From the NCBI RefSeq assembly GCF_024266585.1, contig NZ_CP100647.1, forward strand, positions 3,081,001-3,145,000: DNA of 64,000 nucleotides, in the 5' to 3' direction. Numbering within the stretch: the stretch's first letter is position 1; each line of letters begins with the position of its first letter. The notes beneath the pieces are model-generated. The model was not told where the DNA came from, ran no database searches, and saw only the letters and a list, made by a program, of their open reading frames with translations. The position numbers were made by a program, and so were the translations under genes. The stretch comes from Xanthomonas sacchari. GTDB lineage: Bacteria > Pseudomonadota > Gammaproteobacteria > Xanthomonadales > Xanthomonadaceae. This document shows positions 1 to 64,000 of the stretch, piece by piece.

Positions 1-58
1 TGGGGTCGCCCCCGGCGGATTTTAAGTCCGATGCGTCTACCAGTTTCGCCATCCGGGC
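1..58 (-). tRNA. tRNA-Leu(UAA), 3' part outside window
   Basis: Read on the minus strand the sequence begins GCCCGGATGGCGAAACTGG and carries the anticodon loop CTTAAAA, giving a UAA anticodon. Leucine tRNAs are about 85 nt with a long variable arm. Only the acceptor 5' strand, D arm, anticodon arm and the start of the variable arm are present; the rest lies beyond position 1. Confidence 0.9.
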
Positions 59-239
59 TTGCTGGGGCGTAGCGTGCCTGATCGCGCGGCGCTTGTGAAC
101 TGCGGGGCGATACCGATCCGCCACGCTGCGCGACTAGGGACATGGCCTGTCGACATCGCCCCCTCACAACTCCACCGGAAAGTCCCCAGCGCCGCCACGG
201 CGGCACCGGGGATGCCACCGGCAAGGGAACCCGCGGCGC

Positions 240-1646
240 TCAGATCGCGCGCGAATAGCGCGCCGGCTGGTCGGGCTGGCGCAGGTAGCGGTCGAAGCAC
301 ATGGCGATCAACCGCAGCAGCGGGCGACCACGGGCGGTGGCCTGGACCACGCCGTCGCGGTAGTCGGCCAGGCCGTCCGCGCACAGCGGCGCCAGCGCGC
401 GCAGTTCCTCGCGGAAGTAGCTGGCGAAGTCGATGCCGTGGCGCCGCGCCAGCGCTGCCACGTCCACCCGCACCTGGCACATCAGTTGCTGGATCAGCTC
501 GGCGCGCACGGCGTCGTCGGCGCTGAGGTGCAGGCCGCGCAGTACCGGGCTGTCGCCGGCATCCACCGCCGCTTCCCAGGCAGGCAGGTCGCGCTGGTTC
601 TGGCTGTAGCTGGCGCCGATACGGCTGATCGCGCTGACGCCCAGGCCGAGCAGGTCGGTGTCGGCGTGGGTGGTGTAGCCCATGAAGTTGCGGTGCAGGC
701 CGCCCTGCCGCTGCGCGCGCGCCAGGTCGTCCTGCGGCAGCGCGAAGTGGTCCATGCCGATGTACCGGTAACCGGCCGCCGACAGCCTGCGCACCGCCAG
801 GCCGAGCAGCGCCAGCTTCTGTTCGGCGTCGGGCAGGTCGGCCTCGGCGATGCGCCGCTGCGCCTTGAACAGCTGCGGCATGTGCGCGTAGCCGTAGACC
901 GCCAGGCGGTCCGGGCGCGCCGCGATCACCGTCTCCAGGGTCTGCGCGAACCCGGTCGGGGTCTGCCGCGGCAGGCCGTAGATCAGGTCCACGTTGACCG
1001 AGCGCAGGCCGTGCACGCGGCAGGCGCGCAGGATGTCCAGGGTCTCGTGCACGCCCTGGCGGCGGTTGATCGCCTGCTGCACCAGCGGGTCGAAGTCCTG
1101 GATGCCGAGGCTGGCGCGGTTGAAGCCCAGGGCGGCCAGCGCGGCGATGTCCTGCGGCGTCACCGTGCGCGGGTCCAGTTCGATGGACATCTCGCGGTCC
1201 GGCGCCTGGCTGAAGCGGAACAGGCCGCGCAGGCCCTGCACCAGTTCGCCCAACAGCTCCGGCGCGAGGAAGTTGGGCGTACCGCCGCCCAGGTGCAGTT
1301 GCACGACCTCGCGCTCGCCTTCGAAACAGGCGGCCATCATCGCCGCCTCGCGCAGCAGCCGCTGCACGTAGGCGTGGCCGCGCTGCGGGTCGCGGGTAAT
1401 GACCCGGTGACAGCCACAGTAGAAGCACGGATTTCGGCAGAACGGCACGTGCACGTACAGCGACAGCGGCCGCCGCGGATCGCTGGCCTGCACCGCGGCG
1501 AACAATTGCGCCGGGCCGAAGCCGGTCTGGAAATGCGGCGCGGTCGGGTACGAGGTGTAGCGCGGGCCGGGACGGTCGTAGCGGCGCAGCAGGTCGGCGT
1601 CGAAGGTCCAGGCGGCGGAGGGATCGGGCGCGGAGAGGAGGTCCAT
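240..1646 (-). CDS. hemN: oxygen-independent coproporphyrinogen III oxidase HemN
   Basis: A 468-residue radical-SAM enzyme that decarboxylates coproporphyrinogen III to protoporphyrinogen IX without oxygen in haem synthesis. The Fe-S/SAM motif is seen at residues 70-79 (FCRNPCFYCGC, with CxxxCxxC spacing), followed by the GGGTP motif. The length matches the family (about 457-470). ATG at 1646 gives the family N-terminus; longer readings run into intergenic DNA. A TTGAC-N4-ATCAA site 34 nt upstream of the ATG suggests anaerobic activation by an Anr/FNR protein. The truncated haemoglobin gene lies just upstream on the same strand. Confidence 0.96.
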   Translation of the reverse strand: MDLLSAPDPSAAWTFDADLLRRYDRPGPRYTSYPTAPHFQTGFGPAQLFAAVQASDPRRPLSLYVHVPFCRNPCFYCGCHRVITRDPQRGHAYVQRLLREAAMMAACFEGEREVVQLHLGGGTPNFLAPELLGELVQGLRGLFRFSQAPDREMSIELDPRTVTPQDIAALAALGFNRASLGIQDFDPLVQQAINRRQGVHETLDILRACRVHGLRSVNVDLIYGLPRQTPTGFAQTLETVIAARPDRLAVYGYAHMPQLFKAQRRIAEADLPDAEQKLALLGLAVRRLSAAGYRYIGMDHFALPQDDLARAQRQGGLHRNFMGYTTHADTDLLGLGVSAISRIGASYSQNQRDLPAWEAAVDAGDSPVLRGLHLSADDAVRAELIQQLMCQVRVDVAALARRHGIDFASYFREELRALAPLCADGLADYRDGVVQATARGRPLLRLIAMCFDRYLRQPDQPARYSRAI

Positions 1647-1680
1647 GCGCCGAGCATGCGCGGCACCCGGCGCGGCCGCC

Positions 1681-1694
1681 TTGACCTGGATCAA
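1681..1694. promoter_or_regulatory. Anr/FNR box of hemN
   Basis: TTGACCTGGATCAA matches the FNR/Anr consensus TTGAT-N4-ATCAA at 9 of 10 fixed positions. It is 34 nt upstream of the hemN ATG and overlaps the last bases of the haemoglobin gene. Binding is inferred. Confidence 0.7.
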
Positions 1695-2134
1695 TCCGCG
1701 CACCCGGCCGACGGCAGCGGCGACACCGGCTCGAACGGCCGCCAGCGCATCTGGTGGCGGCGCCAGAAGGTCTCGGCGATGCGCTGGGCGATAGCGTCGG
1801 CCAACAGCCGCATCGGCGCGTTCGGCAGCTCGGCGGTGGTGGCGCGGAACAGGCCCAGCCAGCGCTGGAACAGCAGTACGCTGAGTTCGCGCATGGCCAT
1901 GTGCCGTGGCATCGGCGCACCGCGGAAACGTCGCGTCCCGCGCAGCATCGCCGACCAGAAATCGCACAGTTGCTGCTGGTGCGCATCCCAGTCCTCGATG
2001 TGCGCGGCGAACACCGCCGACAGATCCGCATCGGCGCGCACGCGGCGGTAGAACGCCTCCACCAAGGCCCGCACCTCGGCCTCGCTGCACAGGTCCGGCC
2101 CCGGCAAGGGCATCCCCACGATCTCGTCCTGCAT
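1691..2134 (-). CDS. group III truncated haemoglobin
   Basis: A 147-residue globin resembling Campylobacter Ctb. Landmarks are Tyr29 (B10, in AFYRRVR), FWSAMLRG at 59-66, the proximal His78 in GAPMPRH, and Trp92 in RWLGLF. Group III globins bind oxygen or NO tightly and are linked to NO detoxification or oxygen handling under microaerobic conditions. I chose ATG 2134 because GGAGCG lies just upstream; the longer ATG at 2203 falls inside the Anr box and would produce an odd N-terminus. It is followed by hemN, and both genes have their own Anr-type box. Confidence 0.85.
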   Translation of the reverse strand: MQDEIVGMPLPGPDLCSEAEVRALVEAFYRRVRADADLSAVFAAHIEDWDAHQQQLCDFWSAMLRGTRRFRGAPMPRHMAMRELSVLLFQRWLGLFRATTAELPNAPMRLLADAIAQRIAETFWRRHQMRWRPFEPVSPLPSAGCAD

Positions 2135-2189
2135 GCTGCGCTCCGCGTCGCTCGACCCCACCAGTCTCCATGCCGGCGCGGCGGCGGCC

Positions 2190-2203
2190 TTGATCAGGAT
2201 CAA
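2190..2203. promoter_or_regulatory. perfect Anr/FNR box
   Basis: TTGATCAGGATCAA matches the consensus at every fixed base. It is centred about 60 nt upstream of the haemoglobin ATG on the minus strand. Being palindromic, it could also act on the divergent membrane-protein/ccoG pair that starts near 2376. Confidence 0.75.
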
Positions 2204-2375
2204 TGTCGGCGCGGCCCGCGCTGCCTAGTCTGCGGCTGCGGCATGCGCCGACGCCGGTGTCGACGGGGGATCGGCGGCCAGGCGGCTGGCAGGCGCGGCG
2301 ACGTGTGTGGCGCTTGTGGCGCTGCTGCCCCCTTGGCGCATGCCGCATCCCTCTTTCGCGATGGAACCCACCGTC

Positions 2376-2684
2376 ATGGCCTCTCCCGACGATCCGCTGC
2401 TGGACCCGCTCGATCCCGGCACGCCGCGCCCCCTGGTGCAGCGGCTGGGGGTGATCCTGTGGCCGAGCTTCCTCGTCGCCGGAGCGATGAGCGTGCTGTT
2501 CTTCGCCCTGGTCGATCCGCTGGCGCTGCGCGACATCACCTTCCCCGGCCGCCAGCTGAGCCGCGAGCTGGGCTACACGGTGGGCTTCTTCATGTTCTGG
2601 CTGACGACCCTGGCTTCTAGCCTGCTGACCGGCTTCCTGCTGCGCCCGGCGCCGCACGACGGCGACGCCACACCACTGTCCTGA
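2376..2684 (+). CDS. small two-helix membrane protein next to ccoG
   Basis: A 102-residue protein of unrecognised family. It has two clear hydrophobic helices: LGVILWPSFLVAGAMSVLFF and GYTVGFFMFWLTTLASSLLT. The C-terminus is short and polar. Its stop is 5 nt from the ccoG-like ATG, so the two are surely co-transcribed, and the divergent region holds a perfect Anr box. The start is uncertain: ATG 2361 would add five residues, and neither start has a strong ribosome-binding site. A role with the CcoG-like protein in respiratory oxidase assembly or electron transfer is inferred only from position. Confidence 0.65.
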   Translation: MASPDDPLLDPLDPGTPRPLVQRLGVILWPSFLVAGAMSVLFFALVDPLALRDITFPGRQLSRELGYTVGFFMFWLTTLASSLLTGFLLRPAPHDGDATPLS

Positions 2685-2689
2685 GCACC

Positions 2690-3817
2690 ATGCGCCTGCC
2701 CCGCCCGATCCCCCTGCGCCTGATCACCGGTCCTGCCGCGGAGGCGAGCCCGGCACCGCCGCAGCGCTACACGCAAGTGCGGCGTGTCGTGCTGTGGCTG
2801 CTGTTCGCCGCCTTCTACCTGCTGCCGTGGCTGCGCTGGCAGGGCCGGCAGGCCCTGCTGCTGGATCTGCCGGCGCGGCGCTTCGACCTGTTCGGCCGGA
2901 CCCTGTGGCCGCACGACGTCGGCTGGCTGCTGCTGGCGCTGGCCGCCGCCGCCGCGATCCTGGCGCTGCTGACCACCCTGACCGGGCGCCTGTGGTGCGG
3001 CCTGGCCTGCCCACAGACGGTGTGGAGCCATGCCTTCGCCTGGATCGAGCGTCGCTTCGCCGACTGGCCCGCCGCGGCGCGGCATCTGTTGTGGGCAACG
3101 GTGGCGCTGTGGACCGGAGTCAGCTTCGTCGGCTACTTCGTGCCGATCGCCGACCTGGTCGCGCGCCTGCATCCGTTCGCCTGGAGCGGCTGGGAGACGT
3201 TCTGGGTGCTGTTCTACGCACTGGCCACCTGGGGCAATGCCGGCTTCCTGCGCAACCAGGCCTGCCGCTACTTCTGCCCCTACGCGCGCCTGCAACCGCT
3301 GCTGTGCGACCGCGACACGCCGCTGGTCGGCTACGACGCGATGCGCGGCGAACCGCGCGGCGCCCGCGCATGCGGCCTGGGCAGCGTCGCCCAGCGCCGG
3401 CGGCGCCTGCTCGACCCCGTCACCGCCCGCGACTATGCCCTGCGCGCCAGCATCGCCCAGCTCGCCGGCCAGGGCGGCAGCCGCGGTGAGGCCCTGGCCG
3501 CGTATGCGGGCACCCTGCCCAAGTTCAGTGCCGAGCAACTCGGCGACTGCGTGGCCTGCGACGCCTGCCTGCAGGCCTGCCCGGCCGGCATCGATCCGCG
3601 CAACGGCGCGCACTACGCCTGCACCGCCTGCGGCGCCTGCATCGACGCCTGCGACCGCAGCATGGATCGCCATGGGTTCGCACGCGGTCTGCTGCGCCGG
3701 GCCGGCGCCAATGCCATCGACCGCCAGCCACGGCGCGGTTGGCGGCGGCCGCGGCTGCTGGGCGGCGCGGCGATGCTGCTGGCGGCGCTGCTGGCGTGGT
3801 GGTGGCTGGCGGCGTGA
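2690..3817 (+). CDS. ccoG: CcoG/FixG-like membrane protein with two [4Fe-4S] sites, short form
   Basis: A 375-residue relative of CcoG (FixG/RdxA), a membrane protein that handles copper/electrons during assembly of cbb3 oxidase. It has several hydrophobic helices, the signature LWCGLACPQTVWSHAFAWIE near residue 101, the GNAGFLRNQACRYFCPYARLQ type motif near 190-210, and a ferredoxin pair CVACDACLQACP and CTACGACIDAC. Typical CcoG is about 450-500 residues. This protein ends soon after the ferredoxin domain with a final hydrophobic segment and lacks the usual C-terminal Ig-like domain. It may be a paralogue rather than the main CcoG. It follows the small membrane protein by 5 nt. Confidence 0.82.
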   Translation: MRLPRPIPLRLITGPAAEASPAPPQRYTQVRRVVLWLLFAAFYLLPWLRWQGRQALLLDLPARRFDLFGRTLWPHDVGWLLLALAAAAAILALLTTLTGRLWCGLACPQTVWSHAFAWIERRFADWPAAARHLLWATVALWTGVSFVGYFVPIADLVARLHPFAWSGWETFWVLFYALATWGNAGFLRNQACRYFCPYARLQPLLCDRDTPLVGYDAMRGEPRGARACGLGSVAQRRRRLLDPVTARDYALRASIAQLAGQGGSRGEALAAYAGTLPKFSAEQLGDCVACDACLQACPAGIDPRNGAHYACTACGACIDACDRSMDRHGFARGLLRRAGANAIDRQPRRGWRRPRLLGGAAMLLAALLAWWWLAA

Positions 3818-3944
3818 GCCGGCGCCGCTGCGGCTTTGCACACGCCGAGAGGCGGCCCCCACCTGCCAGGACCGGCAGCGGACATGTTTTTGCAAAGAAG
3901 GGCTAGCGCGCCCCTGGGCAGGCGTGTAGAATGCCGCCTCCCAA

Positions 3945-4020
<76 letters not shown>

Positions 4021-4059
4021 AATCGCTTCATTCGCATCGTGCGTTGCGAATGGAAATCC

Positions 4060-4085
4060 AAAAAAGGAGCTTTGGCTCCTTTTTT
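4060..4085 (+). terminator. Rho-independent terminator after tRNA-Gly
   Basis: AAAAAAGGAGC-TTTG-GCTCCTTTTTT forms an 11-bp stem with a four-base loop and ends in a T run. The A and T flanks make it bidirectional. Confidence 0.85.
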
Positions 4086-4791
4086 CGTTTCCGCGACCGA
4101 CGCATCGACCAGCGACAGCCCGACAGCGACAACGACCGAGCGCGCACCGTGGCGACACTCTACTTTGGCGGATTCTCCAGTTCCTTGCTTTTTAGCCAGT
4201 AAGGTCGCCAGCGACAGGAAATGCGCGGCGAGGATGCGGGCCATCTCCTGAGTGTCGGCCCGCGCGCGCAGCGTCAGACACGCACAGCCGTAGCCGGCGC
4301 TGCCGCTGCCGGTCGCCACCCGGCGCACGGCGGGAAAGGCATCAGGATCGAATGGCGAAGCCACTGCCTGGGCGAAGCAGATCGTGCCGGCAACGGCACC
4401 GAACGCAAGGCGAGCAAGCGCGCCGGCCTGACCTACGTGGCCGCGAACGACTGGGCGCCACCCCTGAGCTACAGCAAATCCCTCGAGCCAACCGCGACGA
4501 CCCGGACGCCGCGCGCACCGAGGTCCACGCGTTTACCCTGTTCGACGCGCTGCTCCGCGACCGTTGGAGCCCGGCCTCGAACCCGCGCAATCTCGCCGAC
4601 AAGATCTACCTCAGCAACTGCGACGCCGACGACAACTGCCACTACGGCAAGCAGCGACGCGTGACCGCGACAGCCACGCAACACTGGCGAAGGCGTACTG
4701 GCGCGCATGTCGCTACCAATCGCACCGAGCCAATCGCGAATTCACCACGACCAGCAAGAGGACGACCGACATAACAGTCTGGAGCACAGGC
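4086..4791. other. gene-poor stretch, possible decayed coding remnant
   Basis: No open frame here has a convincing start, ribosome-binding site and family. One plus-strand frame at about 4520-4640 reads like ordinary protein (HAFTLFDALLRDRW, then NLADKIYLSNC) without a proper start or continuation. It may be a remnant of a degraded gene. I could not assign it to a family. Confidence 0.3.
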
Positions 4792-4812
4792 TTGCCAAGC
4801 CAGGGTGCTTAG

Positions 4813-4937
4813 TACACAATGCAGTCCGTTGTGCGCTGGACTGATTCAAAACATCTTTTGAATCAACACGTTGGATTATTGCTACAGGGCAGTATCCAGT
4901 TCCCGCCACAAGGGCCCCGCCAGCGGGGCTTTGTTTT
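4813..4937 (+). ncRNA. candidate small RNA with three hairpins
   Basis: The segment holds two consecutive inverted repeats, CAGTCC...GGACTG (about 4822-4843) and TGATTCAAAA-CATC-TTTTGAATCA (4842-4865), and ends in a Rho-independent terminator (4914-4937). A promoter-like pair, TTGCCA at 4792 and CACAAT at 4815 with 17-nt spacing, lies just upstream. No ribosome-binding site or open frame of note is present. This fits an independent sRNA, but expression is unproven. Confidence 0.4.
4914..4937 (+). terminator. Rho-independent terminator
   Basis: GCCCCGC-CA-GCGGGGC followed by TTTGTTTT. It lies 40 nt before tRNA-Cys and has no protein gene upstream within 1 kb, so it most likely ends a non-coding transcript. 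Confidence 0.75.
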
Positions 4938-4977
4938 GTCAGGCGCCACAGGCGTTGCGGCAAGACATCCGTCCACC

Positions 4978-5051
4978 GGCCTGGTGGCAGAGTGGTTATG
5001 CAGCGGACTGCAAATCCGCGTACGCCGGTTCAATTCCGACCCAGGCCTCCA
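4978..5051 (+). tRNA. tRNA-Cys(GCA)
   Basis: 74 nt with encoded CCA. The acceptor stem is GGCCTGG/CCAGGCC and the anticodon loop CTGCAAA gives GCA. Confidence 0.96.
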
Positions 5052-5071
5052 GTTTGATGATGCAGCGAATC

Positions 5072-5094
5072 GGGCCGCCTTTGCGGCCCTTTTT
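5072..5094 (+). terminator. Rho-independent terminator after tRNA-Cys
   Basis: GGGCCGC-CTTT-GCGGCCC followed by five T residues, 20 nt past the tRNA end. Confidence 0.85.
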
Positions 5095-5277
5095 GCGTTC
5101 GTGATTTCCGCATTGCGCCAAGCCGTGCAGGTGACGCCGTGGCGTCATGGCGCCACTGGAATGATCAACACAACGCCACGCCAGTCGCGGTAGACAAGCG
5201 CGCCCTCGCACTGCGCCACACGCGGGCGGCGCGTTCCCGCGCTCTAGCATGACGCCACACCCAACCGAGGCATTGCC

Positions 5278-6459
5278 ATGAACCGATGGACACGCTGGAG
5301 CGGGACCGCGCTGTGCCTGGCCGCGAGCGCCGCCGCCGCGCAGCCCTGCGCGCTGCAGTCGCAGACCGTGGAGCTGCCGCTGGTCTCCAAGGCCACGCCG
5401 AGATTCGCCTACCAGGTGCGCGTGCAGCTCGGCAGCGATGCCGATGGCCGCAGCAGCGGCAGCCAGGTGCTGGAGGTCGATACCGGCTCCACCGGCGTGG
5501 TGGTGCCGCTGAGCGCTGCGCTGCGCAGCGCCTGGGACGCCTCCAGCACGCCCGGCCACATCTTCTACTCCAGCAACAGCAAGTACCACCCCGGCAAGTA
5601 CGTGGACGTGCCGATGCGGCTCGGCGTCTCCGCCGACGGCAAGACCGCCGCCGCGCGCGTGGACCGCATCACTGTGCTGGCCGCGCAGTGCACCTGCGAT
5701 GTCGCCAGCGTGGCCCGGCAACCCGAGCCGCTGGCGCAGGTGCCTGCCACCTGCGCCGGCTACGACGGCAGCCCTGCACTGAGCAGCAACACGCAGGTGC
5801 TGCGCAACTGCAGCACCATTTCCCCGCACTTCGGCATGATGGGCGTGGGCTACGACCGCGGCGTCGACGCCGCGCGCAACCCGTTCCTCAACCTGGCGCA
5901 GATGCGCGCGCAGCGCATGAGTCCCGGCTATATCGTCGGCGCCAAGGGCATCACCCTGGGCGTCAGCAAGCAAGCGCTGACCGGTTTCGCGCTGGTACCG
6001 CTGCGGCGTGGCCCGGCCAGCGCCGGCGCACCCAGCGACTGGCAGGCGCCCACCGCCTGCGCCAGCTTCCCCGGCAGCGGCAGCGACTACCGCGTCTGCG
6101 GCAAGCTGCTGCCCGATACCGGCGTGTCCTACATGATGCTCAACCCGGTGGTGCCGCCCGCCACGCCCGATGGTCTGCAACAGACCGTGCAGATCGCCGG
6201 CCATGCCACGCGCGTGGTGCCGGACGCCACCCAACTGCGCCTGGACGTCGTCAACGCGACGGGACAGCCGGTATTCGGTTACGGCTTTGCGGTCGGCGAC
6301 GGCAAGGCGGCGACGCCGGACAGCGTGCAGTGGCGCGGTCCGCTGAAGACGCCACCGGCGCACATCAACAGCGGCCGCCACCTGCTCGCCGCAGGCGACT
6401 ACGCCTACGACGCCGCTTGCGGGCATGCCGGCTTCCGCGCGACCACGCCTGCGCCCTGA
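5278..6459 (+). CDS. secreted pepsin-like (two-DTG) putative aspartic peptidase
   Basis: A 393-residue protein with a signal peptide (residues 1 to about 21, cut after ...SAAAAQ). Two Asp-Thr-Gly loops are visible: EVDTGSTGVVVP (Asp68) and LLPDTGVSYMML (Asp280). Their spacing of about 210 residues is what a two-lobed pepsin fold (clan AA) would need, each loop being followed by a hydrophobic strand. Several cysteines (CTCD, CAGYDG, CGKLL) could form disulfides. Bacterial pepsin-like enzymes are uncommon, and DUF3443-type proteins share only one such loop. GAGG precedes ATG 5278. Proteolytic activity is inferred. No linked operon partner; flanked by tRNA genes. Confidence 0.6.
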   Translation: MNRWTRWSGTALCLAASAAAAQPCALQSQTVELPLVSKATPRFAYQVRVQLGSDADGRSSGSQVLEVDTGSTGVVVPLSAALRSAWDASSTPGHIFYSSNSKYHPGKYVDVPMRLGVSADGKTAAARVDRITVLAAQCTCDVASVARQPEPLAQVPATCAGYDGSPALSSNTQVLRNCSTISPHFGMMGVGYDRGVDAARNPFLNLAQMRAQRMSPGYIVGAKGITLGVSKQALTGFALVPLRRGPASAGAPSDWQAPTACASFPGSGSDYRVCGKLLPDTGVSYMMLNPVVPPATPDGLQQTVQIAGHATRVVPDATQLRLDVVNATGQPVFGYGFAVGDGKAATPDSVQWRGPLKTPPAHINSGRHLLAAGDYAYDAACGHAGFRATTPAP

Positions 6460-6842
6460 GCCGGCACGGGAACTCGCGTTACCTGCCGAATCGCGCGCCC
6501 GCACGACGCGGTCGCTGCTGGCGCGCCACCACCGGCAGCGCCTGGCAGCACCGCAGCGCATGCGCATCGCCGAACGCGCCGAGGGCTGCGATGCGCGCGG
6601 TTGCAACCGCGGGCCGATACGTGGGTACGGCCGCTTCATGGCAGCGGCGGGCCGCAATGCGACTGCGGCAGATCGAGACGCGCGGGGCGCTGACGGAGGG
6701 ACCCGTTGCGCACGGCGCTGCTGCCGTGTTGGCGAGCGCATGAAGTGGCGCCGCGATGCACGGTGGCCGCGACGGATGCACACGCGCCATCCGCCATCGC
6801 AGCGCGTTCGCACGATGCGCGGCCAATGCGTTCGCCCAAAAC
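6460..6842. other. intergenic stretch with no recognisable gene
   Basis: I see only GC-rich frames without ribosome-binding sites or family resemblance between the DTG protein and the terminator of the inverted tRNA-Gly. Confidence 0.5.
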
Positions 6843-6870
6843 GAAAACAGGACCCGAAGGTCCTGTTTTC
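6843..6870 (-). terminator. Rho-independent terminator of minus-strand tRNA-Gly
   Basis: GAAAACAGGACC-CGAA-GGTCCTGTTTTC is a perfect 12-bp stem with a tetraloop. On the minus strand it follows tRNA-Gly by 6 nt and ends in TTTTC. Confidence 0.85.
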
Positions 6871-6876
6871 ATGATC

Positions 6877-6952
<76 letters not shown>

Positions 6953-6988
6953 TTGAGGCCGCGAATTCTACCGGGTACGCGCAGGCTG

Positions 6989-7624
6989 TCAACCATTGCC
7001 TTCGATTTTTTTCGCGTTCTTTTCCGCCATCGCCGCACGCTCGTCGTCGCGCAGGCTCGGCCAGGCCGCATGCAGGTACTGGATGCCCGACAACAGGGTC
7101 AGGATCGCCGCGATCGCCAGCGTCCAGTCGCCGACGTGGAAGATGAACAAGCCCATCCACACGCTCTCCGGCGGCGAGCCGTCGGGCATCACCGAGTACA
7201 GCAGGCACAGCAGCGCCACCATCTGCGCGGTGGTCTTGATCTTGCCGATCATCGCCACGCGCACCTTGGCGCGCTGGCCGATCTCGGCCATCCATTCGCG
7301 CAGCGCCGACACCGCGATCTCGCGGCCGACGATCACCGCCGCCCAGAACGCCATCCACGGCGTCGGATGGCCCTGCACGATCAAAAACAGCGCCACCGCC
7401 ACCATCAGCTTGTCGGCCACCGGATCCAGGAACGCGCCGAACGCGGAGTACTGGTGGTAGCGCCGCGCCACCCAGCCGTCCAGCCAGTCGGTGAACGCGG
7501 CCAGGCCGAAGATCGCCGCCGAGGCGAAGTTGGTCCAGGTGTACGGCAGATAGAACACCAGCACCAGCACGGGGATCATCACGATCCGCAGCAGCGTGAG
7601 CCAGGTGGGGATGGTCAACTTCAT
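6989..7624 (-). CDS. pgsA: CDP-diacylglycerol--glycerol-3-phosphate 3-phosphatidyltransferase
   Basis: A 211-residue inner-membrane enzyme that makes phosphatidylglycerol phosphate from CDP-diacylglycerol and glycerol-3-phosphate, the committed step to phosphatidylglycerol and cardiolipin. The CDP-alcohol phosphotransferase motif is complete: Asp49-Gly50, Ala53-Arg54, Gly63, Asp67 and Asp71 (LDGWVARR...GAFLDPVAD). It has about four to six hydrophobic helices. It begins 9 nt after uvrC and is the last protein gene of the kdsB-uvrC string, ahead of tRNA-Gly. Confidence 0.95.
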   Translation of the reverse strand: MKLTIPTWLTLLRIVMIPVLVLVFYLPYTWTNFASAAIFGLAAFTDWLDGWVARRYHQYSAFGAFLDPVADKLMVAVALFLIVQGHPTPWMAFWAAVIVGREIAVSALREWMAEIGQRAKVRVAMIGKIKTTAQMVALLCLLYSVMPDGSPPESVWMGLFIFHVGDWTLAIAAILTLLSGIQYLHAAWPSLRDDERAAMAEKNAKKIEGNG

Positions 7625-7633
7625 TGCGCTGCT

Positions 7634-9493
7634 CTACTCGCCTGCCGGATCGGGCACCGGCAGTCCGTGCAGGTTAGCGTAGATTCGTGCGGCCAGTGCG
7701 TCGTTGATGCCCTCCACCCGCGCGATCTCGGCCTCGCCGGCGGCCTTGAGACCGGCCAGTCCGCCGAAATGCTTGAGCAGGCTGGCGCGGCGCCGCGGGC
7801 CGATGCCGGGGATGTCCTCCAGCTTGCTGGTCATGCGCGCCTTCTGTCGGCGCCCGCGGTGGCCGGTGATGGCGAAGCGGTGCGCCTCGTCGCGCACCTG
7901 CTGGATGAACTGCAGCGCCGGGGACGCCGCCCCCGGCCGCAGTTCGCGCCCGTCCGGCATCACCAGGGTCTCGTGGCCGGCGCGGCGCTCGGCGCCCTTG
8001 GCCACGCCGATCAGCAGCACCCCGTCCACGCCCAGGTCGGCCAGCGCGCCGTTGGCCTGCGCCAGCTGGCCGGCGCCGCCGTCGATCAGCAGCACGTCCG
8101 GCAGGATCGCATCGCCCTTGCCCTCGCCTTCGGCGGCACGACGGAAGCGGCGCTCGATCGCCTGGCGCATCGCCGCGTAGTCGTCGCCCGGCTCGATGCC
8201 GCTGATGTTGTAGCGCCGGTACTGGCTGCGCACTGGGCCGCTGGCATCGAACACCACGCACGAAGCCACCGTGGCCTCGCCCATGGTGTGGCTGATGTCG
8301 AAGCACTCCACCCGCTTGACCGGCTCGGCCAGGCCGAGCATCTCGCGCAACGCCTCGCTGCGCGCGTGCTGGGCGTTGCGGCTGGTCAGTTCGGTGACCA
8401 GGGTGGCCTGCGCGTTGCGGCTGGCCAGTTCCAGGTAGCCGGCGCGCTCGCCGCGCACGTTCCACTTCAGTTGCACCTTGCGCTCGGCGGCCGAACTCAG
8501 CGCCGCCTCGATCAGCTCGGCGTCGGGAATCTCGCGGTCCAGCAGCACCTCGCGCGGCGGCGCGTGCTCGACGTAGTACTGCGACACGAACGCGCCCAGC
8601 ACCTCGGCGGCGCTGTCCTCGCCGTTGGTCTTGGGGAAGAACGCGCGGGTACCGAGATTGCGCCCGTCGCGGAACGCCAGCAGCAGCACGCAGGCGTTGG
8701 CGCCCTGGGTCGCGCAGGCCAGCACGTCCAGGTCGGCGGCGCGGCCGTCCACGTACTGCCGGCTCTGCATGCTGCGCAGCGAGCCGAGCAGGTCGCGCAG
8801 GCGCGCGGCGCGTTCGAACTCCAGGCGCTCGCTGGCCGCCTGCATCGCCTGCACCAGTTCCTCGCCGAGCTGGTCGCTGCGCCCTTCCAGGAACAGCGTG
8901 GCGCGGCGCACCGCCTCGGCGTACTCGTCGGCCGCCACCAGCGCCACGCACGGCGCGCTGCAGCGGCCGATCTGGTACTGCAGGCACGGCCGCGAGCGGT
9001 TGCGGAACACGCTGTCCTCGCAGCTGCGCAGCTTGAACAGCTTGTGCATCAGGTTCAGCGTCTCGCGCACCGCGGTGACGCCGGGGTACGGGCCGAAGTA
9101 GCGCCCGGGCACCGCGCGCGGGCCGCGGTGCAGGGTGATCCGCGGCCACTCCTCGCGGGTCAGCAGCACGTACGGGTAACTCTTGTCGTCGCGCAACGAC
9201 ACGTTGTAGCGCGGCGACAGCGACTTGATCAGCTGGTTTTCCAGCAGCAGCGCCTCGCCCTCGCTGCGGGTGACGGTGACGTCCATGCGCGCCACCTGCG
9301 CCAGCATCGCCATGGTCCGCGCGTTCTTCGGCGAACCGCTGAAATAGCTGGACACGCGCTTGCGCAGCGCGCCGGCCTTGCCGACGTAGAGCAAGGTGTC
9401 GTCGGCGGCGTACATGCGGTAGACGCCGGGCGCGGTACTGAGGTTGGCGGCAAAGGCCTTGCCGTCGAACGGCGGCGCTGCAGGAGTACTCAT
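7634..9493 (-). CDS. uvrC: excinuclease ABC subunit C
   Basis: 619 residues, close to the usual 610. UvrC makes both incisions in nucleotide excision repair. The GIY-YIG nuclease domain is at about 14-95 (GVYRMYAADDTLLYVGKAGALRKR), the UvrBC-interacting UVR region is near 200-235, the RNase H-like second nuclease domain is in the C-terminal half (VECFDISHTMGE, LLIDGGAGQL), and helix-hairpin-helix repeats end the protein (DIPGIGPRRRASLLKHFGG). ATG 9493 overlaps the stop of the upstream gene (ATGA), which implies translational coupling. Confidence 0.96.
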   Translation of the reverse strand: MSTPAAPPFDGKAFAANLSTAPGVYRMYAADDTLLYVGKAGALRKRVSSYFSGSPKNARTMAMLAQVARMDVTVTRSEGEALLLENQLIKSLSPRYNVSLRDDKSYPYVLLTREEWPRITLHRGPRAVPGRYFGPYPGVTAVRETLNLMHKLFKLRSCEDSVFRNRSRPCLQYQIGRCSAPCVALVAADEYAEAVRRATLFLEGRSDQLGEELVQAMQAASERLEFERAARLRDLLGSLRSMQSRQYVDGRAADLDVLACATQGANACVLLLAFRDGRNLGTRAFFPKTNGEDSAAEVLGAFVSQYYVEHAPPREVLLDREIPDAELIEAALSSAAERKVQLKWNVRGERAGYLELASRNAQATLVTELTSRNAQHARSEALREMLGLAEPVKRVECFDISHTMGEATVASCVVFDASGPVRSQYRRYNISGIEPGDDYAAMRQAIERRFRRAAEGEGKGDAILPDVLLIDGGAGQLAQANGALADLGVDGVLLIGVAKGAERRAGHETLVMPDGRELRPGAASPALQFIQQVRDEAHRFAITGHRGRRQKARMTSKLEDIPGIGPRRRASLLKHFGGLAGLKAAGEAEIARVEGINDALAARIYANLHGLPVPDPAGE

Positions 9494-10911
9494 TCGCCGA
9501 TCGCGACGTCGTGCAGTTCGCCGCTGGCGATGTCGTAGCGCAGCACCGCATGCGCGTCGGTCTCGGCGATCCACACCGTGCCGGCGCCGACCGCCAGCCC
9601 GCCCGGGCCATGCAGGCGCCGCGGCAAGGCCGCGGTGGACAGTTCGCCGCCGCCCAGGCGCAGGCTGCGCAGGCTGCCGTTGCCGCTGTCGGCGATCCAC
9701 AGCAGCGGCGCGTCCGGGCTCAGCGCGATCGCCTGCGGGAACTGCAGGCGGGCGCGGCTGCGCGGCCCGTCCTCGTCGCCGAAATCCCACGGCCCCTGGC
9801 CGCCGAGCAAGGTCTGCACCAGGTCGCCGCGCAACTGCATCGAGCGCACCGCCGAGCCCAGCGCATCGCACACGTACAGCACCTGCTGCACCGCGGCCAC
9901 GCTGCACGGCTGGGCGAACGCGGCCAGGTGGCCGCTGCCGTCGCGCAGCTCCAGCGCGCCCGCGCCGGCACGCCAGCGCAGGCTGCGGCTGCCCAGGTCG
10001 TAGCTCCAGATGCGGTTGTCGCCGGCCATCGCCAGGTGCACCTGGTTGTCGGCGATGACCACGTCCTGCGGATGGTTCAGCGGCGCCAGCAGCGGTTGCT
10101 CCACCGGCCCTTCCACCGGCTCGCCGGCGCGGCCGTTGCCGCACAGCGTGTCGACATGGCCAGTGAGCAGATTGATCCGGCGCAGCGCATGGTTGCCGGC
10201 GTCGGCCACGTACAGCGCGCCGCGCTCCACGGCCAGCCCGCGCGGGCGGTGGAACGCCGCCTCGCCGATCGCGCCGTCGATGAAGTCGGCGGTGCCGATG
10301 CCGAACTGGCGCAGCACGCGGCCGTTGGTGCTGCACTCGAGAATGCGGTGATGGCCGCTGTCGGCGACGTACAGGCGCTCCTCGGCCAGCGCCAGGCCGG
10401 TCGGGAAGCACAGCGGCAGGCGCGGCTCCGGCTGGGTCTCGCGGGCGTCGCGCAGGTCCTCGTCCAGCGGCAGCGGCTGCCCGGCGCATAGCGCGTGCAG
10501 GGCCTTGTCCAGTTCGGCGCCGCCGATCCCGACCAGGCGCTCGCGCTCCACGCCGCCGGCGTCGATCAGGACCAGGGTCGGCCAGGCCTGCACGCCGAAG
10601 CGCTGCCAGGCGGCCCAGTCGGCATCGAGCAGGATCGGCGCGGACACGCCCTGGCTGCGCAGCAGCTTCAGCGCCCGCTGCGGTTCGCGCTCGCTGTCGA
10701 AGCGCGGCACCTGCACCACGATCACCTGCAGCCGTCCGGGATTGCGCGCCTGCCACTGGCCGAGTTCGGCCAGGCGCTGCGCGCACCACACCGAGGCGGC
10801 GTTGACGAAGGCCAGCACCAGCGCCCGGCCCCGCAGGTCGCGCAGGCGGATCGGCGCCGCGTTGAGCCAGGCGCCGGACGCGGGAAGTTCCAGGGCGGCG
10901 GTGGAAGTCAT
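9490..10911 (-). CDS. thioredoxin-fold/NHL-repeat (NHLRC2-like) protein
   Basis: 473 residues. Residues 1 to about 150 look like a thioredoxin/AhpC fold (LRGRALVLAFVNAASVWCAQRL...WPTLVLIDAGG). Residues about 175-470 carry NHL beta-propeller repeats, seen as recurring blocks such as GLALAEERLYVADSGHHRI, GLAVERGALYVADAGNHAL and AIALSPDAPLLWIADSGN. The layout matches NHLRC2. The usual CxxC is replaced by a lone Cys in VWCAQ, so dithiol redox chemistry is doubtful. No signal peptide, so cytoplasmic. It overlaps both neighbours by 4 nt (phosphatase before, uvrC after). Function unknown. Confidence 0.8.
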   Translation of the reverse strand: MTSTAALELPASGAWLNAAPIRLRDLRGRALVLAFVNAASVWCAQRLAELGQWQARNPGRLQVIVVQVPRFDSEREPQRALKLLRSQGVSAPILLDADWAAWQRFGVQAWPTLVLIDAGGVERERLVGIGGAELDKALHALCAGQPLPLDEDLRDARETQPEPRLPLCFPTGLALAEERLYVADSGHHRILECSTNGRVLRQFGIGTADFIDGAIGEAAFHRPRGLAVERGALYVADAGNHALRRINLLTGHVDTLCGNGRAGEPVEGPVEQPLLAPLNHPQDVVIADNQVHLAMAGDNRIWSYDLGSRSLRWRAGAGALELRDGSGHLAAFAQPCSVAAVQQVLYVCDALGSAVRSMQLRGDLVQTLLGGQGPWDFGDEDGPRSRARLQFPQAIALSPDAPLLWIADSGNGSLRSLRLGGGELSTAALPRRLHGPGGLAVGAGTVWIAETDAHAVLRYDIASGELHDVAIGE

Positions 10912-11396
10912 CGGCCGATTATGCCGGAGCCCAGGTCGGCGGAGAGTCGTGCCACGCTGCCGGCGGCGGCTTCGTCTACCAGTTGCCAGACCTGCTCGAA
11001 CTGCGCGCTGCCGCCGGTGTACGGATCCGGGATCTCGCTGCGGCCGCGCACGCCGGCCCACGGCAGCCACAGCGCCACGCGCTCGTGCGCCGACGCTGGT
11101 GCGCGCTGGCGCACCTCGCGCAGGTTGGCCGCATCGGCGCACAGGATCCAGTCGAACTCGGCGAAGTCGCGGTCGCGCAGCTGCCGCGCGCGCAGCCCGG
11201 CGATGTCCACGCCATGGGCGGCGGCACAGGCGATTGCGCGCCGGTCCGGCGGCTCGCCGCGGTGCCAGTCGCCGGTGCCCGCCGAGTCGACCTGCACCTG
11301 GGCCGCGAGCGGCGAGCGCTGCAGGTGCTCGCGCAGCGCGCCCTCGGCCATCGGCGAACGGCAGATGTTGCCCAGGCACACCAGCAGCAGCTTCAT
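10908..11396 (-). CDS. low-molecular-weight protein-tyrosine phosphatase
   Basis: 162 residues. The catalytic P-loop is at the N-terminus ([10 protein letters not shown], Cys7 and Arg13) and the general-acid loop DPYTGG sits near residue 130, both standard for the family. It removes phosphate from tyrosine; in xanthomonads the partners may include exopolysaccharide tyrosine kinases, but there is no kinase gene in this operon. It sits between kdsB and the thioredoxin/NHL gene, with ATGA overlaps on both sides. Confidence 0.92.
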
Positions 11397-12172
11397 GCCT
11401 GCCCCTGCAGGTAGGCCTCGGCGCGCGCCAGGTCCTCGGGCGTGTCCACGCCCGGCGGGAACGGCGCCGGCGACAGCGCCACCGCGATGCGGAAGCCGGC
11501 GTCCAGCACCCGCAACTGTTCCAGCGACTCGATCCGCTCCAGCGCGCCCGCCGGCATCGCCGCGAACCGGCGCAGGAAGCCGGCGCGGTAGGCGTAGATG
11601 CCGATATGCCGCAGCCACGGCCCGGGCAGCGGCAGTTGCGCCTGCGAGGCGGCGAAGGCGTCGCGGTGCCAGGGGATCGGCGCGCGGCTGAAGTACAGCG
11701 CATCGCCATCGGCGCGGCGGACCAGCTTGACCACGTTGGGATCGAACAGGTGCTCGGCCGCGTCCACCGGCGTCCCCAGGGTCGCCATCTCCGCGCCGCT
11801 GTCGGCCAGGGTCTGGGCCACCGCGACGATGCCGGCGACCGGCGCGAACGGCTCGTCGCCCTGCAGGTTGACCACCAGGGTCGCATCGTCCCAGCCGGCG
11901 ATGTCGGCGCATTCGGCCAGGCGATCGGTGCCGGAGGCGTGGTCGCTGGAGGTCGTGGCCACGTGCACGCCGTCCAGGTCGGCCACCGCGGCGGCGATGC
12001 GCGCGTCGTCGGCGGCCACCCACACCTGCGCCGCGCCGGCGGCGAGCGCGCGCCGCGCCACGTGGCGGATCAGCGGCTCGCCGCCGAGCGCGCGCAAGGG
12101 CTTGCCCGGCAGCCGCGACGCGGCATAGCGGGCCGGAATGGCGACCACGAAGGGCGGGACGGCGGCGCTCAT
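11393..12172 (-). CDS. kdsB: 3-deoxy-manno-octulosonate cytidylyltransferase
   Basis: 259 residues. KdsB activates Kdo with CTP to CMP-Kdo for lipopolysaccharide inner core synthesis. Family motifs are [15 protein letters not shown] at the N-terminus (nucleotide loop), [24 protein letters not shown], and the C-terminal GVDTPEDL. In most gammaproteobacteria it follows lpxK and ycaR; here a divergent TonB receptor separates it from lpxK. Its ATG overlaps the stop of a possible 26-codon leader ORF. Confidence 0.96.
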
Positions 12173-12249
12173 GCCGCCACCGCGCCGGCGGCGGGAGCGT
12201 CGATGGCCGCGGCGGCAGGCGCGTACTGGAACGAAGCGAATCCGAACAT
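12169..12249 (-). CDS. possible 26-residue leader ORF before kdsB
   Basis: An ATG at 12249 opens a 26-codon frame beginning [14 protein letters not shown], rich in Ala and Pro. Its TGA overlaps the kdsB ATG in the same ATGA fashion as the rest of this operon. GGGGA lies about 10 nt upstream of its start. It is placed between the Fur-box-like site and kdsB. It could be a translational leader or a true small protein; no family is recognised. Codon bias cannot be judged at this length. Confidence 0.4.
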
Positions 12250-12269
12250 GAATTGATCTTTCCCCACCA

Positions 12270-12292
12270 ATTATTGAGAATAGTTCGCATTC
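12270..12292. promoter_or_regulatory. Fur-box-like operator
   Basis: The core TGAGAAT-A-GTTCGCA (12275-12289) fits the 7-1-7 Fur pattern TGATAAT-N-ATTATCA, with flanking ATTAT. It lies about 95 nt before the siderophore receptor ATG and about 25 nt before the minus-strand leader/kdsB start, so it could affect both directions. Confidence 0.55.
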
Positions 12293-12379
12293 GTCATTTG
12301 ACGTGACCGGACTGCCCAGCTGCGACAGCCTCTGGCGCGACGACGGCGCTGCCTCCTGCCCATTCTATAGACCCCACCG

Positions 12380-14563
12380 ATGAACCTTCCCGCTCGTTCC
12401 CTCCGATCCGCTGCGCAGGCCTCTTCCACCCCCACGCGCCGCGCACTGTGCCTGGCCATCGCCGCGCTGCTGCTGCCGGCCGCGGCCGGCGCCGCCGAGG
12501 CCAGCGCGGCCGACGCGGTGGCGGCCGGCGACCGGGAACCGACCCAATTGGAGAAGCTGGACGTGGTCGCGCAGCGCAAGGACGGCTATACCCCGCCGCC
12601 CAGCGCCACCGGCACCGGACTGGTGTTGAGCCCGCTGGAGACGCCGCAGTCGGTAAGCAGCATCGGCCGCGAGCAGATGGACGACTTCGGCCTGCGCAAC
12701 GCCAACGATGTGCTGACGCTGGCCACCGGCATCAACGTCGAGAAGATCGAGACCGATCGCACCTACTACAGCGCGCGCGGTTTCGACGTCGTCAACTTCC
12801 AGGTCGACGGCCTCGGTCTGCCGTTCACCAATGGCGGCGCCGAGGGCGATCTCGACACCGCGATGTACGAGCGGGTCGACGTGTTGCGCGGCGCCAATGG
12901 ACTGCTGTCCTCGACCGGCAATCCGTCGGCCACGATCAACTTCGTGCGCAAGCGGCCCACCGAGGACCTGCAAGGCAGCGCCGCAGTGACGGTGGGCAGT
13001 TGGGACACGCGGCGGCTCGATGCCGACCTGTCCGGCCCGCTCAACGCCAGCGGCAGCGTGCGCGGCCGCGTGGTCGCCGCCGGCCAGGACGGCGACAGCT
13101 ACCTGGACCGCTATGCGCTGAAGAAGCACAGCGTCTATGGCATCGTCGAAGCCGATCTGAGCGATCGCACCCGCCTGAGCATGGGCGCCAGCGATCAAAA
13201 GAACGACGCCACCGGCGGCATGTGGGGTGCACTGCCGCTGTACTACAGCGATGGCAGTGCCACGGATTTCGCGCGGTCCACCAGCACTTCGGCCGACTGG
13301 TCGTACTGGACCACCGAAGACAAGCGCGGGTTCCTGGAACTGCGGCAGGACCTGGGCGCGGACTGGCAGCTCACGCTGGCGCTGAATTACCGCAGGCTCG
13401 ACAACGATGCCCAGCTGTTCTATGTCTACGGCACCCCCGACCGCGCGACCGGCCTGGGCCTGTTCTCCTATCCTTCCCAATACGGCAGCACCGAAACACA
13501 GAAGTACGCCAACGTGTCCGCAAGCGGACCGTTCGCGCTCGGCGGGCGCGAGCACGAGCTGGTGGTGGGCGTACAGTGGGGCCGCGTGGAGGCCGACCAG
13601 GTGTCCTGGTACGGCAACGACATCGGCACGCCGCTGCCGCCATTGCAGGACTGGACCGGCGCCTATCCCAAGCCGCGTTTCGATGCCTTCTCCGACGGCG
13701 CCCAGTTCGACATCACCCGCCGCACCGCCTACGCCACCGCGCGTTGGAACCTGGGCGAGACGCTGAAGCTGATCACCGGCGTCAACCACACCAGGATCGA
13801 GAGCCGCGGCCAGAACTACGGGGTGCAGCACGCCTACGACGACAGCAAGACCACGCCGTTCGTCGGCGCGGTCTACACCTTCGCCCCGAACTACGCGCTG
13901 TACGCCAGCTATGCGGAGATCTTCAACCCGCAGACCGAGCTGGACCGCACCCTGAAGGTGCTCGATCCCATCACCGGCAGCAACGCCGAGCTCGGCATCA
14001 AGGGCCAGTGGTTGCAGCAGCGGGTCAATGCCTCCTTCGCCCTGTTCCGCGCCAAGCAGGACAACACCGCCGAAGCCGATGTCTTCGTCGGCACCGTGCA
14101 GACCTACCGGCCGATCGACGCCACCTCCACCGGCTACGAGTTCGACGTCGCCGGCCGGATCGGCGCGCACTGGCAGCTCAACGCCGGCTATACCCAACTG
14201 AGCCTCAAGGGCGACGACGGGCGCAACGTGCGCACCTACGTGCCGCGCCGCACCTTCAAGCTGGCCACCACCTACACCCTGCCGCAATGGGAAGCGTTGC
14301 AGCTGGGCGCGACCCTGACCTGGCAGGATGCCATCGTCCGCGACCAGGAGGCCGTGGACACGGCCGGCACGCCCATCTATACCCGCCAGGGCAGCTATGC
14401 GCTGCTGGGGCTGATGGCGCAGTACGCCATCACGCCGCGGCTCAGCGCGACGCTCAACGTCTACAACGTCACCGACCGCAAGTACATCAACAGCCTGTAC
14501 TGGGCGCAGGGCTACTATGGCGCGCCCCGCAACACCGCGCTGTCACTGACCTACCGGTTCTAG
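12380..14563 (+). CDS. TonB-dependent ferric-siderophore receptor (FhuE/FpvA type)
   Basis: 727 residues: signal peptide about 1-40, a plug domain beginning near VLSPLETPQSVSSIGREQMDD with the RGFDV and VDVLRGANGLLSSTGNPSATINFVRKRP signatures, then a 22-strand barrel ending in LSLTYRF with a terminal Phe, as outer-membrane porin folds do. The plug sequence is that of FhuE/FpvA-like hydroxamate receptors; the actual ligand is unknown. A Fur-box-like site upstream suggests iron repression. No siderophore synthesis or transport genes are adjacent. It is transcribed against its lpxK and kdsB neighbours. Confidence 0.9.
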   Translation: MNLPARSLRSAAQASSTPTRRALCLAIAALLLPAAAGAAEASAADAVAAGDREPTQLEKLDVVAQRKDGYTPPPSATGTGLVLSPLETPQSVSSIGREQMDDFGLRNANDVLTLATGINVEKIETDRTYYSARGFDVVNFQVDGLGLPFTNGGAEGDLDTAMYERVDVLRGANGLLSSTGNPSATINFVRKRPTEDLQGSAAVTVGSWDTRRLDADLSGPLNASGSVRGRVVAAGQDGDSYLDRYALKKHSVYGIVEADLSDRTRLSMGASDQKNDATGGMWGALPLYYSDGSATDFARSTSTSADWSYWTTEDKRGFLELRQDLGADWQLTLALNYRRLDNDAQLFYVYGTPDRATGLGLFSYPSQYGSTETQKYANVSASGPFALGGREHELVVGVQWGRVEADQVSWYGNDIGTPLPPLQDWTGAYPKPRFDAFSDGAQFDITRRTAYATARWNLGETLKLITGVNHTRIESRGQNYGVQHAYDDSKTTPFVGAVYTFAPNYALYASYAEIFNPQTELDRTLKVLDPITGSNAELGIKGQWLQQRVNASFALFRAKQDNTAEADVFVGTVQTYRPIDATSTGYEFDVAGRIGAHWQLNAGYTQLSLKGDDGRNVRTYVPRRTFKLATTYTLPQWEALQLGATLTWQDAIVRDQEAVDTAGTPIYTRQGSYALLGLMAQYAITPRLSATLNVYNVTDRKYINSLYWAQGYYGAPRNTALSLTYRF

Positions 14564-14700
14564 CGCAGGCCGCTGGCGATTGCGAAAGGTGCGACGGCCG
14601 GCGCATGCGCCATCGGAACGGCGGTGCATCGCGCGACGCGACAGGCCCGAGCGCCGTGGCGACTGCGTGTCGCCAGGGCGCCGCATCATTGCGTCGGAAA

Positions 14701-14782
14701 GTGTCCTGTGGGAGCGGCTTCAGCCGCGACAGGCATGACCGGGAACGCCCCGTCGCGGCTGAAGCCGCTCCTACGGGACACG
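14701..14782. repeat. paired inverted REP element
   Basis: Two head-to-head copies of GTGGGAGCGGCTTCAGCCGCGAC (14708-14730, and reversed at about 14751-14776) sit inside outer arms GTGTCC/GGGACAC, so the whole 82 nt can fold into one long hairpin. Located downstream of both the receptor and lpxK, where it may act as a terminator or mRNA stabiliser. Confidence 0.85.
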
Positions 14783-14828
14783 CTGGATCCGGCTCGATCG
14801 TGGCGGAAACAGGGGATGGCAGGCGCCG

Positions 14829-15863
14829 CTAGTCGCCGGACTCGCCCGCGCGGCCACGCAGCTTGTCCAGCCGGTCCAGCAGGCCGATCCAGAACGCCGC
14901 CGGCAGCTCGGCCACCAGCGGCACGCTGAAGCACCAATCGTTGACGAAGGCGGCGCATTTGACCGCGTCCTTCTCGGTCATCAGCACCGGCAACTCGCTG
15001 CCGAAGGCCAGGTCCGCGGCGCGGTACTGGTGGTGGTCGGGAAAGGCATGCGGCACCACGCCGATGCCCTGCGCGCGCAGCATGTCGAAGAAGCGCTGCG
15101 GGTGGGCGATGCCGGCGATGGCATGCACGCGCTGGCCGGCGAAGCTGCGCAGCGGCCGCGCACGGCCGCCGCGCAACGGCTGCGCGCTGTCGATGCGCAG
15201 GCGCATCGCCCATTCGCCGAAACCGGCCTGCAGCTCGCCACTGTCGCTGGCCTGGCCCAGGTTGATGACCCGGAAATCGCATTCGCTGCCGCGCGCCACC
15301 GGCTCGCGCAGCGGCCCGGCCGGCAGCAGGCGGCCGTTGCCGTAGCGGCGCTGGCCGTCCACCACCTCGATCTCGATGTCGCGCTGCAGGCGGTAGTGCT
15401 GCAGGCCGTCGTCGCAGACCACGATGTCGCAGCCGGCCTGCAGCAGCGCGCGCGCCGCGGCGACACGGTCGCGGTCCACCCGCACCGGCACGCCGGTCTT
15501 GCGCGCGATCAGCACCGGCTCGTCGCCGCCCTGCTCGGCCGAGGTGCCCGGCTCGATCCAGCGCGGCTCCTGCGGTTGGCTGCGGCCGTAGCCGCGGCTG
15601 GCCACGCCCGGGTTCCAGCCGGCCTCGCGCAGGCGCTGCACCAGGGCGATGGTCAGCGGCGTCTTGCCGGTGCCGCCTGCGGTGAGATTGCCCACCACCA
15701 CCACCGGCACGGCGATGCTGTGGCGCTTGCGCCAGCCGCGCCGGTACAGCGCGCGGCGCAGCGCGATCGCCGCCGCGTACAGCGGGGTCAGCAGCCGCGC
15801 GTGCAGCGGCGGCGCGCCCGTGCCGTACCAGTAGGCGGGGGTGTGCGGCCCGCGCTCGCTCAT
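14829..15863 (-). CDS. lpxK: tetraacyldisaccharide 4'-kinase
   Basis: 344 residues. LpxK phosphorylates the 4' position of the lipid A disaccharide precursor at the inner membrane. It has an N-terminal hydrophobic stretch ([20 protein letters not shown]), the Walker A-like motif [13 protein letters not shown] at about 56-68 and [14 protein letters not shown] typical of the family. The ATG overlaps the msbA stop (ATGA). Confidence 0.96.
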
Positions 15864-17632
15864 CCGAACTGCCTTTCGCGGAACTGCATGCTGTGCAGGT
15901 GCGCATACACTCCGCCCAGCGCCAGCAGCTCGTGGTGGGTGCCGCGCTCGACGATGCGGCCGTGGTCCATCACCAGCACCTGGTCGGCGTGTTCGATGGT
16001 CGACAGCCGGTGCGCGATGACCAGCGTGGTGCGGTCGGGCATCAACCGGTGCAAGGCGTCCTGCACCAGCCGCTCGGATTCGTTGTCCAGCGCCGCGGTC
16101 GCCTCGTCGAGGATCAGGATCGGCGCGTCCTTGAGCATTGCCCGCGCGATCGCCAGGCGCTGGCGCTGGCCGCCGGACAGGCGTCCGCCCTTGGCACCGA
16201 CCTGCGCCTGCAGGCCGTCCGGCAGGTGGTCGACGAACTCCATGGCGTTGGCGTCGGCGACCGCCTGGCGCAACTGCGCCGGACCCGCCTCGCGCATTTC
16301 GCCGTAGGCGACGTTCTCGGCGATGCTGCCGTCGAACAGCATCACCTGCTGACCGACCAGGGCGATCTGCCGGCGCAGATCCTCCAGGCGATACTCCTGC
16401 AGCGGATGGCCGTCGAGCAGGATCTGCCCGGACTGCGGATCGTAGAAACGCGGGATCAGCTTGACCAGGCTGGACTTGCCACTGCCGGAGCGACCGACGA
16501 TGGCGGTGACGGTGCCGGGTTCGGCGACGAAGCTGACCTCGGCCAGCGCCGGCCGCGCCTGCCCCGGATAGGCGGCGGTGACGTCGCGGAACTCGATCCG
16601 GCCCTGCGCGCGCTCGATGTGGCGGGTGCCGCTGTCCTGTTCCTCCGGCGCATCCAGCACCACGAACAGCCGCTGCGCCGAGGCGACGCCCCGCTGCAGC
16701 ATGTTCTGCACATTGGTCAGGTTCTTCAGCGCCGGAATGATCGCCATCATCGCGGTCATCAGCGACACGAACTCGCCGGCGGTCAGGCGCCCGGCCAGGG
16801 CCTCGTGGCCGGCGATCAGCAGCAGCGCGGCCAGGCCGATCGCGCCGAGCAACTGCACCGCGGCCGAGGAGATGCCGCGGGTGGATTCGACCTTCATCGC
16901 CAGGTGCAGGTTGGTGTCGGCCAGGTGCTGGTAGCGCTCCATCTCGCTGGCGCGCGCGCCGTAGACCTTGACCTCCTGGTTGCCGGACAGGGCCTGCTCG
17001 GCGGCCTGCATCAGTTCGGCGTTGCTCTCCTGGATGCGGTGGCTGACCCGCCGGTAACGCTTGGCCACGCGGTCCATCACCCAGGCCAGCGGCGGCGCCA
17101 CCAGCAGGATGGTCACGGTCACGGTCCAGCTGTACCACAGCATCACCGCCAGCGCGCCGACGATCTGCAGGGTCTGCTGCACCATCACCTTCATCGCGTC
17201 GACCGCGGCCTGCGCGACCTGCTCGCTGTCCGAGCCCAGCCGCACCAGCATCGAGGCCACCGGCTCGGCGTCGAAGCGGCTGCCCGGCAGGCGCAGGTAC
17301 TTGTCCAGCACGTTGACCCGGAAATCGCGGGAGATGCTGCGCGCCGCGCGTCCCATCGACATGTCGGTGACGTAGCCGGCGATGCCGCGCAGCACGAACA
17401 GGCCGACGATCTGCAGCGGCAGCCACATCGCCAGCTCGCGATTGCGCGCGATGAAGGTCTCGTCGGTGATCGGCTTCATCAGCGCCAGGAAGCCGGAGCC
17501 GGCCAGCGCTTCCAGCAGCGCGCCGACCCCGGCGATCAGCAGCAGGCCGCGGTAGCCGCCGGCATAGGACAACAGGCGGCGATAGGTCCGCCAGGGGGAA
17601 TCCTGGACGGGCACGTCGGTTGGTAGATTCAC
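15860..17632 (-). CDS. msbA: lipid A flippase, ABC transporter MsbA
   Basis: 590 residues: six-helix transmembrane domain, then a nucleotide-binding domain with Walker [11 protein letters not shown]-loop, signature LSGGQRQR, Walker [13 protein letters not shown] and switch His in VIAHRLST. It flips core-lipid A across the inner membrane. The start is GTG at 17632, overlapping the exbD stop as GTGA. Order with lpxK is the conserved gammaproteobacterial pair. Confidence 0.96.
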
Positions 17633-18066
17633 TTGGAGCTTCCGTCCCTGTTGACTTCGGGAGCAGTGGCGATGGCGATGCGGCGGAACCCGAGCTGGCC
17701 CAGCGCGTCCTGGGCGGTGACCACCGCCTGGTACGGCGTGCGCGCGTCGGCGCGCAACAGCACCGGCTGCTCGCGGTCGTCGCCGGCGACCTGGGCGATG
17801 CTGCGCTTGACCGACTCCACGTCGGTGCGCAGCACTTCCTGGTCGTTGATGAAGTAACGCCCGTCGGCGTTGATCAGCACGCTCAGCGCGCGCGCCGGCG
17901 GCGGCGCATTGCGGTCGCTGGCGTTGGGCAACTGCAGTTGCAGCGTGGACCGGGCATCGAAGGTCGTGGTCACGACGAAGAAGATGATCAGCACCAGGAT
18001 GACGTCGATCAACGGCACCAGGTCGATCTGCGGCTCGTCATGGCCACGGTCGTCGCGGATCCGCAC
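17629..18066 (-). CDS. exbD: biopolymer transporter ExbD
   Basis: 145 residues. A single N-terminal helix ([18 protein letters not shown]), preceded by the critical Asp in LVPLIDV, anchors a periplasmic domain. ExbD with ExbB forms the proton channel that powers TonB. I chose GTG 18066, 4 nt after the exbB stop with AAGG upstream; the longer frame runs back through exbB. This matches the second exbB/exbD pair (exbB2-exbD2) known in Xanthomonas before msbA. Confidence 0.9.
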
Positions 18067-18070
18067 CGGC

Positions 18071-18739
18071 TCAGCCCTTGGCCGTCGCGGCGTTCGGCGC
18101 GGCGCTGCGTGCCGGCACAGCCGGCGCCGCGGCACGGCCATGGCCGTCCAGCGCGTCGGTCAGCGCAGTGGCTTCCTGCTCCATCTCGATCACGTAGCCG
18201 GCGATGCGGCTCTTGAAATGCCGATGGAAGATCAGCGCCGGCACCGCGATGATCATGCCGGTGGCGGTGCACACCAGCGCCTTGCCGATGCCGCCGGCGA
18301 GCTGGTTCACGTCGCCCAGGCCATGGTCGAGGATGCCGAGGAACATCTGGATCATGCCGACCACGGTGCCGAGCAGGCCCAGCAGCGGCCCGGCCGAGGC
18401 GACCGTGCCCAACGCGTTCAGGTAACGCTCCATGCGGTGCACGACATGCCGGCCGGTGTCCTCGATGCGCTCGCGCACGATCTCGCGCGGGCGATTGCGC
18501 ACGTCCAGGCCGGCGGCGAGCAGCGCGCCCAGCGGCGAATTGCGCCGCAGCGATTCGATATGGGTGGGGTCGAGCTTGCCGCGCGTGGCCCAGTTGCGCA
18601 CTTCCTGGCCCAGTCCCGGCGGCAATACCTCGCTACGGCGCAGGCTCCAGAACCGCTCCAGGACGATCGCCAGCGCGACCACGCCCAACAGCAGCAATGG
18701 CACCATCGGCCAGCCACCGGCCTTGACCAGTTCCCACAC
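18071..18739 (-). CDS. exbB: MotA/TolQ/ExbB proton channel protein
   Basis: 222 residues, three transmembrane helices, with the family block PLLGLLGTVVGMIQMF and GIGKALVCTATGMIIAVPALIFH. The start GTG 18739 (reading WELVKAGGWPMVP) has GGAGG seven nt upstream and gives the usual N-terminus; an earlier GTG at 18775 lacks a good site. Its first 107 nt overlap the 3' end of comEC in another frame, and exbD follows 4 nt after the stop. Confidence 0.92.
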   Translation of the reverse strand: MWELVKAGGWPMVPLLLLGVVALAIVLERFWSLRRSEVLPPGLGQEVRNWATRGKLDPTHIESLRRNSPLGALLAAGLDVRNRPREIVRERIEDTGRHVVHRMERYLNALGTVASAGPLLGLLGTVVGMIQMFLGILDHGLGDVNQLAGGIGKALVCTATGMIIAVPALIFHRHFKSRIAGYVIEMEQEATALTDALDGHGRAAAPAVPARSAAPNAATAKG

Positions 18740-21185
18740 GTCGCAACCCTCCGGCACGCTCGGCCGTTCGTTCACTGGCCGATAGGATAGCAGCCGCCCG
18801 CGCCCGCTCCGCCGCGTCCCACAGCCGCGCCCGCCACGGCCGCCGCTCGCGCAGTTGCAGGCCGGCGCGGCCCAGCCAGACGCGCAGCGCACCGCCCTGC
18901 GGCGTGCCGACAACCTCGGCGCCAGCCGCCTGCCAACGCGCCACCACGCCCGGATGGGGATGGCCGAAGCGGTTGCCGTAGGCGGCCGACACCAGCACCA
19001 GCCGCGCGCCGGTGGCGGCGACGAAGGCCGGCTGCGAGGAATGCGCGCTGCCATGGTGCGGCGCCACCACCACGTCGGCGCGCAGCGCCTGCGGCGCCTC
19101 GCGGAGCAGCTTGCGCTCGATCACGTCGCCGATGTCGCCGGCCAGCAACAGCGCACCGTGCGCGGTCTCCACGCGCAGCACGCAACTGGACTCGTTGCGC
19201 AGATAGGGAAAGTGCGGCGCCGGATGCAGGAAGCGGAAACGCACGCCATCCCAGTCCCAAGCGTTGCCGGCCACGCAGGGCCGGTCGACCGGCAACGGTG
19301 CGCCGGCCGGCGCCTGGACCAGACCGATCGGCAGCGCTGCACGCACCGCGCCGAGCCCGCCGGCGTGATCGTTGTCGGCATGGCTGATCACCGCGCGGTC
19401 CAGCCGCGCCACGCCGAGCGCATGCAGCGCCGGCACCACCACGCGCTCGCCGGCATCGTAGCCGTCCTCCACCGCCGGCCCGGTGTCGTACAGCACCTGG
19501 TGGTGGGCGGTGCGCACCAGCAACGACAGCCCCTGCCCCACGTCCAGCATCAGCAACTCCACCTCGCCGGGCCGCGGCCGCTCCAGCGGCGGCCACAGCA
19601 ACGGCAGCCACAGCAGCGCCGCCAGCGGCTTGCCCGGCACCGCACGTGGCAGCAGCAGCCAGAATGCGCCCAGCAGGGCCAGCGGCAACGCCCAGTCGCG
19701 CGCCTCCGGCAACCAGCGCAGCGCGAAGCGGCTCTCGCCCAGGGCCACGAACAATGGCCAGGTCAGGTCGAAGCAGGCGGCGGCCAGGCGCCACAGCCAG
19801 GCACCCGCGCCGGCATGCAGCGCCTCCAGCGCGGTACCGAGCAGGGCCAGCGGCACCACCACCAGGCTCCACCAGGGAATCGCCAGCAGGTTGGCCAGCG
19901 GCCCGACCAACGAGGCCTGCCCGAACAGCATCGTGCTCACCGGCAGCAGGCCGACCGTGGCCACGCCCTGCGCGGTCAGAAAACTGCGCAGCGTCTCGCG
20001 CCAGCCGCGGCCGGCGTCGGGCATGCACCAGGCCAGCCAGGCGACGCCGAGAAAGCTCAGCCAGAAGCCGGCCGAGAGCACCGCCAGCGGGTCGCAAAGC
20101 AGCATGGCGATCGCCGCCAGCGCCAGTGCGTCGGCGACCCGCACCGGCCGCCGCCACAGCCGTGCCGCCACCACCACCGCGATCATCAGCGCGGTGCGCA
20201 CGGTCGGCAGGGCCATGCCCGACACCAGGGTATAGCCGCCGGCGCCGAGCAGGGCCAGCGCGGCCGCGGCCTGTCGCCGTGGCCACCAGCGCCCCAACCC
20301 AGGCCACAACCGCCACAGGCCGCCACCGAGCAGCGCGAAGGCCCCGGCCACCAGGCCGACGTGGAAGCCGGAAATGGCGATGAGATGGGTCAGCCCGGCA
20401 GCGCGCAGGATGCGCCAGTCGCGATCGTCCAGCCTCCGCGTGTCGCCCAGCGCCAGCGCCTGCACATAGCGCGCCGAGGCCTGCGGCACGGCCGCGGCGA
20501 TGCGTGCGGACATGTCCGCGCGCCAGGCGTCGATGCCCTGCCCCGGCGCCAGTTGCAGTGCCCCATGCGGCGCCACCACATAGCCGCTGGCGCTGATCCG
20601 CTGCGCCAGCGCATAGGCCTCGGCGTCGAAGCCGCCAGGATTGCTCAGGCCGCGCGGCGCGCGCAGGCGCACCTGCAGTTGCCAACGCGCGCCGGCACGC
20701 AGGGCAGCACGCGGCCCCACCTGCCTGGCGCCGAAGTCGTCGTACCACGCCAGTTGCAGCAGGCGCCCACGCAACGGCGCCGGCTGCGCCGTATCCGCGT
20801 CCACGCGAAACAGGAAGCGGGTGCGGCGGGCTTCGGCCTGCGGCAGTTCGGCCACCTGGCCACGGACGGCAACTACACGTTTTTCCCAGTCCGCCGGCAA
20901 CTGCCGCGCCAGCACCATGCCGGCGACCAGCGCCAGCCAGCCGGCGCCGATCGCGATCGCCCCCAGCCAGCGCCAGCGTGGCGCCGCCACATACAGCAAG
21001 GCCCCGGCGAGCAGGATCGCCACGGCCAGCGGCCAAGGCGGCAGGCGCGGCAGCCACAAAGCGGCCAAAACGCCGGCGGCGAGACTGGCGGCGACCGCAG
21101 GACCGAACGGCGCCAATGCAGGCCAGCGCGAGGCGAAAGCGGCGGCGACGTCTCGGCGCGGCACGGCCTCTGCAGACGGTTGCAT
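18633..21185 (-). CDS. comEC: DNA internalization competence protein ComEC/Rec2
   Basis: 850 residues. N-terminal helices and DUF4131 region, central competence domain (GLTHLIAISGFHVGLVAGAF), and C-terminal metallo-beta-lactamase domain with SHADNDHAGG and APHHGSAHS. ComEC forms the inner-membrane channel for single-stranded DNA in transformation. ATG 21185 follows AAGGAGG. The frame runs 107 nt into exbB, an unusually long overlap; the last 35 residues or so are Arg/Ala/Gly-rich and look dictated by the exbB frame. Being first in the exbB-exbD-msbA-lpxK string, its promoter may drive them. Confidence 0.92.
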   Translation of the reverse strand: MQPSAEAVPRRDVAAAFASRWPALAPFGPAVAASLAAGVLAALWLPRLPPWPLAVAILLAGALLYVAAPRWRWLGAIAIGAGWLALVAGMVLARQLPADWEKRVVAVRGQVAELPQAEARRTRFLFRVDADTAQPAPLRGRLLQLAWYDDFGARQVGPRAALRAGARWQLQVRLRAPRGLSNPGGFDAEAYALAQRISASGYVVAPHGALQLAPGQGIDAWRADMSARIAAAVPQASARYVQALALGDTRRLDDRDWRILRAAGLTHLIAISGFHVGLVAGAFALLGGGLWRLWPGLGRWWPRRQAAAALALLGAGGYTLVSGMALPTVRTALMIAVVVAARLWRRPVRVADALALAAIAMLLCDPLAVLSAGFWLSFLGVAWLAWCMPDAGRGWRETLRSFLTAQGVATVGLLPVSTMLFGQASLVGPLANLLAIPWWSLVVVPLALLGTALEALHAGAGAWLWRLAAACFDLTWPLFVALGESRFALRWLPEARDWALPLALLGAFWLLLPRAVPGKPLAALLWLPLLWPPLERPRPGEVELLMLDVGQGLSLLVRTAHHQVLYDTGPAVEDGYDAGERVVVPALHALGVARLDRAVISHADNDHAGGLGAVRAALPIGLVQAPAGAPLPVDRPCVAGNAWDWDGVRFRFLHPAPHFPYLRNESSCVLRVETAHGALLLAGDIGDVIERKLLREAPQALRADVVVAPHHGSAHSSQPAFVAATGARLVLVSAAYGNRFGHPHPGVVARWQAAGAEVVGTPQGGALRVWLGRAGLQLRERRPWRARLWDAAERARAAAILSASERTAERAGGLRRVGTGQGRWLADGAIAAVGRGRAGDRPGAVLEPAP

Positions 21186-21445
21186 GTGCTTGCCCTCCTT
21201 GGCATCCACGGATCGAAAACAGCGACATGCCGCCGCACGCCATGCGCATCGCGCAACACCGTCGCGATCGCAATGCCAGCGTCGCATCACCTCGCGACGC
21301 GGACCATCGGTCTACGCCGCGACACCGCGTCAGAATTTGCCTGACGCCCGAGCGCGCGCCGCGTCACAGTCCTGGCGCAGTTCGCCACAGCTTCATCGCC
21401 TTGCGTCTATGGTGCGATGCCCAACGTCGTTTAAGGAGTGCGCGC

Positions 21446-22510
21446 ATGCGCAAGGGCATCGCTCTGATCGTCGGAGTCACTGGCATCTCCGGCTACAACC
21501 TCGCCAACGTGCTGGTCGCCGACGGCTGGACCGTCTATGGGCTGGCACGCCGCCCGGTTCAGCAGGACGGCGTGATTCCCGTGGCGGCCGATCTGCTCGA
21601 CCGCGACGCCACCGTGGCCGCGCTGCGCGGGCTGCCGATCACCCACGTGTTCTTCTGCACCTGGACGCGGCGCGACACCGAGAAGGAGAACGTCGCCGCC
21701 AACGGCGCGATGCTGCGGCACCTGTGCGAGGGCCTCGACGGCGCGGCGCTGCAGCACATGGCGCTGGTCACCGGCACCAAGCACTACCTGGGCGCGTTCG
21801 AGCACTACGGCAGCGGCAAGGCGGAGACGCCGTTCCGCGAGAGCGAACCGCGGCAGCCTGGCGAGAATTTCTACTACACGCTGGAAGACCTGCTGTTCGA
21901 CGCCGCCGCGCGCCACGGCTTCGGCTGGAGCGTGCATCGCTCGCACACCATGATCGGCCAGGCCAACGGCAGCAATGCGATGAACATGGGCGTGACCCTG
22001 GCGGTGTATGCGACGCTGTGCAAGCACACCGGACAGCCGTTCGTGTTCCCCGGTTCGCGCGCGCAGTGGGACAGCCTCACCGACCTCACCGATGCGGGCC
22101 TGCTCGGCCGCCAGCTGGCCTGGGCCGCGACCAGCCCTGCGGCGCGTAACCAGGCGTTCAACACGGTCAACGGCGACGTGTTCCGCTGGCGCTGGATGTG
22201 GGGCGAGATCGCCGCGTTCTTCGGCCTGGACGCTGCCCCCTACCCCGATGCACCGATGCCGCTGCAACCGCGCCTGCAGGACACCGCGCCGGCCCTGTGG
22301 CGCGAAATCGCCGAACGCCATGGACTGGTGCAGGCGGACGTGAACCAGCTTGCCTCGTGGTGGCACACCGACGCCGACCTCGGCCGCGAGATCGAATGCG
22401 TCAACGACATGACCAAGAGCCGCGACCTGGGCTTCCTCGGCTACTACGACAGCCGCGCCTCGTTCCTGGAACTGTTCACGCGGCTGCGCGCGCAGCGAGT
22501 GATTCCCTGA
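21446..22510 (+). CDS. SDR-family NAD(P)-dependent reductase (PRISE-like)
   Basis: 354 residues with an N-terminal Rossmann motif GVTGISGYNLA and the HxxFxTW-type segment HVFFCTWTRRDTEKENVAANG. The later motifs KHYLGAFEHYG and FYYTLEDLLF resemble PRISE enzymes (progesterone 5-beta-reductase/iridoid synthase-like enone reductases), including a Tyr in place of the canonical YxxxK. Substrate unknown. ATG 21446 has AAGGAG upstream. Stands alone, divergent from comEC. Confidence 0.8.
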   Translation: MRKGIALIVGVTGISGYNLANVLVADGWTVYGLARRPVQQDGVIPVAADLLDRDATVAALRGLPITHVFFCTWTRRDTEKENVAANGAMLRHLCEGLDGAALQHMALVTGTKHYLGAFEHYGSGKAETPFRESEPRQPGENFYYTLEDLLFDAAARHGFGWSVHRSHTMIGQANGSNAMNMGVTLAVYATLCKHTGQPFVFPGSRAQWDSLTDLTDAGLLGRQLAWAATSPAARNQAFNTVNGDVFRWRWMWGEIAAFFGLDAAPYPDAPMPLQPRLQDTAPALWREIAERHGLVQADVNQLASWWHTDADLGREIECVNDMTKSRDLGFLGYYDSRASFLELFTRLRAQRVIP

Positions 22511-22953
22511 CGGACGAGGCCCGGTCGGGCGCCATCGTTGTGTTGGAAAGGGGCGATCGCGAAGGGGCGCGTCCTGCATGGACGCGCGATGCCACACCGT
22601 GGCGCCAGCGCCAGGCACGTTGAAGGCAGACGCTCGAGAAGGAGGAGTCTCGAAGCCGACAGTCAACCAGGCCGGCGATGTGTCCGGCGTCGTTCGTCGC
22701 GTCTGAAGCCGCTCCCACAGCGACTATTGCGTGGCCGTCGGGTGCCGTGTGGGAGGGACTTCAGTCCCGACGACGTAGTGCACCGGCTAGCAGGACAGCA
22801 TCGTGCGGCGTGTTTGCAGTGGCTGCGGCAGGAAGCGTAGTGACCACGCGCTGACGCATCGCAAGCGCCTTCAGACCCTGGCGCTCGCCGGACATGTGCC
22901 ATCGCCCGACGACGCGCGATGCGGCGGCGCAGTGCAGCCGCCGCCGCGCTCCT
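22511..22953. other. intergenic stretch holding a REP pair
   Basis: Between the convergent SDR gene and lolD I find no gene; the only structure is the REP pair at 22699-22773. Confidence 0.6.
22699..22773. repeat. inverted REP pair with divergent stems
   Basis: One arm reads CTGAAGCCGCTCCCACAG, the other GTGGGAGGGACTTCAGTCCC. The second has a GGGACT-TC-AGTCCC stem instead of GCGGCT-TC-AGCCGC, so base changes on both sides keep pairing. Confidence 0.8.
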
Positions 22954-23661
22954 TCAGACGTCGGCAGGCGCCAGTTCGCGCAGCTTGCCCTGGTGCAGTT
23001 CCAGCACGCGGTCCAGCTTGCGCGCCAGGCTGCGGTCGTGGGTGACCAGGGCCAGGCTGGTGCCCTGCGCCCGGTTGAGTTCGAGCATCAGCGCGAACAC
23101 GTTGGCCGCGGTCTTGTCGTCCAGGTTGCCGGTCGGCTCGTCGCCGAGCACGCAGGCCGGACGATTGACCAGCGCACGCGCCACCGCGGCGCGCTGGCGC
23201 TCGCCACCGGACAGCTCGCCCGGCTTGTGCTCCAGGCGATGGCCCAGGCCCACCGATTCCAGCAGCGCGCGCGCGCGCGCATCGGCGTCCTGGATCGGTG
23301 CACCGCCCAGCAGCACCGGCATCATCACGTTCTCCAGCGCGGTGAACTCGGGCAGCAGGTGATGGAACTGGTAGACGAAGCCCAGCGAGCGGTTGCGCAG
23401 CTGCCCGCGCGCCGCGTCGGTCAGCGCCGACATGCGCTGCCCGGCCACGTAGACCTCGCCGGAGGTCGGCACGTCGAGGCCGCCGAGCAGGTGCAGCAAG
23501 GTGCTCTTGCCGGCGCCGGAGGCGCCGACGATGGCCACGGTCTCGCCCGCCGCCACGCTCAGCTCCAGGCCGTCGAACACCGGCGTGCGCATCTTGCCTT
23601 CGGCGTAGGTCTTGGCCAGGCCTTCGGCGCGGATCGCCGCCTCCGCTTGTGGCTTCTGCAT
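22954..23661 (-). CDS. lolD: lipoprotein-releasing ABC transporter ATP-binding protein LolD
   Basis: 235 residues with Walker [10 protein letters not shown], signature LSGGERQR and Walker [13 protein letters not shown], plus the LolD-type stretch [21 protein letters not shown]. It energises extraction of outer-membrane lipoproteins from the inner membrane to LolA. ATG 23661 is chosen; a longer reading would translate the GGGAATC repeat into a Gly/Arg/Ser/Met tail. It follows the permease gene by 37 nt of repeat. Confidence 0.94.
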
Positions 23662-23697
23662 TCCCGATTCCCGATTCCCCATTCCCGATTCCCGGCC
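23659..23697. repeat. ATTCCCG heptamer repeat between lolC and lolD
   Basis: About five units of ATTCCCG/ATTCCCC fill the whole gap between the lolC stop and lolD start. Same family as at 26541, 30404, 35101, 37883, 40537 and 60701. Confidence 0.85.
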
Positions 23698-23698
23698 C

Positions 23699-24943
23699 TC
23701 ATTCATAGCGCAGCGCCTCCGCCGGCTGCGTGCGCGCCGCGCGCCAGGCCGGATACAGCGTGGCCAGGAAGCTCATCAGCAGCGCCACGATGGTGATCAC
23801 CATGACGTCGTGCGGCTGCATGTCGGTGGGCAGGCCGGTGATGTAGTAGACGTCCTCCGGCAGCAGCTTGATGTTGAACACCGCCTCGATGCCGGCCAGG
23901 ATCCGCTCCAGGTTGAGCGTCAGCACGATGCCGCCGATCACCCCGGCGATGGTGCCGATCACGCCGATCAGCGTGCCCTGCACCATGAACACCTGCATCA
24001 CTCCGCCCGGGCTCAGCCCCAGCGTGCGCAGAATGGCGATGTCGGCCTGCTTGTCGGTCACCAGCATCACCTGCGAGGACACCAGGTTGAACGCGCCCAT
24101 CGCGATGATCAGCGACAGCAGGATGCCCATCACCGTCTTTTCCATCTTCAGCGACTGGTAGAGGTTGGCGTTCTCGCGGGTCCAGTCGCTGACCATGTAC
24201 GGGCCGTGCAGGTTCAGCGCCAGGTCGCGCGCCACGTTCCAGGCCTGGTCCATGTCGTACAGCTTCAGGCGCACGCCGGTGACGCCGTCGCCCATGCGCA
24301 GCACCCGCTGCAGGTCGGGCATGCTGGTCACCGCCAGGCCGCGGTCGATCTCGTTGTAGCCGGCCTCGAAGATGCCGCTGACGGTGAAGCGCTTGTAGCG
24401 CGGCACCATGCCCATCGGGCTGGCCTGCGGCTCGCCGAGCATCACCACCACCTTGTCGCCCACGCCCACGCCCAGCCACAGCGCCAGTTCCTGGCCGAGC
24501 AGGATGTTGTAGGAACCGGGAGTCAGGCTGTCGACCGAGCCCTGCTTCATCTTCTGCGCCAGCACCGAGACCTTGGCCTCCTCCTTAGGCAGGATGCCGC
24601 GGACGATCGCCGGCTGGTTGCGCTGGCCGGTGAGCAGCGCCTCTTCCTCGACATAGGGCGCGGCGCCGGCCACGCGCTTGTCGCGCATGGCCACGTCCAC
24701 CGCGTGCTGCCAATCCTGCATCGGCGCGCCCTGCGCGCTGACCGTGGCGTGCGCGGCCATCTGCAGCAGGCGGTCGCGGATCTCCTTTTGGAAGCCGCTC
24801 ATCACCGCCAGGGTGGTGATCAGCACGGTCACGCCCAGGGCGATGCCGAGGATCGAGGCCATGGAGATGAAGGAGATGAAGTTGTTGCGGCGCTTGGCGC
24901 GCAGATAGCGCAGGCCGATCGCCACGGGTAAGGGTTTGAACAT
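23699..24943 (-). CDS. lolC: lipoprotein-releasing ABC transporter permease (LolC/E/F type)
   Basis: 414 residues: one N-terminal helix after [19 protein letters not shown], a large periplasmic domain (about 50-260), and three C-terminal helices including the FtsX-like segment ending [19 protein letters not shown]. It is the only permease beside lolD; enteric systems have two, LolC and LolE. A single homodimeric permease (LolF arrangement) is therefore likely. It is 23 nt downstream of ygfX and so joined to the sdh string. Confidence 0.9.
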
Positions 24944-24966
24944 GCGCAGCCACCGTCCAGGGAGCG

Positions 24967-25419
24967 CTATGGTGCCATTTGCGGCGGCGCAGACGAAGCG
25001 GCACGGGCAGCAGCGGCCAGACGCAGTTCACGTCGCGCCGCCGCCGGCAGCGTGTCCGGCCACCACGCCAGGCGCTGCGTGCACCCCTGCGCGTCGCGCC
25101 AGCGCACGAACGCCAGCGGCCCGCGCCAGGCGACCTGCAGGTCACTCACCGCCGCGCCGTCGACGCTGGCCGCGCCGGCACCGGCGGGAAGCAGCAGCGT
25201 GCGCGGCGCCCGCCGGGCCTCGCGGCGCAGCAGCCACGCCGCGTACAGCAGCGCCAGCGCGGCCGCCGGCCAGGCCAGGCGCGGCGGCAGGTCGGAGCCG
25301 AGCAGCGACAGCGGCGCCAGCGCGCCGAGCAGGGTCAACGCGGCCAGCAGCCAGCGCGAGGGGCGCCAGTCAAGCCGGCATGGCGCGGATGGAAGCGATG
25401 AGATCGGCGGCGCGTGCAT
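24967..25419 (-). CDS. YgfX/CptA-like membrane protein
   Basis: 150 residues with the N-terminal [15 protein letters not shown] motif, two adjacent hydrophobic helices (about 24-62) and a basic, Trp-containing C-terminal half, as in YgfX/DUF1434-type proteins. In enterobacteria ygfX always follows sdhE, as here, and has been described as inhibiting cell division (CptA). Its start overlaps sdhE by 50 nt. Assignment rests on the motif and neighbour. Confidence 0.72.
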
Positions 25420-25618
25420 CGGGACAGGCCTCGTAGCCCATGAACCAGCGCCACAACTTATCGTCCTCGCAATCGAGCAGGTATAGGAAAACCCCGCGCT
25501 CTTCCTCGGACGCCTGCGCCCAGCGCCGGTCCAGGTAGCGGCCGAACAGCTGGTCCAGTTCGCGCATGCCGCGCCGGCAGCGCCAGCGCAGCTTCTTCAG
25601 TTCGGTGGTCTCGTCCAT
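25370..25618 (-). CDS. sdhE: succinate dehydrogenase flavinylation factor SdhE
   Basis: 82 residues. The family motif RGxxE is present (CRRGMRELD), with the typical WF.G C-terminal region ([13 protein letters not shown]). SdhE promotes covalent FAD attachment to SdhA. ATG 25618 gives a normal-length protein; an upstream extension adds an Arg-rich tail with no support. Located 127 nt after sdhB. Confidence 0.92.
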
Positions 25619-25745
25619 CGCATGCGCCCTTGCCTGGGGGCGGCGCCGCACGGCAGCCGCCGAAAACGAACGCGGCACCGAACCCGAAAGCCGGTGCCGC
25701 GCGGTCGGCGGGCAGGCCCGCCGCTTGGAACGTACGCCGCTGCGA

Positions 25746-26528
25746 TCAGGCGCGGCGCGCCATCATCAGCTTCTTGATCTCGGCGATCGCCAGCGCCGGG
25801 TTCAGCCCCTTCGGGCAGGTCCGCGCGCAGTTCATGATGGTGTGGCAGCGGTACAGCTTGAACGGATCTTCCAGATCGTCCAGGCGCGCACCGGTGTCCT
25901 CGTCGCGCGAGTCGATGATCCAGCGGTAGGCCTGCAGCAGGATCGCCGGGCCCAGGTAACGCTCGCCGTTCCACCAGTAGCTCGGGCAACTGGTCGAGCA
26001 GCACGCGCACAGGATGCACTCGTACAGGCCGTCGAGCTTCTTGCGGTCCTCCGGCGACTGCAGCCGCTCGCGGTCCGGCGGCGGCGGCGTCTGGGTGCGG
26101 ATCCACGGCTTGATCGAGGCGTACTGCGCGTAGAAGTGGGTCAGGTCCGGCACCAGATCCTTGACCACGCTCATGTGCGGCAGCGGGTAGATCGGCACCT
26201 CCTTCTTGCCGCAGTCGCTGATCGCCTTGGTGCAGGCCAGCGTGTTGGTGCCGTCGATGTTCATCGCGCACGACCCGCAGATGCCTTCGCGGCACGAGCG
26301 GCGGAAGGTCAGGGTCGGGTCGATCTCGTTCTTGATCTTGATCAGCGCGTCCAGAACCATCGGGCCGCACGCGTCCAGGTCCACCTCGTAGGTGTCGGTC
26401 CGCGGGTTGCTGTCGTCGTCCGGATTCCACCGGTAGACCTTGAAGGTCCGCACGTTCTTCGCGCCCTTGGCGGGAAAGTGCTTGCCCTTGCCGATCTTGG
26501 AATTCTTGGGGAGGGTGAACTCTGCCAT
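25746..26528 (-). CDS. sdhB: succinate dehydrogenase iron-sulfur subunit
   Basis: 260 residues with all three cluster sites: [2Fe-2S] [12 protein letters not shown]...C, [4Fe-4S] [11 protein letters not shown] and [3Fe-4S] [12 protein letters not shown]. It passes electrons from SdhA flavin to quinone. A repeat-filled gap of 111 nt separates it from sdhA. Confidence 0.97.
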
Positions 26529-26540
26529 GGCTTTAAAATC

Positions 26541-26633
26541 CGGGAATGGGGATTGGGGAATGGGGAATGGGAAGCGGGAGCGAAGAGCGCATGCGCTGTT
26601 CTCGATTCCCGATTCCCTACTCCCGTTTCCCGG
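26541..26633. repeat. complete inverted heptamer-repeat element inside the sdh operon
   Basis: The left arm is GGGAATGGGGATTGGGGAAT-type units (26541-26571) and the right arm GATTCCCGATTCCC-type units (26604-26633), around a GC-rich centre with GCGCATGCGC. The arms are mutually complementary, so the 93 nt can fold into a large hairpin between sdhA and sdhB. Confidence 0.85.
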
Positions 26634-26639
26634 CTGTGG

Positions 26640-28430
26640 TCAGTAAACGCGCGGCTTCGGCGGCACCACGTCCACGTCCTTGCTGAGCGTGTACATGTGC
26701 ACCGGGCGATAGTCGAAACTGCACTGGCCCTTGTCGTCGACGGTGACCAGCGTGTGCTTCTGCCAGTTCTCGTCGTCGCGGTCGGGGAAATCCTCGTGGG
26801 CGTGGGCGCCGCGGCTTTCCTTGCGCTGCTCGGCCGAGTTGATCGTCGCCACCGCGTTGAGCAGCAGGTTGTTCAGCTCGTAGGTCTCGATCAGGTCGGA
26901 ATTCCACACCAGCGAGCGGTCGGACACCTTCACGTCCTCGAAGCTGGCGAAGATCTCCGCCATCTTGTCCACACCTTCCTTCAGCGTCTTGCTGGTGCGG
27001 AACACCGCCGCGTCGGACTGCATGGTGCGCTGCATCTTGTCGCGGATCACCGAGGTCGGGGTGCTGCCGTTGGCGTTGCGCAGCTTGTCCAGCAAGCCCA
27101 GCGCCTTGTCGCAGGCGTCGCCCGGCAGGCCCTTGTGCGGGGCGCCGGTCTTGATCGTCTCGGCGCAGCGGTTGGCCACCGCGCGGCCGAACACCACCAG
27201 GTCGAGCAGCGAGTTGGAGCCCAGGCGGTTGGCGCCGTGCACCGACACGCAGGCGGCCTCGCCGATGGCGTACAGGCCCGGCACCACCGCATCGGGGTTG
27301 TCGCCGTCCTTGCGCACCACTTCGCCGTGGTAGTTGGTGGGGATGCCGCCCATGTTGTAGTGCACGGTCGGGATCACCGGGATCGGCTGCTTGTGCACGT
27401 CGACGCCGGCGAAGATGCGCGCACTCTCGGCGATGCCGGGCAGCTTCTCGTCGATCACGCCCGGGCCGAGGTGGGTCAGGTCGAGCAGGATGTGGTCCTT
27501 GTGCTCGCCGACGCCGCGGCCTTCGCGGATCTCGATGGTCATCGAACGCGACACCACGTCGCGCGAGGCCAGATCCTTGTAGTGCGGCGCATAGCGCTCC
27601 ATGAAGCGCTCGCCGCTGCTGTTGCGCAGGATGCCGCCTTCGCCGCGCACGCCCTCGGTGATCAGGCAGCCGGCGCCGTAGATGCCGGTCGGGTGGAACT
27701 GCACGAACTCCATGTCCTGCATCGGCAAGCCGGCGCGCATCACCAGGCCGCCGCCGTCGCCGGTGCAGGTGTGCGCCGAGGTGGCGCTGAAGTAGGCGCG
27801 GCCGTAGCCGCCGGTGGCCAGCACCACGCCGTGGGCGCGGAACAGGTGCAGCGAGCCTTCGGCCATGTCCAGGGCGAGCACGCCGCGGCACACGCCTTCC
27901 TCGTCGAAGATCAGGTCGAGCGCGAAATACTCGATCATGAAGCGCGCGTTGTGCGCCAGCGACTGCTGGTACAGCGTGTGCAGCATGGCGTGGCCGGTAC
28001 GGTCGGCGGCGGCGCAGGTGCGCTGCGCGGACGGGCCTTCGCCATACTTGGTGGTCATGCCGCCGAACGGACGCTGGTAGATCTTGCCGTCCTCGGTACG
28101 GCTGAACGGCACGCCGTAGTGCTCCAGCTCGATGATCGCCGGGATCGCCTCGCGGCACATGTACTCGATGGCGTCCTGGTCGCCCAGCCAGTCCGAGCCC
28201 TTGATGGTGTCGTAGAAGTGGTAGCGCCAGTCGTCCTCGCCCATGTTGCCGAGCGCGGCGGAAATGCCGCCCTGCGCGGCCACGGTGTGCGAACGGGTCG
28301 GGAAGACCTTGGTCAGGCAGACCGTCTGCAGGCCCTTCTGGGCCAGGCCGAAGGTCGCCCGCAGGCCGGCGCCGCCAGCGCCGATGACGACCATGTCGTA
28401 CTTGTGTTCAGTGATCTTGTAAGCGGACAT
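26640..28430 (-). CDS. sdhA: succinate dehydrogenase flavoprotein subunit
   Basis: 596 residues. The FAD-binding GAGGAGLRA is near 17-25, the flavinylation His lies in [11 protein letters not shown], and catalytic motifs [11 protein letters not shown] and the [14 protein letters not shown] segment are present. It oxidises succinate to fumarate in the TCA cycle. Usual length is 588-600. ATG 28430 matches the family N-terminus. Confidence 0.97.
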
Positions 28431-28459
28431 CGAATCTGAATTCCTGTTCCGGGCGCCGA

Positions 28460-28846
28460 TCAGGCGCTGCCCAGCGCGATGCGGGCGACCGCGAATACAC
28501 CGACGATCGCGCCGAGCACGGCGACGAACTTCACCGTGGTCTGCAGCGCCAGGGCCAGCAGCGAGTTGTGCACGTAATCTTCGAGAATGACCTGCAGGCC
28601 GATCTGCGCATGCCAGAACATCGCGATCAGGAAGCCGACCAGCAACACCGCGTTCCACGGTTTGGCCACGGCCTCGGTGGCGGTGACATAGTCGGCGCCG
28701 AGCAGGCTCAGCACGAACACCAGGAACCACACGGTCAGGCCGACCAGCGCAGTGGCGGTGAGCCGCTGCAGCACGAAATGCTCGGTACCGGTCTTGGCCG
28801 CGCCCAGGCCGCGGACGTTCTTCAGGGGGGTGCGGTAGCGGCTCAT
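28460..28846 (-). CDS. sdhD: succinate dehydrogenase membrane anchor SdhD
   Basis: 128 residues, three transmembrane helices. The segment [18 protein letters not shown] holds the His and Tyr expected around haem b and the quinone site. ATG overlaps the sdhC stop (ATGA). Confidence 0.92.
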
Positions 28847-29235
28847 GCGGAAGCTCCGTTGAGGACGTAGGCCCAGATCAGCGCCACGATCACCAGGCTG
28901 CCGATCACCGACATCCAGCTGCTGCGCACGAACGCGGGAATGCTGAAGCCATGACCGAAGTCCTGCACGATGTGGCGCAGGCCATTGCACAGGTGGTAGG
29001 CGAAGGCCCAGCTCCAGGCGAACAGGAACACCTGTCCGTACCAGGCGCCGGCCATGCCGCGGAAGCAGTTCCAGGAGGCCGGGCCGAGCATCAGCACCAA
29101 CAGCGCGGCGGCGATGATCAGCGCGCCGACCGACAGCACGATGCCGGTGGCACGGTGCAGGATGGACGTGGCCATCTGGATCTGCCAGCGATAGACCTGC
29201 AGATGAGGGGAAAGAGGACGTTCACGGGTCGCCAT
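28843..29235 (-). CDS. sdhC: succinate dehydrogenase cytochrome b556 subunit SdhC
   Basis: 130 residues. The N-terminal [13 protein letters not shown] and [12 protein letters not shown] motifs and [15 protein letters not shown], which carries the haem-ligand His, are standard. Three helices. ATG 29235; the longer frame adds a basic tail without support. Confidence 0.94.
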
Positions 29236-29295
29236 GCGCTTGGCTCGTTGTCTCGGCTGGGCGGCGTGCTTAAGGCCGCGTTGGCTCAAAGCTGC

Positions 29296-29484
29296 TCAAA
29301 AATCGATGCAGCGTCCGTTTTTCTCCCAGTCGCCGTAGCGCGTCGGCTCGAGGCCGCCGCGTCCGCCGATCTCCCGCGGCGCAGGCTCGGCCTGCGGAGG
29401 AGTGTCCTCGGCGGGCCGCTGCGTTTCGGGATCGGACTCGGGTGTGGGGGTTGGTTGGCCTATCATGCGGGTCTCACAACGCAT
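29296..29484 (-). CDS. SDHAF4-like (DUF1674) complex II assembly factor
   Basis: 62 residues. The C-terminus REIGGRGGLEPTRYGDWEKN plus GRCIDF is the diagnostic DUF1674/SDHAF4 block; eukaryotic SDHAF4 protects flavinylated SDHA before it joins SDHB. The N-terminal half is Pro/Glu-rich and probably disordered. I chose ATG 29484 because GGGGAGG lies 10 nt upstream; ATG 29466 lacks a site. It is 60 nt ahead of sdhC, so first in the sdh operon, and diverges from ygfZ with only 21 nt between starts. Confidence 0.85.
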   Translation of the reverse strand: MRCETRMIGQPTPTPESDPETQRPAEDTPPQAEPAPREIGGRGGLEPTRYGDWEKNGRCIDF

Positions 29485-29505
29485 CGATTTTAGTCCTCCC
29501 CTCTC

Positions 29506-30372
29506 GTGCCTGACAACCTGAATCTCGATCGCGGCGGTTTTTCCGCCTTGCCTCACCTGCAATACGTGGCCCTGCGCGGTCCGGATGCGGTGGCCTTCGC
29601 CCATGCGCAGTTCGCCAACGACGTCCAGGCGCTGGCGGTCGGCCGCTGGCAATGGAACGCCTGGCTCACCGCCAAGGGCCGGGTGATCGCGGTGTTCGCG
29701 CTGCTGCGCCAGGCCGACGACGCCCTGCTGATGCTGCTGTCCGATGGCGGCGCCGAGGACCTGGCGGCGGCGCTGGGCCGCTTCTTGTTCCGGCGCAAGC
29801 TGCGCATCACCGTCGAGGACACGCTGCATGCGTTCGGCGGCCTGAGCCTACCGGAGCAGGCCCGGGGCGCGGCGTGGGCGCGCGATGAGGCCGGCGTGAT
29901 CGAACTGGACATGGGCGGCGCCGGCCTGCCGCGCACGCTGCGCCTGGTGCCGGCGGCGGATGCGCCGGCGGCCGAGCCGGCGCTGGCGGCGGCCTGGCGC
30001 GCGGCCGACCTGCGCCTGGGCCTGGCCCGGCTCGCGCCGAGCCAGCGCGAACAGTGGACGCCGCAGCAACTGGGCCTGGACCGGCTGCACGCCTTCAGCG
30101 TCAAGAAAGGCTGCTACCCCGGCCAGGAAATCGTCGCCCGCACCCATTTCCTGGGCAAGGCCAAGCGCGCGGTGCAGTTGCTGGAGGTGGAAGCCGAGGT
30201 CTCTGCCGACGCAGCGGTGCTGCGCGACGGCCAGCCGTTCGGCAGCGTGGTCAGCGTCGCCGGCGCCCTGGCGCTGGCGGTGCTGCCGCTGGAGGACGCG
30301 CCACCGGCCGGGCTGGAAGTCGACGGCCACCCCGCACGTTGGCAACCCCTGACCGAAGGCCTGGCGCGCTGA
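29506..30372 (+). CDS. ygfZ: tRNA-modifying/Fe-S folate-binding protein YgfZ
   Basis: 288 residues with the signature KGCYPGQEIVARTHFLGK near 200-217 and a GcvT-like folate-binding fold. YgfZ helps assemble or repair certain [4Fe-4S] enzymes using folate. The start is GTG 29506, giving the normal N-terminus, without a clear ribosome-binding site. In E. coli too ygfZ diverges from sdhE-ygfX. Co-location with sdhB fits an Fe-S repair role. Confidence 0.93.
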   Translation: MPDNLNLDRGGFSALPHLQYVALRGPDAVAFAHAQFANDVQALAVGRWQWNAWLTAKGRVIAVFALLRQADDALLMLLSDGGAEDLAAALGRFLFRRKLRITVEDTLHAFGGLSLPEQARGAAWARDEAGVIELDMGGAGLPRTLRLVPAADAPAAEPALAAAWRAADLRLGLARLAPSQREQWTPQQLGLDRLHAFSVKKGCYPGQEIVARTHFLGKAKRAVQLLEVEAEVSADAAVLRDGQPFGSVVSVAGALALAVLPLEDAPPAGLEVDGHPARWQPLTEGLAR

Positions 30373-30402
30373 GCGCGCCGGCGCTTCGCGCTGTTGCCTT
30401 TG

Positions 30403-31515
30403 CTATTCCCGATTCCCGATTCCCGAATCCCGCGCCTCCAGGCGCACCCCACTCTCGGCATCGAAGAAGTGCAGCGCGTCGCCGCGCACCGCCACCCGCA
30501 GGCGCTCGCCCAGGCCCGGCAGCGCGCGCGGCGCCACCCGCATCACCAGCGGCTGCGCGCCATGGCTCAGATTGACGAAGATCTCGTTGCCGACCGGCTC
30601 GATCACCTCGATGGTGGCGTCGAAGCCGCCCTGCGCCGCGTCGCTGGGCTGCAGATGCTCCGGGCGCACGCCGATCGCCAGCTCCCGGCCCAGCCACTGC
30701 GGCGCGACCTGCGCGCCCGGCAGCGGCACCCGGCCGCCGTCGTCCAGTTGCAGCTGCAGGCCACCGTCCTCAACCAGCCGCCCGCGCAGCACGTTCATCG
30801 CCGGGCTGCCGAGGAAGCCGGCCACGAACAGGTTGGCCGGGCGGTCGTACAGCGCCATCGGCGTGTCGATCTGCTGGATCAGCCCGTCCTTGAGCACGAC
30901 GATGCGCTGGCCCAGGGTCATCGCCTCGACCTGGTCGTGGGTGACGTAGATCATGGTGGTGCCGAGCTTGCGGTGCAGTTGCGCGATCTCGGTACGCACC
31001 GAATGGCGCAGCTTGGCGTCCAGGTTGGACAGCGGCTCGTCGAGCAGGAACACCGCCGGCTCGCGTACCAGCGCGCGGCCCAGCGCCACGCGCTGGCGCT
31101 GGCCGCCGGACATGGCGCGCGGCAGCTTGTCCAGCATCGGGGTCAGGCCCAGGGTGTCGGCGGCGGCGGCCACGCGCTGGGCGATGACCTGCTTGCTCTC
31201 GCCGCGCAGCTTGAGCCCGAACGCCAGGTTCTCGGCCACGGTCATGTGCGGGTACAGCGCATAGCTCTGGAACACCATGGCGATGTCGCGGTCCTTCGGC
31301 GCCACCTCGTTGACCACGCGCTCGCCGATGCGCAGCTCGCCGCCGCTGATCTCCTCCAGGCCGGCGATCATCCGCAGCAGCGTGGACTTGCCGCAGCCCG
31401 ACGGCCCGACCAGCACCATCAGTTCGCCGTCGGCCACTTCGAAGCTGGCCCCGTGCACGGCGACCTGGCCGTTGTCGTAGACCTTGCGGATGTTGTCCAG
31501 TTGTACTTTCGCCAT
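30403..31515 (-). CDS. ugpC: sugar ABC transporter ATP-binding protein (MalK/UgpC family)
   Basis: 370 residues with Walker A GPSGCGKST, signature MSGGQRQR, Walker B VFLLDEPLSNLD and a C-terminal TOBE/regulatory domain (about 235-360). UgpC is a family name here; the sugar is not known. No permease or binding-protein gene adjoins it, but an ABC operon at 44019-47037 has no ATPase of its own and both have the same LacI-type operator upstream. The C-terminal seven residues come from an intergenic repeat. Divergent from zwf. Confidence 0.9.
   Translation of the reverse strand: MAKVQLDNIRKVYDNGQVAVHGASFEVADGELMVLVGPSGCGKSTLLRMIAGLEEISGGELRIGERVVNEVAPKDRDIAMVFQSYALYPHMTVAENLAFGLKLRGESKQVIAQRVAAAADTLGLTPMLDKLPRAMSGGQRQRVALGRALVREPAVFLLDEPLSNLDAKLRHSVRTEIAQLHRKLGTTMIYVTHDQVEAMTLGQRIVVLKDGLIQQIDTPMALYDRPANLFVAGFLGSPAMNVLRGRLVEDGGLQLQLDDGGRVPLPGAQVAPQWLGRELAIGVRPEHLQPSDAAQGGFDATIEVIEPVGNEIFVNLSHGAQPLVMRVAPRALPGLGERLRVAVRGDALHFFDAESGVRLEARDSGIGNRE
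30404..30432. repeat. ATTCCCG heptamer repeat at ygfZ/ugpC junction
   Basis: Four ATTCCCG-type units. The ugpC-type gene runs through them, so its last residues (SGIGNRE) are repeat-encoded. Confidence 0.85.
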
Positions 31516-31913
31516 GTATCCGGTTTCCGGCAGGAGGAACGGGCTGCCGCCGGTCCCTCCCGAAGGCAGTGCATACGAATTCGCGTCGCATCGTGGCTGC
31601 GCACAGGCAACAATGCAGCGCGATGCGGTATTCTGCCATGTAACCGTTTTCACGGGGCAACATCGAGCCTGGGAGGGCACGCAATGCGATCCGCCAGCCG
31701 CCGATCCGGCGCGCCGTCGTCATCCGGCCTGCAGTACGAGGCATCGGAGAGGTATGCTCAGAGGTCTGGCAGTCGTATTCATCTCCTGGATCGTGCGTTC
31801 CCGCCTGGCGGCCATCCCGCCTCATGCCCTCGCCCGAACCGGCCGGATACAGGCCGTTCCCGCCGTACGCTTTCCCACGCCACGTCCCTACTAGCCCCCA
31901 GGTGATCGACGAC
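31516..31913. other. divergent control region between ugpC and zwf
   Basis: About 400 nt without a credible gene, holding the LacI-type operator at 31639. Promoters for both the ATPase gene and the Entner-Doudoroff operon should lie here. Confidence 0.6.
31639..31653. promoter_or_regulatory. LacI-family operator, site 1
   Basis: TGTAACCGTTTTCAC, an imperfect palindrome with central CG. It matches sites at 48667-48681 and 52886-52900 at 13 of 15 positions in each case. It lies 124 nt before ugpC and 260 nt before zwf. Confidence 0.65.
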
Positions 31914-33377
31914 ATGTCACCCGAAACCGAAACCCGGTCGATGCACGATACTTTCCTGCTGTTCGGCGCCACCGGCGATCTGGCCCAGCGCTATCTGTTC
32001 CCCTCGCTGCTGCGCATGCTCGACGACGGCTTCCTGCCGGAAGACTTCCGCATCCGCGCGCTGGCGCTGTCGCCGCACGACACCGCCAAGTTCCACGAGA
32101 TCCTCAAGCCGCGCCTGCAGGCGGCGATGCCGCAGATCGGCGAATCGATCGTGCAGGCGCTGCTGGCGCGCATCGACTACCGCTCGGTGGACCTGCGCGA
32201 TCCCGAATCGGTGGCCGCGGCCGTGCGCGACCTGACCACGCGCCGCTGCGTAAGCTACCTGGCGATCCCGCCGGGGCTGTACATCAGCACCTGCCAGGGC
32301 CTAGCCCTGGGCGGGGCGCTGGCCGCGCCGCACCGGCTGATGCTGGAGAAGCCGATCGGCCACGATTCGGAGAGCGCCCGCGAGATCGTGCAGGCGATCG
32401 GCGCGCTGATCGACGAGGACCGCGTGTTCCGCCTGGACCACTACCTGGGCAAGGCCGCGGTGCAGAACCTGATCGCGCTGCGCTTCGGCAACACGCTGCT
32501 GGAAGCGGTGTGGAACCGCACCTACATCGAGTCGGTGGACATCCTGGTCGCCGAGAGCGAGGGCGTGGACGGCCGCGATGCCTACTACGCGCGCTCCGGC
32601 GCGCTGCGCGACATGGTGCAGAGCCATATCCTGCAGTTGCTGTGCCTGGTGGCGATGGAGCCGCCGGCGTCGCTGGAAGCCGACCGCATCCGCGACGAGA
32701 AGGTCAAGGTGCTGCGCGCGCTGCGTCCGCTGAGCGCAGAGCATGCCGCCCGCGACAGCGTGCGCGGGCGCTACACCGCCGGCACCGTCAACGGCCAGCC
32801 GGCGCAGGCCTACCAGCCGCCGGAAGGCAGCGACGTGGAGACCTTCGCCGCGGTCACCGCCTACATCGACAACTGGCGCTGGGCCGGCGTGCCGTTCCGG
32901 CTGTGTACCGGCAAGCGCCTGGCCGAGCGCTCCACCCGCGTGGTGGTCACGCTCAAGCCGGTCACCCACTGGCTGTTCGAGCGCCCGACCGCTCAGCAGG
33001 CCGCGCCGAACCGGCTGACCTTCCAGCTGCAGCCGCAGGAGAACATCGAACTGGGGCTGATGAGCAGCCTGGCCGGCCCGGAATGGGGCGCGCTGGAACT
33101 GCAGCCGCTGGAACTGGAACTGTCGGTGCCCACCGGCCTGCACCGGCGCATCGCCTACGAGCGGCTGATGCTCGACGCGCTCAACGGCAACCACGCGCTG
33201 TTCGTGCGCGACGACGAGGTGCGCGCGGCCTGGGCCTGGATCGACAGCGTCAGCGCCGCCTGGGCGCAGGCGCAGTTGCCGTTGCTGCCCTACCCGGCCG
33301 GCAGTTGGGGGCCGCAGGAAGCGCAGGCCTACGTGTCCTGCGATCACGCCGGCGCCGCGCCGCGGGTCGCCCCGTGA
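31914..33377 (+). CDS. zwf: glucose-6-phosphate 1-dehydrogenase
   Basis: 487 residues. The N-terminal dinucleotide fold is FGATGDLAQRYLFPSL, and the active-site block RLDHYLGK is near residue 170. It converts glucose-6-phosphate to 6-phosphogluconolactone, first step of the Entner-Doudoroff route. ATG 31914 has AGGTGA upstream; MHDTFLLFG at 31941 is an alternative. First gene of zwf-glk-pgl-edd-eda; its stop overlaps the glk GTG. Confidence 0.96.
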   Translation: MSPETETRSMHDTFLLFGATGDLAQRYLFPSLLRMLDDGFLPEDFRIRALALSPHDTAKFHEILKPRLQAAMPQIGESIVQALLARIDYRSVDLRDPESVAAAVRDLTTRRCVSYLAIPPGLYISTCQGLALGGALAAPHRLMLEKPIGHDSESAREIVQAIGALIDEDRVFRLDHYLGKAAVQNLIALRFGNTLLEAVWNRTYIESVDILVAESEGVDGRDAYYARSGALRDMVQSHILQLLCLVAMEPPASLEADRIRDEKVKVLRALRPLSAEHAARDSVRGRYTAGTVNGQPAQAYQPPEGSDVETFAAVTAYIDNWRWAGVPFRLCTGKRLAERSTRVVVTLKPVTHWLFERPTAQQAAPNRLTFQLQPQENIELGLMSSLAGPEWGALELQPLELELSVPTGLHRRIAYERLMLDALNGNHALFVRDDEVRAAWAWIDSVSAAWAQAQLPLLPYPAGSWGPQEAQAYVSCDHAGAAPRVAP

Positions 33378-34381
33378 GCGCGCCGCAACGCCCGGTGCTG
33401 GTCGCCGACATCGGCGGCACCAATGCCCGCTTCGCCCTGGCCGACCTCGACGCCTCGGTGCCGCTGCTCGACGACAGCACCCAGACCTACGCGGTGGTGG
33501 AGTTCCCCTCGCTGGGCGACGCCGCCCGCCATTATCTGGAGCAGACCGGGGTGGACGCGCGCAGCGGCACCTTCGCGGTCGCCGGCCGCGTCGACGGCGA
33601 CGAGGCGCGCATCACCAACCATCCCTGGGTGATCTCGCGGGCGCGCACCCGCGCCATGCTCGGCTTCGACGAACTGCACCTGATCAACGACTTCGCCGCG
33701 CAGGCGATGGCGATCAGCCTGCTGCGGCCGCAGGACGTGGTCCAGGTCGGCGGCGCCAGCTGGACGCCGTCGGCGATCGAGGTGCCGCGCAACTACGGCG
33801 TGATCGGTCCCGGCACCGGCCTGGGCGTGGGCGGCCTGCTGGTGCGCGGCGGGCGCTGCTTTCCGCTGGAGACCGAGGGCGGCCATGTCAGCTTCCCGCC
33901 GGGCACGCCGGAGGAGATCCGCATCCTGGAACTGCTGTCGCAGCAATTCGGCCGCGTCTCCAACGAGCGCCTGATCTGCGGCCCCGGCCTGGTCAACATC
34001 CACCGCGCGCTCAGCGAGATGGCCGGCGACGATCCGGGCCCGCTGCAGCCGGAGGACATCACCGCGCGCGCCGCGCACGGCGACTACCGGGCGATGCGCA
34101 CGGTGGACGTGTTCTGCGCCGTGTTCGGCGCCATCGCCGGCGACCTGGTGCTGATGCAGGGCGCCTGGGACGGCGTGTTCCTGACCGGCGGGCTGGTGCC
34201 GAAGATGCTCGACGCGATTCAGCATTCCGGGTTCCGCCAGCGCTTCGAGCACAAGGGCCGGTTTTCGTCGATCATGGCGCGGGTGCCGTCGCTGGCGGTG
34301 ACCCACCCCCGTCCCGGCCTGCTCGGCGCCGCCGCCTACGCGGTGGACGCCGCGCGGCAATCCCCAGGAGCCATTGCATGA
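33374..34381 (+). CDS. glk: glucokinase
   Basis: 335 residues of the bacterial hexokinase-type glucokinase family. N-terminal phosphate motif VLVADIGGTNARFAL, catalytic INDFAAQA, and GVIGPGTGLGVGGL. It phosphorylates glucose with ATP. The GTG start overlaps the zwf TGA (GTGA), so the two are coupled; its own stop overlaps pgl (ATGA). Confidence 0.95.
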   Translation: MSAPQRPVLVADIGGTNARFALADLDASVPLLDDSTQTYAVVEFPSLGDAARHYLEQTGVDARSGTFAVAGRVDGDEARITNHPWVISRARTRAMLGFDELHLINDFAAQAMAISLLRPQDVVQVGGASWTPSAIEVPRNYGVIGPGTGLGVGGLLVRGGRCFPLETEGGHVSFPPGTPEEIRILELLSQQFGRVSNERLICGPGLVNIHRALSEMAGDDPGPLQPEDITARAAHGDYRAMRTVDVFCAVFGAIAGDLVLMQGAWDGVFLTGGLVPKMLDAIQHSGFRQRFEHKGRFSSIMARVPSLAVTHPRPGLLGAAAYAVDAARQSPGAIA

Positions 34382-35097
34382 GCCCCACGCTGTCCGACCG
34401 CATCACGCTGATCCGCTACGACGATCCGGACGAATGGATCGACGCGGCGGCGGCCGAGATCGGCACCGCGCTGCGCGAGGAGATCCAGCGGCGCGGCGGC
34501 GCGCGCCTGCTGCTGTCCGGCGGCACCACCCCGGCGCCGGTGTACCAGGCGCTGGCCGAGCTGCCGCTGGACTGGTCGAAGCTGGAAGTCGGCCTGGTCG
34601 ACGAGCGCTGGCTGTCGCCGCAGGACAGCGACAGCAACGCCTACCTGGTCCGGCACAGCCTGCTGGACCGCGCCGAGGAAGCGCGCTTCGAACCGCTGGT
34701 GCGGGTCGGCAAGCCGCTGCAGGATTGCGTGCACGCCGCCAACCTGCACGCGCAGCACGCCCCCGCCGCCTGCATGGCGGTGCTGGGCATGGGCGGCGAC
34801 GGCCACACCGCCTCGCTGTTCCCGGGCGCCACCGACCTGAACAAGGCCCTGGCCAACCCGCTGCCCTACGCCGCGCTCGACGCCACCGGCTGCCCCGGCG
34901 CCAACACCTGGCCGCTGCGCATCACCCTGACTCCGGCCGGCCTGGCGCCGATCGGCCAGCGCATGCTGCTGCTGCGCGGCAAGCAGAAGCTGGAGGTGCT
35001 GGAACGCGCCCTGGCCGGCACCGATCCGCACGAATACCCGATCCGCGTGGCCTTCGATACGCCTGGCGCGCGCCTGCGCGTGCATTGGTGCGAGTGA
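34378..35097 (+). CDS. pgl: 6-phosphogluconolactonase
   Basis: 239 residues with LLLSGGTTPAPVYQAL, the VGLVDERWL motif and GMGGDGHTASLFPG, all standard for DevB-type lactonases. Hydrolyses 6-phosphogluconolactone to 6-phosphogluconate. ATG overlaps the glk stop. Confidence 0.95.
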   Translation: MSPTLSDRITLIRYDDPDEWIDAAAAEIGTALREEIQRRGGARLLLSGGTTPAPVYQALAELPLDWSKLEVGLVDERWLSPQDSDSNAYLVRHSLLDRAEEARFEPLVRVGKPLQDCVHAANLHAQHAPAACMAVLGMGGDGHTASLFPGATDLNKALANPLPYAALDATGCPGANTWPLRITLTPAGLAPIGQRMLLLRGKQKLEVLERALAGTDPHEYPIRVAFDTPGARLRVHWCE

Positions 35098-35100
35098 GGC

Positions 35101-35207
35101 CGGGAGTGGGGAGTCGGGAGTGGGGAATCGCAACGGCCGCGCGCTGACGCGTTCCCGCTCTTCCTATTCCCGCGCTTCCCATTCCCGATTCCCGATTTCC
35201 GATTCCC
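35101..35207. repeat. complete inverted heptamer-repeat element between pgl and edd
   Basis: Left arm GGGAGTGGGGAGTCGGGAGT-like units (35101-35130), GC-rich centre, right arm of ATTCCCG units (35164-35207). Same architecture as 26541-26633. Confidence 0.85.
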
Positions 35208-35228
35208 CCTTCATAGCCACTTCCGCCA

Positions 35229-37145
35229 ATGAGCCTGCATCCAACCCTCCACGCGATCACCGAACGCATCCGTGAACGCAGTGCGCCGTCGCGGCGCGCC
35301 TACCTGGCCGGCATCGATGCCGCGCTGCGCGACGGCCCGTTCCGCAGCCGCCTGAGCTGCGGCAACCTCGCCCACGGCTTCGCCGCCTGCGGCCCCACCG
35401 ACAAGAGCCGGCTGGAAGGCGGGATCACCCCCAACCTCGGCATCATCACCGCCTACAACGACATGCTCTCGGCGCACCAGCCGTTCGAGCACTACCCGGA
35501 GATCATCCGCAGCACCGCGCGCGCGCTCGGCGCCACCGCGCAGGTCGCCGGCGGCGTGCCGGCGATGTGCGACGGCGTGACCCAGGGTCGGCCGGGCATG
35601 GAGCTGTCGCTGTTCTCGCGCGACGTGATCGCCCAGGCCACCGCGATCGGCCTGAGCCACGACATGTTCGACACCAGCCTGTACCTGGGCGTGTGCGACA
35701 AGATCGTGCCCGGCCTGCTGATCGGGGCGCTGGCCTTCGGCCACCTGCCGGCGGTGTTCGTGCCGGCCGGGCCGATGACCCCGGGCATCCCCAACAAGCA
35801 GAAGGCCGAGGTGCGCGAGCGCTACGCCGCCGGCCAGGCCACCCGCGAGGAACTGCTGGCCGCCGAATCGGCGTCCTACCACGCCCCCGGCACCTGCACC
35901 TTCTACGGCACCGCCAACTCCAACCAGGTGCTGCTGGAAGCGATGGGCGTGCAGTTGCCCGGCGCCTCCTTCGTCAACCCCGGCACCCCGCTGCGCGAGG
36001 CGCTGACCCAGCAGGCGACCGAGCGCGCGCTGCGCATCACCGCGCTGGGCACCGACTTCCGCCCGCTGGGCCGGTTGATCGACGAGCGCGCCATCGTCAA
36101 CGCCGTGGTCGCGCTGATGGCCACCGGCGGTTCCACCAACCACACCATCCACTGGCTGGCGGTGGCGCGCGCGGCCGGCATCGTGCTGACCTGGGACGAC
36201 CTGGACGCGCTGTCGCAGCTGGTGCCGCTGCTGGCGCGGGTGTATCCGAACGGCGAGGCCGACGTGAACCACTTCGCCGCCGCCGGCGGCATCGGCTTCG
36301 TGTTCCGCGAGCTGATGGACGCCGGGCTGATGCACGACGACCTGGCCACCATCGTGCCCGGCGGCATGCGCGCCTACGGCGACGAGCCGTGCCTGCAGGA
36401 CGGCAAGCTGGCCTACGTGCCGAGCCCGGCCAAGAGCGCCGACGAGGCGGTGGTGCGCCCGGCGTCCAACCCGTTCGAGGCGCAGGGCGGCCTGCGCCTG
36501 CTGCGCGGCAACCTCGGCCGCTCGCTGATCAAGCTGTCGGCGGTGAAGCCGCAGTTCCGCACCATCGAAGCCCCGGCCGTGGTGATCGACGCGCCGCAGG
36601 CGCTGAACAAGCTGCATGCCGCCGGCGCGCTGCCGCACGACTTCGTGGTGGTGCTGCGCTACCAGGGACCGCGGGCCAACGGCATGCCGGAACTGCATTC
36701 GCTGGCGCCGCTGCTGGGCCTGCTGCAGAACCAGGGCCGGCGCGTGGCGCTGGTCACCGACGGGCGCCTGTCCGGCGCCTCCGGCAAGTTCCCCGCGGCC
36801 ATCCACGTGACCCCGGAAGCGGCGCGCGGCGGCCCGCTGGCGCGGGTGCGCGAAGGCGACATCGTGCGCCTGGACGGCGAGGCCGGCACCCTGGAAGTGC
36901 TGGTCGACGCCGCCGAGTGGGCGGCACGCCCGCTGGCGCCGAACACCGCGCCGGCCGCGCACGACCTGGGCCGCAACCTGTTCGGGCTCAACCGCCGCAT
37001 GGTCGGCCCCGCCGACCAGGGCGCGCTGTCGATCTCCTGCGGCCCGCCGGCCGCCGACGGCGACCTGTGGAACTACGACGCCGAGTACGACCTGGGCCGC
37101 GATGCCGAAGCCGCCGCCGCGCCGCACGAGGCCAAGGACGCCTGA
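35229..37145 (+). CDS. edd: phosphogluconate dehydratase
   Basis: 638 residues of the IlvD/Edd Fe-S dehydratase family. Features include [31 protein letters not shown] and [11 protein letters not shown], with cluster cysteines in CDGVTQG and [11 protein letters not shown]. Converts 6-phosphogluconate to KDPG. Separated from pgl by the heptamer repeat element, presumably same operon. Confidence 0.96.
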
Positions 37146-37171
37146 CCGGCGCCGCCGCTCGCCCTCCCCTG

Positions 37172-37193
37172 CCCCGGCCGTGCGCGGCCGGGG
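37172..37193 (+). other. strong GC hairpin between edd and eda
   Basis: CCCCGGCCG-TGCG-CGGCCGGGG, a 9-bp perfect stem with a tetraloop, starting 27 nt after the edd stop and with no T run. May block RNA decay or set relative expression of edd and eda. Confidence 0.6.
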
Positions 37194-37220
37194 CCTCGCC
37201 CCCTCGCAACCGAGACACTC

Positions 37221-37874
37221 ATGACCATCGCCGAACACCAGACCAAGGCCGAACAACTGCTGCGCGCGGCCGGCATCCTGCCCGTCGTCACCGTCCACAG
37301 CCTGGAGGAGGCCCGCCGCGTGTCGGCCGCGCTGCTCGAAGGCGGACTGCCGGCGATCGAACTGACCCTGCGCACGCCGGTGGCGATGGAAGCGCTGGCG
37401 ATGCTCAAGCGCGAACTGCCGGACATCGTGATCGGCGCCGGCACCGTGCTCACCGCCACCCAGCTGCAGCAGTCGATCGACGCCGGCGCCGACTTCATCG
37501 TCACCCCGGGCACCACCCCGACCCTGGCCGACGCGCTGGCGCAGGCGCCGCTGCCGGTGGTGCCGGGCGCGGCCACCCCGAGCGAACTGCTGGCGCTGAT
37601 GGAACGCGGTTTCCGCGTGTGCAAGCTGTTCCCCGCCTCCGCCGTCGGCGGCCTGGCGATGCTCAAGGGCCTGGCCGGCCCCCTGGCCGAGCTCAAGCTC
37701 TGCCCCACCGGCGGCATCGGCGAAAGCACCGCCGCCGAGTACCTGGCGCAACCCAACGTGGTCTGCATCGGCGGCTCGTGGATGGTGCCCAAGGACTGGC
37801 TGGCCGACGGCGCCTGGGACAAGGTGCGCGAGAGCTCGGCGAAGGCGGCGGCGATTGTGGCGGCGGCGCGGTAG
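37221..37874 (+). CDS. eda: 2-dehydro-3-deoxy-phosphogluconate aldolase
   Basis: 217 residues. KDPG aldolase of class I; the Schiff-base Lys lies in CKLFPASAVGG and the catalytic Glu in LPAIELTLRTP. Splits KDPG into pyruvate and glyceraldehyde-3-phosphate. Last gene of the Entner-Doudoroff operon. Confidence 0.96.
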   Translation: MTIAEHQTKAEQLLRAAGILPVVTVHSLEEARRVSAALLEGGLPAIELTLRTPVAMEALAMLKRELPDIVIGAGTVLTATQLQQSIDAGADFIVTPGTTPTLADALAQAPLPVVPGAATPSELLALMERGFRVCKLFPASAVGGLAMLKGLAGPLAELKLCPTGGIGESTAAEYLAQPNVVCIGGSWMVPKDWLADGAWDKVRESSAKAAAIVAAAR

Positions 37875-37882
37875 CGCTTAGC

Positions 37883-37911
37883 CGGGAATGGGGATTGGGG
37901 AATGGGGAATC
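37883..37911. repeat. GGGAATG heptamer repeat after eda
   Basis: Four units of GGGAATG/GGGATTG/GGGAATC, 9 nt after the eda stop. Confidence 0.85.
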
Positions 37912-37955
37912 GTTAAAAGCCAGAGCCTCGGCTCTCACAACTCAACTCCAGAAAC

Positions 37956-37985
37956 AAAAAGCGCCGGCATGCCGGCGATTTTTGT
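37956..37985. terminator. terminator/direct repeat, left copy
   Basis: AAAAAGCGCCGGCATGCCGG then CGATTTTTG: palindromic CGCCGGCATGCCGGCG stem with A and T flanks, bidirectional. Followed by TTTGCTGTT, which is also duplicated on the right. Confidence 0.8.
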
Positions 37986-37993
37986 TTGCTGTT

Positions 37994-38262
37994 GGGATTC
38001 CTGCCCTCCCAATTTCCTGCCTTACTGTCGGACGTGTCTACATCGTGGCTAGCGGATGGTGCATGAGAGCGCTGCGGAAGCGGAAGCAATCGCAACAACG
38101 TCGACCTAGATTTGGAAACGGGATTCGAAAAAGTAAAGTGCGCTCCCAGCGCCTTCTACAAAAATGGCAATATCAAGCCGCAACGTCATAGTGGAGCTTG
38201 AACCCTTTTTTCATAAAGCAGGTTAACCACCGACACCGCACCATCAGCTCATCCTAGCGCTT
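37994..38262. other. left flank of islet without gene
   Basis: No gene seen. Base composition drops here relative to eda, marking the islet start. Confidence 0.4.
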
Positions 38263-38478
38263 TTTTGCCGCGAACTGTTGAGCATACGCGGCCGGCGTCA
38301 CGCCACCCAGGATATTCTTCGGTCGTTCCTCGATGTATTCCCGCCGTCAGGTTTCAATCTCGGTGCGGGCGTGCAGCAATGTCGAGAACCAATGCTCATT
38401 GAGACATTCGTAGTAAAAACGGCCGTTGAAGCTTTCGATTTAGGCGTTCTGATTGAGCTTGCCTGGCTGGATCAGGCG
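38263..38478 (-). pseudogene. IS3-family transposase fragment (C-terminal end), degenerate
   Basis: The reverse complement reads as the end of an IS3-type OrfB integrase core: LIQPGKLNQNA, a stop, then IESFNGRFY, ECLNEHWFSTLLHARTEIET, and a decayed tail. It is the mirror image of the copy at 40181-40396, roughly 85-90% identical by eye over 216 nt. The in-frame stop (TAA in place of the Tyr codon) shows it is dead. Confidence 0.8.
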
Positions 38479-38926
38479 TATCTAAACACCTCGCTTGTGG
38501 GCAAGCGATTTAAGGGACTGAGGCTTAGGGTCACAGGGACCGTTACTGAGTAGCCCGCCCTGTACCGGCGCTCACCTATCCTGGCCCGTGAAGGCACGGG
38601 GATACACGACCGGCCCGTGACTTTGCTGAACCCCATCCCGCAAGGACGAACTGGTCGGTTTGCGCACTGGACAGCCGGTCACGCTCGATTGCTTGAGCAA
38701 CGGAATGTCTCAAGCACGCCATTGCTGAAAAATTGTACACTGGTTCGGCAAGCCCACGACCACAGCCGCTAGGGTTGCGAGCGGTGGCCCATACGAATAT
38801 TTGGTGCTCGGTCTTCTGATTGCACACGACGCAACAGCGCTGCAACCCCTGGCGGTTCAGCTTACGGCTTGTCTTTGCGGCGCGCTGCGCTTATACCTTG
38901 TCTCGCCCTCTGGGCAGGAGAACAAG
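38479..38926. other. islet spacer before the 99-residue gene
   Basis: I see no convincing gene. Open frames on both strands lack ribosome-binding sites and known families. The promoter of the next gene should lie in the last part. Confidence 0.45.
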
Positions 38927-39226
38927 ATGGTCAAGAAAGTTCACGATATTGATAGCAGGACCGCACTGTCCGTTGCGCGCATCGTTGAAGAGATGGAGAA
39001 CGGTGCAAGTGGGGAACTGATTGCGGCGAATTGCGGAAATGGTCAACTCAATGGCGATTTCTTCCGTAAATTACGCATTTTCCACTCGGCCAGCAAGACA
39101 AAACCGGCCTTTACGAAAACGGCTCAAAGAACGGTCCGCCTTATTACCGACGAAATCGCTTCGGAAGTAGATACCAAACTTCCAAGGCATTCCAAACACA
39201 AGGAAGTTGAATTTAAAGACTCCTAA
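38927..39226 (+). CDS. unrecognised 99-residue islet protein
   Basis: ATG 38927 is preceded by AGGAGA at 8 nt, a strong site. The product is basic and soluble-looking, with an N-terminal predicted helix (TALSVARIVEEMENGASGELIAAN), a middle FFRKLRIFHSASKTKPAFTK and a charged Lys-rich end. No signal peptide or membrane segment. No family recognised. Codon use is AT-richer than the neighbours, in keeping with transfer. A Rho-independent terminator follows 23 nt after the stop, so it is its own transcription unit. Confidence 0.7.
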   Translation: MVKKVHDIDSRTALSVARIVEEMENGASGELIAANCGNGQLNGDFFRKLRIFHSASKTKPAFTKTAQRTVRLITDEIASEVDTKLPRHSKHKEVEFKDS

Positions 39227-39248
39227 TCACTCATACAACATAGCAGAC

Positions 39249-39272
39249 GCCCGCGTACAGCGGGCTTTTTTT
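39249..39272 (+). terminator. Rho-independent terminator of the 99-residue gene
   Basis: GCCCGC-GTACA-GCGGGC followed by seven T residues. Confidence 0.88.
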
Positions 39273-39452
39273 GCGGTCACAACCGGGTTTGTGCGCACAA
39301 CTGCGCAGCCATCTCAGGATGTCAGCGGCTCGCGCAAGAAAACGAATCAAAAATAGTGAAACTCGGGTCTCCATATCGGCGGGATGCGGCATATCGCCAC
39401 CCCCTCAAAATTGAACCACCAACCAAACCATAAACATCCCCCATCGACACTA

Positions 39453-39971
39453 TCACTCAGGCAGGCGAGCACTATGCGGTGCAAGCTTGACGAAACCGTC
39501 TTTCTCCAATCCAACAATTTTAGATGTGAGCGCGTACTGATTGAGATAGATCTTAACCGGACGATTCTCAACCGTTGCCCATGGGCGAGCAACACCGTAG
39601 GCGACCGCGTCCTTTTCGCCATCGGTACGAAACTCAAGTCGATCGTGCCGGTAGTGCAAGCCAATCACTTCGGCGTCATCGCTTCCGCCGCAAGCCATGA
39701 TCAACTCACGCTCGGAATCACAGTTCAGGGACTTGAAGCCATCCAGGTCGAAAGGCGGCAGTTCATCAAACCATTTGACGCGCCGTTGCTCGCGACTGAG
39801 AAGCACGCGATCCGCAACTGCGTCCAATACCTGTCTCAACGCGGCAATTTCTCTGCTTTGCTGACCGGAATGCTCGCGCAGTTCACGGATCACTCGCCCC
39901 CTAAATGTCACAACGTTGAACAACACCGCGACCACAAGCACGAGAACCAAAATCTCCAAGAAATCAGCCAT
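39453..39971 (-). CDS. unrecognised membrane-anchored coiled-coil protein
   Basis: 172 residues; ATG 39971 has GGAGGGG six nt upstream. Residues 4-24 form one hydrophobic helix (FLEILVLVLVVAVLFNVVTF), followed by about 40 residues of heptad-like sequence (VIRELREHSGQQSREIAALR and onward), and then a C-terminal domain of mixed strands (about 75-172) rich in Asp, Glu and Arg. The layout suggests a short inner-membrane anchor with a coiled coil and a globular head. No family recognised. Convergent with the 99-residue gene and lower in G+C than the flanks. Confidence 0.7.
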   Translation of the reverse strand: MADFLEILVLVLVVAVLFNVVTFRGRVIRELREHSGQQSREIAALRQVLDAVADRVLLSREQRRVKWFDELPPFDLDGFKSLNCDSERELIMACGGSDDAEVIGLHYRHDRLEFRTDGEKDAVAYGVARPWATVENRPVKIYLNQYALTSKIVGLEKDGFVKLAPHSARLPE

Positions 39972-40039
39972 AGTGCCCCTCCGAAAGACCGCAGTCTAAC
40001 GGCTTCATGAGCGAATATCACAGCTCTATCCGGCTATCA

Positions 40040-40422
40040 TCGCGGTCTGTGCAGGTGGCACAGGTGCTGGATCGACTGGCAGTGAGTCGAAGCTTGCCAA
40101 AGGTGATACGGACCGACAACGACAAGGAATTTTGCGGAAAGGTGGTGGTGGCATCGGTCCACGAGCGAGCCGTGCAGCTGCGCCTGATCCAGCCAGGCAA
40201 GCCCAATCAGAACGCCTACATCGAAAGCTTCAACGGTCGTTTTCGCGGGGAATGTCTCAATGAGCATTGGTTCCCGACATTGCTGCACGCTCGCACGAAA
40301 TTGAAACCGGGCGGAGGGACTACAACGAGGAACAACCGAAGAAGATCCTAGGTGGCCTGACGCCGGCGTCCTATGCTCAACAGCTCGTGGCAAAAACCGC
40401 TACGATGAAACCTGGACTCTAA
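40040..40422 (+). pseudogene. IS3-family transposase fragment (integrase core), frameshifted
   Basis: Reads like the second half of an OrfB transposase: VIRTDNDKEFCG (second catalytic Asp), QPGKPNQNAYIESFNGRF (catalytic Glu), ECLNEHWFPTLLHART. A frameshift near 40310 moves the rest to another frame (RRDYNEEQPKKILGGLTPAS) up to the stop at 40422. The N-terminal part with the first Asp and OrfA are missing, so it cannot transpose. Confidence 0.85.
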
Positions 40423-40494
40423 AGAGACCCGCTACTCAAGGCTGGGGGATATCGCTGAGGTGCGTACAGCGAAGTGCCAAGCTACGGCCAGCAT

Positions 40495-40535
40495 AAAAAG
40501 CGCCGGCATGCCGGCGCTTTTTTGCTTTTGCTGTT
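40495..40535. terminator. terminator/direct repeat, right copy
   Basis: AAAAAGCGCCGGCATGCCGG then CGCTTTTTTGC and CTGTT. Repeats the left copy at 37956. Serves either the transposase end or the glycosidase gene on the minus strand. Confidence 0.8.
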
Positions 40536-40536
40536 A

Positions 40537-40567
40537 CGAATCCCCAATCCCGAATCCCCAATCCCGG
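40537..40567. repeat. AATCCCC heptamer repeat before glycosidase stop
   Basis: Four units of AATCCCC/AATCCCG running right up to the stop codon of the minus-strand glycosidase gene. Confidence 0.85.
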
Positions 40568-40569
40568 CC

Positions 40570-43500
40570 TCACCGCACCTCAATCTGCACATCCGCCGGC
40601 AACGCATGGATGCGCAGTTCGCCGTGTTCCCACTGCGCCGCTTCGCCGTTGACCAGGGTGCGGCCCGGTTCGCCCGGGTACGGCCACGGCAGCACCAGGC
40701 CGCCGCTGGGCACGCGCAGGCCCTCGGGGATGTTCAGCAGCAGCCGGTTCTTCTGCCGCCGCAGCTGGTAGCTCAACGGGCCCTGCGGGGTGCGCAACTG
40801 TTCGATCGCCACGCCCTTGCCGTCGAACCAGTCGGCCGGAATGCCTGCGGCCAGCACCAGGCTGTCGTCGACGTCGCGGGCGTAGGCGAACATGTCCAGC
40901 ACCGAGCGCACGAAGTCCGAGGCGACCCAGGCATGCGGCAGGTCGCCGAGGAAGAACGGCTTGCGCGGCGTGCGCGAGACCACTTCGGCCCACTGGTTCC
41001 AGGGCTGCGGCGTGCGGTCCTTGAAGAAGAACTGCGTCGCCTCCCAGGCGCGCTCGCGCCAGCCCAGGCGCACGAACGCGGACACGTTGCGCCACTCGTA
41101 GGGGGTGTAGTCCTTCCATTCGCGGGTACCGTCGCGGCGGCCGACGAACTCGCTCCAGTAGCGCGCGAAGGTGTTGTCGAGCAGCGTCGGCGGCAGCCGG
41201 CCCTGCTCGCCGCCCGGTGCCAGCGCGATGGTGCTGGAGGTCGGGTCGAAATCGCCCAGCTCCGCCGACCCCGGCAGGAAGTCGATGTGGTGCTGCTGGG
41301 TCGCACTCTCCAGCGAGGCGTACAGGTCCTGGCGGAACTGGTCGCGCGAGGCGGCGAAGCGTGCGGCGTCGTCGATGCGGCCCAGTTCGGCGGCGATGCT
41401 CACCGCGTCCTTGTAGCCGCGCAGCGCCCAGAAATTGTCCCAGTACGAGTGCATCGGCTTGGCCGAGTAGCCCTCGTGGCTGATCGACGCCGGCATCATG
41501 CCGTAGAAGGCGGCATTGCGCGCGCGGTTCTCGTCGGTGCGTTCGCTGAGCCGCAGTTGCTCCATGTAGGTGTAGGCGCCGAGCACGTGCGGCCACATCT
41601 GCTCCAGGAACGCGCGGTCGCCGCTGTAGCGGTAGTAGTCGGCGACGCTGTAGATCAGTTCGCCATGGCTGTCGTTCTCCGGCACCGGGTCGCTGCCGCG
41701 GTCGTCCACGCAGCACGGCACCATGCCGTTGGCGAACTGGTACGGCGCGTACCACGCCACGTACTCGCGGACCACGTCGGCGCGGCCCAGCCGCAGCAGG
41801 CCTTCGGAAATCATCGCGCCGTCGCGGATCCAGCTGCGCGAGTACGAGCGCGTGCCCGGCTGCAGACGCGGCCCGATCCGCGAGATCAGCATGTGCGCCA
41901 GCGCGGTGCGCAGCGTGTCGGTGACCGCCTTGCCCTGCGCCGGCACGTGCAGCTGCACGCGGTCCAGCTTCTCGTGCCACTGCGCCGCCACCTGCTGCTG
42001 CGCGCGCGCCGCGTCGAAGCCCGGCGGCAGGCCGGCGTTGCCGGTCTGCGGGATCACCAGCGCTACCTCGCGCACCTCGCCCGGGGCCAGGCGCCCGCGG
42101 TACAGCAAGGCGCCGGAGGCCAGGCCGTCCGGGTCCTGCGCCTGCTGCGGCAGGCCGCTGGCGTCGGTGCCGAGCCGTTCGATGTCGATGCCGGCGTCGA
42201 ACGCGCTGGCGTAGGCGGCGTCGGGCTTCTGCACCGCGAACACCCGCGGCTGGCCGTTGACCTGCACCTGCGTGCCGGCGAAGGCCAGCGAGCGGATCGG
42301 GCTGACCCCGCCGACCGTGTTGAGGAACTGGCTGGGCGGATTGACCTGGAACGGGCGCACCGCCAGCGCCAGGGTGTAGTCGTGCGGCTGCTTGCTCGGG
42401 TTGCTGAGCCGGTAGCGCGCCACCAGTTGCGCCCGCTCCGGCTCGCCCTGCACGAAGGCGGTCACGCGCAGCGCGGCGTTGTCGTGGCTCCAGTCCACGC
42501 TGGGAATCGGCAGGTAGTCGTCCTGCAGGCTCTGCGCGGTCTTGACGTCGGCCCAGCTCAGGCGCTTGCCGTCCAGCAGCAGGAACGGTTCGATGCTGAA
42601 GCCGCCCTTGCCCACCTCGATCGCGCCGTCCTCGCCGACCAACCCTTGTTCGCGGCCGCCGTCCAGGCCGACGATGGTCCAGTACGGCTGCTCGCCGCTG
42701 AAGCCGCGCGGGAACCAGCCGCGGGTGGACTGCGCCGCCACCGACTTGATGAAATCGTTCTGGGTCGCGGCGAAGGCCAGTGGCTGCAGCGCGATGTCGG
42801 CGATGCCGTAGCGGAAACTGGGGCCGTCCTGCAGGTCGAAGCGCACATAACGCGCCTCGGTCTCCGGCAGCGCCAGCCAGTCGGTGCCGCCATTGCCGGC
42901 GGTCACGGTGCGCAACTCGCGCCAGCTGCGCCCGTCGGCCGAGCCCTGCACGGTGTAGCGCGAGGCGTACACGCCCGGCGCCCACTGCACCTTGGCGCCG
43001 CCGAACTCGCGGACCTTGCCCAGGTCCAGCATCACCGTCTGGGTCTTGGCGTTGCCGCTGTACCAGACCGTGTCCGGCTTGCCGTCGGCGATGCGTTGCT
43101 CCAGCGCCGGGGCGGTATCGGTGCTGACCTTGACCGTCAGCGGCGAGGTGTCCTGCGGCGGCAACGGGGTCAGGGTCAGCTGGTCGAAGCACACCGTGCC
43201 GGCGCCGCCGACCTGGTTGTAGATGGTGAACTCGATCTGCGCGCTGCGGGTCAGCTCCTTCTCCGGGCTCGGCCCCCAGGCCTTGTCGATCTGCCGCTTC
43301 TTGAAGGTGACCGTGCTCCATTGCGTGGGGAACGCGTAGCGCGGCCGGTTGACCCACCACACGTTGTCGCCGCTGGCGTCGACCAGCTTGAACTGCAGGT
43401 CGTTGCTCGGCGAATCGCCGCGCAACTGGAACGAGAATTGATAGTTGTCCGGGTAGTCGATCGGCACGCTGCGGCGGATGCCGGCATAGCCGGACACGCC

Positions 43501-43731
43501 GTTGAAGTCGTAGTCCAGGCACAGCGCCTTGGCGCGGCCGCCGCTGGGCGCCTGCACCAGCCGGGTCGAGGCGGTGACCTGGTTGGAGACGACGATCTGC
43601 CACTTGTCCAGATCGTTGAAGCTGTCCAGCGTCACCGTGGAGGTCGGCGGCGCGGCGACGGCATGGGCGGCCGCCAGTCCCAGCATCGCCAGCATCGCGC
43701 GCGCGCACCTCGTCGCTATCCCGTCCCTCAT
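40570..43731 (-). CDS. exported six-hairpin glycosidase with F5/8 type C (CBM32-like) domain
   Basis: 1053 residues. Signal peptide 1 to about 27 (MLGLAAAHAVAA). Residues about 30-185 look like a carbohydrate-binding jelly roll, and about 190-325 like a discoidin/F5/8C domain (LDLGKVREFGGAKVQWAPG...YVRFDLQDG). The large C-terminal part, about 560-1000, has the aromatic-rich alternation of an (alpha/alpha)6 glycosidase, for example RSYSRSWIRDGAMISEGLLR and NDSHGELIYSVADYYRYSGD. A GH15/GH63-clan enzyme is likely; the exact family and substrate are not clear. GGGGA precedes the ATG. It lies 287 nt downstream of the ABC permeases, same strand. Confidence 0.78.
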   Translation of the reverse strand: MRDGIATRCARAMLAMLGLAAAHAVAAPPTSTVTLDSFNDLDKWQIVVSNQVTASTRLVQAPSGGRAKALCLDYDFNGVSGYAGIRRSVPIDYPDNYQFSFQLRGDSPSNDLQFKLVDASGDNVWWVNRPRYAFPTQWSTVTFKKRQIDKAWGPSPEKELTRSAQIEFTIYNQVGGAGTVCFDQLTLTPLPPQDTSPLTVKVSTDTAPALEQRIADGKPDTVWYSGNAKTQTVMLDLGKVREFGGAKVQWAPGVYASRYTVQGSADGRSWRELRTVTAGNGGTDWLALPETEARYVRFDLQDGPSFRYGIADIALQPLAFAATQNDFIKSVAAQSTRGWFPRGFSGEQPYWTIVGLDGGREQGLVGEDGAIEVGKGGFSIEPFLLLDGKRLSWADVKTAQSLQDDYLPIPSVDWSHDNAALRVTAFVQGEPERAQLVARYRLSNPSKQPHDYTLALAVRPFQVNPPSQFLNTVGGVSPIRSLAFAGTQVQVNGQPRVFAVQKPDAAYASAFDAGIDIERLGTDASGLPQQAQDPDGLASGALLYRGRLAPGEVREVALVIPQTGNAGLPPGFDAARAQQQVAAQWHEKLDRVQLHVPAQGKAVTDTLRTALAHMLISRIGPRLQPGTRSYSRSWIRDGAMISEGLLRLGRADVVREYVAWYAPYQFANGMVPCCVDDRGSDPVPENDSHGELIYSVADYYRYSGDRAFLEQMWPHVLGAYTYMEQLRLSERTDENRARNAAFYGMMPASISHEGYSAKPMHSYWDNFWALRGYKDAVSIAAELGRIDDAARFAASRDQFRQDLYASLESATQQHHIDFLPGSAELGDFDPTSSTIALAPGGEQGRLPPTLLDNTFARYWSEFVGRRDGTREWKDYTPYEWRNVSAFVRLGWRERAWEATQFFFKDRTPQPWNQWAEVVSRTPRKPFFLGDLPHAWVASDFVRSVLDMFAYARDVDDSLVLAAGIPADWFDGKGVAIEQLRTPQGPLSYQLRRQKNRLLLNIPEGLRVPSGGLVLPWPYPGEPGRTLVNGEAAQWEHGELRIHALPADVQIEVR

Positions 43732-43817
43732 CGCGTTCCCCGTTGTTCGTTTCGTAGCGTGTCTGCGTCTGTTGGAGGGCGTCGGCCCTGGCGGCCCGGC
43801 TGGTGGTGCGGCCTGCT

Positions 43818-43842
43818 GTCGCGGCTGAAGCCGCTCCTACAG
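43818..43842. repeat. single REP element
   Basis: GTCGCGGCTGAAGCCGCTCC-type unit, GCGGCT-GA-AGCCGC stem, between the permease operon and glycosidase. Confidence 0.8.
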
Positions 43843-43847
43843 GCCCG

Positions 43848-43992
43848 GCCCGGCCGTCCATGATCGGGCGTTCGGCGCAACGCGCGCCAGTAGCGCTCGA
43901 GGTTCCGCTTCGCTGCTGCCATCCGTGGCGAACCTATCCCACACCAGAACGTCCGGCCCGGCCATCCATGGCCAGGCGTTCGGCAACGCGCG
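43848..43992. repeat. direct repeat of about 38 nt
   Basis: Two similar copies about 107 nt apart (43848-43886 and 43954-43992), both reading CCCGGCC(G/A)TCCATG, then GGCGTTCGGC, then AACGCGCG. Non-coding. Origin unclear. Confidence 0.6.
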
Positions 43993-44018
43993 AGCCGGTG
44001 GCGCGCAAGCGCGTTCCC

Positions 44019-44855
44019 TCACCCCTTCACGCTGCCGAGCAGCAGGCCCTGGATGTAGTAGCGCTGCAGGGCCAGGAACAGGGCCAGCACCGGAACCACC
44101 GTGACCACCGCGCCGGCCATCATCATCTCCACGTCCATGATGTGCTCGCGTGACAGCGCCGCCAGGGCCACCGGCAAGGTGTAGTGCTCCTGGTCGGTCA
44201 GCACGATCAGCGGCCACATGAAGTCGTTCCACGCGGCCATGAAGGTGAAGATGGTCAGCGTGACCAGCACCGGCTTGAGCATCGGCAGCACGATCTGGAA
44301 GAAGATCCGCAACTCGCCGGCGCCGTCGATACGGGCGGCCTCCAGCAGCTCGTCCGGGATCGAACGCGCGTACTGGCGCACCAGGAAGATGCCGAACACC
44401 GTCGCTAGCGCCGGCACGATCACGCCGCCGAAGTTGTTGACCAGGTGCAGCTGCTTCATCAGCAGGAACAGCGGCAGCATCGCCACCTGCGCCGGGATCA
44501 CCAGCGCCGCCAGCAGGATCTGGAAGATCCGTTCCTTGCCGACGAAGCGCAGCTTGGCGAAGGCATAGCCGGCCATGGTGTTGATCAGCAGCGAGCCGAA
44601 GGTGATCGCGCAGGACACCAGCAGGCTGTTGGCGAAGTTGCGCGCCATGCCGGTGCGCGAGAACAGCTCGCCATAGTTGGCCAGGGTGGCGCCGGTGGGC
44701 AGCATCGGCGGCGGGAAGCGGCTGGCCTGCCCCGCCGGCATGAACGACACCGACACCATCCACAACAGCGGCGCCAGGCTGATCACGGCGAGCAGCAGCA
44801 GCCCGCCGTTGACCAGCAGCGTGTTCCAGCGCGAGGCGCCGATCTCCCGGCTCAT
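44019..44855 (-). CDS. sugar ABC transporter permease (MalG type)
   Basis: 278 residues, six hydrophobic helices, with the EAA loop ELLEAARIDGAGELRIFFQIVLPMLKP that contacts the ATPase. Of the carbohydrate CUT1 class. ATG overlaps the stop of the partner permease (ATGA). Last gene of the GH144-SBP-permease-permease operon. Confidence 0.92.
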   Translation of the reverse strand: MSREIGASRWNTLLVNGGLLLLAVISLAPLLWMVSVSFMPAGQASRFPPPMLPTGATLANYGELFSRTGMARNFANSLLVSCAITFGSLLINTMAGYAFAKLRFVGKERIFQILLAALVIPAQVAMLPLFLLMKQLHLVNNFGGVIVPALATVFGIFLVRQYARSIPDELLEAARIDGAGELRIFFQIVLPMLKPVLVTLTIFTFMAAWNDFMWPLIVLTDQEHYTLPVALAALSREHIMDVEMMMAGAVVTVVPVLALFLALQRYYIQGLLLGSVKG

Positions 44856-45733
44856 ACCAGGTCCCTCTTGCGGCCGAAGCGCAGCATCACCGTCGTCACT
44901 CCCAGGATGATCAGGAACAGCAGGAACGCCACCGCCGAGGCGCGGCCGAGGTTCCACCACTTGAAGCCTTCCTCGAACATGTAGTACAGCACGCTGACCG
45001 TGCTCTGCAGCGGATCGCCGCGGGTCATCACGTAGGGTTCGGCGAACAGCTGGAAGTAGCCGGACACGGTGATCACCCCGACCACCAGCAGCACCGGCCC
45101 GAGCATCGGCAGGGTGATGTGCAGGAACTGCCGCCACTTCGAGGCGCCGTCGATACGCGCGGCCTCGTACAGGTCCTGCGGGATCGCCTGCAGCCCGGCG
45201 AGGAAGATCACCATGTTGTAGCCGAAGTTCTTCCACACCGCGAACAGCATGATCGTCGGCATCGCCCAGTGCGGATCGCCGAGCCAGTCGATCGGGCCGA
45301 TGCCCAGGTGCGCCAGGCCGTAGTTGACCAGGCCGTAGCTGGTGTGGAACAGGTAGCGCCAGATCACCGCCACCGCCACCAGCGTGGTCACCACCGGCGC
45401 GAACAGCGCGGTGCGGAACAGCGCCTTGAAGCGCGCCACCGGCGCGTTCAGCAGCAGCGCCGCGCCCAGCGAGGCGCCGATGGACAGCGGCACGCCGACG
45501 ATCACGAAGTACGTGGTGTTCCACAGCGACTTCCAGAACATCGGCGTCTGCAGCAACTCGATGTAGTTGCCGAAGCCGACGAAGCGCAGGTTGTGGCGGT
45601 CGGCCAGCGAGTACAGGTCGAAGTCGGTGACGCTCAGCGCCAGCGCCGACAGCACCGGCAGGCCGAAGAACACGCCGATCACGATCAGCGCCGGGCCGGC
45701 GAACAGCCAGCCGATCAGGGAACCGCGCTTCAT
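44852..45733 (-). CDS. sugar ABC transporter permease (MalF type)
   Basis: 293 residues, six helices, EAA loop DLYEAARIDGASKWRQFLHITLPMLGP. CUT1 class partner of the MalG-type permease. Overlaps the binding-protein stop by four nt. No ATPase gene follows; the nearest is at 30403-31515. Confidence 0.92.
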   Translation of the reverse strand: MKRGSLIGWLFAGPALIVIGVFFGLPVLSALALSVTDFDLYSLADRHNLRFVGFGNYIELLQTPMFWKSLWNTTYFVIVGVPLSIGASLGAALLLNAPVARFKALFRTALFAPVVTTLVAVAVIWRYLFHTSYGLVNYGLAHLGIGPIDWLGDPHWAMPTIMLFAVWKNFGYNMVIFLAGLQAIPQDLYEAARIDGASKWRQFLHITLPMLGPVLLVVGVITVSGYFQLFAEPYVMTRGDPLQSTVSVLYYMFEEGFKWWNLGRASAVAFLLFLIILGVTTVMLRFGRKRDLV

Positions 45734-47037
45734 GGGGCCGCTCCCGCGGCCGGCGCCGCCGTGCCTTCGCGGTGCTGCTGGTGGATCCAGCGGCGTTTCT
45801 CCAGGATCTCGTCGACCCGCTTGTCCAGTTCCCGCATCGCCTTCTCCTGGGGTTCGCCGCCGCGCACCACCCGCTCGGTGGCCAGCCGCATCTCCTGCAC
45901 GATGCGCTCCCACTCCAGGACCTTCGGTGCCGGCTTGACCCGCTCCAACTGGTCGCGGAACGCATGCGCCAGCGGATCGTCGGCCAGCGACGGATACGCC
46001 CAGGTACTGCGCCGCGGCGGCATGTCGCCGATCAGCGCGTGGAAGCGCGCCTGGATCTGCGGCCGCGACAGGAACTCGATCAGCTTCCACGCCGCGTCCT
46101 TGTGCTCGGACTTGCGGAAGATCACCAGGCTGGTGCCGCCGGCGATACCCGCGCCGGGGCCGTCCGGGCCCGGCAACGGCATGGTGCCCCACTGGTCCTT
46201 GAGCGCCGGCGGCTGCACCTTGCGGAACTCGCGGATGTTCCACGGGCCGGAGATGTAGAACGCATAGAAGCCGTTGAAGAACTCGTCCCAGACGTTGGAG
46301 ATCTGCGTCTCGGACATCTTCGGCGCCCAGCCCTGCTCGAACATGTTGGCGTAGAACGCCAGCGCCTTGCGGAAGCCGGGGCTTTCGAAGTTGCCGTAGT
46401 TGTTGTGGTCGCGCAGCAGCGGATCGGGCAATTGCAGGCCCAGCGACAGCTGCTGCTCGAACTCGTTGAGCGGCATCAGGATCGCGTAGCGCTTCGGCCC
46501 CACGTGCTTCTTCACCGCCGCCATCGCCTGTTCCCATTCGGCCCAGGTCTGCGGCAGCTTGGTCACCCCGGCCTCGCGCAGCATGTCCTTGCGGTAGAAC
46601 AGCAGGCGCGTGTCCACGTACCAGGGGATGCCGTAGAGCTGGCCGTCGATGACGCTGGTGTCCCAGATCCCGGGGAAGTAGTCCTTCGGATCCACCACCT
46701 TGGAACGGTCGACGTACGACTGCAGCGGCTGCAGCGTGCCCAGTTCGGCGAACTCGGGAATCCAGGTGTTGCCCAGCTGGCACACGTCCGGCAACCCGTC
46801 GGCGGCGAAGGCGGTGAGCAGCTTCTCGTGCGCGGCGGTCCAGGGGATGTTCTGGATGTCCACGTGGATGCCGGGGTTCTCCTTCTCGAACTGCGGAATC
46901 AGCTCGGCCACCACCTCGGCCTCGCGGCCCATCGCCCAGAACCGCACCACCTCGCCCTGCGGCGCGCGCGCGCATCCGCACACGGCCACGACCAACAGGC
47001 CCAACGACAACCAACGACCGATCATGCGTGTGCTCAT
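45730..47037 (-). CDS. sugar ABC transporter substrate-binding lipoprotein
   Basis: 435 residues. Lipobox VAVCGC near residue 20-22, then a type-I extracellular solute-binding fold (VVRFWAMGREAEVVAELIPQ, GIPWYVDTRLLFYRKDML, AGGTSLVIFRKSEHKDAAWK). In Gram-negative cells it is likely anchored to a membrane facing the periplasm. Substrate probably an oligosaccharide. Its ATG overlaps the glucanase stop. Confidence 0.92.
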   Translation of the reverse strand: MSTRMIGRWLSLGLLVVAVCGCARAPQGEVVRFWAMGREAEVVAELIPQFEKENPGIHVDIQNIPWTAAHEKLLTAFAADGLPDVCQLGNTWIPEFAELGTLQPLQSYVDRSKVVDPKDYFPGIWDTSVIDGQLYGIPWYVDTRLLFYRKDMLREAGVTKLPQTWAEWEQAMAAVKKHVGPKRYAILMPLNEFEQQLSLGLQLPDPLLRDHNNYGNFESPGFRKALAFYANMFEQGWAPKMSETQISNVWDEFFNGFYAFYISGPWNIREFRKVQPPALKDQWGTMPLPGPDGPGAGIAGGTSLVIFRKSEHKDAAWKLIEFLSRPQIQARFHALIGDMPPRRSTWAYPSLADDPLAHAFRDQLERVKPAPKVLEWERIVQEMRLATERVVRGGEPQEKAMRELDKRVDEILEKRRWIHQQHREGTAAPAAGAAP

Positions 47038-48656
47038 TCGGGCTTCTGCGGCTGGCGCTGGTCGGGATTCTGTTGCGCCTGCGCAGCGGCGGCACGCGAT
47101 TCGGCGATGCCGATCGCCCGCGCCGCAGCGGCCTGCTCGTCCTTCTTCGGCACCGGCTGCGCCTCGCCTTCCGGGGTGAGCCAGCCGCCGGTGAAGCCGG
47201 CGCGCTCCAGTCCGGTGCGAATGTACTTGTTCTTCTTCATCACGTTCCAGACGAACTCGTTGCGGTAGTTGGCGATCATGGCCAGGATCGGCCCCTGGTC
47301 GATGCCGATGTAATCGCTGGACACCCAGCCGCGGCCGGGCACCACGCGTCCGGTCTTCAGCGGAATATCGTAGTTGAAGCTGGGGTTGAACGAATCCAGG
47401 AAACCGTAGCTGGAGTAGATGAAGTCGCCGTAGCGCTTGTGCATCTCCTCGGTGGCCGGAATCACCACCTCCGGCGCGAACACTAGCGAGGCCACCGCTG
47501 CGGTCGGCGCGATGGTGCCATCGTCGAAGTTCTCGCGCAGGCCGGCGCCGCGCGAGGAATAGTGACGGAACTGGCGCTGTTCGCCACGGTATTCCTGCTC
47601 GGTGTTCTGCGGACCGTCACTGGCGGTCAGGCCCCACACATTCTCGCCGTAGTCCTTCCACTTCATCGGATTGGCGATGGCGTACTCACGCTGCGCCAGC
47701 GCCGCGCGCCGGCTGTTGAGGAAGTAGTCGATGCCGCGCTCGCGCATGTACTGGTCCTGGATATCGCGGAAGTCGATCCAGACATGGCTGTACTGGTGCG
47801 CGAACATCGGCCCGAACGACAAGTATTCCTGGCCGTAGTACACGCCCCAGTCGTTGTTGTAGGTGCGGGTCCATACCGTCCACGCGTCCGGGCTCACCGC
47901 ATGGGTCGGCGAGCCCAACGCCAGCACGTACAGCATCATCGCTTCGTTGTAGCCCATCCAGTCGTGGCTGATGAACCCGCTCTCGGGGAACCAGCCCATC
48001 GAGATCAACGGATCGCGCACCTGCAGCCAGGTCCAGTCCACGCGCTTGTACAGCGTGTCGGCGATCTCGCGAATCTCCTTCTCGCGCGGGTCGTCTCCGT
48101 CGTAGTACGACTGCGCGAACAGCACGCCCATCATCAGCAGCGCGGTATCCACGCTCGACAGCTCCACCCAGCTATCGTAACGGCGGCCGTTTTGCATATC
48201 GAGAAAGTGGTAATAGAAGCCCTTGTAGCCGGCCTTGCCGGTGCGCTGCGGGCCAACCGGCACATCGCGGAAGAACTTCAGCGTGGTCAAGGTGCGATCC
48301 ACCGCCTGGGTGCGGCTGATCCAGCCGTTCTCAATGCCGATGGGATACGCCGTCAGCGAGAACCCCACCGAGGCGATGCTGGCGAACGGACGCGACGGGA
48401 AACGGTCGGGGGTCAGGCCATTGGTTTCGTTGGTGGTGTCCCAGAAGAACTGGAAGGTGCGCCGCTCGATGTCGCCGAACAGCTGCGGCAGCTCGGGCTT
48501 CAACGGTTTCGGCGGCAGTTCGGCCTCGACCAGGATCACCTTGACCGGCTTCTTCTCCACCGCCTTCGGCTCCTCGGTCTTCTTGCAGGCCGTCAGCAGC
48601 ACCCCTGCTGCCATCAACATCAACGAAAACCTGATGAAACTGCGCTGCTTCTTCAT
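47034..48656 (-). CDS. GH144-like (glycoamylase-domain) lipoprotein, putative beta-1,2-glucanase
   Basis: 540 residues. Lipoprotein signal with LLTAC at the cleavage site. The catalytic part (about 60-480) carries PF10091-type blocks: RRTFQFFWDTTNETNGLTPD, FGPMFAHQYSHVWIDFRDI, APTAAVASLVFAPEV and YIGIDQGPILAMIANYRN. The family was first called glucoamylase; characterised members (GH144) are endo-beta-1,2-glucanases. So I infer cleavage of beta-1,2-glucan or a similar glycan in the periplasm. ATG 48656 is preceded by GGGGGG and a LacI-type operator 11 nt further up. The Gln/Ala-rich tail is probably disordered. Confidence 0.78.
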   Translation of the reverse strand: MKKQRSFIRFSLMLMAAGVLLTACKKTEEPKAVEKKPVKVILVEAELPPKPLKPELPQLFGDIERRTFQFFWDTTNETNGLTPDRFPSRPFASIASVGFSLTAYPIGIENGWISRTQAVDRTLTTLKFFRDVPVGPQRTGKAGYKGFYYHFLDMQNGRRYDSWVELSSVDTALLMMGVLFAQSYYDGDDPREKEIREIADTLYKRVDWTWLQVRDPLISMGWFPESGFISHDWMGYNEAMMLYVLALGSPTHAVSPDAWTVWTRTYNNDWGVYYGQEYLSFGPMFAHQYSHVWIDFRDIQDQYMRERGIDYFLNSRRAALAQREYAIANPMKWKDYGENVWGLTASDGPQNTEQEYRGEQRQFRHYSSRGAGLRENFDDGTIAPTAAVASLVFAPEVVIPATEEMHKRYGDFIYSSYGFLDSFNPSFNYDIPLKTGRVVPGRGWVSSDYIGIDQGPILAMIANYRNEFVWNVMKKNKYIRTGLERAGFTGGWLTPEGEAQPVPKKDEQAAAARAIGIAESRAAAAQAQQNPDQRQPQKPE

Positions 48657-48666
48657 CGTGCCCCCC

Positions 48667-48681
48667 GTGAAATCGTTTACA
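48667..48681. promoter_or_regulatory. LacI-family operator, site 2
   Basis: The minus strand reads TGTAAACGATTTCAC, 11 nt upstream of the GH144-like ATG, where repressor binding would block initiation. Matches the sites at 31639 and 52886. Confidence 0.7.
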
Positions 48682-48750
48682 CGCACGCAAAAAATAACCC
48701 GCTTTTCCATCGCCGCGGCCCCCGTGGCACGGGAGCCGCGGCGACCCAAC

Positions 48751-51723
48751 TTACCAGTTCAAACCGAATGACAGCTTGAACGTCCGCATCGGCGAAGCGA
48801 GCACGCCGTTCGGCGTGCCGAACGCCGTGTTCAGATCGGCGTAGGTGCCGGTATCGGTGTTGTAGTCCGCGTAATTGGTCCAGTTGAACAGGTTGATGAC
48901 ATCGGCGCGCACGTTGAACTTGATGCCCGACCCGGTATCCCATTCCTTGTTCGCCGCCAGGCTGAATTCCTTGTAGCCCAGCGTGGCGTCCGGCTTGTAC
49001 TGGATGATATAGCACTGGTCGTTGCCCGCCAGGCAGTTGGTGCCGTAGCGCGGGGTCTGGCTGGCCAGCGACAGCTTGGCCGACAGGGTGATGGCGTACG
49101 GCAGATCGTAGATGCCGGTGACCACCAGGCGGTTCTTCGGAATGCCGCCGGCCTCGCGCCAGCCGTAGCCGGCCATCGACGGCTGGTCCAGCGCGTAGTG
49201 CTCGCCGTACTGGCGGTTTTCCTTCGCGTCGGAGAAGGTGTAGGCCACGGTCAGGCCCCAGCCGGACTCCTTGTCGTAGGGTTTGTCCAGCTTCAGCGCC
49301 AACTGGTTGTTGCGCGTCTTCAGCCCATTGGTGCCGAGCACGATCGCGCTGTAGCCGTTGGGCGAGTCGGTGGGCACGCCGGAGGTGGTGCCGGGCAGGA
49401 AGAACGAGCCGTCGGCACGGCGGTTGCCGCGCAGGAACACGAAGCCGTCCTCGCTGACGATGCGGCTCAGGGTCACGTCCGTGTACCAGTCATTGCCCCA
49501 GAAATGCACCATGTTGCGCATGCCCAGGCTGAACTGGTCGGAGTACGGCACCTTGATGTTGTTGTCGATCAGGTAGACCTCGCGGCCGCCGCCGGCGCCG
49601 CCGGTGTTGGAGGCCGCCAGCCCGTCCAGGCCGGCCTGGGTCGCATAGCTCGGATTCCATGCCACGCACGGCTGGCCCAGGCACGGCGTGTTGGCGCTGC
49701 TGAAGTAGTAGCTGTAGGAGCGGAAGTTGTTGTTGAGCTGCTCCAGCGCCAGGTAGTCGAACAGGTTGCGGTCGTAGGCGCGGCCGGCGCCGCCGTAGAT
49801 CACGTGGGCCTGGTCGCCGAACAGGTCGTAGGAGAAGCCCAGCCGCGGCTGCCAGGCGTCCTTGAACGCCTTGCGGTTGTTGCCGGTGCTGATGTAGTTG
49901 GCGATGTCGTAGTTGGCGTTGTCCAGGTTGCGCCAGTTCAGCAGCGCGCTGGCGACGTCGGCGGGGGTGACGAAGTCCAGGAACGACGGGGTCTTCTCGT
50001 AGTCGTAGCGCACGCCCAGGTTCAGGGTCAGGTGCTCGTTGACCTCCCAGTCGTCCTGCAGGTAGATGCCGTACTGCTTGTTCTGCGACTGCACCGAACC
50101 GCCGTCGCCGGTGTCGCCGAAGCGCACCCGGTACGGCGTGCCGACATCGCTGAGGATGTTGTAGTAGTACTGCGGATTGGCCGGATTGATCTGGGTCGAG
50201 TCGAGCTGGATGTCCTTGTACTTCAGGCCCATCTTGATCGTGTGGCTGCCGTGCCAGTCGAGGCTGTTGAGGGTCAGGTCGTCCTGCAGCGTCCAGCCCT
50301 TCTGGCCCTTGTTCTGGAAGCTGCTGCCGGCGCCGGCGCTGAGGATGGTGGTCTCGTTGCCGGCCTGCGGCACGTAGGACAGCACATAGCCGCTGCCGTC
50401 GGTGAGCGGGGTCTGGGTCCAGAACGCGCTCTCGTAGCTCAGGTTCAGGTCGTTGAGGAAGGCCTCGCCGCTGTACTGCCAGCGCAGGTTGGCGCGCTTT
50501 TCCTTCTGCCCGTTGCTGCTGCCGTGCTGGTAGGTGGTGGTATCGCCGATGTCCGACAGCTCGTCTTCCTTGCGGTACTTGCCGGTCAGCTCGAACAGGT
50601 TGTTGTCGCCCAGCGTCCAGTCGATCTTGCCGAAGTACAGGTCTTCCTTGAACGGCGTGCTGTAGGTGGCGACCAGCGGCTGCAGCTGCGCCGGCAACTG
50701 GTCGACGCGGTCGGCGTAGATGCCGCCGGGGATCACCGTGTTGGGCGTGGTGTATTCCTTGGCCTCGTAGGCCACGAAGAAATGCGCGCGGTCCTTGAGG
50801 ATCGGGCCGCTGAAAGTGGCGCCGTACTGGGTCTCGGAGAAATCGTCGCGCTGGCCGGCCTTGCGCTCCAGCGGACTCTCGGCGCGCCAGTCGTCGTTGG
50901 TCGTATCCCAGAAGAAGCTGCCGTGGAAATCGTTGGTGCCGGACTTGGTCGAGGCGACGATCGCCGCGCTGCTGACCTGGTCGAACTCGGCCTTGTAGTT
51001 GGAGGTGATGACCTTGTACTCGCCGATCGCCGACTGCGGGAACGGGTTGCCGCGGCTGGAATCCTGGCCGCTGACGCCGCCGGTCAGCACGTAGTTCTTC
51101 TGGCTGATGCCGTCGATGTAGACGTTGGTGCCGTTGGCCGAGGTCGCGCCGGAGCGCACCGTGGTGTTGCCCTTGGCGTCGCGCTGGAACTGCACGCTCG
51201 GCACGCTGTCGGCCAGCTCCAGGAAGTTGCGCGTGGCCTGCGGCAGCTTCTCGATCTGCGCGTTGGAAATGTAGGTGGCGTTCTCCGAGGTGCGGGTTTC
51301 CACCAGCACCGGCGGCGCCTGCACCTGCACCGCATCGAGCGTGGTCGCGCCCTGTCCGTTGGCGGCGGCCGCCTCGCCGCCCACGCCCAGGTCCAGGGTG
51401 GCGGTCTGGCCGACCTGCACGGTGACGTTCTGCGAGGTGGTCTTGCCGTCGGCGGTGACGTCGATGCGATAGGACCCCGGCGGCAGACCGCCGACCGAAT
51501 AGATGCCGTTGCTGGCCTGCACGCTGCGGCTCAGACCGGTGGCCAGATTGGTGGCGGTGACCTGCGCGGACGCGGCCGGCGCCGAATCGACCTTGACCTG
51601 TCCGCGAATGGTGGCGCCGGTGCTTTGCGCGAATGCCGGCGCGGCGCCCAGCAACAGGCAGCTGGCGAGGGCGCAGCTCAACAGCTTGCGCGTGGGCCGG
51701 GCGGAGTGCGGGGTGTGGTGCAT
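48751..51723 (-). CDS. TonB-dependent receptor with N-terminal carboxypeptidase-regulatory-like domain (Oar-like)
   Basis: 990 residues. Signal peptide ending AFAQ at about 32, then a Cna_B-type beta sandwich (about 33-115, with LPPGSYRIDVTADGKT), a plug (about 130-240), and a long barrel ending KLSFGLNW. This class in xanthomonads takes up plant-derived carbohydrates (CUT loci). Strong GGAGG upstream of ATG 51723. Between the LacI gene and the glucanase/ABC operon, same strand, suggesting it brings the glycan across the outer membrane. Confidence 0.92.
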   Translation of the reverse strand: MHHTPHSARPTRKLLSCALASCLLLGAAPAFAQSTGATIRGQVKVDSAPAASAQVTATNLATGLSRSVQASNGIYSVGGLPPGSYRIDVTADGKTTSQNVTVQVGQTATLDLGVGGEAAAANGQGATTLDAVQVQAPPVLVETRTSENATYISNAQIEKLPQATRNFLELADSVPSVQFQRDAKGNTTVRSGATSANGTNVYIDGISQKNYVLTGGVSGQDSSRGNPFPQSAIGEYKVITSNYKAEFDQVSSAAIVASTKSGTNDFHGSFFWDTTNDDWRAESPLERKAGQRDDFSETQYGATFSGPILKDRAHFFVAYEAKEYTTPNTVIPGGIYADRVDQLPAQLQPLVATYSTPFKEDLYFGKIDWTLGDNNLFELTGKYRKEDELSDIGDTTTYQHGSSNGQKEKRANLRWQYSGEAFLNDLNLSYESAFWTQTPLTDGSGYVLSYVPQAGNETTILSAGAGSSFQNKGQKGWTLQDDLTLNSLDWHGSHTIKMGLKYKDIQLDSTQINPANPQYYYNILSDVGTPYRVRFGDTGDGGSVQSQNKQYGIYLQDDWEVNEHLTLNLGVRYDYEKTPSFLDFVTPADVASALLNWRNLDNANYDIANYISTGNNRKAFKDAWQPRLGFSYDLFGDQAHVIYGGAGRAYDRNLFDYLALEQLNNNFRSYSYYFSSANTPCLGQPCVAWNPSYATQAGLDGLAASNTGGAGGGREVYLIDNNIKVPYSDQFSLGMRNMVHFWGNDWYTDVTLSRIVSEDGFVFLRGNRRADGSFFLPGTTSGVPTDSPNGYSAIVLGTNGLKTRNNQLALKLDKPYDKESGWGLTVAYTFSDAKENRQYGEHYALDQPSMAGYGWREAGGIPKNRLVVTGIYDLPYAITLSAKLSLASQTPRYGTNCLAGNDQCYIIQYKPDATLGYKEFSLAANKEWDTGSGIKFNVRADVINLFNWTNYADYNTDTGTYADLNTAFGTPNGVLASPMRTFKLSFGLNW

Positions 51724-51827
51724 GTGGGGTTTTCCCTCCAGGAAGACGTGATGCTCGTTATGGGTGGTGCGTGGTGCTTCGATGAAACGAAGTGGAACAA
51801 GCGATGCGGCGCGAAACACGCGTCGCA

Positions 51828-52841
51828 TCAGGAACGGGCCGTGCTGGAATCGCGCACGACCAACGTAGGAACCAGGGTCTGCCGCCGCCCGTCGTCCGCG
51901 TCGGGCCGATCGATCAGTTGCAGTAGACGATGCATCGCCTGCTCACCAAGCCCGGCGATGCTGACGCGCATGGTGGTGAGAGACGGGTGAACGAAACGCG
52001 CCAGCGGAATGTCGTCGAAACCGGCCAACGCGATGTCGTTGGGCACGCGCACACCGTGCTGGGTGAAGGCGTAGAGACAGCCGAGCGCGGTCATGTCGTT
52101 GGCGGCGAACACCGCATCGGGCAGCGTGCCCGCCTGCAGCATCGCCTGTCCGGCGCGATACCCGGAGGCTTCGTCGAAGTCGCCCGGGAACTCCTGGCCG
52201 TGCGCTTCGCCGGGATGGCGCGCAATGGCGTCGCGGAAACCACGCAGGCGTTCGCGCGCGTCGAAATTCAGTTCCGGGCCACCGATGAAGGCGATGCGGC
52301 GATGCCCCATCGCCAGCAGGTGTTCGGTCATCGCCACCGCGCCGGCATGGTCGTCGATGCTCAGCACCGGGTACTCGGTGCCCGGCAGGTGGGTGTTGAT
52401 CAACACCGTCGGCAGCGCCTGCGGCAGGTTGTCGGTGAGGAAGCCCGGGCGCTCGGCATACGGCGACAGCACCAGCAGGCCGTCGACGCGCCCGCGCATC
52501 GCCCGCAGCGCCCGCCCCTGCTCTTCCGGGTCGCCGTGGTAGCTGGACACCAGCAGGTGCTGGCGGCGCGCGCGGGCGGCGCCGTCGATGCCGCGGATCA
52601 GTTCGGAGAAGAACTCGCCGTACAGGTCGGGCAGCACCACCCCCAGGGTCTGGGTGCGGCGGCTGCTGAGGCTGCGCGCCGCCGCATGCGGGCTGTAGCG
52701 CAGGCGCTCGGCCACTTCCAGCACCAGGGTCCGCACCGGCGCGGCCACGTTCTCATGGCCATTGAGCGCACGCGACACGGTGGCCACCGAGACCCGGGCT
52801 TCGCGTGCAACGTCTTTGATGGTAACCGCGCTCTTCGCCAT
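51828..52841 (-). CDS. LacI-family transcriptional regulator
   Basis: 337 residues: N-terminal helix-turn-helix (VTIKDVAREARVSVATVSRALNG) with hinge helix (SPHAAARSLSSRRT), then a periplasmic-binding-protein-like sensor domain. ATG 52841 has GGAGG eight nt upstream; the GTG at 52856 lies on that site and is rejected. An operator-like palindrome 44 nt upstream suggests autoregulation. It is the obvious controller of the adjacent glycan genes. Confidence 0.94.
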   Translation of the reverse strand: MAKSAVTIKDVAREARVSVATVSRALNGHENVAAPVRTLVLEVAERLRYSPHAAARSLSSRRTQTLGVVLPDLYGEFFSELIRGIDGAARARRQHLLVSSYHGDPEEQGRALRAMRGRVDGLLVLSPYAERPGFLTDNLPQALPTVLINTHLPGTEYPVLSIDDHAGAVAMTEHLLAMGHRRIAFIGGPELNFDARERLRGFRDAIARHPGEAHGQEFPGDFDEASGYRAGQAMLQAGTLPDAVFAANDMTALGCLYAFTQHGVRVPNDIALAGFDDIPLARFVHPSLTTMRVSIAGLGEQAMHRLLQLIDRPDADDGRRQTLVPTLVVRDSSTARS

Positions 52842-52885
52842 CGTGCCGCCCTCCACGGCAGAGACCTTGAGAAACTGGCGCGGAC

Positions 52886-52900
52886 TGTAATCGTTTTCAG
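52886..52900. promoter_or_regulatory. LacI-family operator, site 3
   Basis: TGTAATCGTTTTCAG, before the LacI gene. Shares TGTAANCG and TTTCA with sites 1 and 2. Confidence 0.65.
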
Positions 52901-53076
52901 CGCGAGGCAGAAGCCCTTTGTTGCCTACCTAATAAAAGTCTTGTTTTTCAGTTGCTTGAATAATGCGAAATCGGTCGGAATCGTGCCGCAACGCAACATA
53001 ATCCAGGTGCCGATTCCGATTTTCCGCGGGGTGTGCCCCTCTTTTCGAAGCAGGCGCCCCCATCCGCCGCCGGGCG

Positions 53077-53361
53077 TCAGCCGGCCGCGCCCGGCACATC
53101 GGCGCGAATCGACAGCGCATGGATGTCGGTCTGCATCATCTCGCCCAGCGCCGCGTAGACGGCGCGGTGCCGGGCCAGCGGCGCCATCCCGGCGAAGGCC
53201 GTACTGACGACCCGGACATTGAAATGCCCGCGGCCATCGCGCGCGCCGGCGTGGCCGGCATGGCGGTGGCTGTCGTCCTCCACCTCCAGCGCCTGCGGCG
53301 CGAACGCCGCCTCCAGCGCGGCGCGGATCCGCGCCACCCGCTCGGCGCCGATCTGGCTCAT
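53077..53361 (-). CDS. BolA-family protein
   Basis: 94 residues with the BolA fold markers RIRAALEAAFAPQALEVEDDS, HFNVRVVSTAFAGMAPLARH and the cluster-binding His region. BolA proteins pair with monothiol glutaredoxins in iron/Fe-S handling. ATG overlaps the yciI stop. BolA next to YciI recurs in gammaproteobacteria. Confidence 0.92.
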   Translation of the reverse strand: MSQIGAERVARIRAALEAAFAPQALEVEDDSHRHAGHAGARDGRGHFNVRVVSTAFAGMAPLARHRAVYAALGEMMQTDIHALSIRADVPGAAG

Positions 53362-53660
53362 GGCAGCACCTTGCGGAACGGCCGCACCTCGACCCGGGCG
53401 TAGACACCGGCGTCCACATAGGGATCGGCCTCGGCCCAGGCCCGCGCCTCGGCCAGCGAGTCGAACGCGGCCACCACCAGGCTGCCGCTGAAGCCGGCCG
53501 GGCCCGGATCCTCGGCGTCGATCGCCGGGCACGGCCCGGCCAGCAACAACCGTCCGGCCTCCTGCAGCTGGGTCAGCCGCTGCAGATGCGCCGGCCGCGC
53601 CGCCGCCCGCCGCGGCAGCGCATCGTCCACGTCGTACCCCTCGATCACGTACCACATCAT
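53358..53660 (-). CDS. YciI-family protein
   Basis: 100 residues (MMWYVIEGYDVDDALPRR... GPCPAI...FDSLAEARAWAEADPYVDAGVY), a ferredoxin-like dimeric fold with the conserved His/Asp pair near the active-site cleft. Biochemical role not settled in the family. Start 53660 or 53657; AAGG upstream favours the first. Coupled to bolA. Confidence 0.9.
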   Translation of the reverse strand: MMWYVIEGYDVDDALPRRAAARPAHLQRLTQLQEAGRLLLAGPCPAIDAEDPGPAGFSGSLVVAAFDSLAEARAWAEADPYVDAGVYARVEVRPFRKVLP

Positions 53661-54030
53661 CGGCCTGCCTTCGTTCCTGTAACTGTCCGTGCGCATTGTA
53701 GGACCTGCCCCGGCGCGGCGGCGCTGGACATCGACCCCGCCGGCGCATTACCCTTGGTCCCATTGCACGCGGCCGGATGCAGCGGCCCGTCGGTGATCGG
53801 CGACCCCAAGCCCCTTCCGACGACCGATTCGCTGCCTGACACCGCCCGCGCAGACGTCCTCCTCTGCAGTTCCCGCCGCCACGACACGCGTGGCGTGCGT
53901 CGTGTGTCTTGTTGAAGTACCGAGCGCGTTGCGGGGACGACGCGCCATTGAACCGCAGCACTGCCGGCAAGGAGCCGCGCCGGGTCGCGCCTGCCCGGCC
54001 CTTCGCTACCGCAACACCGATGTCCAACCG
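53661..54030. other. divergent spacer yciI/scpA
   Basis: 370 nt without a supported gene. It must hold the promoters for the yciI-bolA and scpA-scpB-rluB units; I see no clear operator. Confidence 0.5.
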
Positions 54031-54972
54031 ATGACCTCCGAACTCGCGCTCGACGCGAACCCGCCAACCCAGACGACCCCGCCACAGCAGCAGGAAATGC
54101 CGCTGGCGGTGGTGCATGGGCAGCCGGTCCTGCAGATCCCGCAGGATCTGTACATCCCGCCGGATGCGCTGGAAGTCATCCTGGACGCGTTCGAAGGCCC
54201 GCTGGACCTGCTGCTGTACCTGATCCGCCGGCAGAACCTGGACATCCTGGACATCCCCGTCGCCGAGATCACCCGGCAGTACGTGGACTACATCAACGTG
54301 ATGCAGGAGCTGCGCTTCGAACTGGCGGCCGAATACCTGGTGATGGCCGCGATCCTGGCCGAGATCAAGTCGCGGATGCTGCTGCCGCGGCCACCGGCCG
54401 AAGACGGCGAGGAAGTGGACCCGCGCGCCGAACTGGTCCGCCGCTTGCAGGAGTACGAACGCTTCAAGCAGGCGGCCGAGGACATCGACGCGCTGCCGCG
54501 GCAGGACCGCGACACCACCCCGGCGCACGCCCACGTGCCGGACCGCGCCGCGGTCAAGCTGCCGCCGCCGGTGGAGTTGAAGGAAATGCTGCTGGCGCTG
54601 TACGACGTGCTCAAGCGCGCCGAACTGTTCAGCGGCCACGCGATCAAGCGCGAGGCGCTGAGCGTGCGCCAGCGCATGGGCGATGTGCTGGGCCGTCTGG
54701 ACGACGGCAAGTTCCACCGTTTCGAATCGCTGTTCAGTGCCGAGGAAGGCAAGCTCGGCGTGCTGGTGACCTTCCTGGCCCTGCTGGAACTGGCCAAGGA
54801 GCAGTTGCTGGACATCGTCCAGGAGCCGCTGGCGCACGTCCCCGCCGAGGCCGCCGAACGGCCGCCGCTGCCGCCGATCTACGTCAAGTCGCTGGCGCTG
54901 GGCAACACCAACGCGCCGCTGCAGTTCAACAGCGAGTTCGACGACAGCGACGCCGCCGACGCCACCACCTGA
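54031..54972 (+). CDS. scpA: segregation and condensation protein A
   Basis: 313 residues. The kleisin N-terminus is at about 50-125 (FEGPLDLLLYLIRRQNLDILDIPVAEITRQY, then EYLVMAAILAEIKSRMLLPR), the C-terminal winged helix at about 215-280. It bridges Smc heads with ScpB for chromosome segregation. About 45 residues longer at the N-terminus than typical, mostly Gln/Pro-rich. Followed after 23 nt by scpB. Confidence 0.94.
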   Translation: MTSELALDANPPTQTTPPQQQEMPLAVVHGQPVLQIPQDLYIPPDALEVILDAFEGPLDLLLYLIRRQNLDILDIPVAEITRQYVDYINVMQELRFELAAEYLVMAAILAEIKSRMLLPRPPAEDGEEVDPRAELVRRLQEYERFKQAAEDIDALPRQDRDTTPAHAHVPDRAAVKLPPPVELKEMLLALYDVLKRAELFSGHAIKREALSVRQRMGDVLGRLDDGKFHRFESLFSAEEGKLGVLVTFLALLELAKEQLLDIVQEPLAHVPAEAAERPPLPPIYVKSLALGNTNAPLQFNSEFDDSDAADATT

Positions 54973-54995
54973 GCCCACCGAGACCCCTCCCCCGC

Positions 54996-55976
54996 ATGGA
55001 TCAAGCGCTGATCAACCGCATCGTCGAGGCCGCCCTGCTCGCCGCCAACCAGCCGTTGCCGCTGGCGCAGTTGCACGGCCTGTTCCCCGAGGAGGAACCC
55101 GCGCCGCCGGGCAGCATCGAGCGCGCGCTGGAACTGTTGCGCGAGGCCTGCGAGGGCCGCGGCGTGGAACTGGTCGAAGTGGCCTCCGGGTTCCGCTACC
55201 AGGTGCGCAGCGACGTGCACGCCTGGGTCGCGCGGCTGTGGACCGAGCGCAAGACCCGCTACACCCGCGCCACCCTGGAGACCCTGGCGCTGATCGCCTA
55301 CCGGCAGCCGATCACCCGCGGCGAGATCGAGCAGGTGCGCGGCGTGGCGGTCAGCAGCAACATCATCCAGGCGCTGGAAGAGCGCGAATGGATCCGCGTG
55401 GTCGGGCACCGCGACGTGCCGGGCAAGCCGGCGCTGTTCGGCACCACCAAGACCTTCCTGGACTACTTCGGGCTCAAGCGCCTGGACGAACTGCCGCCGC
55501 TGTCCGAACTCAAGGACATCGGCGAACTGGAACCGCAGCTGCCACTGGACCGCGACGCGCTGCCGGTCGGCGACATGGCCCAGGCCGACGCCGCGCCGGG
55601 CGGCGACGCCGGCCAGGACGGCCAGAGCGACACCCCGGCGCAGGCCGCGACCGCCAGCGACTCCGCCGCGCCTGCCGCGACGGCGCAGGCAGACGCAGCC
55701 GAGACCGAGGCCGAGGCCGCAGACGCTACAGACACAGACACCAGCAACACCGCAGTACCGCACCCCCCCGCGACCAACGACGCCGACGCGCCGACGGCCA
55801 CGGATTCCACGAGCGCCCCGACGGGCGAACCCGAAGCCGCGCCGGGAGAGCGCGCGGCGGATGCGAACGAAGCCGAAGACAACGCCGTCGCGACGACGAC
55901 CGTGGCTGTTGACGATGCCGATTCCGAACCACAGGCCGACGCGCAACGCGCCGGCCGGAGCCAAGTAAATGAGTGA
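54996..55976 (+). CDS. scpB: segregation and condensation protein B with long acidic tail
   Basis: 326 residues. Tandem winged-helix core at 1 to about 180 (TLALIAYRQPITRGEIEQVRG is the family block). The remaining 145 residues are Ala/Asp/Glu/Thr-rich and low in complexity, probably disordered; usual ScpB is about 180-200 residues. Binds ScpA in the Smc complex. The stop overlaps the rluB start by eight nt. Confidence 0.94.
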   Translation: MDQALINRIVEAALLAANQPLPLAQLHGLFPEEEPAPPGSIERALELLREACEGRGVELVEVASGFRYQVRSDVHAWVARLWTERKTRYTRATLETLALIAYRQPITRGEIEQVRGVAVSSNIIQALEEREWIRVVGHRDVPGKPALFGTTKTFLDYFGLKRLDELPPLSELKDIGELEPQLPLDRDALPVGDMAQADAAPGGDAGQDGQSDTPAQAATASDSAAPAATAQADAAETEAEAADATDTDTSNTAVPHPPATNDADAPTATDSTSAPTGEPEAAPGERAADANEAEDNAVATTTVAVDDADSEPQADAQRAGRSQVNE

Positions 55977-57516
55977 CACCTCCCGCAAGCTGTCGTTGAA
56001 CAAGCTCTCGCTCAAGCGCGACGCCGCTGCCGCCGAGCAGCCGAAACTGGAAGAACGCCTGCACAAGGTCCTGGCCCAGGCCGGGCTGGGCTCGCGCCGG
56101 GCGCTGGAACAGCGCATCGCCGACGGCCTGGTCAAGGTCAACGGCGAGGTCGCGCAGACCGGCATGTCGATCCGCAGCGGCGACAAGATCGAGCTGGACG
56201 GCCGCAGCTTCGTCGCCAGCGCGCTGACCGAACCCTCGCGCGTGCTGATCTACAACAAGCCCGAAGGCGAAGTGACCACGCGCGAAGATCCCGAAGGCCG
56301 CCCGACCATCTTCGAGGCGCTGCCGGCGCTGAAGGGCGCGCGCTGGATCGCGATCGGCCGCCTGGACATCAACACCACCGGCCTGCTGCTGCTCACCACC
56401 GACGGCGAGCTGGCCAACGCGATGATGCACCCCTCCTACGAGATCGAGCGCGAGTACGTGGTGCGCGTGCGCGCCCCGGAAGGCGAAGAGACCGTGCCGG
56501 ACAGCATGATCGAGCGGCTCTCGCGCGGCGTGCTGCTGGAGGACGGCGGCGCCAAGTTCGACGAGATCGAGCGCATCGGCGGCACCGACTCGCACGACTG
56601 GTTCCGGGTGGTGGTCAAGGAAGGCCGCAACCGCGAAGTGCGGCGCCTGTGGGAATCGCAGGGCTGCCAGGTCAGCCGGCTCAAGCGCACCCGCTACGGC
56701 AAGATCGCGCTGCCGCGCGAACTGCTGCGCGGGCACTCGATGGAGCTGGCGCAGGACAAGGTCGAGGCGCTGCGCGCCGAGCTGAAGCTGGAGGAAGGCA
56801 CCCCGTCGGCGCTGACCCTGCAGCCGGTGATCGGCCAGCGCAAGGCGGCCAAGGCCACCGTGCAGGTCGGCCGCGGCGGCAACGCCTACGTCAACGGCCA
56901 CAACACCGCCGACGAAGGCCGCGAGCTGCGCCGCTTCGACACCTTCCGCGAGGACCGCGGCCGCGGCCGCGGCGGCAAGAAGCCGCACGGCGGGCTGACG
57001 GTGAGCGGCGAGATGGCCGCCAAGCAGGCGCAGAAGCCGTTCAAGCAGCGCACGCCGAAGGGCCCCAAGCCGCTGCCGGACGGCAACCCGGCCGCGTTCC
57101 GCACCTGGTACGTGCCGGAGGGCGTCAGCACCGGCCCGACCGGCCACCGCAACGCCGGCCCCGGCGGTCGCGGCCAGGGTCAAGGTCAGGGCCAGGGGCG
57201 TCCCTACGCCAAGCCGCGCCCGGCCGGTGCCGGCGCCGGTGCGGGCGCTGGTGGCCAGGCACGCGGCCAGGGCCAGCAGCGCAAGGCGCATCCCTACGGG
57301 CACCCGGCCAACGCGCCGAGCTTCCCCTCCGACCACGCCAACCCCGGCTTCAACCCCTACGGCGCCGCGCCGCGCGCGGCGCGCCCGGCCGGCGGCCAGA
57401 AGCGCGGCCCGGGTCCGGGCGGACGTCCCGGCGGCGGCAACCGCCCGGCCGGCGGGCGTCCGGGCGGCGGTGGCCGTCCCGGTGGCGGCGGCAACCGCGG
57501 TCCGCGCGGCGGCTGA
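55969..57516 (+). CDS. rluB: 23S rRNA pseudouridine(2605) synthase RluB with Gly/Arg-rich tail
   Basis: 515 residues. S4 domain near 25-75 (ERLHKVLAQAGLGSRRALEQ), catalytic RsuA-type domain at about 85-260 with GRLDINTTGLLLLTTDGEL (catalytic Asp). Modifies U2605 in 23S rRNA. After about 300 the protein is Gly, Arg, Pro and Gln-rich with GQGQGQGQG, GAGAGAGG and RPGGGGRPGGGG stretches, more than 200 residues beyond the usual end. The tail resembles RGG-type RNA-binding disordered regions. A terminator follows. Confidence 0.93.
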   Translation: MSDTSRKLSLNKLSLKRDAAAAEQPKLEERLHKVLAQAGLGSRRALEQRIADGLVKVNGEVAQTGMSIRSGDKIELDGRSFVASALTEPSRVLIYNKPEGEVTTREDPEGRPTIFEALPALKGARWIAIGRLDINTTGLLLLTTDGELANAMMHPSYEIEREYVVRVRAPEGEETVPDSMIERLSRGVLLEDGGAKFDEIERIGGTDSHDWFRVVVKEGRNREVRRLWESQGCQVSRLKRTRYGKIALPRELLRGHSMELAQDKVEALRAELKLEEGTPSALTLQPVIGQRKAAKATVQVGRGGNAYVNGHNTADEGRELRRFDTFREDRGRGRGGKKPHGGLTVSGEMAAKQAQKPFKQRTPKGPKPLPDGNPAAFRTWYVPEGVSTGPTGHRNAGPGGRGQGQGQGQGRPYAKPRPAGAGAGAGAGGQARGQGQQRKAHPYGHPANAPSFPSDHANPGFNPYGAAPRAARPAGGQKRGPGPGGRPGGGNRPAGGRPGGGGRPGGGGNRGPRGG

Positions 57517-57564
57517 GTCGCGGCGCCGGCGCAGCGCGCGCCGGCCCTCGCCCCGACCGGTTCC

Positions 57565-57594
57565 AAGGGCGCCTGCGCAAGCGGCGCCCTTTTT
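57565..57594 (+). terminator. Rho-independent terminator of scpA-scpB-rluB
   Basis: GGGCGCC and GGCGCCC arms around a nine-base loop, then TTTTT. Confidence 0.85.
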
Positions 57595-57793
57595 GCTGCG
57601 CCGGCGGCAGCAGCGTGCGGCGCCCCGCTCCTCGCCGCCGTCGGCATCCGCGCCATCGCGCGTTGGCCGATGGGTCAACGGGTGGCCGCGGGGCGTCCCC
57701 ACATGCGCGCCTTGACCACACGACGCACACACCGGATATGCTTGCGGCGCTTTGCCGCCGGCACCTCGGCGGCATCCCGACCCAGGAACCCCG

Positions 57794-58489
57794 ATGACAC
57801 GGAAGATGAAGATCGCCCTGCCGCTGCTGATCGCCGGCGTGCTCAGCCTTGGCGCCTGCCGGAAGGCCCAGGAAGAAATCGCCGCAGCGCAGAACCCCTA
57901 CCCCGCCAGTTCGCCGCTGCACGCACCGTTCGATCGCATGCTGCGCAAGCTGGCCAGCGATCCGCGCTACGTGGCGCTGCTCAAGCAGAGCGGCCCGCAG
58001 GCGCAGCAGGTCGGTTTCAAGTTGGCGCAGAGCGGCATCGCGCGGCTGGATCGCGACACGCTGGAACAGCGCCTGGAGATCCTGTCCCAGGTCAGCGAAA
58101 AGGTCGACGTGCCGCAGTGCGCACTGCTGGCCCGCGGCGGCAATCCGAACGATGCGCAGGCGCTGGGCGCGGCGATGTTCGGCGGCCTGGAAAAACTGCC
58201 GCAGGCGCAGATCGACCGCTGGTTCGATATCTCGCTGAAGGCCACCGAGGCCGCGTTGGGCAACACCCAGCCGCAGGTGGTGTCGCAGCAAAGGATCCAG
58301 GAGGCGATGGGCAGCCTGGTCAGGTCCCTGCCTGCCGATCAGCAACAACGCCTGTTGCACGTCCTGCCGCAGATCACCAAGGCCAGCGACGCCGATGCCT
58401 GCTGGGTGGCGCGCACCCTGTATCGCCAGACGCTGGCGGCGCCGGAACCGCTGCGCGGCGAGCTGGCCTGGGTGTTCGCGCAGCAGTAA
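57794..58489 (+). CDS. predicted lipoprotein of unknown function
   Basis: 231 residues. Lipoprotein signal MTRKMKIALPLLIAGVLSLG ending in AC at 21-22. The mature part is alpha-helical, with two Cys (CALLARGG, ACWVARTLY). No family recognised. ATG 57794 has AGGA upstream; the in-frame longer start is ignored. Own transcription unit between the rluB terminator and the hairpin at 58605. Confidence 0.72.
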   Translation: MTRKMKIALPLLIAGVLSLGACRKAQEEIAAAQNPYPASSPLHAPFDRMLRKLASDPRYVALLKQSGPQAQQVGFKLAQSGIARLDRDTLEQRLEILSQVSEKVDVPQCALLARGGNPNDAQALGAAMFGGLEKLPQAQIDRWFDISLKATEAALGNTQPQVVSQQRIQEAMGSLVRSLPADQQQRLLHVLPQITKASDADACWVARTLYRQTLAAPEPLRGELAWVFAQQ

Positions 58490-58604
58490 GCGCGGAGCAC
58501 GCGAAGCGCGTCCTCGCGCAGGACGCGCTTCGCCGGGTCGCATTGCGCTCCAGCGTGCGGCCGGCGCGCGGTCGATCGCCTCGAGAAACCGGTGACCCAA
58601 AACA

Positions 58605-58631
58605 GAATCCAGGCGCACTGCGCCTGGATTC
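58605..58631. terminator. 12-bp hairpin terminator
   Basis: GAATCCAGGCGC-ACT-GCGCCTGGATTC. On the minus strand a TGTTTT run follows, so it best terminates the secreted-protein gene ending at 58691. Confidence 0.75.
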
Positions 58632-58690
58632 GATCCGTTCGCTTTGTATCCGCCCTGGCTGCGACACCACCGCAGCCAGGGCGCGGCGCC

Positions 58691-59128
58691 TTACCTGCGG
58701 CGCTCGATCACGAAGTTGCCGACGTTGACGCCAAGATCGACGCCTTCGCCGGTCCCGGCCAGGGCCAGCGAAATGTCGCCCTTGGTGACGACCTGCGCGG
58801 TACTGGACTTCACCAGGCCGGCATGCGCTTCGGCGGCGGCGTAGGTGCCGAACAGGTCGTTGAGGCTGTAGGCGCCGCTGAAGGTGCCGCGGCCGCCGAC
58901 GATCTTCGACTTGCCGACCGTCAGGCCGCCGCCCTTGCTGCTGATCTTGACCGGGATCACCGCGCCGTCGTTGCAGGTAATGGTGCCGGTGCCCTTGGCG
59001 GTCTTGTAGAACACCGACCAGCCCGACAGGTTGAAGGAGAGCTTGCAATCGATATTGCCGGCGGCCTGGGCCTGCGGCGCGAGCGCGGCCGCGCCCAGCA
59101 GCGCGAGCAGAGAAAGCGACTTGATCAT
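58691..59128 (-). CDS. small exported protein of unknown function
   Basis: 145 residues. Signal peptide 1-22 (LLALLGAAALAPQAQA), then a mature beta-rich, Gly-rich domain beginning AGNIDCKLSFNLSGW with one disulfide likely between CKLS and TCNDG. Repeated short strands (GKGTITCNDG-like, KGDISLALAGTGEGVDLGV) suggest a barrel or sandwich. No family recognised with confidence. Confidence 0.72.
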   Translation of the reverse strand: MIKSLSLLALLGAAALAPQAQAAGNIDCKLSFNLSGWSVFYKTAKGTGTITCNDGAVIPVKISSKGGGLTVGKSKIVGGRGTFSGAYSLNDLFGTYAAAEAHAGLVKSSTAQVVTKGDISLALAGTGEGVDLGVNVGNFVIERRR

Positions 59129-59537
59129 GTGGGCATTACCGATGGGTGGACGAGGCGCGAGGGTAGCAATGGGTCCGTCGCGGCCGCGACAAGGTTGACG
59201 AGGCGTCGCGCGCACGTTCAGCGGGCATTTCCACTTGCGGCGGACTGGTGCCGGCGTGGCCGGGGCACATGCAGTACGCGACGCCGGCGCGAAGTATCGC
59301 TAAAACGCGTTTGCGGCGGCTCGGCCTGACCGCTCGTTGCTTTTGCAGGAGTCAACTGGCATGCAGCGGCGACGCGCGAAGCAGCGTGCTTTCCGATGGC
59401 GCAATGCGTCGGGACTGAAGTCCCTCCCACAGTGCACCCGCCAAGCTCGCCGCACGATCCTGCAGGAGGGGCTCTTACAAGGGGAGCCCTCCGGACTCAG
59501 CACAGCGTGAGGCTTCCAGAGTAATGAGACGTGTCGG
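59129..59537. other. intergenic stretch with one REP
   Basis: No gene seen. Contains the REP at 59407-59432 and a second weaker inverted repeat (GGAGGGGCTC...GGGGAGCCCTCC) at about 59463-59491 that could end the yafV transcript. Confidence 0.5.
59407..59432. repeat. REP element, GGGACT-stem variant
   Basis: CGTCGGGACTGAAGTCCCTC-type unit, the same stem variant as the second arm at 22746-22773. Confidence 0.8.
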
Positions 59538-60365
59538 CTAGTCGTCCAGACTGAAAGCATCGGCATCGAGCATGGCCGGAAAGCGCGCGCGGTGCGCGGC
59601 GAGCGCGGCGGCGGAGATCGTGGTGGTGGCCACTTGTTCGCGCTCGCGGATCTCCAGCTGCGGCTGGCCGAGGAAATCGATCACCGCGCTGTCGCCGGCG
59701 TAGTGCAGGTCGTTGCCGTCCACACCGACGCGGTTGACCGCCGCCACGAAGCACAGGTTCTCGATCGCACGCGCGCGCAGCAGCGTGCGCCAGGCGTAGG
59801 CGCGCGCCGACGGCCAGTTGGCCACGAACAGTTGCAGGTCGAAATCCAGTTGGCCGGGGCGTTCGACGTCGTAGCGGTTGCGGCAGAACACCGGAAAGCG
59901 CAGGTCGTAGCAGACCTGCGGATTGATCCGCCAGCCCTTCCACTCCACGCACAGGCGCGCACGCCCGGCGGCGTAGCGCAGGTGCTCGTTGCCGTAGCGG
60001 AACAGATGGCGCTTGTCGTAATGCTGCAATGCGCCGTCCGGCGTGGCCCACAGCAGGCGGTTGAACACCTTGGCCTCGCCATCGGCGCCGGGCACCCGCA
60101 ACTGCACACTGCCGGTCACCGCCGCACCCAGCCGCGCCGCCTGCTCGCGGATCCACGCCACGGTCGGCCCGTCCATGTCCTCGGCCTGCGCCAGCGCATC
60201 GTTGGAGAAACCGCTGGTGAAGGTCTCCGGCAGGACCACCAGGTCGGTGACACCGGCCAGCGGTGCCAGCAGCTCGGCATAATGCGCGCGGTTGCCGGCC
60301 GGGTCGTGCCAGCGCGTGTCGCCCTGGACCAGCGAGATCCTCAGATCCTGTGCCACCTGTGTCAT
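59538..60365 (-). CDS. omega-amidase of the nitrilase superfamily (YafV/NIT2-like)
   Basis: 275 residues with the Glu-Lys-Cys triad: VVLPETFTSGFSN (Glu), HYDKRHLFRYGNE (Lys), NPQVCYDLRFP (Cys). The sequence blocks are those of YafV, which hydrolyses alpha-ketoglutaramate and alpha-ketosuccinamate. A YbdL-like aminotransferase is two genes upstream, which would generate such ketoamides from glutamine. ATG overlaps the stop of the small membrane protein gene (ATGA). Confidence 0.9.
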   Translation of the reverse strand: MTQVAQDLRISLVQGDTRWHDPAGNRAHYAELLAPLAGVTDLVVLPETFTSGFSNDALAQAEDMDGPTVAWIREQAARLGAAVTGSVQLRVPGADGEAKVFNRLLWATPDGALQHYDKRHLFRYGNEHLRYAAGRARLCVEWKGWRINPQVCYDLRFPVFCRNRYDVERPGQLDFDLQLFVANWPSARAYAWRTLLRARAIENLCFVAAVNRVGVDGNDLHYAGDSAVIDFLGQPQLEIREREQVATTTISAAALAAHRARFPAMLDADAFSLDD

Positions 60366-60670
60366 CCCCAACGTCCTCCGATGCAAATCGTGCCGACCAG
60401 GCACAGCAAGCCCAGTGTAGGCGTTACCCATGGCAGATGGCGGACCAGGCGGTTGGCGAGCGTGCCCCGCTCCTGCGGCGTCAGCAGCGCAAGGTAGCGA
60501 TCCACATAGGCCTGCCGCCGGAACGGCACCACCCCGAAATCCATCCCCACCCGCTGGCCGCGATCAGCCAATCCGGTCAGCACATGCCCATAGAACAGCG
60601 CCCCGTCGACCACCGCGCTGACCGCCGCCAGCCCGAACGTGACCCCGAAATAGATGCCCGCGATCGACAT
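60362..60670 (-). CDS. small membrane protein of unknown function
   Basis: 102 residues, with hydrophobic helices at the two ends (IAGIYFGVTFGLAAVSAVVD; WVTPTLGLLCLVGTICIGG) and a polar loop between (FRRQAYVDRYLALLTPQERG). Coupled to the omega-amidase gene. A GTG two codons upstream is an alternative start. No family recognised. Confidence 0.65.
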   Translation of the reverse strand: MSIAGIYFGVTFGLAAVSAVVDGALFYGHVLTGLADRGQRVGMDFGVVPFRRQAYVDRYLALLTPQERGTLANRLVRHLPWVTPTLGLLCLVGTICIGGRWG

Positions 60671-60700
60671 GCCCACCCCGCACCAGGAACCCGCTTCTGC

Positions 60701-60730
60701 GATTCCCGAATCCCCATTCCCGAATCCCGG
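60701..60730. repeat. ATTCCCG heptamer repeat
   Basis: Four units of ATTCCCG/AATCCCC between the aminotransferase stop and the small membrane protein. Confidence 0.85.
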
Positions 60731-60742
60731 CGGTGACGCGCG

Positions 60743-61891
60743 CTACAGCGCGCGTAACCGCTCGATCGCCGCATCCAGCGTCGCCTCGTTCTTGGCGAAG
60801 CACAGCCGGGCCAGGCGCTGACCTTGCGGCGGATCCTGGTAGAACGGCGACAGCGGGATCGCCGCCACGCCCTTCTCGATGGTCAGCCACTTCACGAACT
60901 CGGTGTCGGGCAAGTCGCTGACCGCCGAATAGTCCACCAGCTGGAAATAGCCGCCCGGCACCGGCAGCGGCGTGAGCCGGGTGCCCAGCAACTGTTCGCG
61001 GAAGCGGTCGCGCTTGGCCTGGTAGAAGGCGCCGAGCTGTTCGTCGTGCTCGGGCTGCTCGCGGATCATCGCGGCGAAGGCGTGCTGGGCCGGGCCGAAG
61101 CTGGTGAAGGTGTTGTACTGGTGGACCTTGCGGAACTCGGCGCTGAGCGCCGGCGGGGCGATCGCGTAGCCGATCTTCCAGCCGGTGCAGTGATAGGTCT
61201 TGCCGAAGCTGGAGACGACGAAGGCGCGCTCGCGCAGCTCCGGCCAGCGCAGCACCGACTCGTGGCGGCGGCCGTCGAACACGATGTGCTCGTAGACCTC
61301 GTCGGAGATCAGGAAGATGTCGCTGCCGCGCAGCAGTTCGGCCACCGCCTGCAGGTCGTCGGCGCCGAACATCGCCCCGGACGGGTTGTGCGGGCTGTTG
61401 AGCATCAGCAGGCGGGTGCGCGGGGTGATCGCCGCGCGCACCCGCTCCCAGTCCACCGCGAACGTGTGCGGGTCCAGCGGCACGTGCACCGCATGCGCCC
61501 CGGCCAGGTCGATCGCCGGCTCGTAGCTGTCGTAGGCCGGATCCAGCACGATCACCTCCTCGCCCGGGCGCACCACCGCGTGGATGGCGTTGAACAGCGC
61601 CTCGGTGGCGCCGCTGGTGACGGTGACCTCGGTGTCGGCGTCGACCTGCGCGCCGTAGCAGCGCAGCGCCTTCTCGGCGATCGCCTGGCGCAGCGCCGGC
61701 ACCCCGGTCATCGGCGGGTACTGGTTGTGGCCGTCGCGCATGGCGCGGTCCAGCGCCTCGATCAGCCGCGGCGGTACCGGAAAGTCGGGAAAGCCCTGGC
61801 CCAGGTTGACGGCGCCGTGCTCGGCGGCCAGTTGCGACATTACGGTGAAGATGGTGGTGCCCACCTTGGGCAGCTTGGTCTGCGGAAGCAT
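60743..61891 (-). CDS. methionine/glutamine-type aminotransferase (YbdL-like)
   Basis: 382 residues, class I/II fold-type I PLP enzyme. PLP Lys lies in [18 protein letters not shown], with [11 protein letters not shown] and [12 protein letters not shown]. The N-terminal blocks [20 protein letters not shown] and GFPDF match YbdL, a methionine aminotransferase, and the kynurenine/glutamine transaminase K group. ATG 61891 gives the right N-terminus. Probably transaminates 2-keto-4-methylthiobutyrate with glutamine, its product then opened by the nearby omega-amidase. Confidence 0.9.
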
Positions 61892-62099
61892 GCGGGGGAT
61901 CTGCGGGCAGCGGGAAAACGCCGAGTGTACGCAAAGCCGCTTGCCGGCGATGCGCCAGCGGCCCGCCGCTCCCCCCGAAACAGCACACGCGCATCGCCGC
62001 GTATGGCCGCCGCCGGCATCCGCCGGACGCCCGCATGCCGATACAATGCGCGCCTTCCCTTGCCGCCCGCCGCCGCGCCCTCCGCCGCGGCCTTCGCCG

Positions 62100-62747
62100 A
62101 TGACCGATCCGCTGTACACCCCGCCACCGCTGCTGGCCGCGCACGGGCTCACGTTCGCCCGCGACGACGCCGCGGTATTCGGGCCGCTGGACTTCCACCT
62201 GGATGCCGGCGAGGCGCTGCTGGTGCAGGGCGACAACGGCGCCGGCAAGACCACCCTGCTGCGGGTGCTGGTCGGCCTGCTGCGCGCCGAGGCCGGGCGC
62301 ATCGAGATCGACGGCCATCCGGTGCGGCGCGGCGACCGCGCCCGCTTCATGGCCTACCTGGGCCACCTGGGCGCGCTGAAGGCGGATCTCAGCACCCTGG
62401 AGAACCTGCATTACCTGTGCGGGCTGCAGGGGCGCCGGGCCAAGCAGATGCCCGGCAGCGCGCTGGCCATCGTCGGCCTGGCCGGCTACGAGGACACGCT
62501 GGTGCGGCAGTTGTCGGCCGGGCAGAAGAAGCGCCTGGCGCTGGCGCGGATGTGGCTGTCGCCGGCACCGCTGTGGCTGCTCGACGAGCCCTACGCCAAC
62601 CTCGACCTGGACGGCATCACCCTGGTCAACCGCATGATCGCCGCGCACCTGCGCAGCGGCGGCGCGGCCCTGGTCACCACCCACGGCGCCTACGCCGCGC
62701 CGCCGGTGCGCACGCGCATGCTGAGCCTGAGCGGAGTCGCCGCATGA
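62100..62747 (+). CDS. ccmA: cytochrome c biogenesis haem exporter ATPase CcmA
   Basis: 215 residues with Walker [10 protein letters not shown], signature [11 protein letters not shown] and Walker [13 protein letters not shown]. CcmA with CcmB powers release of holo-CcmE in system I cytochrome c maturation. ATG 62100. A TACAAT at 62041 could be the -10 of the operon promoter. Stop overlaps ccmB (ATGA). Confidence 0.95.
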
Positions 62748-63439
62748 GCCTGGCCGCGCCCGTTCCCTCCCTGTGGCAGGCCACCCGCGCGCTGCTGCTG
62801 CGCGACCTGCGCCTGCTGTGGCGGCGCCGCGGCGACGCGCTGCAGCCGGCGCTGTTCGCCCTGCTGATCGTGGCCCTGTTCGCGCTGGCGCTGGGCAACC
62901 AGCCGCGCCTGCTCGGCGAAGTGGCCGGTGCCGCGCTGTGGCTGGCGGTGCTGCTGGCCGGCCTGCTGGCGCTGGACAGCCTGTTCCGCAGCGACGCCGA
63001 GGACGGCTCGCTGGAGCAATGGCTGCTGGCGCCGGTGCCGCTGGCCTGGCTGGTGCTGGTGCGGGTGCTGCTGCACTGGGCCACCACCGCATTGCCGCTG
63101 ATCGTGGCCGCGCCGCTGCTGGGCGAATTGCTGCACCTGCCGCATGACCGCATGCCGGTGCTGCTGGCATCGTTGACCCTGGGAACGCCCTTGCTGAGCC
63201 TGCTCGGCGCGGTGGTCGCGGCGCTGACGGTGGGCATGAAGCGCGCCGGCATCCTGGTCGCGCTGCTGGCCTTGCCGCTGTACGTGCCGGTGCTGGTGTT
63301 CGGTGCCGGCAGCGTGGCGGCGGCGGCGCAGGGCCTGGACCCGGCCGGCGGCCTGCTGCTGCTGGCCGCGGGCCTGGTCGCCGGCCTGGTGCTGGCGCCG
63401 CTGGCGGCGGCCGCGGCGATCCGCATCTCGCTGAGCTGA
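62744..63439 (+). CDS. ccmB: haem exporter permease CcmB
   Basis: 231 residues, six hydrophobic helices, with the N-terminal [25 protein letters not shown] and [19 protein letters not shown] motifs that define CcmB. Partner of CcmA. Confidence 0.95.
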
Positions 63440-63541
63440 GCCTTTGGCGCAGCGGCGGACGTACCATGCAAGCGCAGTGCTCCATCGCCGTTCCGTCGTT
63501 GTCGCAACGAAGCCCGCCTTCCGCCAGCTAGAATCGTCCGC

Positions 63542-64000
63542 ATGGCCTCTCTCGTCCGCTGGTTCCACCAACTCGGTTCGCCGCCGACCTTCGACCGCTT
63601 CGCGGCGCGCTGGACCCCGTGGTGCTACCTGGCGGCGCTGCTGCTGGCCGGCGTGGGCATCTGGCAGGCACTGTTCGTGGTGCCGGCCGACCGCCTGCAG
63701 AGCGACGCCTTCCGCATCCTCTACATCCACGTGCCCAGCGCCTGGATGAGCCTGTTCGTGTTCGGCCTGATGGCCGTGTACGCGGCCATCGCCCAGGTCT
63801 GGCGGATCAAGCTGTGCGAGATCCTGGCCATGGCCTGCGCGCCGATCGGCGCCGCCTTCACCCTGATCACCCTGCTGACCGGCAGCATCTGGGGCAAGCC
63901 GATGTGGGGCGCCTGGTGGGACTGGGACCCGCGCCTGACCACCGAACTGATCCTGCTGTTCCTGTACATCGGCGTGATGGGCCTGTACCTGGCGATCGAG
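63542..64000 (+). CDS. ccmC: haem lyase/exporter CcmC, 5' part
   Basis: The first 153 codons are present; the rest lies beyond the window. It shows helices, the periplasmic His in YIHVPSAWM and the tryptophan-rich WWD motif MWGAWWDWDPRLTTELIL that binds haem. CcmC loads haem onto CcmE. It follows ccmB by 102 nt. Confidence 0.95.
   Translation, partial: MASLVRWFHQLGSPPTFDRFAARWTPWCYLAALLLAGVGIWQALFVVPADRLQSDAFRILYIHVPSAWMSLFVFGLMAVYAAIAQVWRIKLCEILAMACAPIGAAFTLITLLTGSIWGKPMWGAWWDWDPRLTTELILLFLYIGVMGLYLAIE

Follow-up and report, generated by a model that had tools for sequence, protein, structure and literature searches.

A predicted LacI-family regulon for beta-1,2-glucan uptake and catabolism in Xanthomonas sacchari

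Genes and operators at the locus

The window, that is, the whole 64,000-nucleotide stretch of Xanthomonas sacchari DNA that was analysed (contig NZ_CP100647.1, positions 3,081,001 to 3,145,000), holds genes for sugar uptake and catabolism together with three matching near-palindromic sites:

30403..31515, minus strand: ugpC, UgpC-type ATPase, the presumed importer ATPase (NF008653 UgpC, above cut-off)
31639..31652, plus strand: operator between the divergent genes ugpC and zwf, 123 bp from ugpC and 261 bp from the zwf ATG (31914), with TATTCTGCCA just ahead
31914..33377, plus strand: zwf, glucose-6-phosphate dehydrogenase (TIGR00871, above cut-off)
33395..34381, plus strand: glk, glucokinase (PF02685)
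34378..35097, plus strand: pgl, 6-phosphogluconolactonase (PF01182)
35229..37145, plus strand: edd, 6-phosphogluconate dehydratase (PF00920, PF24877)
37221..37874, plus strand: eda, KDPG aldolase (PF01081)
40570..43695, minus strand: GHx, (alpha/alpha)6-barrel glycosidase of uncertain family with CBM11-like and CBM32-like modules and, as judged by eye, a signal peptide
44019..44855, minus strand: ABC importer permease, UgpE/MalG type
44852..45733, minus strand: ABC importer permease, UgpA/MalF type
45730..47037, minus strand: sugar-binding protein of the ABC importer (SBP_bac_1)
47034..48656, minus strand: GH144 beta-1,2-glucanase (PF10091), by eye a lipoprotein (N-terminus ...LLTACKK)
48668..48681, minus strand: operator serving the GH144-ABC operon; the GH144 ATG follows after 11 bp
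48751..51828, minus strand: TonB-dependent receptor-like outer-membrane protein (OMP_b-brl_4, CarboxypepD_reg, TonB_dep_Rec_b-barrel)
51828..52841, minus strand: lacI, LacI-family repressor of 337 aa (Pfam LacI, Peripla_BP_3)
52886..52899, plus strand: operator before lacI, gene-strand reading TGAAAACGATTACA; distance to the lacI ATG (52841) 44 bp

The neighbouring genes had been correctly identified in an earlier note on this DNA. That note spoke of a split regulon; ugpC, the zwf operon, GHx, the ABC genes, GH144, the receptor gene and lacI are instead one cluster that recurs across the Xanthomonadaceae. Stenotrophomonas rhizophila, for instance, carries both this cluster and its sites. The repressor combines a LacI helix-turn-helix (VSVATVSRALNG; hinge PHAAARSL) with a periplasmic-binding-like effector domain, which places it in the LacI family, and reaches no NCBIfam cut-off. 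In the receptor the barrel and CarboxypepD_reg domains were matched, and no Pfam Plug match was obtained at 1e-3. Its likelier start is the later Met at 51723, which is followed by a signal-peptide-like stretch.

The three sites agree in TGTAA-N-CG-N-TTTCA and were all found where the earlier note had placed them; its statement that the window holds no fourth copy is true of the exact core. At up to two mismatches the window gives seven matches, the three sites on both strands plus 31515-31528, against 0.82 +/- 0.93 in 100 shuffles, of which none (0/100) reached seven. The match at 31515-31528, the sole further one at this threshold, overlaps the start of ugpC. It is also present in two sister genomes and sits on a coding start.

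A genome-wide scan bears directly on whether the motif occurs at chance frequency, which the earlier note had named as the outcome that would speak against its claim. The exact core TGTAANCGNTTTCA has 6 copies in the 4.89-Mb genome, far above the roughly 0.04 that the base composition of the retrieved stretches of the source genome predicts, and the same pattern read backwards has no exact match in that genome. Outside the window lie three further exact copies, along with two or more relaxed ones, none of which had been seen before. Central-CG palindromes serve many LacI-family regulators, and the source genome has 12 LacI HTH genes, which would favour a chance likeness of the three sites to the common LacI consensus; the genome-wide rarity and the footprints described below contradict this reading, which can practically be dismissed. 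Counting all 14 genomic central-CG palindromes as regulon members was rejected: TGCAATCGATTGCA and TGAAAGCGCTTTCA, for example, lack the TGTAA half, and the latter falls inside a predicted gene.

Conservation of the sites and of the repressor

A site with at most one mismatch is found within 120 bp upstream of lacI in 80/80 loci kept, which come from close relatives and are statistically non-independent; the same criterion is satisfied in 0.08% of order-1 Markov resamplings. Before GH144 (from -260 to +40), 69 of 78 loci carry a site at this threshold and no such site was found in the other 9, and before ugpC a site with at most one mismatch lies within 300 bp upstream in 29/33 genomes (26/30 plus 3/3). 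The central-CG near-palindrome is thus kept in orthologues before lacI and the sugar genes, and the footprinting in relatives, which might have revealed sites lost where the genes are kept, does not refute the regulon. The operator does drift. TGGAA is read in 23 of the 80 lacI sites; genome G046 has TGGAA/TTCCA in all three cluster sites and in an unlinked site before a GH3 gene (GH3b, below), and G035 in both of its sites. The drift is not always concerted, as S. maltophilia loci carry a TGGAA lacI site beside an unaltered GH144 site.

Repressor and motif also occur together. Among 59 genomes drawn from the family Xanthomonadaceae, LacI and the exact motif are concordant in 53, with 29 having both, 24 neither, 5 LacI only and 1 (G008) the motif only (Fisher 1.2e-10, kinship ignored). 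Relaxed operators are in place in four of the five LacI-only genomes; in G047, LacI is present and no site was found. Genomes G043 and G053 are without LacI and retain GH144, the importer, GHx, ugpC and GH3b. No site within one mismatch is present in the stretches retrieved from them; the G043 stretch is also without the receptor. LacI and its own site are kept in G009, but no site was seen before ugpC, and because G053 is the sister of G009, its loss of LacI is not independent. Several exact matches in relatives were left unannotated (e.g. G029:C8, G029:C9 and G002:C15).

The adjacent LacI protein had been proposed to control all three sites. A single LacI-type regulon with a site before lacI itself is upheld, and we infer that this protein binds there. 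A paralogous LacI, encoded at genome positions 164476-165483 and 62% identical, has the same recognition helix VSVATVSR and a near-identical hinge, and adjoins a similar receptor without a Plug match and a tryptophan-halogenase-like gene; it could be the main binder, or the sites could be common to both proteins. We regard this as unlikely, since 27/34 LacI genomes have a single match at E<=1e-60 (7/34 have a second copy), the cluster copy is the one preceded by the site in the stretches retrieved, and near the paralogue only the variant TGTAACCGCTTGCA was found, more than 300 bp upstream. This variant, with copies at 165858 and 1499452, is perhaps a site of the paralogue. The sequence data as a whole argue that the three sites and the targets listed here stand under one LacI repressor (51828-52841) devoted to beta-1,2-glucan uptake and catabolism, to which we give a probability of about 0.8.

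The ugpC/zwf region and unlinked candidate targets

The site at 31639 had been described as lying before both the ATPase gene and zwf. The first half of this description stands in both gene arrangements found, and zwf is not a constant neighbour. UgpC and GH144 are present in the same 33 of the 59 genomes; a GH1 beta-glucosidase lies across the site from ugpC in 19 of these. Where that GH1 is lacking (14 genomes), the neighbour of ugpC is zwf in 13. An operator of zwf only was accordingly dropped as the main reading, ugpC keeping the site where zwf is no neighbour. That the site controls ugpC alone, with the zwf link an accident of gene loss, is a serious contender, if somewhat short of an even chance: GH1 lies across the site in 19 genomes with the ugpC site kept either way, and the zwf start lies 261 bp off. 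Against it, a TATTCT box lies ahead of the operator as read towards zwf, also in genomes without GH1. Of 16 exact ugpC sites, 13 have TATTCT directly ahead; the -10 boxes were assigned by eye, and a sigma-70 scan gave no promoter at any of the sites.

The regulon appears wider than the three sites to which it had been limited. Unlinked candidates are two GH3 genes, GH3a with a signal peptide and GH3b for a cytoplasmic-looking beta-glucosidase, and a gene for a DUF481 outer-membrane barrel. For GH3b, 8 genomes from 5 genera carry TGTAAACGTTTTC[TC] at 10-13 bp ahead of the projected start, at a threshold picked post hoc, after the data had been seen; no site was found in G025, and the G009 region (L255) was not judged, its alignment beginning at residue 51. 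For GH3a, 6 genomes from 3 genera have an exact site that covers an in-frame ATG where the gene begins and that varies solely at the motif's N positions, though amino acids change thereby; G038, G016 and G046 showed no site. A site before DUF481 (at most two mismatches, likewise a post hoc threshold, with a second G038 copy, L293 with 3 mismatches, dropped beforehand) was found in 13/14 LacI-positive versus 0/12 LacI-negative genomes, the genes of the latter being more divergent.

The 33 genomes with UgpC and GH144 comprise 19 with GH1 and 14 with GH3b, and none has both at the thresholds used; this clean swap suggests that GH3b does the work of GH1. Genes for DUF2628 (five stretches, two genera) and DUF3829 (two stretches, one genus) perhaps also belong to the regulon, although their counts are biased, both having been met only beside motif matches. 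The list of targets excludes sites in G011 before a sulfatase gene, an acyl-CoA dehydrogenase gene and a plug-bearing TonB receptor gene, as well as a G014 site close to lipoyl synthase.

Substrate, proposed mechanism and comparison with known systems

The substrate had been given as a glycan. Sugar uptake and catabolism are borne out, and the evidence from sequence points more narrowly to beta-1,2-glucan. The GH144 protein, predicted as such from PF10091 and its orthology to an active member, has PDB 8xul ("XCC2207"; 1110 bits) as its best structure match and is the orthologue of XCC2207/XcSGL, for which beta-1,2-glucanase activity is described (PMC12102758). The binding protein matches 3uor from X. 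citri (apo; 731 bits) and then Lin1841 (5ysb; E=2e-68), a kinship that suggests a binder of sophoro-oligosaccharides. The same LacI and sites could instead serve a maltose- or trehalose-like sugar in a MalEFG-type regulon: 3uor, the X. citri orthologue, was published as Xac-MalE, and GHx weakly matches TIGR01577, an oligosaccharide amylase. This seems improbable given the activity of the GH144 orthologue, the identical distribution of UgpC and GH144, the rank of Lin1841 as best chain after 3uor, and the remaining enzymes at the sites, which are GH3 and, in relatives, GH1.

For GHx, compared with GH15 (glucodextranase and bacterial glucoamylase barrel), the model is too weak in the barrel to place catalytic residues. 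X. campestris makes a cyclic periplasmic beta-1,2-glucan of 16 glucoses, alpha-1,6-cyclised and reportedly vital for infecting model plants. Tentatively, and with the odds rather against it, GHx might be a GH15-like barrel with glucan-binding modules that opens or removes the single alpha-1,6 bond of this glucan, the regulon being a recycling and scavenging circuit for it.

In the proposed mechanism, LacI would repress its own gene, probably with the receptor gene behind it, the genes for periplasmic GH144, the ABC importer and its ATPase UgpC, and the unlinked GH3a, GH3b and DUF481 barrel genes. A putative -10 box stands immediately ahead of several operators, and a simple block of transcription would agree with this. 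Beta-1,2-gluco-oligosaccharides, or glucose freed from them, would bind LacI and release it from the DNA. The glucan would then cross the outer membrane and be cut by GH144, and short sophoro-oligosaccharides would be imported and split by GH3b, or by GH1 in other genera, into glucose, which may pass through glucokinase to the Entner-Doudoroff enzymes encoded beside ugpC.

In xanthomonads, beta-1,2-glucans occur in the periplasm and serve as infection factors (PMC11228985), and our literature search found no account of their sensing or uptake by these bacteria. The kind of system is familiar; no description of this particular regulon was found in the literature searched. The footprinted regulon supplies a defined operator, a regulator and a candidate route from the outer membrane to the Entner-Doudoroff enzymes, and gives candidate roles to GHx, the DUF481 barrel and the plugless receptor. 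In S. maltophilia, a SNP published for a control line is located within the lacI operator of D457, which lends a possible meaning to a mutation that laboratory evolution produced in the absence of any drug.

Several known systems share parts of this arrangement. Lin1839 of Listeria innocua is a phosphorylase. The lin1839 cluster, as described in PMC12369401, encodes an ABC importer whose binder is Lin1841, together with Lin1840, a beta-glucosidase of GH3 that prefers beta-1,2-gluco-oligosaccharides; the system described here, in contrast, adds the endo-glucanase GH144, outer-membrane parts and a LacI motif joining unlinked loci. In Streptomyces griseus SGR_2422-2427, a GH1 beta-glucosidase adjoins a Lin1841-like importer, as GH1 adjoins ugpC in 19 genomes, but the cluster holds a GH193 protein (PMC12369401). 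"LacI" does not occur in the main text of that paper. The Caulobacter regulators GluR and BglR likewise exert LacI-family control over zwf-pgl-edd-glk and beta-glucoside operons, but as separate regulators (PMC4052901); the main text of that paper contains neither "Xanthomonas" nor "Stenotrophomonas". In the Xanthomonas sux CUT locus, a repressor of the LacI/GalR type is accompanied by a TonB-dependent receptor, a transporter and a hydrolase (PMC1790865). The same paper lists XCC2208 as without a canonical plug; going by its gene number only, XCC2208 is probably the receptor that adjoins XCC2207. The sux locus handles sucrose through an MFS transporter (PMC1790865), whereas the beta-1,2-glucan system would employ an ABC importer and extend over several loci.

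Gene order and operators of the cluster

The earlier note had placed three LacI operators in the window and assigned them to one repressor. Their positions (31639, 48668 and 52886) proved correct, and all three carry the exact core TGTAANCGNTTTCA. The genes concerned are the following:

30403-31515, minus: UgpC-type ATPase (ugpC)
31914-33377, plus: zwf
beyond zwf, plus: glk, pgl, edd and eda
40570-43695, minus: GHx, a large glycosidase-like protein
44019-44855, minus: permease
44852-45733, minus: permease
45730-47037, minus: sugar-binding protein
47034-48656, minus: GH144
48751-51828 (open frame; likelier start 51723), minus: TonB-receptor-like barrel lacking a Pfam Plug match
51828-52841, minus: LacI

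The sites lie 44 bp ahead of the lacI ATG, 11 bp ahead of the GH144 ATG and, at 31639, 123 bp ahead of the ugpC ATG and 261 bp ahead of the zwf ATG. A window scan bore out the absence of a fourth exact core. The genome (one contig of 4,889,028 bases, of which the window covers 3081001-3145000) holds six, the others at genome positions 317846, 2293766 and 2395869, against approximately 0.04 expected from base composition, a frequency far above chance. The reversed pattern of the exact core has no exact match across the whole genome, and the symmetric form TGWAANCGNTTWCA gives 8 places versus 0. The sites were thus rightly taken as real, but half of the genome's exact copies had been missed. Mismatches were scored against TGTAANCGNTTTCA in either reading or against its symmetric form TGTAANCGNTTACA.

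Of 546 confirmed loci with a LacI relative the best 80 were kept; they come from Xanthomonas, Stenotrophomonas and Pseudoxanthomonas, with a few from elsewhere. In these loci and in stretches from the family genomes an order recurs, with local variations, that runs from ugpC through an optional zwf-glk-edd block, GHx, the permeases, the binding protein, GH144, the receptor and lacI to scpA. The window shares this order, and the regulon therefore consists of one cluster with extra unlinked members; the kind of regulon proposed earlier was correct, and its extent too narrow.

Conservation of the sites with the LacI gene

Footprinting in relatives, a check that had been suggested, revealed that the sites are kept, although the 80 loci are related to each other and the counts do not represent independent events. 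A site with at most one mismatch occurs within 120 bp upstream of lacI in 80/80 loci (57 exact), compared with 0.08% of order-1 Markov resamplings. For GH144 the count is 69/78 loci in the interval from -260 to +40, and for ugpC 29/33 genomes within 300 bp upstream (26/30 plus G013, G035 and G040). The ugpC exceptions are G025 (2 mismatches), G009, G043 and G053. The half site at lacI is TGA in 55 of the 80 loci, TGG in 23 and TGT in 2, and TATTCT stands 4-5 bp ahead of the exact ugpC site in 13/16 loci. Where the window has a single operator ahead of lacI, many Xanthomonas genomes (loci L030-L045 and others; L199, L202) carry two, opposed in reading and separated by 46 bp.

Among 59 genomes of 46 genera, 34 have LacI (E<=1e-60) and 30 the exact motif; the two occur together in 29, LacI alone in 5, the motif alone in 1 and neither in 24 (Fisher p = 1.2e-10, uncorrected for phylogeny). 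Four LacI-only genomes (G025, G035, G040 and G046) have relaxed sites at the expected places; in the fifth, G047, no site was found, relaxed forms included. In the motif-only genome, G008, the site falls within a stretch with a 28% match to an ATPase. The sites of G046, at ugpC, GH144, lacI and the unlinked glycosidase gene GH3b, are all TGGAA/TTCCA, as are both sites of G035. In S. maltophilia the lacI sites read TGGAA and the adjoining GH144 site is unchanged, so the sites do not always drift together. At this threshold LacI is missing from G043 and G053, which nevertheless keep GH144, the importer, GHx, ugpC and GH3b; no site within one mismatch was found in their fetched stretches, nor a receptor in that of G043. 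Since G009, the sister of G053, retains LacI with its own site and has no site ahead of ugpC, the G053 case is not independent.

A published mutation falls in one such site. In a laboratory-evolution study, a control line of S. maltophilia D457 passaged in the absence of peptide yielded clone DA61863. Its SNP at NC_017671.1:3154404 lies between a LacI gene and a BolA gene and, according to the authors, affects no predicted -10 or -35 box (PMC7529437). The changed base corresponds to position 13 within TGGAAACGCTTACA, the site at NC_017671.1:3154403-3154416 (L060 9937-9950), upstream of the D457 lacI orthologue. Our own gene call puts the intergenic stretch at about 160 bp, and the chance of a hit in the 14 bp, given the stretch, is therefore near 9%; the link to the regulon is suggestive, no more.

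Unlinked candidate targets and the GH1/GH3b exchange

Three candidate targets lie outside the cluster (genome coordinates; signal peptides judged by eye):

765425-767599: GH3b, GH3 gene, no signal peptide
2291531-2293780: GH3a, GH3 gene, signal peptide
1131217-1132008: DUF481 barrel gene

Ahead of GH3b, eight genomes (G000, the window's own, G051, G006, G001, G057, G015, G038 and G037) carry TGTAAACGTTTTC[TC], its end 10-13 bp from the projected start, with CTAGAAT or a similar box upstream. In G046 the site takes a variant form particular to that genome, in G016 there is a palindrome at a distance of 38 bp, and G025, G043 and G053 have no site (G009 was left out of the count).

The GH3a site covers an in-frame ATG at the beginning of the gene. 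It reads ATGAAAACGTTTACA in the window genus (three genomes) and G057, ATGAAACCGTTTACA in G015, and ATGAAAACGATTACA in G037; G001 has ATGGAACCGATTACA, which differs by one mismatch, and the site is absent from G038, G016 and G046. A further in-frame start lies five codons earlier in G037, G057, G015 and G001, and the site is therefore perhaps within the coding sequence there; G000 and G006 have no earlier start. The exact sites differ only at free positions of the motif, altering the protein (Thr/Pro, Phe/Ile), a pattern that speaks for constraint on the DNA.

The DUF481 gene has a site with at most two mismatches in 13/14 LacI-positive and 0/12 LacI-less genomes (resampled 280-bp stretches, 0.7%), and two further DUF481 genes (G039, G045) lie behind exact sites; a role of this outer-membrane barrel in glucan passage is suggested. 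It recurs as a candidate target (L019:7215-8009). DUF2628 genes adjoin motif hits in five cases across two genera, and DUF3829 genes in two cases within one genus, both met at motif hits only.

UgpC (1e-120) and GH144 (1e-60) occur in the same 33/59 genomes. A GH1 gene lies divergent from ugpC across the site, at most 250 bp away, in 19 of these, and the remaining 14 are exactly those with GH3b at >=75% identity, a line set after the list was viewed, weaker GH3 relatives being present in both groups. GH3b may therefore stand in for GH1 and take over its job. In 13 of the 14 GH3b genomes zwf adjoins ugpC. The promoter at 31639 may be an inheritance from a GH1 gene since lost, and may now drive zwf. 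Between this operator and zwf, an open frame of 73 codons that has a Shine-Dalgarno-like stretch starts at about 31684, some 32 bp past the operator, and may be a leader left by the GH1 loss.

Probable regulator and substrate, and known systems

The genome has 12 LacI HTH genes, and a paralogue (genome 164476-165483), 62% identical to the window LacI with the same recognition helix, may share the sites. A second LacI match at E<=1e-60 is present in only 7/34 genomes, and the paralogue is therefore not needed for them. The 14-mer TGTAACCGCTTGCA occurs at G000:C1:165858, in the region ahead of the locus with the paralogous LacI, its plugless receptor and a halogenase-like gene, and at 1499452, ahead of a class I fructose-bisphosphate aldolase gene (L023, L024), possibly a second two-site regulon. 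In two genomes (L186/L187, L192) a receptor and a halogenase-like gene akin to those of the paralogue locus lie inside the beta-1,2-glucan cluster.

GH144 matches PDB 8xul (XCC2207) with 1110 bits; XCC2207 is XcSGL, with reported activity on beta-1,2-glucan (PMC12102758). The best chain for the binding protein is 3uor (X. citri orthologue, listed as Xac-MalE, apo), followed by Lin1841, a binder of beta-1,2-gluco-oligosaccharides (PMC13084667, PMC12369401). GH3b matches Lin1840 at 5e-145, ranked under several other beta-glucosidases. X. campestris makes an alpha-1,6-closed cyclic beta-1,2-glucan that is reportedly vital to its infection of model plants (PMC11228985).

Among the open-licence papers surveyed we found no description of this regulon, and a computed version may exist in RegPrecise; the starch-related LacI locus of X. 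citri (PMC10714752) is a different one. A LacI-controlled carbohydrate regulon is of a known kind, with a likely substrate named here and several testable parts. In Streptomyces griseus, a sophorose-preferring GH1 is paired with a Lin1841-like importer (PMC12369401).
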